Source: Chlorella sorokiniana
Taxonomy: Eukaryota; Chlorophyta; Trebouxiophyceae; Chlorellales; Chlorellaceae
NCBI GenBank assembly: GCA_025917655.1
Contig: CP084609.1
Coordinates: 2,418,001-2,482,000, forward strand
DNA length: 64,000 nt
Direction: 5' to 3'
Of this stretch, positions 1 through 64,000 are shown piece by piece (the stretch's first letter is position 1; each line of letters opens with the position of its first letter). The notes beneath the pieces were generated by a model. That model searched no databases and was not told the origin of the DNA. It saw only the letters and a list, made by a program, of their open reading frames with translations. A program made the position numbers and the translations under genes.

Positions 1-128
1 GCAACAGGCGAGGGCCTGGGACGCGTCGTCAATGATGGTTTTGGTCACCTCAATGCGCCCGTTATGGTACGCGGCAGACAGGACGGACAGCCCGACGGCC
101 CCAGGGGCGGAACCCCGCTCAGGGCTGC
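1..128 (-). CDS. possible ankyrin-repeat exon, cut by left edge
   Basis: Read on the minus strand, about 40 codons are open from near position 128 to the left edge. They contain LSAAYHNGRIEVTKTIIDDA, which resembles an ankyrin helix-turn-helix repeat (the consensus has a small-residue first helix, then GH-xEVVKxLL). A CAG splice acceptor lies just upstream on the minus strand near 129-131. The exon runs off the window, so neither the gene nor its partners can be named. It could also be a chance open frame in GC-rich DNA. The call rests only on the motif. Confidence 0.35.
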
Positions 129-527
129 AGGGATTGTGGCCGCGAAGCCGTCGCTCGCGCCACACAAAGCTCCAAGAAACGCCAAAGAGCCGTGATCCGG
201 CGCGAAAGAACGCACATTCGCCCTGATCGGCGAATGCGTCTTTGGATGGAGACTGAAGTACGCGTCTGTACTGCGAGGATGGGGAGGCACCTGTTTGGAG
301 TCAACCTCCCCTACCCTCGTCCCGCCCCCAGGCTTGGCGCCACCCGGAATCGCCAGCCCCTGCTGTCCCCACCACTGCATGCACCAAGATATTCTGTCAG
401 CCTGCACACGCCGGCTTCCTGCCCGCCCCAGCTGGCCCTGGCTTCTTTGCTCTCAGGCACGTCACACGTCGCACCCTGGCGCACAGCAAGAGCCAGAATG
501 AGCACAGAACCACCGCGGTGCACAGCA

Positions 528-3500
528 TCAGAGGTTCCAGCCGACAAAGTCGGCGGCAGCCGCGGGGCCAAACAGCGCCTCGGGCGGCGAGCGGTAGAAG
601 GCGGTGTGCACCGCCTGAGGCGGCGGCCCGCCTCGGCGCCAAACATGCTGGCGTAGCTGGCGGCGAGCAGCTCGGAGATGTCGGCCTCCGCCGTCTTGCG
701 CTTGTCCCGCAGGTCTTTGTCGAGCAGGGAGCAGTACGCCGCCACCTGTACCGCACGCAAGGCGGGGGAGAGAAGCGTGGGGCACACGGCGGTCGAGGCG
801 GCGCGTCCTGGACGCGTTGTCAGTCCGGGACCACCCTCCACGGCTCCGCAGCAGCCAGATCCCGTGGTCCCGCACCCCAAGGCTTGTCGTAATCAGGAAA
901 TACGCCAGCTTGCCTGCCCCCGCATCCCAATTTGGGGGATGCAGAGATGCGCAGCTGGTCAAGCAACCCCTCCACCCCTGCGCCCACCACCACCACGCCC
1001 GCCTCCACCGCCGCACAAACACAACGCATGCAGCCGCACCTGCGGGTTGCTGTGCCGCCGCAGCGCCTCCAGCTCCCACAGGCTGCTCTCAAGGGCTCGG
1101 CTGCTGGCCGGGTCGGGGCTCCCAAGTCGAACACATCCTCGCCGCGCCAGGCAGGGCCGTCTTGCTCCTGCTGCCGCTGCTGCTCCTCCTGCAGCGGCGC
1201 CGCCGGCTCGGGCGCGGTGGCTGCTCCGCCCGGCAGCGGCTGCCCCGCTGCACCGCCGCCGCCGACGACCTCGGGCGGCAGCGGCAGCAGCGGCGCCGGC
1301 GCGGCGGCGGCGCCGCCGCCGCCGCTGCGACGCCCGCCAGGCCGCGCGCGCGGGCGGCCGGTGCAGCAGCTGCATGGCGGCGGGGTGGCGGCGCAGCACG
1401 TTGTGCATGAAGGCCAGCGCCAGCTGGGCGCCGCCGGGGGCGCGCCCAGCGCCAGCCGCGCCAGCCGCTTGACAAACGCGGCCGCCGTGTAGGCGGGCAC
1501 CATGCCCGAGGCCAGGAACACGTCGGCCAGGGAGAAGAAGCGAGCACGGTGCTTGGCCTGCAGAGGGGGGGGACGTGAGTGGCGCAGGCTGGTCCGTTGG
1601 CAGTCGATTCACCAGGGGCTCAGGCCAGCTGCACCAATGCTCCCTCTTTCCACCACCACCAATACTGCGACGCACCTCCTCATCCCCACCCTCTCGCCAC
1701 TTGCACCTTCAACCCCCCTTCCCCTCCCCAGCCCTCAACTGCCCCCCTCCCCACCCACCCCACCCACCAACCACCACCACCACCACCCACGTGCACCCTC
1801 CAAGCCCCCACAACAGCGGCAGGGCGGGGGGGGCGCAAGCGGGATGCTGCGCACGTGGAAGGCGTCGGGCGTGATGAGCTGGTAGAGGCGGGCGTAGAAG
1901 CGCGGGTACTCAAGGCCGTGGCGGGTGACCAGCAGGAAGATGCCGTGCAGGGCCAGCATGCCGGGCAGCCCGCCGCGGTCCAGCGTCTCGGTCAGGTAGT
2001 CTGCGCGTTTGTGAGCGGAGGGGGTGGGGGGGGGGGGGGTCTCAGGGGAGGTCGGTGGTCAGTGTGGTGGGTGGCGTGGGTGGGACTCGGCCCCCTTCCA
2101 AGAAAATAAAAAGAAAACCACACAAACTCAACCCCGGATGCCCCTCTCCCCCACCAGCTTCTCTCCCCACCCAGCCCCGCCGCACCTGCCAGCATCAGCG
2201 GTGTAGTGAGGGCGGGGAGGATTGTGTCGGGTACCGCCGCCAGCACCTTCTTGTGGATGTCCTCCGGCAGGTCCAGCCGCAGTACCGCCAGCCAGGCATC
2301 GCTGCGGTACACGGAAAGAAGGTAGCGGTACGGTGTGGGCAGGAGGGCCAGCACAGCTTTCAGCGGGCGGGAGGGCAGGCAGGGGCAAAGGGAGCGGCAG
2401 TTGCGCTGGCGCAATTGCAGGGAGCAGCCTTTGCACGAGGCCAGAGGGCGGCGTTCAGGCGCCACGCTCAGCCTGGTGAAGCAGCTGAGTGCCAAGCACA
2501 GCCCCACCTGAGCATTCGCTGGTGTGCCTTGGGGCTGGCCCACAGAGCGCGCTGGCGCTCGGCGGCGGCCCCCTCCGCCGCCGCCGCCGCCTCAGCGCGC
2601 GCGGCGCTGGCGCTGCGCGCGCGTGCGCCCTCCCCCGCGTTGGCCGGGGCAACCAGTCCCAGCTCCGCGGCACCGCACCAGGAGGAAAGCTGGCTGGGGT
2701 CGGGCGAATCCGGCCCGGGGGCATCTCCGCCAGCAAGTCGTGAAGGGTGCGGGCCAGGTCATGCGCGCTGACTTTGCCGCCTTCCACCCCCTCTGCTGCA
2801 GCCTCCTCCTCCTCCTCCTCCCTTTCGCCGTCTGCAGGGGCCGCCGCCGCCTCGGCATCCCCCTCAGCATCCTCCCCGTCGCTCCCCTCGCCGCTGCCGC
2901 GCTGCGCCGACGCGGGCGCATCTGCCAGCCAGCCGCCGCCGCCCTGCCGCTCGCCGCGCTGCGCCGCCGCCTCCCGCCGCGCGAGCTTGATGATGCTGGC
3001 TAGAGTGAAGTAGCGCACGTCCGCCATGCCTGCGCATCGGCCAGAGAGCAACACGAGGTGGCACCAGCTGCTCTGTGGTGACACCCAGGCGCAGCATTAC
3101 CCCACCACCCTCTGCCCTGTCCCGCTCCCGCGCTTGCTGCCCACCACTTGCTGCCTTGCAAACCAAGCATTCATCAGCCCTCGGGGCTTACCCAGCAGCC
3201 GGGCGATGAGCACTCCAAGCACCTCCGGAGCGACGCCGGCGCCGGTGAGCAGCACGGTCATCAGGCGGTGGAAGAGGCGGTTGTTGAACACGCCCGGCCG
3301 CTCGCCGCGCACGCACTCCATGGCCGCCAGCAGGGCCGCCACCTGCGCGCGGGGCCCGCTGGCGGCGGAGCCCAGCAGGCGCAGCAGGGCGGCCAGGTAC
3401 GCGGTGTACTGGCGGTGCAGCCACGCGGCGTACACGGCGGCGGGGGAGGCGTCGGCGGCGGGCGGGGGCTTGATCGACAGGTCGCCGCGGCCGAAGCAGT

Positions 3501-3784
3501 CGATGAAGAAGAGGCGCAGGCTGTGCAGCACGGGAGTAGCCTGCAAGGTGCGCAGACAAGTGGTGGAAAGGCGGGGTGGCAGCAGCGGCGGCAGGGTGCC
3601 GCCATCTCCCTGCAAGCGCGTGCATGGCGGCGGTGGCAGGGCGCATGTCCTACCTGCGGGTGCCGGGTTTCAGGGCCGCCAGCAGGACGGGCAAATTGTT
3701 TGCCTTGGCCTGCGGCTCCGCCACGAGTTGCTCCGCCAGGGCGGGCAGGTCATCTGGAATCGGTCGTTTCTTTCCTGGTGCCAT
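528..3784 (-). CDS. NOC4: NOC4, nucleolar complex protein 4 (CBF/Mak21 family)
   Basis: NOC4 works with Nop14 in the nucleolus to assemble and export the 40S ribosomal subunit. The ATG at 3784 begins MAPGKKRPIPDDLPALAEQL, and the first exon ends near 3654. Further exons give a helical N-terminal part (about 3200-3540), an acidic Glu/Asp-rich linker (about 2700-3000), then the conserved CBF/Mak21 core: MLALHGIFLLVTRHGLEYP (about 1900-1960), DVFLASGMVPAYTAAAFVKR (about 1460-1540), HNVLRRHPAAMQLLHRP, SSLWELEALRRHSNPQ (about 1080), and LLAASYASMFGAEAG near the C-terminus, with the stop at 528. The core matches the NOC4L order: food-chain helices, an FFxLADxFL segment, the LLRRHP block and a C-terminal YxxMF block. 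The frame breaks at a five-G run at 1436-1440 (six needed to join LALGAPP to the LALAFMHN frame), and again near 610. Both look like base-loss errors. Confidence 0.9.
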
Positions 3785-3990
3785 TCAGAAGCGTTTATAT
3801 ATGCTGCTGTCACGAAAAGGTGCTGGAAGGACAATCCGTCGCTGACGGGCAGCTTGGCTAATGTCTAAGCGTGAATTGGAACTTCCATGTCGTATCAAGA
3901 GATGTGCGATTGCGGCCGCACTTTAGGCATTCGCAGGCATGTCCTTCTAGCGGTGCAAGCGGTACAACCATTGCCGACGACTAACCCCCA
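3785..3990. promoter_or_regulatory. short divergent promoter between NOC4 and the PEPM/ICL-like gene
   Basis: Only 206 bases separate the two proposed start codons (ATG at 3784 on the minus strand, ATG at 3991 on the plus strand), so both transcripts must start from this stretch. It is visibly less GC-rich than the flanking coding DNA. No convincing TATA box is seen. The interval length follows from the start choices, which are supported on each side by a sensible first exon and splice donor. Confidence 0.5.
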
Positions 3991-5405
3991 ATGTTTGCGG
4001 CCCTGATCACATTGCACGACATCATGAATGCATCAATCAGTGCCGACCAAACCTTCGTTGCACGGTTGCCGCGCTCAGGAGTGAGACGGAGGCTTCGGCG
4101 GCGTTTCACGATCAGCGCATCCTCCTCCAATGTCGGCATCAATCGTACCGCCAGTTTGAGAAACCTGTTGGCGCAGCCGGGCATCCTCCTGGTGCGTTTG
4201 CTGTCTGCTCTTCCTGTGCCTTGGGCTTGAAGCGCTTGCAACCCTCAATGCAATCCATACACCACACGCGCCGCTTATATCAGCCTTGCATTCTTCCCTT
4301 GCGGCCGAGAAACCACCTCTCCCCCTTGCCGCCCGCCTGCCCGCCTGCGCAGGGGCCCTGCTGCCACGACGGCCTGTCTGCGCGGCTCATCGAGCAGGCC
4401 GGCTTCGACTTTGCCTTCATGAGCGGCTTCTGCACGGCGGCGGCGCGGCTGGGTGCTCCAGACACTGGGCTCATCAGCTACGGCGAAATGGTGGATGTCG
4501 GCCGATGCTGCCACGAGGCCACGCGGCGCTTGCCAAGTGCGCTTGGCCGCTGCCGCATGCTGCTGCTCTGCCACCGCCCGCCCCATCTTGGGTCCAATGT
4601 GGCGCCCGCTGTCGGCGACGGTCCGCTGCGCCATGGCCAGCCTGCCTTCTGTTCACCCTGGTTCTTTTGCTCGCTGCGCTGCCTTTGCCCCTCCCTCCTC
4701 GCTGGCTCGTGCCGCAACTGGCGCCGAACGCCGCTGGTAGCAAACCTGCCTGCTCACTGCCTGTGCTCCCACAGTCATCGGCGACGGCGACACCGGGTAC
4801 GGCAACGCGGTGAACGTCAAGCGCACGGTTGCGGGGTATGCGGCGGCGGGGTTTGCGGGCATACTGATAGAGGACCAGCAGGTGGGGCTGGGAACGGTGG
4901 TGGGGAGGCGCCCGGGGATGGGTGGCATGGTTGGCTTGAGGGCTGCGCTGTCACAATATACCTGGCCGCTGCATTGCACTTGCTTTCCAGTGCTTGAAAA
5001 GCCTGCTGCGCTGCTGGAATCCCCCACTGGCACGCATGCCGAATGCCGCCTTGCTGCTGCCCGCCCTGTGCGCTGCTCCCTGCTACCTCTCTGCACACCG
5101 CCGCCATCACACCCCACGCCTCTGCTCAATGCAGTGGCCCAAATCATGCGGCCACGTGCGGGGTAAGCGAGTGGTGCCACGGGATGAAGCGGTGGCGCGC
5201 ATCCAAGCCGCATGCGACGCTCGGTGAGGCGCCGCCCGCCATCAGCTGGGTGCGGCTGCTGCTGCACCGGAGCTGTTTGTGCTGGCAAAGCATTGGCGCT
5301 GCTGGCTTGGCGCCGCTCTGGAGCATACATACACAGCTCCTGGCCTGCGTTGGCAACCGCACTGACGCCTGCCCCTCAATCCAGCGCGCCGCCGCCCCCC
5401 CCCCC

Positions 5406-5438
<33 letters not shown>

Positions 5439-7262
5439 GTCCCACCAACCCAATGTCTCTCCCCCTCCCCCTCAATGAGGAACAGCGATGAGGGGCGCGA
5501 CATCGTGATCGTTGCCCGCACCGATGCGCGGCAGGCGGCGAGCCTGGAGGAGGCGCTGTGGCGGGCCGCCGCGTTTGCCGACGCGGGCGCCGACGTCGTG
5601 TTCATCGATGCGCTGGAGGGGGAGGGGGAGATGGCGGCGCTCGCTGCCGCGCCTGGCGCGTACAAGGTGGGCGTGGCTGGGGGAGTGGGGTTTGGGGAGC
5701 GCGCTTGTGTTTGCAGTTGTGCCAGTGAAGGGACAATCAAAACTCGTACGCCTGAAGCGCGACGTCAAAAGTGAGGTGGCTGACTGGCCGGTGGAGGGGC
5801 AGGGATGAACCTTGTGCGGCATGACTGGGGGAGATGAGGCGCGGCAGTCATGGGGCGTTTGAGCACACGCAGCTGCGAGGCAGGCAGCTGGGGCGAGGTG
5901 CCAGCCGCCTGCGGGCTGGCAGCCTGCAGCTCGTCGAGCCCCGCTCCCCCACACAAACTTTAATGTATGCATACACACCTGGCCCTCTGCCCTCCCCTCC
6001 CTCCCTCCCACACACGCAGATGGCCTCCATGCTGGAGGGCGGCGGCAAGACGCCCATCCTGCCCCCGACCAGCTGGCGGCGATGGGCTTCAAGCTGTGCG
6101 CCTACCCGCTCTCCCTGCTGGGGGTGTCGGTTCGGGCGATGCAGGACGCGCTGCAGGTGGGTGGGCGCTCAGCAACCGCAGCAGGCACAAGGGATGGCAG
6201 GGGGTGGTGCTGTGAAAGCTACCTAAGAGTGGAGTGCGCTTGCCGCCCTCCAGCAACCGAGCCGCTCTGCCTGCCCCCTTCCCTTACCACCGAGCTGGCT
6301 GGCCATTCCAATGCGGCGTCGCCTCTTCCCCTGGCCCCATCCCCACTCAACACGCACACACATGCACCCACTTTGTGCAGGGCCTCAAGTCTGGCGCGGT
6401 GCCGGGCCCCGACGCCCTGCCCAGCTTCCAGCAGCTGCAGGCGGCGGTCGGCTTCCCGCAGTACTACGCTGAGGAGGCGCGGTACGCGGTGCCCAGCAGC
6501 GCGACCCGCGATGCAGCAGCGGGCAGTACAGCCAGCGGTACTTTTGGCAGGCCAGGCGCCGGCGCTGCCAGCAGCAGCGGGGCAGCAGCAGCAGCGGCCG
6601 GGGTGGAGCCGGACCTGGTGCTGGAGCCGGGGGCGGCGGGAAGCTCCCAGAAGCTGCCGCAGCCGCGGGCACCATCGACCTCTATGCCGGCCGCTCGACA
6701 GATGGCGGCGACGGCGGCGGCGGCAGCAGCGGCGCGTACCGCTCGCGTGGCGCCGCCGCCGCGCCGCAGTGGGTGCGCGTGCGGATCACCGACACGTGGG
6801 CGGGCAAGACGACGCTGGACACGCGCTTCCCTGCAGGCAGGCCGCTCGCGGCGCGCAGTCGCTTGCAGCCGGCTGCCCTGCCCCGGCTAGCTGGCGGCAC
6901 AGCAGCACGCGCATCGGCTGCTGAGCAGCAGTCCCTCGCTGCGCTGCCGCTGGCTGCAGCCTGCACCCGCCAGCCTTGCGCCCGGCCCCCTAAGACCCAT
7001 CCCATCTCTCTCCAAGCCCAGCCTCACGCACCCCCTTCTGCATCGCCAGGCACACGCGGTTCCTGAGGTGCCCCCTTTTCCTGCCCCCTTTCCTCCAGGC
7101 TTCCTGGGCTCCGTGGCCAGCCTGGTCCCGGCGGTGGCGGGCGTTGACCTGGAGGGGCTGGTGCGGAGGGCCACCGGCGACGCGGGCTGGGAGCCCAGCC
7201 GGCCGGTGTACGCGTATGATGCAGGCAGCGACAGGATCGAGGTGTTTCTGGAGTATTCTTGA
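3991..7262 (+). CDS. PEP mutase/isocitrate lyase superfamily enzyme with an extra C-terminal domain
   Basis: This is a (beta/alpha)8-barrel C-C or C-P lyase, closest to the plant chloroplast carboxyvinyl-carboxyphosphonate phosphorylmutase-like proteins and 2,3-dimethylmalate or methylisocitrate lyases. Exon 1 (ATG 3991 to about 4191) gives a basic, Ser-rich leader and then ASLRNLLAQPGILL. It joins GPCCHDGLSARLIEQAGFDF at about 4351. Later exons carry GLISYGEMVD, the Mg-binding DGDTGYGNAVNVKRT, ILIEDQQ, the catalytic loop WPKSCGHVRGKRVV (about 5143-5175), DIVIVARTDARQA and LCAYPLSLLGVSVRAMQDAL. The KxCGH loop is of the lyase type, so I expect a lyase rather than a true phosphomutase; the substrate is unknown. 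After the barrel (about 6480) come a low-complexity linker and about 110 residues (about 6670-7262) that I do not recognise. The frame breaks at the five-base runs 6062-6066 (C) and 6629-6633 (G). The leader suggests the plastid. Confidence 0.9.
5395..5436. repeat. C14 run followed by (AC)14 in an intron
   Basis: A run of 14 C is followed directly by 14 AC dinucleotides. It lies in the pyrimidine/CA-rich 3' part of the PEPM/ICL-like gene's intron, a few tens of bases before the next exon. Its length is likely to vary between strains and may be miscounted in the assembly. Confidence 0.9.
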
Positions 7263-7311
7263 GGCTCGCGCAAGGCTGTGTCCGTGATGAATTCACACGC
7301 CGGAATGGCGG

Positions 7312-7316
7312 TGTAA
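7312..7316 (+). promoter_or_regulatory. TGTAA poly(A) signal of the PEPM/ICL-like gene
   Basis: TGTAA, the usual green-algal poly(A) signal, lies 50 bases after the stop codon in an AT-rich patch (gtgtaaaataaa). Cleavage would be expected 10-20 bases downstream. Confidence 0.6.
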
Positions 7317-7575
7317 AATAAATGGAAGGTGCAGCCATGAATGGCTGACAAAAAAACGTGTGGAAGCAGCCGGAAAGAAATCTGGCCGCGGGCAGAGCCT
7401 TGAGAACAACAAAATGCAGATCAATGGACTGGGCAAGGCAACGGAAGTTGGGCACATAGAACGGAAAAAGGAAGACGAGGCGACTGCTGGAAGGGTGCAG
7501 GCGGACAACCTCAAGCTCGAGCCGACTGGCTGCGGAGCTGGGTGCACTGACGGCTGGCGCTGCGCCATCGCCGAG

Positions 7576-9545
7576 CTAGCCAAGATGCAGGCCAGGAATC
7601 GCCTGCAGCAGCGCCCGCTGCACGGCCTCCGTGGGCCGACGGCTGAGCACCAGGTCGCGCAGCAGGCGCAGCTGGCTCAGCGTGCTCCTCACATCGCCAT
7701 CGCTCAATTGGATACGGCAGCCAGCAAGGTCGAGCGAGCGCAGGTTGGTGGCAGAGCGCAGCGCCGCTGGAAATTGCACGATGTAGAAGTCTTCAATACG
7801 TAGGCGAGTGAGGCCTGCAGGGGCAGAAACACAAGGGACCCTCTGCTGGCAGGAAACAGGGGGCAGGGTGCCCATGCGCGGCATGCAGCTGCTCACCGCT
7901 CAGGTAAGGCCCCGGGGGCAGCCCCTCCAGCCCGACATTCCTCAGCGTCAGCTCCTGCAGCCCCGTCAGCTGGCACAGCGCAGGCGGCAGCTGGCCGCCA
8001 TCCGCACGGCAACCATTGATGTTCAGGCTGCGCAGCAGGGGCGTCTGCGGCAGCAGCGTTGCCAGCAGCGCACCCAGCCCGTCCGGCGGCGTGCAACGGA
8101 GCAAGCTCAGCGCGGTCAGGTGCTGTAGGTGGGCGGCGCAACCATTGCACTGCTCGCTGCCCAGCTCGCTGTGCCACAGCTCGAAAACGTGCAGGCGCTG
8201 AAGCGTGCCCTGAGGCACCGCTGCCTGCAGCAGAGCGGCGAGCGGCTTGGCGGCGCCGCCTGCGATGCGGGACGACAGATTGAGCTCCAGCTTCACGCCG
8301 CCACTTTCTGTGTATGAAACGTTGCAGGCTCGCACGCGCCCTCCTCCAAGCTGCAGCACAGGACGCAGGAGGGAACCGCTGGGGCAACATGGGCAGCTTG
8401 ATCCCATCCCGTAAAGCACAACCTTCAAAGGCGCAACACCCGCAGCTGCAGGCACACAAGACGCAAGAAAGCGCCTGGCGCCGCCTTGCCCCACCTTCAC
8501 CCCTCCGAAACTGCCCAGGAGCCAGGTGCGCAGGGCAGGGAGCGAGTGCATTGGCGGCACCTCCAAGGGCGCAGTCTGGTCTGCCAGCACGTCCAAGCGC
8601 AGGCGCTGCAGCCGCGGCAGGCTGGCAAACGGTGGCAGCGCGGTGGTGGGGACCATGGTGAGGAGGTGCAGCTCGGTGAGGCCAGTCAGGCCCACTGCTG
8701 CCTGTAGCATCGCGAGCGGGATTTCATGGTGCTTACTGCAGGCACGCAGCCGCAGCGAGCGCAGCGCGGTCAGCGAGGCCAGCGCTGGGCCGTCCTCCGC
8801 CGTCATGCAATCCAGGCGCAGCTCCAAGCACGCCAGGCGCGGGAAGCGGCGCAGCGCGGGGCCGGTGATGGCGGGCAGCGGCACCGCGCCCCGCTGGCTG
8901 GGGTCGGCCAAAACGCTGCAGTTGAGGCGCAGGCTGGTGAGCCGGTATGGGCACAGCATGCCCAGCATAGCAGGCAGCTCCGCCAGCACAATTCCCGCAT
9001 TGTTGTGCGTCAGCCGGGTGCCGGCTGGGTTGATGTCATGGATGGGGCCCCCATCTCGTCCGCCCGTGCACAAACTGGCACGAAGCGCTGAACGACTGCA
9101 CATGCGGCGCGGCAACTTCCAAGGTGGCCCGCGCGGCGGAAAGCCAGTTGGCTTCGTTGCAAGCTGAATGGATGGCTCCCTGATTGATGTCGTAGGGCCC
9201 CTGCCCGCTTGCCACCACGCTTGCCACCACGGGCAGTCGTTGCAAAACTTCAAGGGACGGCTTCAGCTGGAAGTTGCGCCACAGGCAGCCCTCGCTCTTA
9301 TAAACAGCGCGCCAGCGCTTGCATACGCAAGCAAGTGTGGCCCTGCAGCAGGGGGGCGCTGGCGGCGGAGATGTCTCGAGGTGGGCTGTAGAAAGAGGCG
9401 CATCAAGGCACTCATTCGCAGCTTTTCCGCACCCAAACTGACGCCCGCCGGCAGCAAGAAAGATCAGCGCGAGCACGGAGCTGGGAAGCGCATCGATCGT
9501 GGTAACATGGTCGCTTTCCTCGGTCTGTTGGCTGGTTTTTAACAT
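7576..9545 (-). CDS. F-box/leucine-rich-repeat protein, copy A
   Basis: Predicted substrate receptor of an SCF-type ubiquitin ligase: an N-terminal F-box binds Skp1 and leucine-rich repeats bind the target. Exon 1 starts at ATG 9545 and gives the first half of the F-box (TTIDALPSSVLALIFLAAGG), ending at a donor near 9453. The second half, RATLACVCKRWRAVYKSEGC, begins exon 2 at about 9345. Exon 2 holds RNI-like LRRs (LTSLRLNCS, LACLELRLDC, LRSLRLRACS, LQRLRLDVLA) down to about 7890. The last exon has LRSLDLAGCRIQL and ends PTEAVQRALLQAIPGL, with the stop at 7576. Copy C at 12742-14714 is nearly the same gene. The frame changes near 9060 at a place where copy C also changes, which suggests an unrecognised small intron rather than an error. 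Targets are unknown. A receptor role by LRR alone, without SCF, remains possible. Confidence 0.8.
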
Positions 9546-10093
9546 CGTTTCAAAGGCAGCACAGCGTATACAGTGTGGCTACGGTTGTTCATCGTCGATA
9601 AGCCATGTCCGCCTCTCATAGCTGCGCTGCGAGCGCTGGGCAAAGGCGTGTGATGCGCCCAGTCTGTACATCCAGGGGGCCAGGGCGGCAGATGAGTGGC
9701 TGTCCCTGTCCCACGGTTGATACACAAAAGATCCAGGCGGCGTGTGTCACACAGAGATGCACTTTGGGGGATGGAACATACTGCAGCAAATGGCTAGCCG
9801 CCCAGTTGCTGCTAGCAACTGCAGCCCGCCCAGTTGCTGCAGCCTCCCCCAGCGCTGGGGGAGGGTGCTTGCCCGCACGCGGCCCACCGCTCAGCGCCTG
9901 CCCGTCCCCAGGCAGCGTCAAGCGTCTGCCTGTTCCCAGGGCGGCGACCGCCATTGTAAGCCCTCAACGCAGCACGCGCCTGGGCCTGAGCTGAAGCAAA
10001 CGTGTTGTAATGGGCGTGGATGAACAAATCACCATGTCCTGTGAATGCGCACGCTTAGCGTTGGTGATGCACACCGTGACAGTCGAGGCGCAG

Positions 10094-11915
10094 CTAGTAA
10101 ACACGCAGGCCGGGAATCGCCTGCTCCAGCTCCCGCTGCACCGCCTCAGTGGGCCGGTATAATAAGCTGTGCGTCAGGTGGCGCAGCAGGCGCAGCTGGC
10201 TCAGCGTGCCCCTCACGTCGCCGTCACCCAATTGGATACGGCAGCCCGCAAGGTCGAGCGTGTGCAGGTTGGTGGCAGAGCGCAGCGCCGCTGGCAGTTG
10301 CACGATGGTGTCATCGTCAAGAAGCAGGTTCGTAAGGCCTGCAGGGACACAAACACAAGGGGGCTGCTGCTGGCAGGAACCAAGTGGCAGGATGCTCATG
10401 CTGGAGAGTTTCCAGGCAGCTGCTCACCGCTCAGGTAAGGGCCTGGAGGCAGCCCCTCCAGCCCAAGCTTCCTCAGCGTCAGCTCCTGCAGCCCCGTCAG
10501 CTGGCGGAGCGCAGGCGGCAGCTGGCCGCCATCCGCAAGGCAGCACTCGATCTTCAGGCTGCGCAGCAGGGGCGTCTGCGGCAGCAGCGCTGACAGCAGC
10601 GCGCCCAGCCCGTCGTCAGGTGTGCACCAATGCAGCGACAGCGCGGTCAGATGCTGCAGCTGGGCTGTACAGCAAGTGTACTGCTCGCTATGTGGCAGCC
10701 CGCCCTCCAGGCGTAAGGCCTGCAGGGGGTGGTGCCACCTGGCGGCAGCACAGCCGCCAGCAGCGCCACCAGAGACCCGCCACCCGCGCTGTCCTGTCCA
10801 GCACCAAGGTCAGCTCCATAACGCCACCAAGTGTGTGAAGATGACATGCAGTCGCGCATGCATCACCCAACTGCAGCCGCAAGGATGCAGGGGCAGTGCG
10901 CTTAGCATCGGCAGCGCTGCGCCTTGACCGCCGCACCCCTGGCCAGGGGCTGAGAAGCCTTGCAAGCCATGCAGGGCAGCAGCTGCCGTCTTGTGAGCAA
11001 CAACCCCTCCCACCTGCACACCGCCGTCGCACCACAGGTCCAACCCGCGAAGAGCGGGCAGAGCCGGCGCAAGAGGGACCTCCAAACAGCCACCACAATC
11101 TTGCGTCCAGTGCAGTTTCAGGTCTTGCAGCCGCGGCAGGCTGGCAAGCCGAGACAGCACACCACGCGAGGGGGCGGTCCGGTTGCGGCCTCCAGCTGAA
11201 GCCTGGTCAGGCCCGGCAGGCTGACAGCTGCTGCAGCCACATCCAGCGGGATGTTGGCCGCGCTGCTCAGGTGCAGGACGCTCAGCGCGGTCAGCGCTGC
11301 CAGCGCAGATGCGTCCTCGGGCAGCACATTCTTGGCAGCCAGATGAAGAGAGGTGAGGTGGGCGAACCGCCGCAGCGCCAGGCGGGCAGCAGCTGCCATG
11401 GCGGCCTCCATTTCCGGCGAGCGATCGCCAAAATAGGGCGGGGGCACACGAGTTTCAGGCTAGCAAGCCGTTGGCAAGGCAGCTGGTTCAGCAGCAAAGG
11501 AAGCTCCAAAACTGCGCTGTCCAGCCCTGACGCTAGCAGGCCCCGGCAATCAGCTGCAAAATGCTGTACACGCGGAGCAATTGCGGTCAAGGTCGGCCGC
11601 AGAGCGGCCAGCCACTTCTGCTGCGCCGAGGCCGTAAGACTGAAAGTTGATCGCTCAAGTGCGAACGTACGCCACAGGATGGGCTCGCTTTTGAAGACCC
11701 TGCGCCAATGACTGCACACGCATGCAAGCACAGCCCTGCAGCAAGAGGGCTGTGCGTCTCAGCCACGGCGCCAGACGGCGGCGAACGAAGGGAGCGTGGG
11801 GCGATATTAGACAAGCGCAAGCGGCACAAATGGGTCCTTACCCATTCTTACGCCCTCCGGCTTCCACAAAGACGGCAGCCAGAAGAGGGTCGGGAAGCTC
11901 GTTGATTGTGATCAT
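10094..11915 (-). CDS. F-box/leucine-rich-repeat protein, copy B
   Basis: Same architecture as copy A, but a separate subfamily shared with copy D. The ATG at 11915 gives ITINELPDPLLAAVFVEAGG, followed by a GTAAG donor near 11850. The second F-box half is in the next exon (LACVCSHWRRVFKSEPILW, about 11670-11730). LRRs include FAHLTSLHLAAKNVLPED, LSVLHLSSAANI, LASLPRLQDLKLHW and LPALRGLDLWC. The end is LHTLDLAGCRIQLGDGD and EAVQRELEQAIPGLRVY, with the stop at 10094. An ATG 24 bases further upstream is open but in another frame; the matching position of copy D carries its ATG in frame, so B has lost or gained bases here. Several further frame changes lie in the LRR part (about 10650-11000), so B may be decaying or poorly assembled. 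Confidence 0.72.
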
Positions 11916-12741
11916 GTGATCAACGCGTGCTTCCTCCGCATGGCCTGCAGGTACCGCAGCGACCACACGTTGGCGAGAAGAAGGGCGGTGGGGCAAAGCT
12001 CGTGTGAGTGACACCACACTGCCCGTCTTATACCGCCCGCTGCGGCTGCCGCTCCACGCTATGCAGCCAATTGAAGCCTGATGTACCAAACACCCAGCTG
12101 ATTTAATAGGCCGCGCCTCACAGAATGAAACCTTTTGGACAAGAACTTGCTGGTCCAAAGACCAAGGGCCATCTTGCTGCCAGGTTGGGCGGCAGGCATC
12201 GCACTCCTTGCGCATTGATGGTGGTTGGCCTGCTGGCTGGCGTTTGGTACACTTGGCAGGCAGTGAAACGTACTCAGGAGATCACCTTTGTGCATCCTCA
12301 ACAAAGCCATGCCCGCCTCCGATGAGCGCGAGCGCTGGGCAAAGGCGTGCAGTGCGCCCAGGGTGGCAGGGCAGCAGATGGGTGGCTGTCCCCTTCCACA
12401 GTTAGGCGAACATACACATATGCCAACTGTGACTGCCGCCGCCCAGGCGCCGCTAGGCGAGGCCGCTTGCCAGCGCGCAGCCCCCCGCTCAGCGACTGTC
12501 CGCTCCCGGGCAGCGACCGCCACTCTCAAACAGCCTTTACTGCAGCACCCGCGCACGCCTCAGCTGATACAACGTATTTAGGCACAGCTGAGCAGATCAA
12601 GATGATGGTGCGATCGCAGTGCATGATGTAGCAACCGAAGCGCTGCTGCTGCACTGGCCAGCTCAAGCCGGCCGCTCCAGCAGCGGCGTTGGTGCTGCCA
12701 GGATGTAGTGGCGCTGTGGCCGCGTGATCGTCGAGGCGCAG

Positions 12742-14714
12742 CTAGCCAAAACGCAGGCCAGGAATCGCCTGCCGCAGCTCCTCCAGCAACTCCGGCGCGG
12801 GATAGTGGACTCGGCTGAACGTCAGGTGGCGCAGCAGGCGCAGCTGGCTCAGCGTGCCCCTCACGTCGCCGTCACCCAATTGGATACGGCAGCCCGCAAG
12901 GTCGAGCGAGCGCAGGTTGGTGGCAGAGCGCAGCGCCGCTGGCAGTTGCACGATGGTGTCGTCATGCAGCGACAGCTGCGTAAGACCTGCAGGGGCACAA
13001 ACACAAGGGACCCTCTGCTGGCAGGAAACAGGGGGCAGGGTGCCCATGCGCGGCAGCTTCCAGGCAGCTGCTCACCGCTCAGGTAAGGGCCCGGGGGCAT
13101 CCCCTCCAGCCCGAGCGACCTCAGCGTCAGCTCCTGCAGCCCCGTCAGCTGGCACAGCGCAGGCGGCAGCTGGCCGCCATCCGCAATGCAGCGATCAATC
13201 TTCAGGCTGCGCAGCAAGGGCGTCTGCGGCAGCAGCGCTGCCAGCAGCGCGCCCAGCCCGTCCGGCGGCGTGCAACGGAGCAAGCTCAGCGCAGTAAGGT
13301 GCTGTAGGTGGGCGGCGCAACCATTGCACTGCTCGCTGCCCAGCTCGCTGTGCCACAGCTCGAAAAACGTGCAGGCGCTGCAGCGCGCCCTGCGGCACCG
13401 CTGCCTGCAGCAGAGCGGCGAGCGGCTCGGCGGCGCCGCCTACGCCGCGGGACAACAGCTTCAGTTCCAGCTTCGCGCCGCCACTCTCTGTGTCTGAAAC
13501 ATTGCAGGCTTGCACACGCCCTCTTCCAAGCTGCAGCACAAGGCGCGGGAGGGGCACCGCTGGGGCCAACATGGGCAGCTTGATCCCATCCCGTAAAGCG
13601 CAACCTTTACTCGCGCAATATCACAGCTGCAGGCACACTAGACGCAAGAAAGCGCAAAGTGCTGCCTCGGCCCACCTTCAACCCTCCGTGACAGCTCAGG
13701 AACATCGTGCGCAGGGCAGGGAGCGAGTGCATTGGCGGCACCTCCAAGGGCGCATTCCGGTCTGCCAGCACGTCCATGCGCAGGCGCTGCAGCCGCGGCA
13801 GGCTGGCAAACGGCGGCAGCGCGGTGGTGGGGGCCAGGGTCAGGACGTGCAGCTCGGTAAGGCCAGTCAGGCCTACCGCTGCCTGAAGCACCGCGAGCGG
13901 GATGCCGTGGTGCTTACTGCAGGCACGCAGCCGCAGCGAGTGCAGCGCGGTCAGCGAGGCCAGCGCTGGGCCGTCCTCCGCCGTCATGCAATCCAGGCGC
14001 AGCTCCAAGCACGCCAGGCGCGGGAAGCGGCGCAGCGCGGGGCCGGAGATGGCGGGCAGCGGCACCGCGCCCCGCTGGCTGGGGTAGGCGAACCCGCTGC
14101 AGTTGAGGCGCAGGCTGGTGAGGTGGTCTGGGCAGAGCATGCCCAGCATAGCAGGCAGCCCCGCCTGCACTCTGCCCGTGTGCGCCAGGGAGGTGACAAT
14201 CGGGTCGATGGCATGCAGGGGAACCCCATCGCGTCCGACCAGTGCACAAACTGGCACGAAGCGCTGAAGGACTGCACATGCGGCGCGGCAATCTCCAAGG
14301 CGGCCCGCGGCGGAAAGCCAGAGGGGGAGGTTGGCTTCCTGATCGGAAGGCGCCGGCCCCCCACAGGACGTCCTTGCCAATCGACAATAGAACAACCATT
14401 ATATGTGGGTTGGGGTGGTTCCAGCTTGAAGCTGCGCCACAGGCAGTCCTCGCTTCTGTAAACAGCGCGCCAGCGCTTGCATACGCAAGCAAATGTGGCC
14501 CTGCAGCGGGCGGTGCTGGCGGCGGCGCGATGAGCCTCAAGGTGGGCCACGCACCCGCTGTAGAACGAGGCACAAAGACACCCAGCCGCAGCTAATCTGA
14601 CCCTGACTGACGCCCTCCGGCAGCAAGGAATATCAGCGCGAGCACGGAGTTGGGAAGCGCATCGATCGTGGTAACCTGCTCGCTTTCCTCGGTCTGTTGG
14701 CCGGTTCCCAGCAT
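12742..14714 (-). CDS. F-box/leucine-rich-repeat protein, copy C (twin of A)
   Basis: The ATG at 14714 gives EQVTTIDALPNSVLALIFLA, again cut by an intron after the GG codons. Exon 2 resumes with RATFACVCKRWRAVYRSEDC (about 14450-14510). Its LRRs match copy A almost residue for residue (LTSLRLNCSGFAYPSQRG, LACLELRLDC, LHSLRLRACS, LQRLRMDVLAD). The final exon has LTQLSLHDDTIVQL and LRSLDLAGCRIQLGDGD and ends LRQAIPGLRFG, with the stop at 12742. The offset to copy A stays at 5.17-5.18 kb along the whole gene. Differences from A cluster at LRR surface positions, but this was judged by eye only. The reading-frame change near 14230 is shared with copy A. Confidence 0.8.
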
Positions 14715-15135
14715 CGTTTCAAGGACAGCACAGCGTATACAGTGTGCCTATGGTTGTTCATCGTCGATAAGCCATGCCCGCCTCCCATGAAGGCGTCTGC
14801 TGCGAGCGCTGGGCAAAGGCGTGCGATGCGCCCAAGGGGGCAGGGCGGCAGATGGGTGGCTGTCTCTTCCACATAAACATATGCCAATTGTGACTGGCTG
14901 CCCAGTTGCTGCTGGGCAAAGCCACTTGTCAGCGCGCAGCCCCCGCTCAGGCCGTCCCCAATCTGTCCCTCAGCAGGCGGCGACCGCCACTCTTAAACAG
15001 CCCTCAGGGCAGCACCCACGCAGGTGTGTGTTGAAGCAAGCGTACATAGCGTGGATCAACACAACAACGTGTCATTGCGAGTGCAGCGCATGCTTAGCGT
15101 TGGTGCTGCGCCGGCAATGCGTCGTCGTCGTGTGG

Positions 15136-16989
15136 CTAGCTCAGACGAAGGCCGGGAATCGCCTGCTCCAGCGCCCGCTGCACCGCCTCCGTGGGCCGGT
15201 GTAGTCGGCTGAGCGCCACGCGGCGCAGCAGGCTCAGCGTGCCCCTCACGTCGCCATCGCTTAACTGGATATGGCAGCCAGCAAGGTCGAGCGTGCGCAG
15301 GTTGGTGGCAGAGCGCAGCGCTGGTGGCAGCCACATAATGGTGTCGTCGCTCAGCGACAGCTGCATGAGACCTGCAGGGGCACAAACACAAGGGGGCCGC
15401 TGCTGGCAGGAAACAGGCGGCAGGGTGCTTATGCTGGTCGGCTTCCAGGAAGCTGCTCACCGCTCAGGTAAGGGCCTGGAGGCAGCCCCTCCAGCCCGAG
15501 ATTCCTCAGCGTCAGCTCCTGCAGCCCCGTCAGCTGGCGCAGCGCAGGCGGCAGCTGGCCGCCATCCGCACGGCAATGACTGATGTTCAGGCGGCGCAGC
15601 TGGGGCGTCTGCGGCAGCAGCGTTGCCAGCAGCGCACCCAGCCCGTCCGGCAGCGTGCAATCGCGCAAGCCCAGCGCGGTCAGGTGCTGGAGGTGGCCCG
15701 TGCAGCCGCCGCACTGCTCGCCACGCAGCAGCCCCCCAGCAGGTGCAGGGTTCGCAGGGGTGTGGGGCCACCGGGCGGCAGCACCGCCCCAAGCAGGGCC
15801 GCCAGGGCCACGCCACCAGCGCCGCGGCGATCCAGCACAACAGTCAACGATGCATCTTCCCCAAATCCTTGCAAACGACACACGTGCACGCGTGCGCCAC
15901 CCAGCTGCAGCGCAAGCATGCAGGGGCAGTGCGCTAAGCGTCGTCAGCGCGCCGCTGCAACCACCGCACCCCCGGCCTGGAACTGAGCACCCTTGCAAGC
16001 CATGCAGGGCAGCAGCTGCCGCCAAGAACAATAAACCCTCCCTCCTGCACACCGCCGCCGCACCACAGGTCCAACCCGCGAAGAGCGGGCAGAGCGGACG
16101 CGGGAGGGATCTCCAAACAGGCATCACAATCTTGCGTCCAATGCAGCTTCAGGTCTTGCAGCCGCGGCAGGCTGGCAAGCCGAGATAGCACGCCACGCGA
16201 GGGGGCGGTCCGGTTGAGGCCTGCAGCTGAAGCTTGGTCAGGCCTTGCAGGCTGACAGCAGCTGCAGCCACATCCGGAGGGATGTCGGCCGCAATGCTCA
16301 GGTGCAGGGAGCGCAGCGCGGTCAGCGCTGCCAGCGCAGATGCGTCCTCGGGCAGCAGCTTCCTGGCAACCAGAGAAAGAGAGGTGAGGTGGGCGAACCG
16401 CCGCAGCGCCAGGCGGGCAGCAGCTGCCACGGCGGCCTCCATTTCCAGTGAGCCGTCGTCAACATAGGGCGGGGGCACTTGAGCGACAGGCTGGCAAGCT
16501 GTTGGAAAGGCAGCTGGTCCAGCAGCAAAGGAAGCTCCAAAACTGCGCTGCCCAGCCCTGAAGCTTGCAGGTCACGGCAATCAGCTACAAAACGCTGTAC
16601 ATGCGGAGCGGCCGCGGCCAAGGATGGCCGCAGAGCGGCCAGCCATGCTTGCAATTGCTCCTCCGAGGGCTGTTCGACGCCGCCGTCGGGAAGAGAAACA
16701 ACGAGTGGCGGCTTGAGCTCAAACTTCCGCCACAGGATGGGTTCACTCCTGAAGACTCTGCGCCAATGACTGCACACGCATGCAAGCACTGCCCTGCAGC
16801 AGGAGGGCGCGTCAGCAGCCTTGGCGCCAGACGGCGGCAAAGAGAGGGAGCGTGGGGTGGTAATAGACAGGCGGGTGCGGTTCAAACGGGTCCTTACCCT
16901 TCCTTACGCCCTCCAGCAGCCAAAAATACGGCCGCTAGAAGAGGGTTGGGAAGCTCGTTTATGGTGATCGTCGCGCGTTCGCTCTGCAT
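15136..16989 (-). CDS. F-box/leucine-rich-repeat protein, copy D (twin of B)
   Basis: The ATG at 16989 gives MQSERATITINELPNPLLAA followed by VFLAAGG and a GTAAG donor. Exon 2 carries the other F-box half, LACVCSHWRRVFRSEPILW (about 16740-16800). LRRs include FAHLTSLSLVARKLLPED, LRSLHLSIAADI, LASLPRLQDLKLHW and LPALRGLDLWC. The last exon has LRTLDLAGCHIQLSDGD and EAVQRALEQAIPGLRLS, with the stop at 15136. The offset to copy B is about 5.03-5.07 kb. Frame changes near 15700-15950 fall in the same section as in copy B, so either this part has introns not recognised here or both copies share decay there. Confidence 0.75.
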
Positions 16990-17241
16990 GGCCTGCGAGT
17001 ACTGCTGCGACCACACGTTGGCGAGAAGATGGGCGTTGGGGTAAAGCTCATGTGTGTGTCACCACGCTGCCCGCTGCGGCTGCCGCTTCACGCTGTGCAG
17101 CATACGAAGCCTGATGTTATGGCAGAGCACCCAGTGGTTGAATAGGCAGCACCTCACATAATGGTATATCTCTGAGCAAAACTAGCTGGTCCACAAACCG
17201 GGGCCATCTTGCAGCCAAGTTGGGCGGCAGGCATCGCACTC

Positions 17242-17915
17242 CTTGGCAAGCTGTCAGGGCAGCCCGCAGCTGCGCGCAGTGCAGTCAGAGCGGTGGGCGA
17301 CGCAGCGCACAAAAACCTGCACACCACCCGCGACGGAAGCCGGCACCGCAGTCTACACTTCAGACAGAAGGTACCTGGCATGCTGTGCGCCTGCAACGCA
17401 GCCATCTAGGGCCTTGGCTGCCGCCACCTGCATTCCTCCTGGGGATGGCTCCGGATCGCTGCCAATGGTCAGGTGCTCAACTGAGCTGATGCCATCAGAA
17501 CGAGGCACACGTAGCCTCCCTGCGCTTCTGTCTTGGTTTGGCTGCCTGCAGCCCCTGCTGCCAAGTCTCGCTGCTGGCGCTGCTGCCAGGCTGTCCGTGG
17601 GGGCCCTGGCAGGGTGGCGCCCCTGCTTATGCTGGCAGCAGTCACCCGGCCGGGGCTCAAGCAGGATGTGGCTGTGATGATGCTGAGGTAAACATCGTCA
17701 TAGCTTCCATGTTGAGCATTGATCTGGCCTGATACCTGAAACGCATGCAGTGGGAGGGCAGGCAGCTGATTGCAGCCTGGTTTGACGACGAGCGCGCTGT
17801 GCTGTCGCACTCTGTGGTGCGCCCTCGCTTCAGCGTTCCCGCGTCAGTTATGTCGCTGATCTGCTCTTCTTTGCGAGCCGGCTCCCATATGGCGGGGTGC
17901 TTGGGACAGCCGAGA
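17242..17915. other. divergent upstream region of copies D and E
   Basis: No gene is seen here. The homology to the B promoter stops near 17241. The rest is unique sequence that must hold the promoter of the plus-strand F-box gene starting at 17916. Short open frames on both strands show no family resemblance. Confidence 0.4.
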
Positions 17916-19793
17916 ATGGCGCCCTCGGACTTCGACACCGGCCTGCAGGACCTTCCTGACGGTCTTTTGGGCGCCATTTTCGTGCTGATAGGGCCTCCGA
18001 CGCGGTGAGTCTACACTGAGGGAATGCAATGGATGCGTTGCGCGAGTGCGCCGCAATCTGTGAAGCCGCCGCTGACGGCCCCTTTGTAGGGCGCTCCCTC
18101 CCAGCCGTCTGCTCCCGCTGGCGGGCTGTGTTCTACGGCGAGCCTGCGCTGTGGCGCAGCGTGCGGCTCAGCATACCATACTTTGCGCTGCCGGTGGGCA
18201 GCGAGCAGTGGCGCCTGGGGCTCTTGATGCGGCGCGCGCTACTGCAGCGGGTGGCCGCGCATGTGGAGCGCGCCACCCTGTCGTGTGTCTTGGCGGCCGA
18301 GTGCATCCGCGCCCTTTACGAGCTGCTGCACCTGCTGCAGCCCAGCACACTGGTTGGCCTCGACCTGCAGTGCGGCGGCTGGGCTCAGCTGGGCCCAGCC
18401 CTGCAGCGCTTCCGCAGCGGCCTCCGCTCCTTGGAAGTCTGCCGCGTGGCGGCCGCCAAGCTGAGGCCGCTGCTGCGGGCCCTGGCCGGCATGCCCCGCC
18501 TGGAAAGCCTGGCGCTGGAACTGCCCCCGGGCGCCAGCTCGGCTGTTGCAGACATTGCGGCGCTCACGGGGCTGACCAGCCTGGCGCTCGAGATGGGGCC
18601 GGCAGCGCCGCCCACGCCGGGCGGTCTGCTCACAGCGCCAGCCGCCGCAGCGCTGTGCCGGATGCCCCGCCTGGCGCGGCTCACACTCATAGACACGGGG
18701 ACGGGCTGGGACGCCGCCGCACCCGCTCCGAACCTCGCCCTGTTTGTGCCGCGGCTGGCGGCGCTGCCCGCGCTGCGTAGCTACCTGCTGGCCATGCCTG
18801 ACGACGACGGCGGCCCTCGGCGGGCAGCGCCCGGCTTCCAGGTCAGTGGCGCAAGCGCAGTTCTATGCAGTTAGTGCATTGCCTGTCTTGTGTATTTACC
18901 TCTCTTTTCCACTCATCCTCTTGACCTGAGACGCGGCTCACTGCGCATATGGCCCGCAGGTGGACGGCTTTCATCTGTGGAGCGCAAGCTACGAATGGCA
19001 CAGCAGCATCGGCGCAGACGGCGGCGACGAGCTGTCGGTGGAAGTGGCGGCCGCGCCGCCGGCCGCAGACCTTCGCCCGCTGCTGGCGGCGCTGCTGCCT
19101 AGGGGGCGGACTTGGAGCGAGACTTGGCGGGGCTGGATGTGGCGGCTTGCGGCAAGGGAGCGGCCGGGCGCAGCTGCCGCACCTGCCGCGGCTGCAGCTG
19201 CTAGTGGCCAGCGGGTTCTGCTGGCCGGGCGGGCTGCCGCGGAGCGTGGCTCAGTGCACGGCGCTGCTGGAACTCTCCCTGGTCGGCAACCAGCTGGACG
19301 CGCTGCCGCTTGGACCGTACCTGGCGGGGCGCGGCGGCTGCGCTGCGGCCGTAAAAAAACGCTGGCCGGGCTGGGCTGGGCTGCCCAGCTGGCCTGCTGC
19401 TACTTGCTTGTGCATGCAGCTCAGGGGCGGGTGAGTTGTGCTGTGCTGATCGAAGCCCCCCCACCCACCCACACCCACCCTCCCACCCACAAGAGCAGGC
19501 CTGACCCGCCTGTGCCTGGACGACAACGCGTTCACCCGCGTGCCGCCGGCCCTCACCGCCGCCACCGCGCTGCGCACGCTGAGCCTGGCCGAGAACAACC
19601 GCTTGGTGCTGGGCGCCGCCGACGTGCACGGCGTGCTGCTGCGCCTGCCCGGCCTGCGCACGCTGCGCCTGGGCGACATGCGCGTGTGGGACCTGCCAGA
19701 GACGTGGGCGCGCTGGAACAACTGGGGAGCCGGGTGCCGCACGTCGTTGCCCTGTACCTGCCAAAGAGGCTGCAGACAAGTCACGCGGTGTGA
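17916..19793 (+). CDS. F-box/leucine-rich-repeat protein, diverged copy E
   Basis: ATG 17916 gives DTGLQDLPDGLLGAIFVLIG, split by an intron whose donor is GTGAGT at 18005. Exon 2 begins after TTTGTAG near 18089 with RSLPAVCSRWRAVFYGEPAL, so the F-box is complete and split at the same place as in copies A-D. LRRs follow (LVGLDLQCGG, LRSLEVCRVA, LESLALELPPGA, LTSLALEMGP, LARLTLIDTG). Exon 3 starts at about 18960 (VDGFHLWSASYEWHSS). The last part holds LLELSLVGNQLDALPLGPYL and, after another intron with a CA-rich tail, LTRLCLDDNAFTRVPPALTA and LRTLRLGDMRVWDLP, ending near 19793. The frame breaks at a five-G run at 19102-19106 (six needed) and again near 19170 and 19720. It is oriented opposite to A-D and is much more diverged. 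Confidence 0.75.
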
Positions 19794-19849
19794 TGCAAGG
19801 GAAAGCGCGCGCTGGAAGCGTGGGTGGCTGGGGCCACAAGAGGGGCCTT

Positions 19850-22800
19850 TCACATGCCGGTGGCGTGTTGGAGTGGCAGGCTGCCCTTTGCAAGGACATG
19901 GCAGTGGTGAGGGCCGCATCCCAGCTGGGCATTACACCGACTCCTGAGGCAATAGTTGCTGAGAATCATTGCACAGGGGACCCAAAACCGCGGCCTGCTG
20001 CGCGTGCGCTGCGCCGCCGCCCGTTGGGTGGTGCGCTGCTGCTGCTGTCGCTGCCGCCGCCCGCCGCCGCAGGGGGCCTGCCGCCGCGGAGGCAGCAGGT
20101 TGCTGGGCTGCTTCGGAAGGCGGCGGCGTGCCGCCGCACGACAGACGCTTGCCCTCCTTCTCCAGCTGCAGCGCCCCAGCGCACGCTCCGCCCCCGCCAC
20201 CAAAGCGGCCCCGCCGCGCCACTGTGCCGCCTGCACGCCGCTGGCCGGCCCCGCGCTGGGGGCCGTCGTCGCCATCGCGGTGGCGGCGCCGCGTTCCGCC
20301 GCCGGTGAGCTGGGGGCGGGCTGGAAGGCCATGGCGACTCGCTCGTCGCTGATTTCGTGGTGCGGCGCCTGCTCCCTGCACTCCAGCATGCACAGGCGCA
20401 GCACATACTCCAGCTCCCCCAGCAGCCGGCACTCGCGCTGCCAGGCGCTGCCAGGTGGCGCCGCCGCTGCCGCACCCAGCCCCCCGCCGACGCTGTCGCC
20501 GCTGGCAGACGAGGCCGGGCTGCCGCCATCGCTGCTGCTGCCGCTGCCCCCGTCATCGCCGCCGTCTTCCTCCTCGCCATCCGAGCCCGCCCGCTGGCTG
20601 CACATGACCGCGCAGCGGCGGATGATTGGCGGCATGCTTGCGCGGGCCGCGCTCCACGGCGTGGCGGCGAGGGGCGAGCCTCCGGCCGCCGCCGCCCGGT
20701 GCTTCCCGCAGTGTCTTCCAGCGACAACACTGCCCCGCCTGGCTTGGTCCTGCGGTCGCCGGTGCTGCTGGCGGGAGAGGGCGGCGGTGGGCCCGCAGGG
20801 GGCGGCGCGGTTGTCGGCGTCTTGGCCTCGCCAGCGGTACCGCTCTCCAGTACGTGCAGCACCAGCGCGGGCCGGTACTCGTTTTCCACCTGGTGCAGGC
20901 TCTGCAGAGTCTCCCACTCCACAGCCACGACGTCCGCCACCTGGCCACCAGGCAGGCATGGTGCGCAAGACGGCGTGGGCGCAGCAGCAGGAGCAGGAGG
21001 GGTAGGTACAGAGAGGGGGCGCCAGCGCACGTCATGCGGCTTGCGCATGCCCGAAGCTGGCAAGGCACGGTTCCATGTAACACGTCATATGTTGATGACA
21101 GCCAAACTAGATACAGAGCAGGCGGAGGCAGGTTCAGAAGCGAGAGGGGCCCACCTGGAGGCGCAGCGTGGCGGCGCTCTCCCCAGGCTCGTGGTGGGTG
21201 CCGTCGTTCTGGGCCAGGAAGAAAAAACGGCTTGTTCGTAAAACTCGCTGATCTGTGGATGCCGGAGATTCCAAGACAGCCAGCACAAGCAGCGCCGTGG
21301 CTGCGGCTGAAGGCTGGGCGCCAGCTTCTCACCAGATCCTGCTGCAGCAGCAGCTCGTAGCCCCCCATGCCCCTCTGGAGCGGCGGCTGCCCCCCGCCGC
21401 CGCCGCTGAAATCGAGCCCGCAGCAGCGGCACACCGCCAGGCTGCAGAGGGGGAAGACCTCGGCCATGCGGGGGCAGCCAAGCGCAGGAAGCGCTCCTCG
21501 TGCCAGGACGCCTGCGCAGGGCGGCGAGGGCGCAGCCGACGCCTCAGCAGGGTAGCAACAGTGGAGCAGGTCAGGGAGCAGCTCAGTGGAAGAGCTGCGC
21601 AGCGGAACAACAGCCGCGCAGGAGGATGTGTGGAGTGGCATGGCCAAGCAGCTCAACATGGCTTCCAGAGCACAGCAGCAAGGCCTCCAGCGCTGCACGT
21701 CCCCAGCAGCAGCCAGTGCAAACGGCGGCCCACCTCTTCCAAGCAAAACACGGCGGCGCCCTCCCGGGGTTGGAGCGCAGGCGCCAGGAGGCCGCCATCA
21801 GGCGCGAGGGCGACGGCGCCGTTGCGCCGCCACCTGCGGCCAGGCAGGGCGGCGCTCAACGGAAATGCCGGCCAGCTTACGGCAGAGCGGCCTCTGCAGC
21901 TCAAACCACTCGAGCGGCTGCATGGACAGCGCCCAAGCGGCTTGTTGGCGGCCTAGCCCTGCCCCCTCAGCTGCCCCTGCCCAGCCAGCCGCGCACCGTG
22001 CTGAAGCAGCGCCGCCGTGGCCACCGCCAGATTGAGGTACGGCAGCACGCCATCCAGTCGGGCGACGAGGCCGCGCAGGCGGGCGATCAGTTGGGCTGCG
22101 TTGGTCTCAGGGAGGCCGCCGCATCCTGGGCCTGGCGCAGGGCGCAGGGCACAGACGTGCACAGCCTGCTCAGAACGCCAGCCAGCTGGTGCAGGCCTGC
22201 TCACGCCTGCCTGAGCAGCGGGCGTGGCGTGGGCTGGGGTGATGCATGCGCGACCACGCCTCCATCCAGCGCTGTCCAGCCAACCATCCAGCCCAGGCCG
22301 CGCCTGCTGCCCAGGCGGGCGTGCTCAGGCGCCGCCTACAGGGCGTCCGCCTCAACCGCCGCCCCGCCACCAACTTGAAGGGCAACAGCAGCGAGGGGCC
22401 TGGGCCACGAAAGTCATGGCCCTGGCCTGCTAACCTTGCGCCCGACCCGTGCATGGATTGTGTCGCCCACCTGCTTCACGTGCTGCTCTACTACAGCCAG
22501 CCGCACCGCCTCCACCTCCTCCAGCACCCCCAGGGCCACACCCAGCGCCTCCTGCAGGGCCTGGGGGCAGGGGCAAGGGGGAAGGCAGGGGGAAGGCTTC
22601 CCGTTCAGGCACCCTCACACATGCTGCGTGCGTCTTCAGCGCAACAGCAACCGCGTGGATCAGGGTCTGAGGAGAGGGGATGCTGAATCCCAGCTAGCTA
22701 GCTGAAAAGCCTCCAGATGCCCCAGTAGGCGATGGACATGCAACAACAGCAGGCGGGCGTGACACAAAGCGGGAGGGTTTGTGGGTGCTGCGGGGCGGCG

Positions 22801-23261
22801 GCAATGTGGGGGAAACTCTCACCGTGTTGCCACGCGTCACAAAGTGCGCAAGGATGTCCATGGGCAGCACCAGCATGCGCACCTTGACCTCCAGCTCGGC
22901 CTGAAGGGGAGGCAGCGGCGCCAAAAACAGAGCTAGCAGCAGCGGGGCTGGGTGCCATGCCACTGAAGCTGTGGGTTCAGTGCAGGCCGAGAGAAGACAA
23001 TCAGATGAGGTAGACAGAAACTTTCCTTGGTAGAAGAACTGTTAACAGGAGGAAAGGAAGCAGGGGTGTGACAGAGCAGCGCGGCGAGAGGGCAACTGCG
23101 GCAGCACCCACCTGCGCGTCCTGCAGCGCACGGCTCGTGCTGAACCGCTTCCGGATCACATCCGACAGCCCGTTCAGGGACTGGACGATCGAAAACTCGA
23201 AGGTCTTCTTGGCCAGCGTGGTGGCTGCCGCCACAGCCAGCTGGCTGGCCAGAAAGGCCAT
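19850..23261 (-). CDS. unrecognised multi-exon protein
   Basis: I do not recognise this gene. The likely ATG at 23261 opens MAFLASQLAVAAATTLAKKT, then FEFSIVQSLNGLSDVIRKRF, ending at a GTGGGT donor near 23111. Later exons read as coding by their charged, helical content: LEVKVRMLVLPMDILAHFV (about 22830-22900), ALGVLEEVEAVRLAVVEQHV (about 22470-22560), AAQLIARLRGLVARLDGVLP (about 22040-22110), MAEVFPLCSLAVCRCCGLDF (about 21400-21470), ADVVAVEWETLQSLHQVENE (about 20880-20950), an Asp/Glu/Gly/Ser-rich acidic stretch (about 20500-20600), and CRLLGELEYVLRLCMLECRE (about 20370-20440). The amphipathic helices suggest a scaffold or coiled-coil-like protein, but that is a guess. Exon joins and the 3' end are uncertain (between about 19850 and 20330), and several frame changes occur. 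Confidence 0.5.
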
Positions 23262-23486
23262 GCCACCGCCGAAACAGGGCGGCGGCGGTGCTGCAGCCGC
23301 GGTCAGGTGGGCCGCAGCCTGGCCCGATACGGGCCCTGCTGTAAGATCAAGATCTCTGACCAAGGTCTATTTGCAGCAAGCACGGCACCCCAAGCCGGGC
23401 AGACTGCAGCGTTCGCAGCACAGACCCTGAGCTGCGAGCGACCTGCACGGTTGTGACAATATCGAATGTGTTGCTGAATCTGTTGC

Positions 23487-25093
23487 ATGCAACTAACGAA
23501 CAGTTGCTTCCCTAAAGTTGCTAGTCGGCCGGACCGCAGCAGGCGTCGCAGGGCAGATGAAGCGCGCGTGTTTGTGCATTTCGTTTTGCAGCATTCAACC
23601 CACAAGGTGTTTGGGCTACAATGGCATCACCGCAGGCTGCAAGCGTTCACCACGCCGCCAGGGGTTCAGTTGCCTCTCGGCACTGCAGCCCTGCCTCAGC
23701 ATTCTCGGCAAGACGACATGCATGCAGGCTTGGGTGAGCGCCCGATGGACAGTATCCGCTGGCTACCTGGTGGGCCACCGCCGTCGCCGCCGCCACAGCT
23801 GCGTTCTCCCCGTTTGCTTTGCAGGCCTCCTGTCGCTGCACCTGCCGCGCGTCGAGCATGGCTCAGAGCCCTGTCAGAAGCTGCTGACGCAGCCTCCGTC
23901 GAAGCGGCCAGCCTTGCCGGCCCCGCCGCTGCAGCAGGCGCAGCAGGCATCGCGGCACCCACGGAGGCGGCGCCAGCGTTTGCGGTGCGGCCCTGGCGAA
24001 CCCGCGAGGATCTGGAGCGGGCGGCCTGGCTGCGGGCAGAGGCATACTACGAGGCAAGCCTTCCTTTCATTATGTATATGCTGCCTTTCTTCCATTATGT
24101 ATGTGCTGCCATGTTGTCAGCATCTCCTTCGCGCCGCTGCCGGGCCCACACGCCAGCCCGCTCACACCCGCCCTCCCCGCGGCCTGCGCTCCTGCGCGCA
24201 GAACCGCAGCGTGGGCCGCTTCAAGGCCTCCTTCGTCAAGCAGTTTGCGGGGCAGGAGTTTTACGCGCTGCTGCGGCGCACGCGGGCGCAGAGCCGCTCT
24301 GCCTCACCCTCGTTGCGTCGGCGCACACTGCCGACGGCGTCGACGGCTCGGCGCCCTTGAAAGCAGAGGGGCCCGTCATCGGCCCTGGCAGCTGCCTTGG
24401 CACGCTGGATGTGCGGCTGCTGAGCGAGGCAGCCGCGACGCAGATGGAGTTGATGGGCGGGAGGTGGCCCGATGGCGTGCCACGGCCTGCATCAGCCGCA
24501 GCCGCCGCAGCCTATGTCTCCAATGTGGTGGTGGCGCCACAGCAGCGCGGCCGCGGTCTTGGCCGCGCCCTTGTCCTGGCAGCGGCATCCCTGGCACAAG
24601 AACGGTGGGGGCGGCACAGCTGTACTGCCATGTGGAGCTGGACAACCAGGTATGCTTAGTTGGCAGGCGCCGAGCTGGCGGGCCCGGCCGCTGCTCCCTG
24701 CCCTTTCACCACGGCCATCCACGCGCTGCTGACTGCGGCAGGCACAGGGGCTCACAGCCCTTGCAGACTGTAGCATGCTCGACAGCACAACCTCACGCCC
24801 ACTGTTGCTGGTGCTAGCAATGCAGGCGGCGCTGGCGCTGTACCGAGCATGCTGCTTCCGCCAGCTGGGAGGGCAGCTGCCGCCCGAGGAGGAGGGTCAG
24901 GGTGAGGGACGCTGGCAGGGGTGTGCTGAAAGTGGTGGTGGTTGCAGTGGACAGCCATTGCCGCTGTGCTGTGCTGCCTGAGCTGCGCTGTGCCGTGGCC
25001 ATCCCACCCTGCCCTTGTTGCCCCTCCCTCCCCCTGTCACACCCAGCAGGCCGCCGCCTGCTGCTGTGCCTGGAGGCAGAGGAGCGGAGCTAG
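23487..25093 (+). CDS. GNAT-family N-acetyltransferase, probably plastid
   Basis: Transfers acetyl from acetyl-CoA to an amine, either a protein N-terminus or Lys, or a small metabolite. The frame is open from ATG 23487 through a long Ala/Pro/Arg-rich leader into VRPWRTREDLERAAWLRAEA. The next exon (from about 24202) gives GRFKASFVKQFAGQEFYALL. The acetyl-CoA loop QQRGRGLGRALV is at about 24540-24575, preceded by AYVSNVVVAP. Then come LYCHVELDN and, after an intron, ALYRACCFRQLGGQLPPEEE (about 24837), ending LLLCLEAEERS at 25093. The order (beta4, then the Q/RxxGxG/A loop, then the late helix ALYxxxGFR) is standard; here the usual Gly in the last motif is Cys. The frame breaks at a five-G run at 24607-24611. 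The first intron appears to use a GC donor. An internal start, and so a different leader, is possible. Confidence 0.82.
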
Positions 25094-25193
25094 CTCAGGG
25101 GAGCGGAGCACAGCAATGGCATCGCCTGTGGGTGTTTACGGAGCGGCTGGACCTGAGCTCGTTGCCCGCTGCCCCTCGGTTTCTAGCAGCTTG

Positions 25194-25198
25194 TGTAA
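25194..25198 (+). promoter_or_regulatory. TGTAA poly(A) signal of the GNAT gene
   Basis: TGTAA occurs 101 bases after the GNAT stop codon, in the sense direction. The remaining stretch up to the next ATG at 25846 shows no gene and presumably holds the promoter of the isomerase gene. Confidence 0.5.
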
Positions 25199-25845
25199 AC
25201 CGCACCCGTGGAATGCCTTGCCGCCGCCGCTGGTCGATGAAGCAGACTCCCGACATCACCGTGCCAAACGACTTCTCCACTACATGGCTGGCCACGCAGT
25301 ACTGCTTCTGGCCTGCAAGAGCAGCGGTCGCATGCGACAGCTGACACGCAGCCATCATGCGGGGGAACAAAGGGGGTACACGCAGCAGGCCGAAAGCGAG
25401 GTGGAGGGGAGGGGGAAACCCTGCGAATCAGGGGGAGCTGAGCAGGCTAGCACGCTGCGTTTCGACCCAACACCAGCTGGCTGGGTACCTGCATACGCTG
25501 ATCACTGCCACCCCATCATCTTCGCTGCTGCGGCGCTTTCTGCCAGCGACGCCCTACACCTGAGGCGGGGTAGGGGATTGCGTCAAACTCCCTCGCATGC
25601 GCCACTATGCACACGGGCAGCAAAATTCGAGTGCCCGGCCTTCGTGCAGTGCCGGGCCGGGCCTGGACATGGCTTGAGCAGGCGCGTAGTCCGCATGAAG
25701 CAGTGTGCAGCGTCGCAGCGTCCGTGCCACCTCAGCAAAAGGCGGGCACCTTCTGAAAGCGGGCTTGGGGCTTTGTGGTCGGGCGGAGCATTGACCGGTG
25801 TCATTACTGGAAGCAATCAACGCCTGCAAGTGCGCTTGAGAGAAC

Positions 25846-27377
25846 ATGCCGAGTTTTGCACTCGCGGCTCCTTGCAATGCACGGCCCTGCGGCAGCCTGT
25901 TCTCATCGCAACAACAAGGCTGGCGGCCAGCGCCGCCTCGGACCGCCGCAGGCGCCGCCCGCCGTCCGCCCAGCTCAACCCGGGCAGCCGCCGCCGACCT
26001 CGCCAACGCAGCGCTGCCTCTGCAGCCGCAGCAGCCTGTTGTCAAAGTGTGCGGCGTGACCAACGCAGACGACGCAGCGGCAGCGGCAGCGGCTGGCGCC
26101 AACCTGATTGGCATGATCCTTTGGCCAAAGGCCAAGCGCAGCATCCCTGCCGCTGTTGCGCGGGAGGTCGCGGCGGCGGCGCGGGCTCACGGCGCCGAGC
26201 CAGTGGGCGTGTTTGTCGACGAGGACGCCGCCACCATTGCCAGGTCAGCATCGCGTTGCTCTGTCGGCATCCCGCTGCCCCAGGCTTGCGCCAGCAGCCA
26301 GCGCGTGGCAGGGTTGGGGCCTGCTGCCGTCGAGGCCTGTTTCTCCCTACTGCTGACAGTGTCTTGCTGGCATCTTCAGTGCACTGGCACCATTCACGCC
26401 CTGGAAGGTCTCAAAGCAGGGCCCCCCTTGTCTCTTAAACCAGGATGTGCGCCGAGAGCGGCGTGCGCATTGCTCAGCTGCACGGCGACGGCGCTCGCCA
26501 AGCCTTTGCCGCGCTGCCCCCGAGCTGGCGGCCGTCTGGGTGCTGCATGCCGATCCCGCGGGGCAGGTGCAGACGGCGCTGCCCCCTGCTCCCAGCAGCG
26601 TTGGCGGCAGGTGGGCGGGGGCTGGGCGGCGGCGGCCGCCGCTGCTCTTGAGGGGCTCGCTGCGCGGGACCGCTGCGAGGAGCTGCTTCCCATCCCTGGA
26701 CCGCTTGCAGAGCAGTCTGCAGCCTGTGCGCCGCTGCATGCTGCCCTTAGCGCCGGCCCATGCCCCAACGTTGCATGCCTTCCCCTCTGTGCCTGGCCTC
26801 TACACCACGCAGGCAGCCCGCCTGGCTGATAGTGGACAGCCTGCAGGGCGGCAGCGGCCAGGCCTTCGACTGGGCGGCGCTGCGGCGATCTGCCGCCAAC
26901 AGCCTCGCTGGCCACTCCACCCACGGCTGGCTGCTGGCGGGGGGGCCTCACTCCAGACAGCGTGGCAGGTGGGGCAGCGGCGGCGCACCTCCCTCCATTC
27001 TCCCCCGCTCCCTGCCTGCTGCTGCTTCTGTTGCTGAGGCTGATTATGGCATGCATCCCCCTTCCGGTCCTGCTCACCCCAAACAGAGCTCTTTAGCAGC
27101 TGGCAGCCGCACCTGTCAGCCAGCTGCCCTACGCGTACAGCGGCGCCATGCCCCGCCAGCAGCTTGTGCAACACTGCGGCGAAACACTCCTGCCCGCCCC
27201 CTGCCTCCGCTGTTTGCCCTTGCAGAAGCCGTCGCCACTGCGGCGCCCACTGGCGTGGACGTGAGCAGCGGGGTGTGCGGCCCCGACGGGATGAAGAAAG
27301 ATGCGGGCAAGGTGCAGCGCTACTGCGCAGCGGCAGCGGCAGCGCTGCAGCGGCGGCGGCAGGAGGGGGCGGCGTAG
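25846..27377 (+). CDS. phosphoribosylanthranilate isomerase, chloroplast type
   Basis: Third step of tryptophan synthesis after anthranilate: the Amadori rearrangement of N-(5-phosphoribosyl)anthranilate to CdRP, in the plastid. ATG 25846 starts a 65-residue Ala/Arg/Ser-rich transit-like leader. It is followed by VVKVCGVTNADDAAAAAAAG with the catalytic Cys in KVCG, ANLIGMILWPKAKR and EPVGVFVDEDAATIA; the first intron follows at about 26242. Exon 2 (about 26444) gives SGVRIAQLHGDGARQ. Exon 3 (about 26816) gives WLIVDSLQGGSGQAFDW with the catalytic Asp, then the phosphate-binding region WLLAGG. The last exon gives TGVDVSSGVCGPDGMKKDAG and the stop at 27377. The frame breaks at a five-C run at 26517-26521 (six needed to reach ELAAVWVLHADP) and at a seven-G run at 26939-26945 (six needed to read LLAGGLTPDSV). 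Confidence 0.93.
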
Positions 27378-28116
27378 GGAGCGGCGGCGGCAGCTGGGAT
27401 GCCTGCATGGCGGCGCGAGCTGCAGCCAGGCTGCTGCGCCAACAAGACAGCCATTGTGGTGGTGTCCCTGGGTTGCAGCTTTGCCGGAAGCTCGGCAGGC
27501 TGAAGCAGCACACTCACCCCATCCCCATCTGGAAAACAGGGCGCATCTTGGTGTGCAAGCTTCTCAGCGCGATGTTTACAGTTGTTCAGTCTGATCTGTT
27601 GCGGCTGTGAACAAAGACAGTGTGCCATGCAAGCCCTAGGGTTGCTCGGGAGGAGGAAGCCGGGCGAGGGTGCATTCAGTAAAAAGGGACCTGCGCCCGC
27701 GGGTGTCACAAAACGGCGATGCAGAGGCAAGCTGGGGCTGGGTTGGACTGAGATCTGTCGCAGAGGGTGGGGCCATCAATCACTCCCTGTTAAGTGCTAC
27801 GACTGGAGTCACGATGGATCAAGCATATGTGAGATGTGCAGTCAGCGCGAGGTTGGGCTGCCCTCGCGGCGCGGCAGCGACAGCAGGAGGGGAACAAGTG
27901 CAGTGGAAAGATGGGTGGTAGGACGATGGTGGGAGGGATGTCGAGGAATCAAGAATCGGGGGGCTGAGGCTCGAGGTGGCGAGCAGGCCACACGCCTGCT
28001 GTCATGGCCAGACTCTCGGGAGGGCGGGCCGCGTCGGGACCTTCGACCATGGTCCAGCATCACACTTGGCCCAGAGGGGCGGACAGCGGCACCGTCTGCC
28101 TGGGCCGCAGTGGCTG
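27378..28116. other. convergent intergenic region, no gene seen
   Basis: This lies between the 3' ends of the isomerase gene (+) and the first Cys-rich secreted gene (-). Open frames here are short or antisense and carry no recognisable motif. It presumably holds both 3' untranslated regions. No TGTAA signal was found in either direction close to the stops. Confidence 0.4.
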
Positions 28117-31100
28117 CTAAGGCGCGGTGGTGGGCGCTGCGGCGGCGGGGGCAGCGCGGCGGCGCCGTCCAGCGGCTTGGCGCAGACCTCAAAGCCGCAC
28201 AGCGCCAGCTCCTCTGCAGTGCCGGCCGCAGGGGCGAGTGTGTGGGAGCGTGCTGGTGTGTGTGCGGCTGTGCGTCTGCCTTGGAGCGCCCTACCCCCCA
28301 CATGGCAGTGAAGGAGGCCTGCCCCGCCTAGCCAACAACATGCTGGCTGCGGTTGGAAGACCGACGCACGTCATGGCGCCAGTGCTCGGCCAAATGAGGC
28401 GTAGATATGCGGGAGCAGCCCAAGCCCCCTGCCCGCCCCGCCCCCCCCCGCCCCCCAGCCACCACCAACCCTTGCCATCCCGCAGTCTCACCGTTAAGAG
28501 AGGGTCTGGTGAGGAAGACCCAGGTGCCGACTGGGTTTTGCTTGATCGCGCCGCCGCCGCTGCCCTCGATGGTGGTGGGCGCGGCAGGCACGCCCGGGGA
28601 TGTCGGAGCCAGGGAGGCCGGGGATGGTGAAGCTGGTGTTTCCAGACAGGAGGCCTGTGTTTTGAGGGCGGGAGAGATGGGATGGGGTGGGGGGTGGGAG
28701 GGGGCTGGAAGAAACCACTGGAGGAGGGATGCTGGAGGATGGCGTGTGCAGACAGGATGCAGCAGAAGGGGGTGACCAGAATTGTGCGGAGGCAACGAGC
28801 GCTGGGGGCCCCTTGCGAGAGCTGACCGGGTGGTTGGCCCGCGCCGCTGCTGGGCGGCCGTGGCTGCCAGCTGCGGCAGGCCAACCGCGAGGCGGCTCGT
28901 GACCGCCGCGCGTGCGGCTCCGAGCACCGCCACCGCCCCCTGCCCTGCCTGCGCCCTGCTCACCCAGGCCGCAGCCCCCTTCCCTTCACCCCCTGCCCTG
29001 CCACCGCCCTGCTCACCCAGGCCGCAGCCGATGTTGAGGGTGCCGTTGTTCACCATCTCGCCGTCGACGCTGTCGTCGCCAAACAGGTCGAAATCGAGCA
29101 CCTGCAGCGGGGGGGGGGGGGGGGGGCAAGGGGGAGGGGGGGGGTGTGTGTGGGTGGGGGCGGTTGAGGGCGGTCAGCGGGGGTGGGAGGGCGTGCTTGT
29201 AGGCTGGATGGGGCAGGAGCTGGTTGGGGCACAGGGGCTGAGAGAGCGCCGCCCACCACCCGCCATCCCACGCAGCCTCCAGTGCAAAGCCTTCCAATCC
29301 AAAGCACTGCCGCGCCGCAAATTCGTTCTCAGTTTTTCCCTCCTGCGCCCACCATGTTGCAGAAGCCTTCGGTGGCGTTGGAGGCCACCGTGCCCCACAA
29401 GGAAAGCTGGCGCAAAGATTCCACCTCAGCGGCTGCAGGGGTGCGCAGGGCGGAGGTCAAAGGGTGGGGTGGTGGGGGTTGGAGGGTGCAGAGGCGCTGG
29501 GCAGGCGCACGACCGGTGGGTGGGCCCCGCCGGGCGCAGCAGAGCAGTGCAGCTCAGCGCACCAGGAATGCCCGCCGCCACCAGCTCTGTCGTGTTGAAC
29601 TGGAGATCGTTGAAGTCCTCGATATCGGCGATGCTGCATGAGGGTGGGAGAACGCGTGTGTGGGTGTGGGGCATTGCTTCGCGAGTAGGTGTGTTGGTTT
29701 GTGTAGGTGGGTGGGTGGGTGGGAAGGGGGGGGTCGTCACGTGGGCTGTCGATGCGATGCGAGCACTTACCCCAGCCCACCCCGTACACCACGTTTTTAC
29801 CACCCCATGCGACTCTCACAGGCATCTGACCCGTGTCGCCACCTCCCTCTTCATTGGACACCCAGCATCCACACTCACATGCCCACCCCATTGACTCACA
29901 CAGACCCACCCAGCCACGCTCGCGCGCACCTGTAGTTTGACACGTAGATGTACGTGCTCAGCAGGCGGGTGTTGCACGGCTCAGAGAAGCCCTCGGAGTC
30001 GACGCACTCGCCGTCGGGGGCCACCACGCGCACGCCCCGCACAACCATGGGGACCTGGAAGCAACAAGGAGCGGGGTGCGCTGTGGGTGTGTGCGAGTGT
30101 GTGTGTGTGGTGGAAAGACGGGGCCGTGGTACACAAGCGCACGGTCAGGCTTCTCGTTGAAGAGTGCCGGCTGGCTCGACACCCCATGCAGTGGATCATG
30201 CAGAAAGTGTACCCCGGGAAACAGCCATCCCCCAATGCCCCAACGCATCCAAGCGCCCCTGCCGTGCTGTCGGCTCACCTCCAGGCCGTACTGCAGCCAG
30301 GTGAAGTTGCCGGTGGCCCGGGAGCAGCAGGCGGTGTCGTTCAGGTCCTGGCAGGTGGAGGTCAGGGCCACGGCGGCCTCTGCGCAAGAGGGGCCAGCGG
30401 GGAGTGTGGAGGGCGGCATGGGCGCGGGGGCAAAGCATGGGACAGCACGCATGCTTGTTAGGCCCATCGGCGCGCGCGCCGCCAACCAGGGGACCACGCA
30501 AGCGCCCTGGCAGCAGCGGCTCCCCAGCCCCAGGCTGCAGCCAGCAGCTGGTCGGCCGGCTGCGTACCCTCTGCATCGCCGCCTGAGGCGGAGGCGAGGG
30601 TTGGGTCCAGGGTGATCCAGGAGAAGCCGTCGCCCTCGCAGGTGAAGTCGGAGGAGAACTGGGCAGGGTGGGGGTGCAAGGGAGTTGAGTGGGGCAGGGG
30701 CAGGGTGTGTGTGTGTGTGGGTGTGGGCTGCGTGGTTGGGCAGCAGGGCGGGCGGGTGCAGCAACACTACTATCGCTGCGCTTGTCGGCGCAAGCAGAGG
30801 ATGGAGGGCTGGCCGAGTGTGGGGGACGGGGTGCTGGCGGCAAACAGAAGCAGCAGAGCGTGTGCAAGGCGTGGGCTGCGGGCTTGCAGCCAGACTTAAG
30901 CCCTGGGGGGGCAGGGCCAGCATGGAGCCGCCGCTCACCCCTTGAAGCCAAAGCCGGGGGCGGGCGGTGTGGAGGAGGGGATGGTGGGGACATCGGGGCT
31001 GGCGGGGACATCGGGCGAAGGCGAAGGGCTGGGTTGCTCGGGGCTGGCAGGAACGGGGGTGGGATTTCCTACACAGAGGGGCGGCGGGGGCCGGGGGAGC

Positions 31101-32422
31101 TCAGCCGATGGCGGACCGGCACTGCTGCCGCAGCTCCAGGAGTTGCATGGCAGGGTTGCCTTTGCAGCTGTAAGCCCACCAACCCACCGGTGATGTCGCC
31201 GCAGTAGCGGGTGAAGAGGTCGCTGCAGCCATGGGGAGAGGGCACAGGTGTGGGCATGGGGGCTTTCAAGCAGCTGTGAGGCAGGGACAGCAAGGGACCA
31301 GATGGCTGCTAGTCCCGCCTCATGCTAGGCGCAAGACGCAATGTGGCTAGGCTGCAAGAAGACTCACGCTAGGTTGGTTGTGCTGCCGTCTGGGAGCGGA
31401 ATTGGGGTGCTCTCCCAGATGCTCCTAAAGAAGTCCAGGCACTTCTCGCCCACACTCTGCATGAGCCAAGCACAGGCATAGGATGAGCAACAGCAGCTGG
31501 ATGAGCAACAGCAGCTGGCAGGTCGAGCTCATCGGCAGGTCGAGGGCGTTTCGCTCGCCACAGGGCTGTTCTAGAGGCAGGGGTGTCCGCTGTTGGCTGT
31601 GCTCCAAGGGAGCGCGGCCTGCACAGGCTGGCTGCCGGCTGAGAACTCACGGCGAGGACAGCTTTGCAGGAGTCTGGGCAGGCATTGGAAGCCGTGGCAC
31701 TCTCGGTGGAGCACTGGTTTGCGGCGGTCTGCACAGCAGCAGAACAGCGGCCAACGCTCAGCAAACTGCAGGAGGCCCGGTGGTCACACACGCTTCACCT
31801 CCCGCAAGCCTGCAAGCGCCTCACGCCTTGCTGGCTCACCTCGTCAACCTGAATGTTCTGACATTCCTCAAAGTTCGCTACGAACCAGGGGGCGAACAGA
31901 AGGCAAGAAGGACGTTGGAGGCAGATTGGCAGGGGCAATAGGAGCATAGGCGCTTGGCGATGATGAGCGGCAGTGGTGGCGCCGGCGGCCAAGGGACAAC
32001 TAGTCGTCCTGATGGGCCGCGAGGGCGTATGTTAAGTTGCTATGTTTCGTGTTGCGCCCTTCTCAAGAGAAAAAGGCAGCAAACACAAGCTTTCAGGGGT
32101 ATCGAAGGGGGCGCGAGAAAGGGCATATAGGCTTCCCCGTGTAGGTACAGGCGTAAGGCGCTTGTTTGCAGCAGATACGTCGCTGTGAGGCAAGCGCAAG
32201 GTCGCTAGCTCTCTCTACAACCCAACTCTACGGCATGCCGGAACTGGGTGGGCCGCGGAACTCACGATTGCTGATAATGTCCCCAAGGTTTCCTGGCAGG
32301 CCGGGGATGTCAGGAAGGCCGGGGATGTCAGATAGGCCGGGGATTTCAGGAAGGCCAGGAAACTGGGCCCGACAGGTCCCCAGAGCGAGCAGAAGGAGCA
32401 CAAGGGCTTGCACGGCGCGCAT
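28117..32422 (-). CDS. secreted Cys-rich protein 1 with IPGLP repeats
   Basis: Function not recognised. ATG 32422 opens a clear signal peptide (MRAVQALVLLLLALGTCRAQ), followed by short repeats of the type IPGLPD/IPGLSD. Later exons are Cys-rich and N-glycosylation-rich: CSTESATASNACPDSCKAVL (about 31660-31710), GEKCLDFFRSIWESTP (about 31410-31450), CSDLFTRYCGDITGG (about 31190-31230), CQDLNDTACCSRATGNFTW (about 30300-30350), VVRGVRVVAPDGECVDSEGF (about 29990-30050), EDFNDLQFNTTELVAAGIPG (about 29570-29620), DFDLFGDDSVDGEMVNNGTL (about 29050-29100) and ELALCGFEVCAKPLDG (about 28160-28210). The end is either the stop at 28117, reached if a five-C run is read as six, or 28002 in the undisturbed frame. 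It is probably a cell-wall or periplasmic protein. It is related to the next gene upstream through the CPDxCxxxLAV motif. Exon limits are approximate. Confidence 0.68.
29109..29126. repeat. G18 run (poly-C in sense) within an intron
   Basis: Eighteen consecutive G on the plus strand lie in an intron of the Cys-rich gene, which reads this as poly-C near the 3' splice site. It is followed by further G-rich and GT-rich sequence. Confidence 0.85.
32280..32370 (-). repeat. coding minisatellite for IPGLP-type repeats
   Basis: A 15-base unit close to ggccggggatgtcag(ga)a is repeated about four times on the plus strand. Read on the minus strand it encodes successive PGLPEI / PGLSDI / PGLPDI / PGLPGN units just after the signal peptide of the secreted protein. 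Confidence 0.75.
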
Positions 32423-32771
32423 GGTTGTGTATGTGCGTGTCAATAGGCACGGTAAAGTGAGTAGCGTACAGGAAGGGGAGCCCCTTCATGCTCGATTGCG
32501 GTCCTCATGCTGGGCGTGAAGTGCTGGAGTTGCAGGTGCCCTGCAGGTTCTGTATCCTCGCAAACGGTGTTTTCAGGGCCGGCACCGATTACATTCCTCT
32601 TAAATCCTTTGTGTCGTGCAATTAAGATAGGTGCCTGGCGGATCAAAGGGACAAGGCGGTGCAGCTCTCCCTGGCACAGCAGCAGCCAGTCAAGCCGTTG
32701 TATCGCCCAATGGGCCCTCGCAAACCAACACGAGACAAAACATATGTGTTCCGGGACAAGCAAGTACTGTT

Positions 32772-34273
32772 TCAGCAGTGCAGTGCCACCAGCAAGGTCG
32801 TTGCCGCTGCTGCCAGAACCTGCGAGGAGAGGCAGCACACGAGATCAACACAGGGGGCTGCAGTGCCCATGCAAGCACAAAAAGATGCATATGTGCAAGA
32901 ATAGTGGCCACTTTTGCATGTCTGGCCCGCCCACTCACCGCCGCAGTGCCGCAGCGCACGTGCGCCACCGCTGCCGATGGCGGCGGTGACAGCGCTCCGC
33001 CGCCCACCAAGCCAGCCCCATCGGAGCCTGCAGGGCTGGCAAGCAGCGGCAGCGCTTGCGGCGGAGTGCGTCGGCGCAAGGCGACCCTGTTTCGCTCCGA
33101 AAGCAGCCCCGCCCCGCCAGGAGCGCACGGATGCAGGTGCGGGCGCAGCCGCGCAGTGGACTAGTCAGTGGACTAGTCGCGCAGTACTGCTGCTGTGCTG
33201 GGGCGCCCTGCCTGCCAGCTCACCTTCGCCTTGCTCGGCGCCCTGCTGCTGCCCCTCTGCCGCTGGCTGGCCTCCTTCTGGCAGTGTGAAGTTGGCTTCG
33301 CAGTAGGCATTCACCCAGAGCAGGCCGCCTGTCACGTTGACGCCACCCACAGCAGGAGGCAGCAGTGCCGACACCGCCGCCGCGCATTCTGCGGGCATGC
33401 CCTGCAGCAGGGTGCAACCAGCAGGGGGCGGTGGTTGGGGCGGGAGGCGCCCGCCTATGCTGCTGGATTGCCAGGCTGGCTGGGCGGCGCCGAGATGGGC
33501 AGAGACGTTGTGAAGAGCACGCCAGGCAGGAGGCAGGACACACAAGAGCAGCTGGCCGCATGCATGCAAGGGCGTGTGCAGCAGCGCACCGCAAGGAGTT
33601 CTGTGCAGCCGTCTGGGCAGCTGTCGGCGGTGCCCATGGCCTGCGCCCCCTCTGCACACGCTGCCATGGTGTCCTGCGAAAGTTGCGACCAGGGTGCTGG
33701 TGAGGGGCTGTTGTCCGTCACAAGCCGCGTGCAGGCTTTGCAGGCCCGGGCCCGCTTGCAGCTTGGCACAGCGGGATTCCCGCCTGGCTGAGGAAGCATG
33801 ATCCAAGCTTGCTGCATGCATGCGCTCACATTGTTGGCTGCCAAGTACTCCGCGCACAGTGCCCTTGCCGCCAGCACCCGACCTGCGCCAAGAGCAGTGT
33901 GGCGGTTGGCGGCTGCGCGTTGCTGCTGCCGCCAGACCACTCCAGCCGCCTCGGCGGCGGCTAATCAATGCATTGCCCGAACATTTGTTTTGGGCACTCG
34001 CATCCTCGACGAGCACTGTGAATTGGCTGCCAAGGGGTTTAGTTGGAACCCACCGTCACCGATCGAGAGATTCAGGGCAGAAAGGACAGCGCCATCGAGC
34101 CCAGCATAATCTTCATTGGTTGCATTTCCGTGGATCCCCGCGTCTGCTTGCCCAGCGACTCTTTGGAGAAGCAGGAAGGTGAGGCTTGCAGCGAAAGCAG
34201 CCGCTCGGCGGTGGTGCATGTTGGCAAATCGGTGCAACATACTTTGTTGAGTGCGGCCGCATGCGAAACACAT
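32772..34273 (-). CDS. secreted Cys-rich protein 2 with predicted GPI-type tail
   Basis: Function not recognised. In-frame ATGs lie at 34273 and 34219. The second gives a compact signal peptide, HHRRAAAFAASLTFLLLQR then VAGQ, and is my preferred start. Exon 1 has N-glycosylation sites (GNATNED, ALNLSIG). Later exons are Cys-rich: RALCAEYLAANNVSACMQQA (about 33820-33880), CKRARACKACTRLV, DSCPDGCTELLAV (about 33590-33630), then GMPAECAAAVSALLPPAVGG and WVNAYCEANFTLPEGGQ (about 33270-33330). Splicing GAA-G at about 33224 to the acceptor near 33030, and then to 32819, yields a Ser/Pro/Gly spacer (GSDGAGLVGGGALSPPPSAA) and a terminal hydrophobic run, AAVLAAAATTLLVALHC-stop at 32772, with phases agreeing at each join. 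That tail is typical of GPI anchoring. It is a paralogue of the neighbour downstream. Confidence 0.68.
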
Positions 34274-34392
34274 GCGGCGTCAGTTTGATTTCAGGTGATG
34301 CAGCTATCGTACTGCCGTAGCTGCCACTGCCTGCACGAAAAACTGCCCAGAAACACAGACCAAAACAACTGTTACGTTGCATTGCATGGAAA

Positions 34393-34397
34393 TTACA
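34393..34397 (-). promoter_or_regulatory. poly(A) signal of the histone deacetylase gene
   Basis: TTACA on the plus strand is TGTAA in the sense of the minus-strand deacetylase gene, 84 bases after its stop codon. Confidence 0.5.
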
Positions 34398-34480
34398 CAG
34401 CCTTAAAGAAGTAGCATGACTGTGGGCATGCCAGATATCCCGTTGCCGCGTGAATACAGTGAGAGCAGGTGAGCTGCCGC

Positions 34481-37400
34481 TCAGCTGTCCACCTGCATGG
34501 CGTCGCCGCTAGCGGGCGGAGCGGTGGCGGCATCTGCGGCGGCAGGTGCCCCGCCCTCCGCCTTCACCTCCGCCGCTGGAGCTGCAACAGCCTCAGTGGG
34601 GGCAGGCGCCACAGGTGCTGCCGGCGCAGGTGCAGCCGCAGTCTGCTGTGCGGCGGGGGCCGCGGCGGCCGCTACCGGCGGGGCTGGCTCCGCGGCGGCG
34701 GCTGGCGCGGGGCGGCTGCCGCGGCAACGGGCGGCGCTGTCGCCGATGGCGCGGCAGCAGCCGGGGCGGGGACGGTGTTTGTGTTGAGGAAAGCTTCGTC
34801 GCTGCCCGGGCGGCTGCCGGCGTTGCGGCGGGCGCGGCTGCTGCTGCGGCAGGCGGGGCAGCGGTTGCGGGAGCCTGCAGGGGGCAGGCGGGGACCCGGC
34901 GGGGCCGAGTCAAACGCTTGCGCGCACAAGTCAGTACGCCGCCATTCAACGTACGGAAGCCAGGGATGCTAAAAGAGCAGGCTCTCAGGGCGCAGCCCGG
35001 GCCCCGCAAGCAGGGCCCGGGCCTTGCCGCTTGGTCGACACTCAGCAGGCACGCAGAGCGCGCAGTCAGTCCGCCCGTCGACACACGTGTCCTCACAGAG
35101 CCTCCCCACCCTCCCCACCCCCACGACAGCCATCAGCGGCATGTAAGGGCGGCAACAGGCAGCGCTGCAGGCGGCAGGCAGCAGGCGGCAGCGGGCAGGC
35201 AGGCAGCGGGCGCGGGAGATGAGCGCACGCACCGGCGCGGCGGGTTCCGAGCCGTGGCCTTGCTCGTTGCGGGCGGGCTTCACGTCGTCTCGCTCGTCAT
35301 CGCCGACCTGCAGACAGGAGATAGGAGGGGGCGGGGTGTGCGGGATGGGATGGAGCAGCGGGCTGGGAGTTGAGCTCACAGCCCATGGCGAACCATGAAC
35401 GCACGAGCGCAGGCAGGCGGCGGCAGTCGAATCGATGGAGCAGGCAGCTGGCCGCCCAGCGGCGCGTGCAGCACAGCAAGGACGACCACAGGGAGAGGCG
35501 CAGCGGGGGCGGCATGAGAGGGGCAGCAGCGCCGCACGTCGTCGTCGCGCGCCACGCGTCGGTCGTCGTGAGCGGCGCCGCCCCCGCGCGTCCATGTCCT
35601 CCTCAGGCAGCTCCTCCTGGGGGCGGGAGTCGGCAAAGCGTCGATGCAGTCCATGCAGAACCAAGAGGCCGCAAACAGGGGCAGAAGACGGCATGCCAGG
35701 CTTAGGCCGCCAGGCAGATCGAAGCCAGAGCAGGCTCACAGCGCTCACAGCAGACCTGCGGCACGAGCACGCCCATGCATCCATGAAACACCCTCACCCA
35801 CGCCACACCTCGCCGCGAACAACGAAACCACAAGCAACCCAGCGAGCAGCCCCCTGGCCCGCGCCCCCACCTGCTCCACTTTGGGCGGCACTGCGGCGGT
35901 GAGCTGCACCGAGGGCGCGGGGGCATGGCCGCCAGGTTCTCCAGCACCTGGGTGCGGATGCGCTCCAGCGACTCCCGCGTGTTGGCGTTCTTCATGTTGG
36001 ACACTGCAGCGGGGGCGGTTGTGTGTGTGTGTGGTGGGGGAGGGGGCGGCGTGTGGTTTGGGGTGGGGTGGGGGTGGGGTGTGAGAGGCAAGTGGGGTGG
36101 GGTGGGAGGCTGGCAAGGCAGGCGGTGGCGCGTGCACGTCGACCACCAACACACAGCCCGTCGTGGCGGCTGGCGCGCACCCGCGATGCGCAGCTTGTGG
36201 GTGTCCATGAAGTAGTCGTAATCGCGGAAGCCGCCCTCTGGGATGCTGCACGGCACAGGCAGGAGGGGGTGCGCGGTACAGAGCGGTACGGAGCACCTCG
36301 GAGCGAGTGAGGAGCTGAGGGGCAGCATGGCCAGCCAGCGCCGGCACACCAACCGACCACACCGGGACAGGGAGGCAGCAGCCCCACGCTGCCGCTCAGC
36401 CCGCGAGCGGCGGGCAGGCTCAAGGCGGGGCCCCTTGCGCAGCCAGCCAGCAGGAATGAGCGGCAGGCGAGAGGGCGCAGCACCACACGCGGGGGAGGCG
36501 CTGCGGGGCTCACTCGTCCGGAAGGTCCAGCCCCAGCATGCGCCCGGTCTCATAGCACCAGCAGCGCGACACGTTGCGCATCGTGTAGCCGCCGCCGCCC
36601 AGCAGCAGCATGGGCACGTTGAAGCGCGCCAGGAACTCGATGCAAGCAGAGTGGCCCTGCACAGGGTATGGACGTGGAGACCGGTGGGGCGGCATGCACC
36701 GTCACTGAGCTGTATGGCGGCCGGCGAGCTAGGTTGGGACAATGGACAAACGCGGCGGGCGCAGCTGCCTGCACTCCGTACATGCCCCCGGACTGCCAAG
36801 CCTCACGCCACAGTCGTGCCCCTCCCCCCCAACAACCACTGTTCCGCCAGCGCCACAACCTCGCGCACATGGAGGCACCCAGTGCAGCATTGGCCACCAC
36901 CACCACACCCCGGGAAGCCCACCCACCTGGATGGACAGGTTGAAGCAGCCCAGCTTGTCGCCCGACAGCGAGTCGGCGCCGCAGCACATGACAATGGCGC
37001 CCGGCTGGTACAGCTCCATCACCTGAGCGGTACAAGGGGAGCGGACAAGGCAGCGGTACAGCGGTGCATAGGGTGTGCAACCCAGCACAAGCAGTAGTGC
37101 AGGGCACCGAACAGATCCAGCCTCCAACACAAACTGAGAGGGGTTGACAAGGCGCGTCGCTGGAGCGGCGGCAGGAGCGGCGGTGTACAGCACGGGAAAG
37201 CGATACGGTACCGCCCCCGTACCTTCTGCATCACCGGCTCGTACACGTACTTGTAGCTCTCGTCGTCCATGCCCTCCTGCAGCGGCACGTTCACGCTGTA
37301 CAGCTTGCCGCCCTCGTGCCCGTGTCGCCTGCGAGAGGCAGGGAGCAGGGTTTGTCGGAGAGTGCATGCAGACGCGTTTGCAGGCAAAGGGTGGGGAGGA

Positions 37401-39526
37401 GGGGGCACTTGCAGGTGCAGTGGAGAAGAGTTGCCGGGCATGGCAACACGCGGGTGCAGGACCACCTGACGCCATCAAACCGATGTCCCCAAGGCAAGGG
37501 TGCCCCCCCCCCCCCCCCCACCCCACGCACCCACAAAAAAACAAGCGAGCGAGGCGCCGGCAGGCGTCTTCCCCCAGCCTCACCCAGGGCCCCTGTTCCC
37601 GGGAAGAAGTCGCCGTACTTGTGGAAGGACACGGTCATGACCCGGTTGGTGGTGTAGAATGCCTCCTCCACGCCGTCGCCGTGGTGGATGTCGATGTCGA
37701 CGTACAGCACGCTGCGGTGTGTGTGTGTGTGGGGGGTGCGTGTGTATGTTTGTGTATGTGGGTGTGTGGCTGGGGGTGGCAGGTCGGAGGGGGGTGCATG
37801 TTGGGGGGATGTGTGTGCATGGGTGTGGCGGGGATGATAGGGATGATAGGCTGGGGGCAGGACGCCCCACAGAAGGTGTGTGGGTGCAACGGCAGAGTCA
37901 GAACGCGGGTGCGGATGTGGGAGAGTGAGGTTCAGGGGGCAGAGGGTAGAAGTGGGATGGGGTGGCGTCACAAGCGTAGCTCCCGGCGCCCGCCCGCTCC
38001 TTTCTTACCGGTGGTGCACCTTGAGCAGCTCCAGGATGGCCAGCACGATGTCGTTGATGTAGCAGAAACCTGCGGTACAACAATCGGATTGGTGAACAGG
38101 GAGGGCATTGAACAGCCAAGCGGCAAGGAGGCAAGGCCGGCACCGCTGCTCACACACCCTGCGGCCATCCCCAGTGACGTGCCGGCCCGCAGCCCCCACA
38201 CCCCTGCCACCACCCTGAACAATCCCATCTTGCCCGTCTCTGCAAACCCCGGCAGCACCGCCAGCCCGGTGCAAGCGCACCCGAGGCCTCGCCCTTCTTG
38301 GCGTGGTGCATGCCGCCGCTCCAGTTCATGACGATGTCGGCGTCTCCCTCGTTAATCAGGGAGGCGCCGTCCACCGACCCACCGGTGTAAATCTGGAGCA
38401 GGAGAGAGGCAGGGCAGCAAAGGTGCTCAGGCCGGGAAAACAAAGGACCATTGTTGCTCCCCTCGTTGGGGGTGCTGGAAGCTCGTGCCCAAAAGCAGCA
38501 GGCGTAGGAAGGGCGTCCAGCCTGGGCAGTGGGCGAGCGGCGCCGCGCTGCGGACGCCGATGCAGCCCAGCAACGCAGAGACGCGGCACTGCTGAAGAAT
38601 ACGGTACACCCAAGCGGTACGGCGACGGCAACCCACCTGGAAGTACTCCATCATGCCGTCGAAGACGGGGCAGTCGGCCTCGCCCACTGGGCCTAGGTTG
38701 AAGCGCCGCATCTGTCGGCAAAGGTGGGAGAGGACAAGGAACGGGAAATCAGACGAGCAGCAGGTTGGGAGGGAGGGTTGGCGTTGGGGTGCGGGAGAGA
38801 CGTGGCCGCGTGTCCACCTCAACGCCCTAAGCCCGCCAACTTTGTGACCCAGCCCGCCCCCGCCGCCACCACAGCACCCGACGCTGGCAGCGGACACACA
38901 GGTGCGCCCTGTCGCACGCTTCCGCGACAGCAGAGCCCTGCAGCCGCCGCACCTGCATCATGAACTCCTCCTGGTTCTCCGGGGTCACGCTGGTGAGGAA
39001 GTCGACGTAGTCTGCGGGGCAGAAGCGCGCAGTAGCCGCAGGGCGGCGGCGGGCGGATAAGGTTCGGGAGCGTGTGTGTGGGTAGGGGGAGGGGAAGCGT
39101 GGCGGTTGCCGGCCCTACTGCCGGCCAGCTGCACCCGGCCCTGTGCCACCCATGGCTGTGCCCCGGCTCTGCTCTGCCGGCAACAACAAGCGATGGATGC
39201 TGCAGGCGCGACACGGCGCTGTCCCGAGAAGGCGGCGGGCATGCCCCGAGCGCAGCAGGCCCCCGCGCGGCGCTTGCGACCCCGCCAGCCCCCAAGACCC
39301 CACCCACCATCGGCGTGGAAGTGCATGATTTCGTCGCGGGTGCGGGCCGCGGGCGCAGCACGTGCATGCGGTCGTGCAGCCCGTACCCCTGCACAAGGTT
39401 GGTGGTCAGGCGGTGGCGGTGCGGCCGCATCGGGTTGCCGCCGCCATAGTTGTAGTTGCACTGCTCCTCGTCGAAAAAGTAGGCCACGTTGCGCTGCAGC
39501 TTCTTCACCGGGCCGTCGCTGGCCAT
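34481..39526 (-). CDS. class I histone deacetylase (RPD3/HDA1 type)
   Basis: Zn-dependent deacetylase of histone Lys residues, the catalytic subunit of nuclear co-repressor complexes. ATG 39526 begins [20 protein letters not shown], then [16 protein letters not shown]. Exons in order give [34 protein letters not shown], the active-site His pair in [17 protein letters not shown] (about 38290-38330), [20 protein letters not shown], the Zn ligands in [19 protein letters not shown] (about 37650-37710), [35 protein letters not shown], the third Zn ligand in [18 protein letters not shown] (about 36950-37000), the catalytic Tyr in [17 protein letters not shown], then [19 protein letters not shown]. 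All catalytic residues are present. The frame breaks at a five-G run at 35919-35923 (six needed to reach [16 protein letters not shown]). The tail (34481-35640) is acidic, then very long and Ala/Pro-rich, ending SGDAMQVDS; it is longer and less charged than in plant HDA19/HDA6. Confidence 0.95.
37503..37519. repeat. C17 run in a deacetylase intron
   Basis: Seventeen C are seen on the plus strand, which is poly-G in the sense of the deacetylase gene. The run sits in the intron between the exon with FFPGTGAL and that with [14 protein letters not shown] tracts follow in the neighbouring intron (37710-37820). Confidence 0.85.
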
Positions 39527-40392
39527 GGCGCGGGGCGCCTGCGCGGCGGGCGGCGGCGGCGGCGCTGTCAACACTGGTGGGGGAGGGTGGGTGCGGCGGG
39601 GCGGCGGCAGCGGGATCGCACGGCATGCTCTCCAGCGATGTGGAGGTGGATGGTGGTCGTTTTGGCCAGACTCCTCGCCCCTGCCGCGCCTGCCCCCACC
39701 GGACACCAATGCCCCATCAGGGCGCCGACAGCAAACTTCATGCGCAACGCATCACCTGTGGCGACACCTCCAGGTAAAGGTAGGTGCTCCAACAGAGGGA
39801 CAGCCCTGATCGAGATGGCTTTGGCTGGCAGGGCACCTTTCTGCTCGTCAGACCCGTGTTGGGTGTTTGGATGCAGTATGGACCAGACGGTACGCTTGAC
39901 GACAGCGAAGGAACAACCCTCCAGCGCGCCACGCTCAGCACAGCAGACCCAGCAGAGGAATCGGCCAGGGACGATGGTTACCAGTCTGTGGGACGGGAGG
40001 CCTCTGCCATGCTTTTCACGATGGCATGTTGCGTGAACCGCCTTGGCCATGGTGGTTGTGCTCGCCAGAAGACAGCACCGCTGCCGCTGCCCAGGTGCAG
40101 GAAGATGGGAGGTGCTCCCCCAGCTTGACATGCATTCTATAAATCAGATAAACATGCAAAATATGCAGCTTCCTGACATGACGAAACACTAGCGGATCCC
40201 AGCACCTTCGGCGCAAGCGGTCTCTAGGGGTTTCTCGCTGCCAGCACCGCCACCGCCCGCCTGCTGGGAACGCAGTTCATCGTTCCCAGGGTCGCTTACA
40301 GGGTGGCTGCTCTCATCCGCTGTGGTGGACTACCACAGTACCACAGGATGTACCTACAACAACGATCTGAATTACAACTTTCACATGTGCTC
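39527..40392. other. upstream region of the deacetylase gene; no gene seen
   Basis: This stretch lies between the deacetylase start and the 3' end of the D27-like gene; both run leftward. Open frames here show no family motif. TTACA elements (TGTAA in sense) at 40372-40376 and 40296-40300 are candidate poly(A) signals for the D27-like gene. The remainder presumably carries the deacetylase promoter. Confidence 0.45.
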
Positions 40393-42253
40393 TCAAGGTT
40401 GGTTCAGCTTGATCTTGTGACACCGCGCCGCGTCGCCGTCGGCGGCCCCCGCCGCAGCTGCCCGCTGCGCGGTGGGGCATTGCTGGAAGCAGGGCGTGGC
40501 AAACGCGGCATCCTGCGCCTCCGGCGGCGGCGTCTTGCCGAAGCTGCGCCGGGAGCACAAGAAAACTGTCAGCTTCTCCCTCCATCAACCCAGCACCGGC
40601 AACCGCTCACTGACTCCTCGCCTTCTGCAGGCCCCACGGTGCACCCCCCAGCTGGCCAGTGCCAGCTCCCACAGCCAGCCGAGCCAGAATCCGCACCCAG
40701 AAGCCCAGGCCTGGGTTTCTGCCCTAGGGCACCTGAACTGGCAGGAGAAGTCGTCGTAGTTGGGCTTCATCTCCAGGGGCAGCCCCATGTCGCGGGCAAA
40801 GAACTCCTGGGTGGGCACCTGCGGGCGGCGGCCAGGGTGGATTGCGACGGCGGATGGGGGTTGGCAGGGCGTGCTGTGCAAGAACAGGGTTGAGCCCGCG
40901 GCAAGGTTATGTTGGGGGAACGTGTTGAAGAGGCCGGGGGCGCGCAGGCGTGCGCGCCCGGCACCAAAGCGCAAGATGGCGACGCAAGCGTACACGCAGG
41001 ACGGATGGAGCGCTGATGCCTGGAATGCTGCTCCGAGCCCCTCAGCCGCCCACCTTGCAGGAATTGATGCAGATTGAGGCGCAGCCGGCTTCCTCCAGGT
41101 ATCGGCAGCTGCGTGGCAGGCGTTTAAAAGCGGTACCGCCATGCATGACCGCGCACAGCACTTGTGGCGGCCTACCCCGGATTCAACAAAACATTGAAAA
41201 CAACGCGGCAGGTGCCGGGTGGCCATCACACCTGCCACCGAGCCAGTCAGAATCTGCATACCCAAAACGCAGTCTCACCGCTTGACCAGGACGCCATGCG
41301 CCCGCCCCAGTCGGCCGCCGTCCACCTCCACGTCGTTCAGCTCGCACTCGCCCATCAGCCACTGGCAGGTCAGCCAGGTGGCCCACGCATTGAGCTGTTG
41401 GGGGGTGGAAAAGGGGGGTGGGCGGGTGGGTGGGTGCGGTGTGAGGGGGGTGTAGATGGGTGGGAGTGTGAAGGCGAGGCGCACGCATCGTTGAGCCGCA
41501 GCAGTACGACGGCAGAAACAGTTTCGCTGGTTGCTGTAGCACCCGCCAGCCTGCCCCTCCTTCTGCCCAAGGCAGCAACCCCAGAACCCAGCCCCTCCAC
41601 CTGGCAAGACAGCTCGGGCATCGGCCGGGAGAAGAGGAGCGCAAAGGCGGGGGCAGCCAGGGGGAAGAGCGAGCGCAGGATGCGGCGAGTGGCCTCTTGG
41701 GTGCCTCGCGGCGACGCATGCATCGAGTTCAGGCGACGGGTAAGGTCGATGATTGCAGGGTACCTGCGGCAACCACACTCAATCCCAGTTAAACCAGAAA
41801 TAGGTGCACGCGGCAAATGCATCTGCACTGCGGTGGCTGGGAGCGAGCAGGGCGCGGTCGCAGGGGATTGAGCAGTGCAGCAGAGCCGCACCCGTCCAGC
41901 TGCGAGTCGCTGCCAATGGCCTGCACCATGCGCCGCCGGAACAGCCCATAAACGACCCTGTTCAGCGGCTGCGCATCTATTGTGGAGTACTCCGGGGCCG
42001 GCGTGGCGGGCCCTGCTGCCACCAGGCCCTCTCTGGAAGGCTGCCTGCCTGTGGCAGCGGCGCCGCCCGCTGCCGTCGCAGTCACGAGCATACTGCACTG
42101 TCTGTGTCGTGTACTACGGTGCTCTGACTGACTGCTTATATTTGAATGCGTCGGATAAAAGCAACGACGTGGGATGAGGGCGCCTGGGCTGCCACAGGAA
42201 CGGGAGCTCGACACAGCCCCACTGGGGCTCAATGCTGTGTCCATCCCGGGCAT
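40393..42253 (-). CDS. D27-like beta-carotene isomerase family protein (DUF4033)
   Basis: The family's founding member, DWARF27, is a plastid iron-containing isomerase that interconverts all-trans- and 9-cis-beta-carotene; in land plants this starts strigolactone synthesis. ATG 42253 gives a transit-like leader (SPSGAVSSSRSCGSPGALIP); a second in-frame ATG lies near 42092 (MLVTATAAGG). Then come PLNRVVYGLFRRRMVQAIGS, an intron, YPAIIDLTRRLNSMHAS, ATRRILRSLFPLAAPAFALL, ATWLTCQWLMGECELNDVEV, GVLVKR joined to CRYLEEAGCASICINSCK (about 41053-41108), VPTQEFFARDMGLPLEMKPN, YDDFSCQ, and the last exon GKTPPPEAQDAAFATPCFQQ, with the stop at 40393. The Cys-rich CRYLEExxCxxxCxNxCKxPTQ block and the DxxC...GxxPPP...PC block are diagnostic for the family. 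Substrate and product in the alga are inferred from the family only. Confidence 0.93.
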
Positions 42254-42442
42254 TGTGATTCAACCTCAACTGTGTCTTATCGCGAAAGGAGTGTTGAGCA
42301 GGCCACATTTAGCGTCGGTCCCTGCCCCGCTGGTGCCAGCAGTGAGTAATCGAGCCTCCTGTTTGGCCGCTCATTGCCCTGCCCACCATATTCATTTCAT
42401 CGACCAATCATTCACGAGCTAGAAGCAAGGCGGCGGGGGCCG
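42254..42442. promoter_or_regulatory. short divergent promoter with a CCAAT box
   Basis: There are 189 bases between the D27-like start (42253, minus) and the ATG of the next gene (42443, plus). CCAAT lies at 42404-42408, 35 bases before the plus-strand ATG. If the D27-like protein starts at the inner ATG near 42092, the interval is about 350 bases. Confidence 0.5.
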
Positions 42443-45262
42443 ATGGCGGGTCTTGCAGGCAGTGTTCTGCCGCCTGTCGCAACAGCTCGTGCCTCGCAGG
42501 CGGCTTGCAGGAAGTTGTCTGGACATGTGGCTGGGGGCCAGACGTCCAGGAAGATGGCAGGCCGACTGAGCGCCCTGCCGCCGTCTGCTGTCGACCTGCT
42601 GCCGACAGCTGCCGCCGCAGCCAGCACAGCATCCCTGCTCACTGTGCTATGGCTGCAGCGCACTAGCGGCAGCACGACGCAGGGTGACACCGAGCGCGAG
42701 GCAGGCGAGCAGCGGGCAGAGGCTGCAGGGCCAGTTGGGGAGCCCCCATCGACAGTGGAGGGCATATGGGCGGCCGCCTGGCAAGGCTTTGCACAGCCAC
42801 CTCCACGGCAAGAGCCCCAGTTAGCAGCAACAGCCAGCAGCCCCTCGCCCGGCACGCCAGCTGCAGGCAGGACTGAACCAGGGCGGGAGGCGGTGGCAGC
42901 TGCTGGGCAAGAAGGGGAGGCTGGCTCTGCCACCGAAGAGCCCCGCTCGCCGCTTCTGCTGCTGCAAGGCATCCGCGCCGCCGAGCGCAGCCGCCTGCTC
43001 GCGCTGTGCCTGGCAGCGATGGAAGCCCAGATGGCGGCGCTGCCCGCGGGGGCGGGTGTCTTGCCCGGCGGACAGGCGGCGCAATGGCGCCAGCTCAGCG
43101 CAGCGCTGCTCGCCCTTGCCAGCGTGGCGGCGGCAGCAGCGTGGCTGGGCTACGTGCCAGAGCAGCTGCTGCACGCGGCGGCAGCCCAACTGAAGGCCGT
43201 GGACGGCGCTGTGCTGCAAGCGGCGGGGCTGCAGGGTGCGTCAGCAGCGCTGCAGCAGCAGGCGTCAGTGGTGACGGCAGCTGCAGCGGCCGGGCGACGC
43301 CCGAAGATGAGCGGGCAAGCAGCGACACTGCAGCAAGCGAAGAGGGCGGGGATGCCGAGGCTGTGGAATGGCATTGCCTGGAAGAGAAACTGCATCTGTA
43401 CAGCAGTGTGCTGCGGCTTCTGACATGCAGCACAATCCAGCAGCAGCAGCAGCAAGGCGCCAGCAGTCAGCCAGCGCCAGGCGCGACGCCCAATCCTGTC
43501 TTCGCCAGCACGGCCGCAGCAGCCGAGGCGGGTGCAGCAGCGGCAGCCAGCGACAGCGCAGCGGAAGGGCCGGGGGTTTGCTTGCGCCAAGCGAAGACGG
43601 CAGCGGTGCGCGGCGCCTTGCATCGCAGCAGCTGCGGCTGCAGCAGCAGGCGCGGCAGCAGGGCAGCAGTTTAGAGGGCATCAGGTGTGCAGGGAGGTGC
43701 TGACGCCTTGCATGCTTGTTGTGCGCACACAGTGTCACAACATGCTAGCAGAGTGACCGGCCACTTATGCTTCCCCAAGGTGTCGGCGCCCTGTGGCAGT
43801 CGTGGCCAAACGCTGCACATGTCAGACTGCCAGCCAACCGCAGGGGCATGCTTGCGTGTCCCGCCACCTCGCACCCGCAGGGGCTGGCGAGCAACCGCCG
43901 GCGGCGTGCGCTCCGACTCCCACCTGCTGGCCCTGGCGCCTGCTGTGCTGCAAGACATGGCGGTGACTGCCGCGGACGCGGTGGCGGCGGCGTACCTGGC
44001 GGATGCAGCCACAGCGGGGCCAGCCCTGGCGGGCATCACGCCCGGCGACGCGGCGCCCTCTGCAAGCCAGCGCAGTGCAGCGGAGGAGCCGCAGGGGGCT
44101 TGCAGCAGCGGCAGGGCGGCATCCAAGCTTGGCTGCCCGTCCTGCGGCAGAGGGGCGGTGCTCGAGCCGCCTCCAGCCCTGCCGTCGCAGCATCCAACTC
44201 CAGCGGCGGCGGCGGCGGCGGTGGCGGCAGCGGCCGGCCCCTGGAAGCTGGCCTGTGGCCCACCTTTGTGCACCCCCAGCTGCGGTCCACCCGCCAGCTG
44301 CAGCGCTTTGCCAATCGGGTGGCGGCTGGCCGTTGGGTGGAGGTGAGCTGCAGCACAGGATGCTAGGGGGACAGATCAATGCGGGACCTGAAAATGCTCG
44401 CTGTCCCACCCCTCTTTGTCACTCATGCCACATCTCATTCAGAAGCACACACACCTGGCACGCCTGCTGGCATCTCAGCACAACTCATGAGAACTAGGAA
44501 ATCCCATGCACAGCCTGATCAATACAACCCCTGCAATGCTGCAACCGCGGCAACTGCCATCCTTGCACGCACCCACACCCATGACCTCACCGCCGTGTCC
44601 TCCCTCCCCTGCCCCCTTCTTTGCCACACCCCACCCACTTGCAGCGCCACTATCACGGCGTGGCGGACATTTACGAGGACCGCCTGCGCCTGTGGGCCAT
44701 CTCCCAGGGGGCGCCGCCTGGAGCGCCGTGCCGCGCCGCTCAAGCGCACGCCGGAGCTGGGGCGGCTGCGGGGGCTTCGCCACGCGGGTGGGAAAGGCTG
44801 GGGTGCAGAAAACAACACGGACTGACCAGGGGGGTAAATTCCAGGCAGCTATGGACCTGGCCAGGCGCAGACTGCCTTTCTGGGGGCTTGCGGTGCGCCA
44901 TCTGGGTGCTGTCGCCAGCTGTGCTGGATCGTTGCCAGTGCCTGACTGCCCCCGCCATGCCTGCCCGACCCTTCCCCTGCCCGCCTGCTGCAGCCAGCCT
45001 GTTCCTTGAAGGCGTTGACCTGCTGGCGCCGCTGCTGCGCTCGCTGTGGGGCCGCGCCGCCGCCGCCGCCTCCTGGCTCCTTGTGCGGCTGGTGGGCCAG
45101 GCGGTGGCCCTGGTGCGGCGTGGGGTGCAGCTGGGCAGCTCCGTGGCGCGCAAGCGCCTGGCGGCGGCGCACGGCGGCGGCCACAGGCACGCGGCGCGGC
45201 AGCCACCGGGCGGCGGCGACGACGACGCTGCTCCCTTGGGCAACCTGGCCTGGCAGCCTTGA
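42443..45262 (+). CDS. unrecognised Ala/Gln-rich protein with helical C-terminal domain
   Basis: I do not recognise this family. ATG 42443 opens MAGLAGSVLPPVATARASQA, a leader that could be a transit peptide, then an Ala-rich hydrophobic segment (LLPTAAAAASTASLLTVLWL) and a Pro/Glu/Ala linker. A helical part follows: AAERSRLLALCLAAMEAQMA and AAQWRQLSAALLALASVAAA. After a frame change near 43295 the charged stretch TPEDERASSDTAASEEGGDA and WHCLEEKLHLYSSVLRLLTC is read. Later exons give LALAPAVLQDMAVTAADAVA (about 43930), FVHPQLRSTRQLQRFANRVA (about 44265-44325), HYHGVADIYEDRLRLWAISQ (about 44650-44710) and FLEGVDLLAPLLRSLWGRAA (about 45003-45060), ending LGNLAWQP at 45262. The two later hydrophobic helices suggest membrane association. 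No catalytic motif is visible. Frame breaks also occur near 44710. Confidence 0.6.
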
Positions 45263-45666
45263 CACATAACGCGTGATGCACCACTTTGTGTACACTGTCT
45301 ACATACTTGATTGCACTTCCCTACATGTCCAAACACCTGTGTTCAGGCTGCTGCCTGGCATCGCCCCCGCTCTTCTGGCCTCAGCAGCGGCATGGCCTGC
45401 GCCCACACTCTCTATCACCAACTTGCATTACCACCACTGAAACAGGTGCACCATGCCGAGTTCCTGGGTCGCAAAGACCAAAGAGCAGCGGCAGCGATGC
45501 AGGCCATCACAAGCGGGTGGGGGCGATCCAGTCCATCCAATGGTCAACATGCGACAGGTCAAGCCTTGCTGGCAGCGAGTCCAATCTTTGGGTGGTCCTA
45601 ACTCCCGTCAGGTCCTCTTTTGCGACTTCGACCGGCGGTAGCCATGCAGGCCTCAAGAGCTGCGCC
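45263..45666. other. intergenic region upstream of aspartate-semialdehyde dehydrogenase
   Basis: No gene is seen. It holds the 3' end of the preceding gene and the promoter of the following one, both on the plus strand. Confidence 0.4.
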
Positions 45667-48600
45667 ATGCGGGGCACCGCTTTGTCATGCAGGGCTGCGC
45701 AGCCCGTGAGGGCCGGCCGGCGCTCGGTGCAGGTGCGGATGTGCAACCCTATAATCGCGATCCGCGATGCAAGCACGCATTGCCTGTTTGGCTGCCGGCG
45801 GCCATGGGTTGGGTTGCGGCCGTGGCGGCGTGCCCTGCCGCCTGCACGCCATTTTGGCCGCTGCACCGGCATCCCAATATACGGGTTGTCATCAATGCAT
45901 AGCCAGCCGACGCCAGGTCCCCACCCTGGGCTGGTGCCTCGGTGTTGCTGCCGCACGCTGCCGAGCACCTGAAACGACAGGCGGGCCTTGCCATTGCTGC
46001 CAGCTTCCATCGGTAGTTCCGAACAGCTGAAGCCGTTGGCTTTGGTCTCGATACTTTTCAGTCAGTCCAGTGGTTGTGGGCTGCTGCACCCCCACTCTGG
46101 CAGGCAGCAACCGCTGCCCAGCCGCCGCACGCCAACTGCCGCCGTGTGCTGGTTGCCCACTTCACCTCGCTGTGCAGGTGCTTGCCAAGAAGACTGCCGA
46201 CGGGCCAAAGGTGGCCATTGTGGGCGTGACTGGCGCGGTGGGCCAGGAATTCTTGCGGGTGAGCCGCTCTTGCCTTCCACCCGTCCCATGCGGGCACCTG
46301 CTCTCGACGGCTTGCTGGCGCCTCGCTGCAGCATCCCCTCTGCCCCCTCTATGCATACCCACAACCTGTCAAGTATGTGAAGTCCTCTCCATTGCGAGGC
46401 ACCCCCGCCTACACCATGCACACTCGCATGCGCCGCCGCCGCAGGTGCTGCACGAGCGCGACTTCCCTACTCCGACCTCAAGCTGCTGGCCTCGGCGCGG
46501 TCGGCGGGACGCACGTACAGCTTTGAGGGCGAGCAGTACACGGTGGAGGAGCTGACGGAGGACAGGTGGGCACCGGGGGTGGGCACTGGGGGTGGCCAGG
46601 CAGATGGTACGGGGGTGGGGGGCAGCTGCACCTTGGCTGTGTGTGATTGGGCGCCGTGGTGGGGATACTTGGGGGCAGGTTTGGCCCCCAGCTGGCTGGG
46701 TCCCAGCCTTGCACCCCGTTCTTCACCCACCCGCACACAACACACACGCCAACCACCACACAACCACCACCAACGTCTGCACACACGTGTTCCACCCTCC
46801 TCCCGCAGCTTCAAGGGGCTGGACATTGCGCTCTTCTCCGCCGGCGGCTCCATCTCCCAAGTTCGCGCCCATCGCCTCGCAGGCGGGCTGCACCGTGGTG
46901 GACAACTCGTCCGCCTTCCGCATGACGGAGGGCGTGCCGCTCGTCATCCCTGAGGTCAACCCGCAGGTGCGCTTGGGGGCCGGTGAGGGGGGCTGGGGAT
47001 CGGCGGGTGGGTGGCAGAAACTTGTTGAGTGGGGTGAGAGGGGGCTGGGGCTGGCGAGCGGGTTTGGTTGTGGGGCTGGGGTGAGCTGAGCGGGAAGAGT
47101 GGAGCCGGGGGTGGCGGGCGTGTGCCCGTGTGGGTGTGGGCGCTGTTGTTGTTGCTTGCCGAGCGTCGGCGCTCGCCCCCCCCCGCCCTCCCCCGTGACT
47201 GCGGTACAGGCCATGGCGGGGATGAAGTACGGCCAGGGCGGCATCATCGCCAACCCCAACTGCTCCACCATCATCGCACTCATGGCCGTCACCCCCTGCA
47301 CCGGCTCGGTGGGCTGCCTCGGCTGGCTGTCCCATCTAGCACGCCAGCCTTGCAGCTCTAGGGAACATCTGGCTGCCGCCGCCGCAACATGTGCCTTGTC
47401 ACCACCCGCTGCCTGTCCACCCTCCTGTGTACCGCCTGTACTGCTTGCAGCCAAGGTGAAGCGCATGGTGGTGTCCACCTACCAGGCGGCCTCCGGGCGG
47501 GCCAAGCAGCCATGGAGGAGCTGGAGCAGCAGACCCGCGAGGCGCTGGAGGGTGGGGCGGCTGCCGCTGCTCTGCCGCTGCCGCCAGCCAGGCCTTCCGG
47601 CAGTCATCGCGCGCTGCACCAACCCTTGCCAGCAGCGTGCTTCATGGGTTCAACTTGGGCGCACCTGCTGAAAACTTTCCTGATCTAGAGGGGTTGCACC
47701 AATGTTCATCCGCACCCGCATCCTTCCTCACGCGCCCTTGCCCCGCTCACGCGCCACAACCCTCGCTCACGTGTACGCGCAGGCAAGCCGGTCACCATGA
47801 ACATCTTCCCCTTCCAGTACGCCTTCAACCTCTTCTCACACAACTCCCCCATGACGGGCAACGGCTACAACGAGGAGGAGCTGAAGATGGTGGGCGGGGG
47901 GGGCTCAGGGCGGTGGTGGTGGGGGGAGGGATTGGTAGTTAGGGCTGGTGTTGGGGGCTATGGAGTTTGGGCGGGCAGGGGACATCTTAGTGTACGGCCG
48001 TGTGTGTTCGTTGAGCAAGGTGAGCAGGCGGTTGGGAGGGTGCTGGGGCAGGCGTGATGGCAGGGGCAGTCCTCCACCTCAGCAGCGCCGTCGTCCCTTC
48101 AACCCCAGCCCCACCCCGCCATACCCGAGCACACGACTTCCCAACACCTCTCATAAAGCAACCCCTCAAGATCCAACCATGCGCGGTGTCCCCCGCAGGT
48201 GAAGGAGACGCGCAAGATCTGGGGCGAGAGCGACGTGGCCATCACCGCCACCTGCATCCGCGTGCCCGTCATGCGCGCCCACGCCGAGTCCATCAACCTG
48301 GAGTTCGAGCGGGACGTGTCGGGTGGGTGCCGCGGTATTACGGCTCAACTGTGTTTACACCATTCCATCAGTTTGAGTGGCCGCGGCTGCGCTGCGGCGC
48401 CGCCAGGGGCATCCCCAGCTTGGCGTGCTGGCTGTGTGGGTTGGCTGAGGCCTTTGCCCAGCCGCCAAGGCTCTAGGAAGGCTTGGGGGGGGAACCTGGT
48501 GGGGGAGCGAGCAGCCGTGCAGGGATCCCCAGTGCCGGGGCCGGGCCTGTGCAGTGCAGTCCCTGTAGAGCTGGAGGCCCCACCGAGCTCAGCAGGGTGC

Positions 48601-49202
48601 CGTGCGCCGAGGGAGGCTGCCGCCGCCGGCAGGGCTGCCTGCGCTGCCGCCACGAAACCGCCGCGCGCCTCGCTTCACCTCGCATCGACCCACCCGCGCC
48701 GCGCGTCTCCCTGGCTGCGCTGCAGAGGAGGAGGCGCTGGCGGCGCTGGAGGCCTTCCCGGGTGTGTCCATCATCAACGACCGCGCCGCCAACCGCTTCC
48801 CCACCCCCTCGACGCCTCGCACAAGGTGGGGGGCTGCAGTCTGGCTGAGCTTGTGTGCCGCACTCTGCTGCGGTGGGCTGCGGGTTGGTGGGGATCCAGT
48901 CAACACAAACCCCTGCGGGCCCCGGCCATGCACCCGCTGCCCTCTGGTCAACTTCTTCAGCGCCCGTGTTGGTTCCGCAATGCGCAAGCTCATCCGGAAT
49001 CCTTTGCCGCCGCTCATTGCTGCCCGCTCGCCGCTGCCTGCCCCGCTCCTGGACCTGCTCGCAGGACGACGTGTATGTGGGCCGCGTGCGCCGCGACATC
49101 TCCCGCGCCGATGCCAAGGGCCTCGACCTCTTCGTGTGCGGCGACCAGGTGAAGAAGGGCGCCGCGCTCAACGCAGTCCAGGTCGCAGAGCTGCTGCTGT
49201 GA
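45667..49202 (+). CDS. asd: aspartate-semialdehyde dehydrogenase, chloroplast
   Basis: Reduces 4-aspartyl phosphate to aspartate semialdehyde with NADPH, leading to Lys, Thr, Met and Ile. Exon 1 (45667-45732) encodes a 22-residue piece of the transit peptide, [22 protein letters not shown]. It joins in phase at 46178 to [20 protein letters not shown] (the Rossmann GxxGxxG region). Later exons give [37 protein letters not shown], the active-site Cys in [18 protein letters not shown] (about 47240-47293), [69 protein letters not shown] with the following [11 protein letters not shown] (substrate-binding Arg and His), [15 protein letters not shown] and [13 protein letters not shown], ending [12 protein letters not shown] at 49202. 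The frame breaks at C-run sites 46465-46467, 46856-46858, 47292-47296 and 48804-48808, and at about 47497. Two of the C runs read five where six are needed. Confidence 0.96.
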
Positions 49203-50504
49203 GGCGGCGGCGGCGGCTGCGCGCCCCCGCACCCAGCGACTGCCGGCAGCCATCCTGGTGCCCCGAGGCGACTGCAGCACTGCTCCAGGCGGCGGCAGTC
49301 AGTCGCATCAGACTGACTCTGACTGAGGGCCGCCTGCCAGCCCCTGCCTCCGCTGGCCGCCCCTCCCAGCCACGGCTGCGCGGGGCGGATACCGTCCTTG
49401 GACCAGACTGCTCCTGAGCCGTCTGCGAGCCCGCGTCATTTCCTCCGCCGCTCGGACACGGCAGTCGTGCTGCGGTGCTCCATGGGCACAGCTGCCTCGA
49501 AGCTTCTTCTCATCCCCTCTGCATGGAGCATCCTCCTGGCCGCATGCGAGCTGCACCCAGGCTTGAGATGGCTCAGATTCTTCTTGCAACAACGTCGCAG
49601 GGCGGCGGCACGGCTGCGGCAGAGGGCCATGCGCTTGTCAGTGCGGCTCCCATTTTCTCCTTGTTACTGCTCTAGACACTTTTCCGCCATCCTCTCCCCA
49701 AACCCAACCCCCTCCCACATCCTGTTGCGCTGCCTGGCAGGGCCGGCATGCCTCGCACCCGCCTTGCACCCCTTTCCCTGCTGCCGTTCACCCGTTCCAG
49801 CACTGCTAGCCCCCTTTTCTGTGTTTGTGCGCGCCCGTGAGTCTGTTTTCGTGAGAGCCCTGTTCCGCCAGCCCTCCCGGGCAGCACGCCTGTAAAGGCC
49901 TTGCAGCGAAGCTGGGCGGTCGCGCCGGCAGCAGGGGAGTAGGCAACATGTGGGCAATCGAGGGTGCGCTTTGCTGTAAACTTGCTTGCGCAACCTCACA
50001 AAGCACATACGATTGCCAGCCCACACAAGCGGTCCTCTACAACGCCGATTTCCCGCCAAGAGCTCCCAGCCTGGGACAACGGGGCCCGCGTGATAAGTTT
50101 TGCTTCCGCCTTCGCGGCGCATTTGCTGCACGACATTTCCTTGAAACTTGGGCAGTATGCCCTTCACGATTGGAGGCCGGTGGTGCCTGCTGTAGGTAGG
50201 ACCCATGGCGCTGGACGTAGGAAGGCAGCCTCGGGAGGCTGCCACAGCGCTCATAGTGTGTGGAGTGGCATGTTACTTGTTTAATCTTTCCAGGTAAGGC
50301 TCCCGTGGGAGTCGCGGCTGCGGCGCCATTGCTGTCGGGCGTGCAGCGGAGTGCTCTTTGGGGCTCCATGGCATTTGTCACAGTCACTAGTTGTGCATGC
50401 CAAGACATTGCGATGTGCCGAGGTTGCCGACGGCTCGAGCCGAGGCTCAGTGCACCAGGTCGCCGCCGCCGCTGTGCAGGTTCCTGGCTGCCCGCACGGT
50501 GGAA
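49203..50504. other. 3' region of asd and upstream region of the START gene; no gene seen
   Basis: About 1.3 kb without a recognisable gene. The largest minus-strand open frame (49664-50254) has no family resemblance and low-complexity content. TGTAA occurs near 49892 and 49973, either of which could end a long asd 3' untranslated region. Confidence 0.4.
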
Positions 50505-53500
50505 ATGATTTTCGATGGCATCCACCGCCTGGTGAGCCTCTGACTATTGCTACACAGTCGCTGTCAACAACGCAAACACTGTATTGGCATGCCCGGCTGG
50601 CCGCGTTTTCATTACCGAGGTGAGGAAGGAGACTTGCTTCGAATCCCTGCTGCGCTGTCGCGCTCGTTTGCTGCAGGCCACGGGGCCCCTGGAGGCGGCG
50701 CTGCTCGCGGTGCTGCTGCTGTGGCTGGCCAGCTGGAGCCTGGACCGGCACACCAAGGCGGCGCAGCTGCTGTCTTCCCTCCACCTGCGCCTGCTCAGCG
50801 CAGCGCTGACGCAGGAGCCAGGCGAGCCCAGCAAGGCGGCGTCGGCGGCTTCTTCGGCAACAGCAAGCGCAGCCGAGCAGCAGCAGGGCCCTGCTGCCCG
50901 GGCGGCTGCCTGGCCCGCCACGGCATCTGCGGCGGGCGAGCCCGGCAGCCCACCAAAGGACATTTCCAGCTTCCGACTGCCAGAGGGGGCTGGGTGGGAG
51001 CGCTGCCGCGCACCCTGCCCCGCACCGTCGCCGCAGCAAGCCGGGCGGGGGCCAAGCGCACCAGCAGCGTTGGAGCGTGGACGCTGCTGGGGTTTCGGGG
51101 CGTGCACGCGGTGGCACACCGCCGCACGCTTGTGGGTGTACGCCCCAAGCCGCGCACCTCGCTGGATTTTGAGGCAGCCCCCGCCACGCCACGCCGCTCG
51201 CGGCCGCAGTCCACCGCAGCTGCGGCCGCGGCGGCGGCGCACCGCCACCGCGCTCGGCGGCAGCTCAGCGTGGCAGACCACCGTGCAGCGCCGCAGCTTG
51301 CAAGCGCTGCGGGCGACGGCGGCGGCACCAGCCGCAGCGGCGGCCGGCGCAGCCGCTCGCCCCCTGCCGCAGACCAGCGCTGGCAGCCGCGCATGCAGCG
51401 CATAGCTTCGGGGCAGCAGCTGGCAGAGCTGGCGGCGGCAGGCGGCCAGCGGGACAGCGGCGAGCTGATCAGGCCGCCGCCGCTGCCTGCACCACAAGCT
51501 CCAGCCACCGACGCCCCAGCTGCCTTGTCTGCTCCTGATCCACGGCAGCATCAGCAGCAGCCGCAGGCGGCAAGCGCTCCCGTCAGTGTGGCAGCGGCGG
51601 TGGCCGCCAGCGGCGCCGCCGCAGCGCCCCCATCTCACTGACCAGCTGGCTGCCTGCCGGCGCCTCCCTGCTGAGCTGGGCTCCCGCCTCGCTGGCCGCC
51701 CCTCTGTCCACCAGCAGCAGCACTGCAACTGGCGAAGCGGAGCTCTTGCCCGCTGGCAACGATGCCAGCGGCGGCGGGCCCCGGGGGCAGTCGAGCGCTG
51801 CGCTTGTAGCGGCAGCGAGCGGCGTCGACCCGACGGAGCCGCTTCCTGCCGCCGCCGCCGCCCGCTCTCCCGGTTTCGCAGTGGGTTGCCAGCACCTCTG
51901 CCTGGGCCAGCAGCACAGTAGAGGCGCTGCTCTGGCGCTCACCATCCTGCTCGCAGCTGCACAGCGGGAGCGGCGGCGGCAGCACAGGCGGCAGCTCGGG
52001 CGAGGCGACGAGCGGCGCACCCACCGGCCTGCAGGCCCACCGCCGCCTGAGCGTCGACGGCGGCGCAGCGAGGCAGTACTCGCACGGCGACGTGGCAGCG
52101 GCGCCGCACCGGCGGGACGCGCTGCTGGCGGCGGCGCGGGCGGCGCGGGGTGGCCCCCGCCCCGAGCCTCGCCCTGAGCCCCGCTGCCGCCACGTCTGCG
52201 CTCGCTTCGGTGGGCCTGGACGGCGACTGCCCGCAGGTGGGCGTGTTTGTGTTTGCTTTCTTGCGCTGCTCCGCACTATGTCAACTGGTGCTTGTTCCCG
52301 ACCCATCATCCAGCCCTGCCCGCTTGCTTCAATGTTTGTCCGTTGTTGTCTGGTTGCGGCGGCCCCAGCTCGACCTCTAGTGCTGTCGCTGCCTTGCCCC
52401 GCCGCTCACATCTCCCCTTGCTGCGCACAGCGAAACTTCCAGCATTTTTCTTTGGTACTGCAGGAAATCCGGGACCACGTCACCGACGAGCACTTGCTGC
52501 AGTTTGCGGCCGCTGCGGCCGACGACGCCGACGCGCTGGCGGCCGCCACCGCGCTGGCTCTGCCGCTGCCCTGGGCCGACGACGGCTGCCTGATGGGCGC
52601 CGCCGACGAGCCGGAAGCCTGCGGTACCGATTTCGACACCGCCGACTGGGAGCTGGTGATGGACCGGGAGGAAGGCGGGCTGCGGTACCGCGTCTGGCGC
52701 CAGCTGCTGCGCAAGGGGCTGTACATGTACCGCGCCGCCGCCCGCTTTGCGGACATCTCTGCAGCCGACCTGAGACCCTTCCACCTGGATGATGACGCGC
52801 GGTGAGGAGGGGTGTGTTGTTCTGATGGGGTGGGGGTGTGGGTGCGTGTGGGGGTGGAGGTGGGGGTGGGGTGGAAAGTGGGGATGAACAGTGGTGCTGA
52901 TCTGGACGGGATCTGAGGCCCACCTGCCTATGATGACCAACCAAGGAATTCCCCTGCAGCAACCTGTGGGATGAAAACGTGCTGGACATCCGGCGCCTGC
53001 GCACCGCCAGCCAGCAGCGCGGCCGCCTGCACCGCCACGCCGAGAGCTGCCTGCACGCCTACCGCTCGCGCTTCCCGCGACCCATGGTGAGCGCCGCCGC
53101 TGCGCTGCCGCTGCGCTGCCGCCGCCCTACCCCTGCTCAATCACCCCTATTGGATGCCTGGGCTTCCTGTGCATCCCCTTCTCGCCCCCTGGCTGCGGTC
53201 ATGAGCTGCAGCCTTCGCCGGCTGGCTGCCCGCTTGCCCTCCTCTGGGCGTGCGCTGCAAGCGTTTCCCACACTCGCTGTGCAACATAAGTCTCACCTGC
53301 ACCCCGCCGCCCCTCCCCCTGGGCAGGCTGCGCGAGAGTACCAGTATGCGCGGCGTGTGTGGCACCGCCCAGCCGACGGCGGTGCCTACGTCCTTTGCCG
53401 CGGCTTGCCGCTGCCGGAGGCGGGTGTGTGACGCGCCGGGCGGGTCTCGGGGGCTTTTGAGGCCTGTGCCCGCCCCGCCGCTACCGAGTCAAACCCCGCA

Positions 53501-54646
53501 GTCCCACAGCCCGCCTCTGGCGCTCTTCCACCGTCCCACGTACAACGTGCATGCACACGCGCACATGCTCACCTTTGCGCGCCCTTTTTTCAAACGTTCA
53601 AACGCAGGCGACGGCTACCGGGCCGTTCCCGTCACCGACTTTGCGTCAGGCTGCGTGCTGCGAGAGTGCCCCGAGGGGCGGCGGCGCCGAGATGCTTTCC
53701 CTCTACTTTGAGGACTCGCTGGTGAGATGCTCTGCGCCTCTCGCCGTTGAAGGGTCCCAGCGCGCCATCTGTCTGTCTGCTTCGCATTTGCGCTTGTGGT
53801 GCAGCAGGCCCAGCAGCTGCTTCACTGTGCGCTGCTGCTGCCCGTGCGTGGGGCAGCTGCGCGCGTGCTGCTGTGCGCAGGCCCACGGGCCCCGTACGTT
53901 TTGCGGGAACCCCATACCTTCATCCCCCCCAAAAAAAAACACCGCCAAACGCAGGTGCGCCCGGGCTGGCCAAGATGGCTGTGAAGGGCATGTGGTCCTA
54001 CATGCAGCGGTACCACGCCGCGCTCAGGTGGGAGGGGGAGAGGGCAGATGGGGGGGACCTGGTGCTTGTTCAGCGGTTGTATGGGGCTGGTGGGCTGGGG
54101 TGGGCTGCCTCCTTGGCGACCTCCCGACGCTGCAGATGGGGTGGAAAGGGGGCTGAGGCGGTCTTGAGCTGCAGGGCTGGGAGCTGCGCCAGCTGGGCCG
54201 CCCCCTGGCTTGTGACCAGCCCTCCCACCGTTTGTGGTTCTCCGCCGCCGCAGAGTGTTTGCAGAGGCTCGGCGGGCGGCCGCCACCCCCTGGGCAGCAG
54301 CGCCTCGCCACGGCGCCGAAGCTCTGACGTCGCTGGCGGCACGCCTGTGCCTAAGGCACGCCGCGCGCTGCAGCTGGCCCCTGGCCCCGCTGCCTGCGAC
54401 AGCGACGCGGGCAGCAGCAGCGGCGACGACGCCACGCGCCGCGCTGTGGCGTCGCTGTTTGCCGCGCAGCGCCTCTGTCGCGGCGGCGCGGTGCTGTCCT
54501 CCCGCCTGGCCCCCGCTGGTGGCGGCATGGCTGGCGCGGGTGACGCCCGCGGTCGCCGAGCCGCGTCGCAGTCTCGCTGGGCCGGTCGCCTCGTCATCCT
54601 GGCTGGGATCAAGATGGTGCACTCCCTGCTCTCGGCCAAGCGTTGA
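50505..54646 (+). CDS. membrane-anchored START-domain lipid-binding protein
   Basis: START domains bind one lipid (phospholipid or sterol) in a helix-grip cavity. A 27-base first exon (ATG 50505, MIFDGIHRL, donor GTGAGC at 50532) joins in phase at about 50679 to a transmembrane helix (GPLEAALLAVLLLWLASWSL). A long Ala/Ser/Pro/Gln-rich, probably disordered region follows (to about 52200), with RTSLDFEAAPATPRRSRPQS. The START domain starts near 52465: EIRDHVTDEHLLQFAAA, DTADWELVMDREEGGLRYRV, KGLYMYRAAARFADISAADL, NLWDENVLDIRRLR, LHAYRSRFPRPM, REYQYARRVWHRPADGGAYV, YRAVPVTDFASGCVLRE, EMLSLYFEDS and MAVKGMWSYMQRYHAALR (about 53975-54030). The tail ends LVILAGIKMVHSLLSAKR, a short hydrophobic segment. 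The order matches plant membrane-related START proteins. The frame breaks at five-base runs 50985-50989, 51627-51631 and 54286-54290 (six needed in each) and near 53680. Confidence 0.88.
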
Positions 54647-55514
54647 GGCAAGACGGCCGATGCGCGCACTCGGCGCCCCTCCCGACCGCGTCCGTATGCG
54701 AGAGCCCGCGCCGCTGTTCAACCGAGTGCTTCCCGTGGCGGATGTACCCTTGCCGCCGCTGCCGCTGCCGACCACCTCCCCTTTCCCCACTGCTCTCGGC
54801 TTTGATGCTGTACCTTTTTCACCATCCTTTCATGCAAGGCGCCGCCTGGCGCCCACTTTTTGCGGCCCCTGCATGGCGCTGCCCCCAGTTTTCCTCCCAT
54901 CTTCCCATCCATCCATCCCCGGCCCCGCCCACCTTTCATTGTGCCCCGACTGAGAGAGTCCGACGCCCAGCGGCGATGGCTCTGCTCCGTACTTCTTGGC
55001 AAGCCGAGCCAATCTGCAGACCTCTTGGTCTTCTTCTTCCTAAGCAGTTTCAGTTTTAAAGCCAGCTTTGTTCAGAAGGCGCCACTTTCGATTTTCCAGC
55101 TGAAGCTCTTTTATCGAGCTGTCCCTTGCCAGGCATGCGTGGCGGCAGCTAGGCAGCCGCCGCAGATGCAGCCACCCTCGCCCTGCCGTGGGTGTAGCGC
55201 TGTCTGCTTGCTGCTGCTCAACGTGCCGTTACCTTGCTGCATCCAGTATATTCTGAGAGTGTATTGAGCTTTGCCTGTCTTCCCCTTCTTCATTTCGCTG
55301 AGCTGGATTGTGCGAGAAGCTTCTGTGCACCAATCTGATACTGCTGCTCGCCTGGGGTTCCCTCGAGTTGCCCCTCCCCCTTTTCTCTCTCCCCCTTCTC
55401 TTAACATCTTACATTGTAACAAAGTAACAAAAACACTATGATGGGTGCAGGTATTGAAGGAAACATAAAGGCAATGTATACCACTGCTACGCTCTCTGGA
55501 AGCTTAGTCTCGCA
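54647..55514. other. convergent 3' region between START and beta-propeller genes
   Basis: No gene is seen. The sequence becomes pyrimidine-rich and then AT-rich toward 55400, as expected for overlapping 3' untranslated regions. Confidence 0.45.
55409..55419. promoter_or_regulatory. palindromic two-way poly(A) signal TTACATTGTAA
   Basis: TGTAA (55415-55419) faces the START gene and TTACA (55409-55413), its complement, faces the beta-propeller gene. Together with one central T they form a perfect 11-base inverted repeat, about 100 bases past the stop of the minus-strand gene and about 770 bases past the stop of the plus-strand gene. Confidence 0.6.
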
Positions 55515-58500
55515 TCACCTGGTGGTGGGCAGATCGCCGCACACGCGCAAGACATAGCCATCGGAGGCTGTGTAGAGGGCACCCCCGCCACAGAGAAGCG
55601 GGCAGCCACGGCTCCTTCGCCAAAGTAGGATGTAACGCCGAGCGCGTCGGCTGCGCTGGCCGCGCTGGCGGCGCCCTCCATGCGAGCGATGCCGTAGGTG
55701 TAGCTATCGTCATACCGGGACACAAAGAGGTCTCCGCCCACGTAGGCAATGCTGCAGGCCAGCGCCAAGGGGCACCCAGTGGGAAAGCTTGGGTTGACAG
55801 GGACGCACCCGCTGCTCCACTTGTCGCACAGCCCGCTCGCCCCAATCCCAAGGCCGTCCCCGTAGGGCCACCCCAGACATTGCGATGCATGTACATGCAG
55901 GTGCCTGCCGCGCCAACAGGCATCCCGCCCCAACCGCAGCATGGCCAGCGGCGCCCTTGCTTGCAAGGACCTGGCTGCTGCCCATCAGCTAGGAGTGCGG
56001 CCCACCTGGTTCCGGCGTCAAAGGGAGGGGACTGCTGCGGGTAGCCGGTGTCGGGGCTGACCTGGATGGGCAGCAAGTAAACATCCGCCACCTCCATGAG
56101 CACCGTGGACACCGTGCCGCCGCCGTCGGCCACCAGGCGCGTGAGGGTGGGTGACGTGACGAGAGTGCCGATTGCGCCAACTTGGCCGACAGTGAAGATG
56201 AAGAAGGTGCCCTGCGCCACATCCCCCGTCACCCCTGTGACCTTGTTCGTTTGTCCCGCCGGAGCCGTGTGAGCAACTTGTATGGGGAGTCCCGTGACCG
56301 TGGCCGGCAGGCTGACGCTCTGGGCCAGCGTGTACACGTACACATCCTGGTCCGCGTCGACCTGGAGGCTGGCAGTGAAGATGATGTCGCCGCTGCCTCC
56401 CGAGTCGAGCGCGCAGGCAGAGAAGGTCATGCCCTCAAGTGGTTCAACCGCCATCCCGCAATCTCTGGTGTTAATATCGACCCAGAACATGGCTGCAGTG
56501 TTCAATGGCAGGGAAAGAGGGTTCAAGGGTTGGGTGGGCAGGGGGAGGTTAGGGGCTGGGATGCAGCAGAGAGGGGCGGGTGTGATGGCCAGCAGAGCAG
56601 CAGCATGGGGTACTGTGCCAAGCTGCAAACACGCGGTTGCACCAGTGGCACACGCAACGGGCAGTGCAATCCGCCTCGCTTTTCGTGCGCCGCGCACGAG
56701 CAGCGCATGCAGGACGCACCCGTATTGTCCAGAGAGAGGTAGTACAGCTTGTTGCCCACAACGCCGCACAGCTCCCCGGGGTTCGTGAGACCGTCCAAAA
56801 ACACGCTCTGCACAAAGCCGTTGGCCGTGCCGTAGTAGTCAGGGATGGCCTGGAAGATGCGGCCCTGCATGGGCGGAAAATGGGGGCACAGTGCAACAGC
56901 AGTGGGGATCAGGACAGCATTCAAAGCCGCGCATGCAGGCTGGGCCAACAGGAGGCCCGAGCTGCTGCAAACCCCACAGTTGCATCCTCAGCTGCATGCT
57001 GTGTAATGCCTCCCCAGCGCCATCCCCACCCCTCCACTCCCATGGGAGCGGCACCGCCTGCACCGCCTCACGTTGGGCTTGTCGGAGATGAAGAAGCGGC
57101 CGTCGGGCGCCACAGCCAGCCCGTACGGGAAACTCCAATAGGGGAATACCTCTTCCTTGCCGTAGCCTGTTGTCGCGTCGACTCGGAAGTTGCGCCCGCC
57201 GTAAATGTAACTGCAGCGGGAGGGCGTCGGGAGGTTGCCCGATGCGTCACGGCGGTTCTTGCAGGAATGGACAAGTTGCAGCTTTGCCGACTGCTTGCAG
57301 CTTCCGCAGATCCGACGAGCTGTGCTGGCTGGCGGGGGTTTGTTTGAGGAGGTCCCGCTCACCCGTTGTAGGGCACCAAGTATGGGCCAGTGATGGCGTT
57401 CGTGAAGTTGGTTGGGTTGGCGGTTCCGTTGGCGCCCCACGCCCACACCGTGGTCACATTGCCCCAGTCGTAGTAGCTAGCCAGCAACTGCAGCAATTGG
57501 ACGGCATGGGCAGCATCGGTGTGAGTTACGGAGGATGTGCAGGCAAGGCGGAGGCTGCCGGCCGCCAGGCACAGTTGGAGGGTGGGAGGGGGTGAGCGAG
57601 TGCGTCCGTGAGCATGGTCTTCTGGCCATGCGCCAAGAGGCTGGGCGACCGGCGCGCTGCGCACAGATTAGAGATCTCTACTGCTGGAGCCGCGCAGCAA
57701 GCAAGCGTGCATCCCCGGGGGCGTGGGGGTGGGGCCAGGGTTTGGTTGGGGTCAGGTTGCATGTGGGGCGCACCGTGTCTGTGCTTGGCAGGACTCCAAT
57801 GCCCTGCCAGTCACGGACCTGCAGCAAGAGCAAGTGTGGGATGTGGGGAGAAGAGAGGGCACCATGCATGGAAGCAGCGGCTTCGCTGAATGCTGCATAC
57901 GAAATGCGAGCTGAGGGAACCTTAGCTTGGTGAGTCGAAACAGAAGTCATCGGCGGAAAGAAAGGATAAAGACCACCCTGTATGCGTTCATTAGCGCGCG
58001 CGCCTGGTTGTTGGGCAGTTTGAGGCCGGTGGTGGGCAGGTTAAAGAGGCCGGTGCCGTCCAACGTCCACCGCTTGATGGGCAGGCCCCCGAGCTGGTCC
58101 AGGGCTGGGCGTACAGGTAACTGCGTGCGTGGGGGGGACAATTCCCAGGACGGCTGGACATGTGGGAGTGGGCCTTTGATACTGGGACGCCACAGGAATG
58201 CAAGCAACATGTAGGTTTGCCACTTGAGCCAACATCACGGAGGGAGGGAGGCTGCCCCCTCACCCGTTGACCGGGTCGACAGCAATGTACATGATGCTGT
58301 AGCCACTGCAGCAGGCTGTCCAGGCCGACGAGCTTACCACCACCGTCTCAGTCCCTGCAACAGAGGCAAGCACTGTTTGCATCCCTGCCGCAGCAGCAAC
58401 AGCCAGCTAGCAGGGCGGTAGCAGTGTGGGTGCCCTGCTGTCCCCATGGATCCCTTGTTCTGCACAGACTCTCGAAATGCTTCCATTCATGCTGCAGCTG

Positions 58501-60140
58501 ACGCCCTCCCGTGCCGAGGCCGGGCAGCCACACTCACCAGCCTGCGTGCGCTTGCGAATGGAGCTGCCGCTGGCGCCGTCCAAGAAGTAGTAGGCAGCAC
58601 CGCTGGAGTCGGTGTTGGAGGCCAGCGCGCGCTGCGTGTCGCCAAGGTCGAACCGCTGCAGCACTGCGCCGCTCGGGCTCAACAACAACAGGTTGTCGGT
58701 GGAGCCAAAGCCGCCCACCCAAATGTTGCCGGTGGTTGGGTCCCTGCGCGGTTGTCAGAGGCGCGGGCCGGGGCAGTATAGCAAACGGGCAGCGTAGGTC
58801 GAGGAGCTAAGCGGGGGCCTTGCCAAACAGGAAAGGGCACAGAACATGAGTGCCCCAGCAGATTCAGAGCAGCGCGTGGGCAGGCAAGCAGTAGTGACCG
58901 TGCGCAAGGAAGAGAGAAGCTGATTCGGGCGTGTCCTTCAACACCCTTGAGAGCGACGGGGGTGCTTGCAGCCTGGAACAAGCAGATCTAGAGCAGGGCA
59001 GTGGCCCACCGTGCAATGCCGTTGACTGACTGCGTGAAAGTGTCACTCCAGACAGATGCATCTCCAGTGGGGGTGATTCTCACGACGGCCTTGTTGCCGT
59101 ACAGCCCATAATATGCGTTTCCTGCACACATACCAGTCGGCCGTCCATCTCAACCTCGAGCAGAGGCATGCAAGTGGACCGTCAGTCCGGTGACGTGAGC
59201 ATGAGAGGAGCAGCAAGCTTAGGGCGGGCGCTCTCACCGTCGGTATCAAAGACCACGCCACTGCATTTGAAATTGAAAAAGTGGGATGGGGAACATTTGA
59301 CTGGTGGTGTACAGCCGCCAGCAGCAGCAGCACCAGCAGCAGCAGCAGGAAAGCTTCCAAAGGCGTGGCAGCCCTGATTCCAAGACAGCTAGCTGATGCA
59401 CTGGCAGGGTTTGGACAGCCATGGCCGGAAGCAGCAAAGCAAGACCCCGCACCTGGTACTCGACGATTGGAAGCCTCCCAGGGCTGGGTTAAACGTCTCG
59501 ATGTTGCTGGTGCATGTGGCGGACAGAGGGGGCGCTGGTGGAGGGGGAGGGAAGCGGGGGCGGCGAGGGGTCCGTGCTGCAACAGGGGACAGGAGAGGTA
59601 ATGGCACCGATCAGCATTGTGCTCACTGGGCTGTAATTGCACCGAACATTGAGTTTCGTCTTTGACTCAAGCAAGCAGCATTGCTAGCAAGCTCGGCGCT
59701 GCTTGCCTCTGTGGAGGGGACGGCGACGGTGGAGGCGGGTGGGGGGTGGGTTGGGAGATGGAGGGGGTGGGCTTGGGGAGGATGGCAGCGGTGGGGGTGC
59801 GGGAGGAAGGCAGGTGTTGTCACCTCCATCCATTCTGCGTGTGCAGCACTCCAATGCTGACAGCTTGGCTTTCACCCCGCGGGCACGCAGCTGCAAGAGG
59901 GGAAGGGCATCGAAGCATTGGATGAAGTGACCGAGTATTGTCCTTTCCACTGCACTGGCCAGTACGACCAGCAAGGGGTGCGAGCCTGGCCCTATGGGCC
60001 CACGTACGCGCAGTAGGGGCCCCAAGGGTAGCCGGCGCAGCACTCGATGGCGGCATCGTAGCTCCATGTGCCGCCGTTGGGCAGGCAGCTGCACCAAGGG
60101 AGGCACAGAGGGTGCAAAGTGGAAACGTGGTTGCCATTCC
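55515..60140 (-). CDS. secreted or extracellular beta-propeller-like protein
   Basis: Function not recognised. At least a dozen short exons encode repeats that alternate strands with GxxYxxYGxNxxV-type turns, as in NHL/SMP-30/kelch-like propellers. Going 5' to 3': a Cys-rich module CLPNGGTWSYDAAIECCAGY with PWGPYCAYVG (about 59998-60090), AKLSALECCTRR (about 59840-59890), SNIETFNPALGGFQSSST (about 59465-59520), GNAYYGLYGNKAVVRITPTG (about 59060-59120), GFGSTDNLLLLSPSGAVLQR (about 58650-58715), CCSGYSIMYIAVDPVNG (about 58265-58315), LGGLPIKRWTLDGTGLFNLP, YIYGGRNFRVDATTGYGKEE, YGLAVAPDGRFFISDKPN (about 57075-57130), GLTNPGELCGVVGNKLYYLS, SGGSGDIIFTASLQVDADQD, YVGGDLFVSRYDDSYTYGIA, and the last exon ending in SDGYVLRVCGDLPTTR, stop at 55515. 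The start is not resolved; a signal peptide is expected upstream of 60090. A frame change lies near 55610. Frequent Asn-X-Thr/Ser sites fit the secretory route. Confidence 0.65.
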
Positions 60141-61289
60141 TTAATGATCACTATCAGACCTATGCTCAATACGTGAGGCAGCGGCAGTTTATCAGCAGCT
60201 GCAATCAGCCAGTGCTGAGCAGGGGCAGCCCTCACTCTGACAGCGGGGGCGGTGGCGGCGCTGTCACAACGCTGCAAGCCTGGCTGACGCTGCTGCATGC
60301 CGGCTCAGCCAAGCAGGAGGATATCACTGCAAGATGGATGGGCTTGCGGTCAGTGAGCTGCGCGAAGAGGTGGCCTTTGAGCGCCCTCGGCTAGAGGAGC
60401 AGGCAACCAAGACCGTTGGGACAACCTAATTTCTGGCATGGCATGAGCGTGCCGACCTGCGAGGCCCACGGTAAGTAAATGCCAGCAGGCAGTAGGGGGA
60501 CGTGCGCCGTGCCAACACATACTGGCCGGCTAGTGGGTCTGCAGCGGGTGCAAGATGCTCCGAAATGCTCACATGCCCTGGTTGCCCAAATGCAGCAGGG
60601 ACAACGGGGGCGGGCCGAAGGACGGGCTCTGGCCGGGTCCCTGCTCAATGTTGCGCGCTGAAGAGTTCTAGACTGATCTTTTGACACTCTTACCTCAATT
60701 ACGATTAAAAAGATCAATTACCGAAAAGAATGCGCAATTTTCCACCGCGCGGTTGCCGAGGGAGGTGGGAGCGCCTGGCTCGCCGTCTCACGCCGATTAT
60801 AATCACTGCAAAGGCGATGAATTTGCGCTGTATCGTGTCGCAAACGACAACAGGCGAAGAGGATCCACGGACGGGGTCCGGAAGCCCGGTCGTGTCCCGC
60901 AGGTCCAGCGTTTAAAAAGTTTAGTAACGAAAAGTCACAATATATGGGCTATGTGAGGTCTTAAAATGGGGCATGCCAACCGCAGTCGTTTGAATGAGCC
61001 AAACACCCTTGGCAGGGCGGCAGCCACAGCCGTTGCCGCCGCCGGGGATGTGAGCAGCCTGTTTGTGTAATGGATGCTGACTGGCTACGCACACTTGAGT
61101 GAGCAGCATGGCGAACCTTGTTGAGTTGTCTCGCTCGCTCCCTGCAGCACACAACTTCCGTTGCAGTCGGTTCTCCGGCGCCTGCTCTGCTGGCGCCAGT
61201 TCGTTTCATGTGCATGATGAATCATTGTTGATGGGCGCTTCTCACTGCGTAATCTCAATTGCAGCTTCATTAACATTCCGTATAGTGGT
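60141..61289. other. divergent intergenic region, AT-richer; no gene seen
   Basis: Upstream of the beta-propeller gene (-) and of the PI-PLC-like gene (+). Several stretches (60660-60730, 60820-60960, 61230-61285) are clearly richer in A and T than the rest of the window. It may hide the signal-peptide exon of the minus-strand gene. No RNA gene or known family is visible. Confidence 0.4.
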
Positions 61290-64000
61290 ATGAGGAGGGC
61301 AGCGCTGGTGCTTGCGCTCGCAGGTGCGAACGCGGCTACAGATGGCAAGGCCCCTGGTTGGCATGTCACTGTTCTAATATTGCTAAGCTTGAATAAGTCA
61401 GCTAGCATGCAGCCTACACAGGCAACTCAGTTGGAGCACTGGTTGTTGTCCCTCGTGCAGCCGCTAGCCTGGGAGTCGTTTTCAGCCAAACAAACGATGC
61501 TGGAGAGGAGCTGTGCTTCAATCAACTGCAGGTAGCTGCCCTGCCCTCGCAGCTAGCGGGCCTGCCAACCGCTGCATGCCCGGCTGCAACGCCGCCGACA
61601 GCCCTGTGTAACATTGCCACCATTGCCACAGGTGCTGGGCTCCCACAACAGCTACCACCAAGCACCCTCCAGCGACGTGTTAGAGGCCTTGGGGGGCTGG
61701 CGACGGCGGGGCCGCTCCAGGCTTGGCAGTACACACACGCGCCCCTCGCCCGGCAACTAGACGCGGGGTGAGAGCGCTGGAGCTGGATGTGTACTGGGAC
61801 CCGGAGGGCGGCCGCTTTGCACAGGTGGGCAGCAGAGGCGGAGGGGCGGGGGCAGCGGGGGAGGGGAGGGGAGGCCGCGGCATGCCCGCATGAGACCAGG
61901 GTGCACCCTTCAAGCTTCTGCCCGCCGTGCTGTGTTGCAGTCGGTGGCGCTGCGCCTGGCAGGGCTTAACGGCTGGCTGAACGACACGCGGTACCAGCAG
62001 CCGGGGTTCAAGGTGCGCTGCTGCTTAGCCGCCTGCCGCTGGCCTGTTCCATCACTCCGCAGCTGCAGCAGCTGCCCGCCCATCCCCGCCCGCACCAGCG
62101 CCGTTCCAGCGCCGCTGCTCCGCTCTGGTTCCCATTGCCTGGCAGCCGCTTGCAGCGCAGGCAACCCCTGCGCCCGCAACGCTCCCCGCAGGTGCTGCAC
62201 GTCCCGGATTTTGACTACGGTACGAGCTGCGTGCTGCTGAGCGAGTGCCTGGCGGAGATCCGGGGCTGGACGGGTGCGGCACTGCCTTTCCCTGTTCCAC
62301 GCTTCCAAGGATCCCTGGCACGGCCCGCTGGCTGGGGGGCCTGTTCCCGCGGCGCCTTCAGGGCACGCATGGAAACCAAGGGTTCTTCCCTTGCCGTCTC
62401 CGCACCCGCCCTTGCATTCTGACAAACAACCGCACGTCTGCAGATGCGCACCCGGGCACCTTCCCATCCAGCTGCACCTTGAGGTGAAGGAGCCGGGGCA
62501 GGTGGAGGCGGTGCTGGGGCAGCCCCTCACCGCCCTCCTGCTGGACCAGCTCAGCACCAGCGCCGCCCGGGTCCCAGCAGGTGTGGGAGCGGGTGAAGGG
62601 GGTTGGGCGGCGGGTGATGGGGCGTGAGTTGCGTGGGTGCGTTTAGTGTGGGTGGTGTGTGGTGGTGTGGGTGTGGGTGAGGCGTGCAGACTGGCTGGAC
62701 TGGCGGCGCTGTGCTGCATGCTGAACTGGGAGGAGCGTTCGGGGGTGGGGGCACTTTCGCTACCAGTTGCACGTGCCCCTGATCCCTCCGCTGCCGCCCT
62801 GCGGTACCTTGCCGCAAAGTCACAGCGCCTTCTGTGTTGCCCGCTCCTCACCCTTCGCTCATCGCCCTGCTGTGCCTCCTCCACTCCCCTTCCCCTGCTG
62901 GCGCAGCCTGGCGGAGCCTCCCCACCTCGGCGCAGCTCTTCCGGGACCTGCAGGCCGAGCTGGCGGCGGCGTTTGGCGGCGGCGGCGCCGACGGCCGCCT
63001 CCTCACACGCGGACGACGCGCGAGCCGCGCTGGGCGCGCCACGCGGCGCTGACCTGGCGACGCTGCTGGTCGCCCCCACCAACGCCACGGGCAGCGACGG
63101 CTGGTGGGTGCCGGGGGCTGGGGTGGGGTGAATGCGGGAAGCCGCTGCATGCTCAGCGTCTGCGCTGCTCTGGCTGTGCCCAGCTCCCACCCCTTTCCAT
63201 CCCCATCTCCCCCCCCGCCCCCCAAAACCCCTCGCGCCCCCACCCCGCTGCCCTTGAGCGCAGCCCCTGGCCGTCGCTGGCCTCGATGCGGGGCAGGGTG
63301 CTGGCCAAGCTCGTCCTGTACGGCGGCAGTACGGCGGCAGATCTGCTGCAGCAGGCGTACCCAAACCTTGGTGAGGGCCCCACCCCACCCTTGCTTGCGT
63401 GTTTTCATTATGCGGGCCAGTTCTTTGTGTTGTTTGCCGCCGGACCTGATCCGCTCAGTGTGCGGAGCACCACGGGCGGCCACTCCGCGCCGCGTCGGCG
63501 CGCCGCCCGCCCGCTCGCCCCACCTCTTCATCTCACACTTGTGCGCCCACCCACCCCCACCCGCAGACGGCTCCTTGGCCTGGGTAGAGCAGGGCGGCCG
63601 GCAGCCCCTGGCCCAGGCCGCGTTCCGCGCAAGCGGCGTGGGCCGCCTCGGCGACGGCGCCACCGCGCTCACGCTGGCGCTGCCCGCCAACGCCAGCGGC
63701 ATGGTGCGCCCGGCCGCTTGGTCGCGCCGGCTTCTCGCGGGCAGCGGGGGTGGGACAGTGTGTGTGTGTGTGTGCGTGAGTGTGTGTGTTTGGACGGTTG
63801 TGTGATGGGGGATGGTGTTCAGGAGGCAGCACCAACCGGGGCTGCCAGGTTGTGGCTCGGGCGGATGCAGGCCACGCTTACCCAGCCGCAGCCCCCTGTC
63901 GCCAGCCCTGGCCAGCACCTCTTTCAACACCTGCCGCTGCCCGCTGCCTCCCCCTGCCGCCTTCCGCGCAGGTGGCCGCCCTGGCGCAGAATGTGGCGGC
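61290..64000 (+). CDS. secreted calcium-dependent PI-PLC-like enzyme (PI-PLC-C1 family), cut by right edge
   Basis: Members hydrolyse phosphoinositide-type substrates within a TIM-barrel fold. Exon 1 (61290-61323) joins exon 2 (61461-61531) in phase to give a signal peptide, MRRAALVLALAAASLGVVFS, then TNDAGEELCFNQLQ. Exon 3 (61632-61824) carries the catalytic start VLGSHNSYHQAP, then YTHAPLARQLDAG and RALELDVYWDPEGGRFAQ with the second catalytic segment (ELD). Exon 4 gives LAGLNGWLNDTRYQQPGFK, exon 5 VLHVPDFDYGTSCVLLSECL, and exon 6 DAHPGTFPIQLHLEVKEPGQ. Later exons give LFRDLQAELAAAFGGG, ADDARAALGAPRGADLATLL and MRGRVLAKLVLYGG, then about 63570 onward. Exon 3 is 193 bases and needs two added G (at 61691-61696 and 61765-61768) to keep phase, which makes it 195. 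Another break is at 62463-62465. The C-terminus lies outside the window. Confidence 0.88.

What the first reader, a model, noticed from the sequence alone, without database searches (positions are those of the whole stretch)
1436..54290. Conserved exons repeatedly lose frame at C/G runs, most often five bases where six are needed
Joining the conserved family frames requires one extra base at five-base C or G runs at 1436-1440 (NOC4), 6062-6066 and 6629-6633 (PEPM/ICL-like), 19102-19106 (F-box E), 24607-24611 (GNAT), 26517-26521 (isomerase), 35919-35923 (deacetylase), 47292-47296 and 48804-48808 (asd), and 50985-50989, 51627-51631 and 54286-54290 (START). The PI-PLC-like exon 3 needs two added G and then has an exact codon length. 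Unrelated housekeeping genes cannot all be broken in the same way, so this is best read as a homopolymer consensus error. Longer runs (C14, G18, C17) remain in introns, so it is not a simple cap at five. Any automated gene call here will be truncated or will invent introns.
Basis: partly seen in the sequence, partly recalled or inferred. Interest (0 to 1): 0.8.

Follow-up and report, generated by a model that had tools for sequence, protein, structure and literature searches.

The report
Under-called C/G runs breaking alga genes
The broken reading frames are best read as a sequencing artefact: this green-alga assembly seems to record many runs of six or seven C or G as five, so automatic gene models here cannot be trusted, but no new biology is needed.

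Summary
All 12 listed C5/G5 runs exist. Loss of frame by one base is firm at 1436, well supported at 6062, partly supported at six sites (6629, 24607, 26517, 35919, 47292, 48804) and not confirmed at four (19102, 50985, 51627, 54286). The window lies on a 38.8 Mb, 15-contig assembly whose plastid rbcL is 465 of 467 aligned residues identical to Chlorella sorokiniana. In 254 kb of nuclear sequence, C/G 5-runs are in excess (895; simulated 685, sd 14) and 6- and 7-runs are short (117 against 230; 33 against 76); 8-runs are as expected. A/T runs in the 19 other loci show no such step. Decoded coding and remaining DNA show it alike. Frame changes rise with C/G run length, to an estimated 30-35% of coding 5-runs; 21 of 49 direct frame switches lie within 18 nt of a C/G run of 5 or more, 6.3 expected. 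Four plastid genes are split between frames, without a C/G 5-run at the three junctions looked at. Not a biological feature.

The parts
1436..1440 (-). five-base run in the NOC4 (CBF) gene; downstream frame one base short (firm)
   Evidence: PF03914 pieces in two frames; codon scores; decoder switch at 1439
1025..1959 (-). CBF/NOC4 profile match split over two frames (1393-1959 and 1025-1438)
6062..6066 (+). five-base run in the PEP-mutase-like gene; downstream frame one base short (well supported)
   Evidence: codon scores 5.5/11.2 at 60 nt; switch at 6059; PF13714 in exon 5484-5654
6629..6633 (+). five-base run; partial support
   Evidence: decoder switch at 6660; weak scores
19102..19106 (+). 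five-base run in an LRR-like gene; one-base loss not confirmed
   Evidence: scores 4.3/-0.6; flanking decoded exons differ by the other shift; LRR_4 at 19501-19605, below cut-off
24607..24611 (+). five-base run in a GNAT-like exon; partial support
   Evidence: upstream piece matches PF00583 E 1.4e-5; downstream reading by eye; codon model does not support the upstream frame
26517..26521 (+). five-base run in an isomerase-like reading (family recalled); partial support
   Evidence: scores 3.0/6.5 at 60 nt, negative at 105 nt; no Pfam match for either piece
35919..35923 (-). five-base run in a class I histone deacetylase-like gene; partial support
   Evidence: scores 13.1/2.8 at 60 nt; upstream piece matches HDAC1/2; downstream piece no match; PF00850 in exons upstream
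47292..47296 (+). five-base run in the aspartate-semialdehyde dehydrogenase gene; partial support
   Evidence: upstream piece matches ASADH E 0.046; downstream reading by eye; decoder shows no switch
48804..48808 (+). five-base run in the same gene; partial support
   Evidence: decoded exon 48725-48803 ends at the run; scores 9.3/-1.7; PF02774 at 48196-48315; no match for the upstream piece
50985..50989 (.). five-base run; frame loss not confirmed
   Evidence: no positive codon score on either strand
51627..51631 (.). five-base run; frame loss not confirmed
   Evidence: no codon score above zero
54286..54290 (.). five-base run; frame loss not confirmed
   Evidence: no positive codon score on either strand
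35581..35585 (-). further C5 run at a direct frame switch, not in the finding
52154..52158 (+). further C5 run beside a direct frame switch at 52147, not in the finding

Best explanation
The assembled consensus under-calls C and G homopolymers: many true runs of six or seven bases are written as five, so coding exons lose one or two bases and the downstream frame shifts. The cell's own DNA is most likely intact. The most likely cause is nanopore-type single-molecule reads without full short-read correction; the platform is inferred from the shape of the error, since no read record was available. Shown here: the run-length anomaly, its presence outside decoded exons, its C/G bias, the link to frame loss, and plastid genes split between frames. 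Inferred: that the true runs are longer, and the platform.
For: Run lengths against an order-3 Markov simulation: 5-runs 895 against 685 (sd 14), 6-runs 117 against 230 (sd 11), 7-runs 33 against 76 (sd 6). A/T runs fall smoothly in the 19 other nuclear loci. The same step occurs in decoded coding sequence (4->5 0.37, 5->6 0.09) and in the rest (0.47, 0.14). Frame loss by C/G run length, one base short, 60-nt flanks: 0.04 (lengths 1 and 2), 0.05 (3), 0.09 (4), 0.16 (5); two short or one extra 0.13 at 5; A/T runs of 4-5 none, on about 14 coding runs. The share of misread 5-runs estimated from the spectrum alone, 32% by 3->4 extrapolation or 23% from the simulated mean (second value by arithmetic), is close to the frame estimate of 30-35%. 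21 of 49 direct frame switches near a C/G run of 5 or more, 6.3 expected. Plastid rbcL, atpB, rps2 and ccsA each match one Pfam family in two frames with adjoining model positions; the two rbcL pieces are 465 of 467 residues identical to the Rubisco in PDB 8q04. Published nanopore error profile: lengths below 5 well estimated, longer ones under-estimated, C and G worse than A and T (PMC8486125, passages). For Chlorella variabilis the long-read-only MinION assemblies scored 0 to 1.3% on the paper's gene-model measure ECR (ABruijn unpolished, Miniasm, Canu) against 88.5% for the MaSuRCA hybrid (PMC6154909, passages).
Against: No reads, RNA-seq or second assembly of the strain could be consulted. 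Runs of 8 are not depleted (28 against 25 expected), which a plain cap would not give. 28 of 49 direct switches have no C/G run of 5 or more nearby, and the rbcL, atpB and rps2 junctions hold none, so homopolymer under-calling is not the only error. For C/G runs of 6 the model kept none in frame, on about 3 coding runs with bootstrap ranges from 0 to 1. Four of 12 listed sites were not confirmed. The codon model was self-trained on the same sequence.
Confidence: 0.94

Rival explanations
1. Programmed frameshifting or other recoding at C5/G5 runs during translation, so that the genes are truly written with five bases.
For: Frame loss is concentrated at C/G runs of five.
Against: The run-length step is as strong outside decoded exons; an estimated 65-70% of coding 5-runs keep frame, and some sit well inside one decoded exon, for example 3442, 3464, 5618, 13829 and 18524 (the decoder penalises switches); both one-base and two-base shifts are estimated; plastid junctions looked at have no such run.
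Confidence: 0.015
2. Real contraction of runs in the cell, by a mutation bias against runs of six and seven, with the broken genes as pseudogenes or damaged alleles.
For: A contraction bias could give the spectrum outside genes.
Against: The genes are conserved housekeeping genes; for PF13714 and PF02774 the only matches found in the genome are in this window, so no intact second copy of those domains was seen by this six-frame search; plastid rbcL of a photosynthetic alga is split too.
Confidence: 0.015
3. Unrecognised short introns or exon ends beside the runs explain the frame changes, and the run-length bump has another cause.
For: The genes are rich in introns and codon decoding cannot place splice sites exactly; this may hold at single sites such as 19102 or 48804.
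Against: Introns do not explain a rise of frame loss with C/G run length, nor the spectrum.
Confidence: 0.03

Closest known systems
Homopolymer length under-estimation in Oxford Nanopore reads (PMC8486125; passages seen)
   Same: threshold near five bases, longer runs written too short, C and G worse than A and T
   Different: that paper describes reads; here it is a consensus, and runs of 8 are not depleted
MinION assemblies of Chlorella variabilis (PMC6154909; abstract and passages seen)
   Same: related alga, GC-rich genome, gene models lost without short reads
   Different: the assembly sizes and contig counts in its table differ from this genome, so it is not shown to be this assembly; the words homopolymer, indel and frameshift do not occur in its text
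Programmed frameshifting of Euplotes nuclear genes and Perkinsus mitochondria (recalled, no call)
   Same: many genes need a shift at a short motif
   Different: here the motif mostly does not shift, the direction varies, and DNA outside decoded exons shows the same anomaly

Membership tests
Nanopore-type homopolymer under-calling | excess of 5-runs with a deficit of longer runs | tested here: met
   the deficit is limited to 6 and 7
Nanopore-type homopolymer under-calling | C/G worse than A/T | tested here: met
   the window alone has a small surplus of A5
Nanopore-type homopolymer under-calling | independent of coding status | tested here: met
   the noncoding class also holds exons that were not decoded
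Nanopore-type homopolymer under-calling | frame loss rises with run length | tested here: met
   at 5 both one-short and two-short/one-extra are estimated
Nanopore-type homopolymer under-calling | read platform, and reads that show the true length | not testable with these tools
   no reads or assembly record available
Programmed frameshifting / recoding | shift at every instance of the motif in coding sequence | tested here: not met
   an estimated 65-70% of coding 5-runs keep frame; 15 of 24 by the stricter count
Programmed frameshifting / recoding | one fixed direction | tested here: not met
   0.16 (0.06-0.28) one short and 0.13 (0.04-0.20) two short or one extra at 5-runs; 4 and 5 of 24
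Programmed frameshifting / recoding | signature confined to coding sequence | tested here: not met

The most novel reading that the evidence does not exclude
This alga really carries contracted C/G runs across its genes and restores frame by genome-wide recoding or by insertion editing of transcripts at C5/G5.
Probability: 0.01. Interest if true: 0.95.

Novelty: not a real feature. Interest (0 to 1): 0.1.

Why it matters
Gene models, pseudogene calls and gene-loss claims drawn from this assembly would often be wrong: 49 direct frame switches were decoded in 58,998 bases of coding sequence. Comparing the run-length spectrum with a low-order Markov model is a quick test that needs no reads and could flag similar assemblies.

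Tried and rejected
Recoding and true contraction were considered and rejected (see rivals). A simple cap at five was rejected because 8-runs are as frequent as simulated; an apparent surplus of 8-runs over 7-runs reflects the deficit of 7-runs. A special flanking motif was not supported: bases next to G5 are close to those next to G4. Short pieces gave few profile matches: 1 of 10 pieces (GNAT) matched its expected family, two had only unrelated weak matches (E 0.12 to 0.16) and seven had none, three of five pieces matched the expected kind of protein, all weakly (E 0.028 to 0.23). Plus- or minus-strand whole-frame Pfam scans of three regions matched single exons only. The strain was not identified: in the listings I recognised no assembly of this size and contig count, and of the Chlorella genome papers listed I opened only PMC6154909. 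A ribosomal RNA check was not possible. A high-GC control record was not held, so simulation was used instead.

Full report
Setting. The window is G000:C8:2418001-2482000 of a 38,804,885-base, 15-contig genome, GC 62-69% per 4 kb. Contig C15 is a plastid: Pfam matches identify atpB, rbcL, rps2, ccsA and the start of accD; chlN, chlL, rpo and other names are recalled from their sequences. Its rbcL is nearest to PDB 8q04, the Rubisco of Chlorella sorokiniana UTEX1230 according to PMC11570498 (passages). The host is therefore a Chlorella-like green alga; the species was not established.

The listed runs. All 12 are five-base C or G runs. I tested frame continuity with Pfam pieces, short PDB searches and a self-trained codon model (GC3 0.93). 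Firm: 1436. Well supported: 6062. Partly supported: 6629, 24607, 26517, 35919, 47292, 48804, with the contrary results listed in the observation check. Not confirmed: 19102, 50985, 51627, 54286. The PI-PLC exon was not tested.

Run lengths. In the window plus 19 other nuclear 10-kb loci (254 kb; the plastid locus L020 left out), C/G runs of length 3 to 9 number 6502, 1990, 895, 117, 33, 28, 8. An order-3 Markov simulation (12 replicates) gives means of 6466, 2088, 685, 230, 76, 25, 7; order 4 gives similar values. The surplus at five (about 210) is of the same order as the loss at six and seven (about 156). A/T runs of 4, 5 and 6 in the 19 loci number 346, 70 and 11, a smooth fall, while the window alone has a small surplus of A5. 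Decoded coding sequence and the remaining DNA show the same step.

Frames. With 60-nt flanks the estimated share of coding runs whose downstream frame is one base short is 0.04 for C/G runs of 1 and 2, 0.05 for 3, 0.09 for 4 and 0.16 (bootstrap 0.06-0.28) for 5; two short or one extra is 0.01, 0.01, 0.01, 0.03 and 0.13 (0.04-0.20). With 90-nt flanks the 5-run values are 0.22 and 0.13, against 0.06-0.09 and 0.01-0.02 for lengths 1 to 3. For A/T runs of 4 and 5 no shift was estimated, on about 10 and 4 coding runs; for C/G runs of 6, about 3 coding runs, none was estimated in frame, with ranges too wide to use. By a stricter count with 60-nt flanks, 9 of 24 C/G 5-runs change frame (4 one short, 5 the other way), against 291 of 4566 single-base control positions. 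A Viterbi decoder found 49 direct same-strand frame switches in 58,998 bases of decoded coding sequence; 21 have a C/G run of 5 or more within 18 nt, 6.3 expected from random coding positions (binomial P 2e-7). The other 28 do not, so further indels exist; window examples are near 46857 and 63004. In the window, 44 C/G runs of 5 or more lie in or within 6 nt of decoded exons; most of these lie inside a single decoded exon, though the decoder penalises switches.

Plastid. In 50 kb of C15 (8.5 kb of it N), four genes, atpB, rbcL, rps2 and ccsA, each match one Pfam family in two frames with adjoining model positions; for accD the first piece matched and the second had no match. rbcL residues 1-309 match 8q04 at 307 of 309 and residues 318-475 at 158 of 158 in another frame. 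The rbcL, atpB and rps2 junctions hold no C/G run of five. A photosynthetic alga is expected to have a working rbcL, so the assembly is most likely wrong there; this supports consensus error in general and shows that it is wider than C/G runs.

Mechanism. Nanopore reads estimate homopolymers below five well and under-estimate longer ones, C and G most (PMC8486125, passages); that fits the threshold, the base bias and the direction. The normal number of 8-runs is not explained; partial short-read correction, or longer runs shortened to 8, are possible (inference). The platform is inferred. PMC6154909 (abstract and passages) reports for Chlorella variabilis that long-read-only MinION assemblies were unsuitable for gene models; it is not shown to be this assembly.

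Verdict. It is an assembly artefact of a known kind; interest is low except as a warning for annotation.

Noticed in passing
L020-L024 (contig C15:1-50000): Plastid contig with an 8.5-kb block of N at 7501-16000 and conserved genes split between frames; A and T runs fall off beyond 7 (A 42 to 12, T 53 to 10 from 7 to 8).
   Followed up: partly
window 7600-16418: Several similar minus-strand leucine-rich-repeat-like exons, apparently a tandem gene family (judged by eye from decoded translations).
   Followed up: no
window 46857 and 63004: Direct frame switches without a C/G run of five nearby, so the consensus probably has other indels.
   Followed up: partly
L009 6848, 7958, 8514: Three copies of one sequence around an identical G7 run, a local repeat.
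   Followed up: no
L010: Seven C/G 8-runs and no 7-runs in 10 kb, unlike the other loci; run-length quality may vary by region.
   Followed up: no
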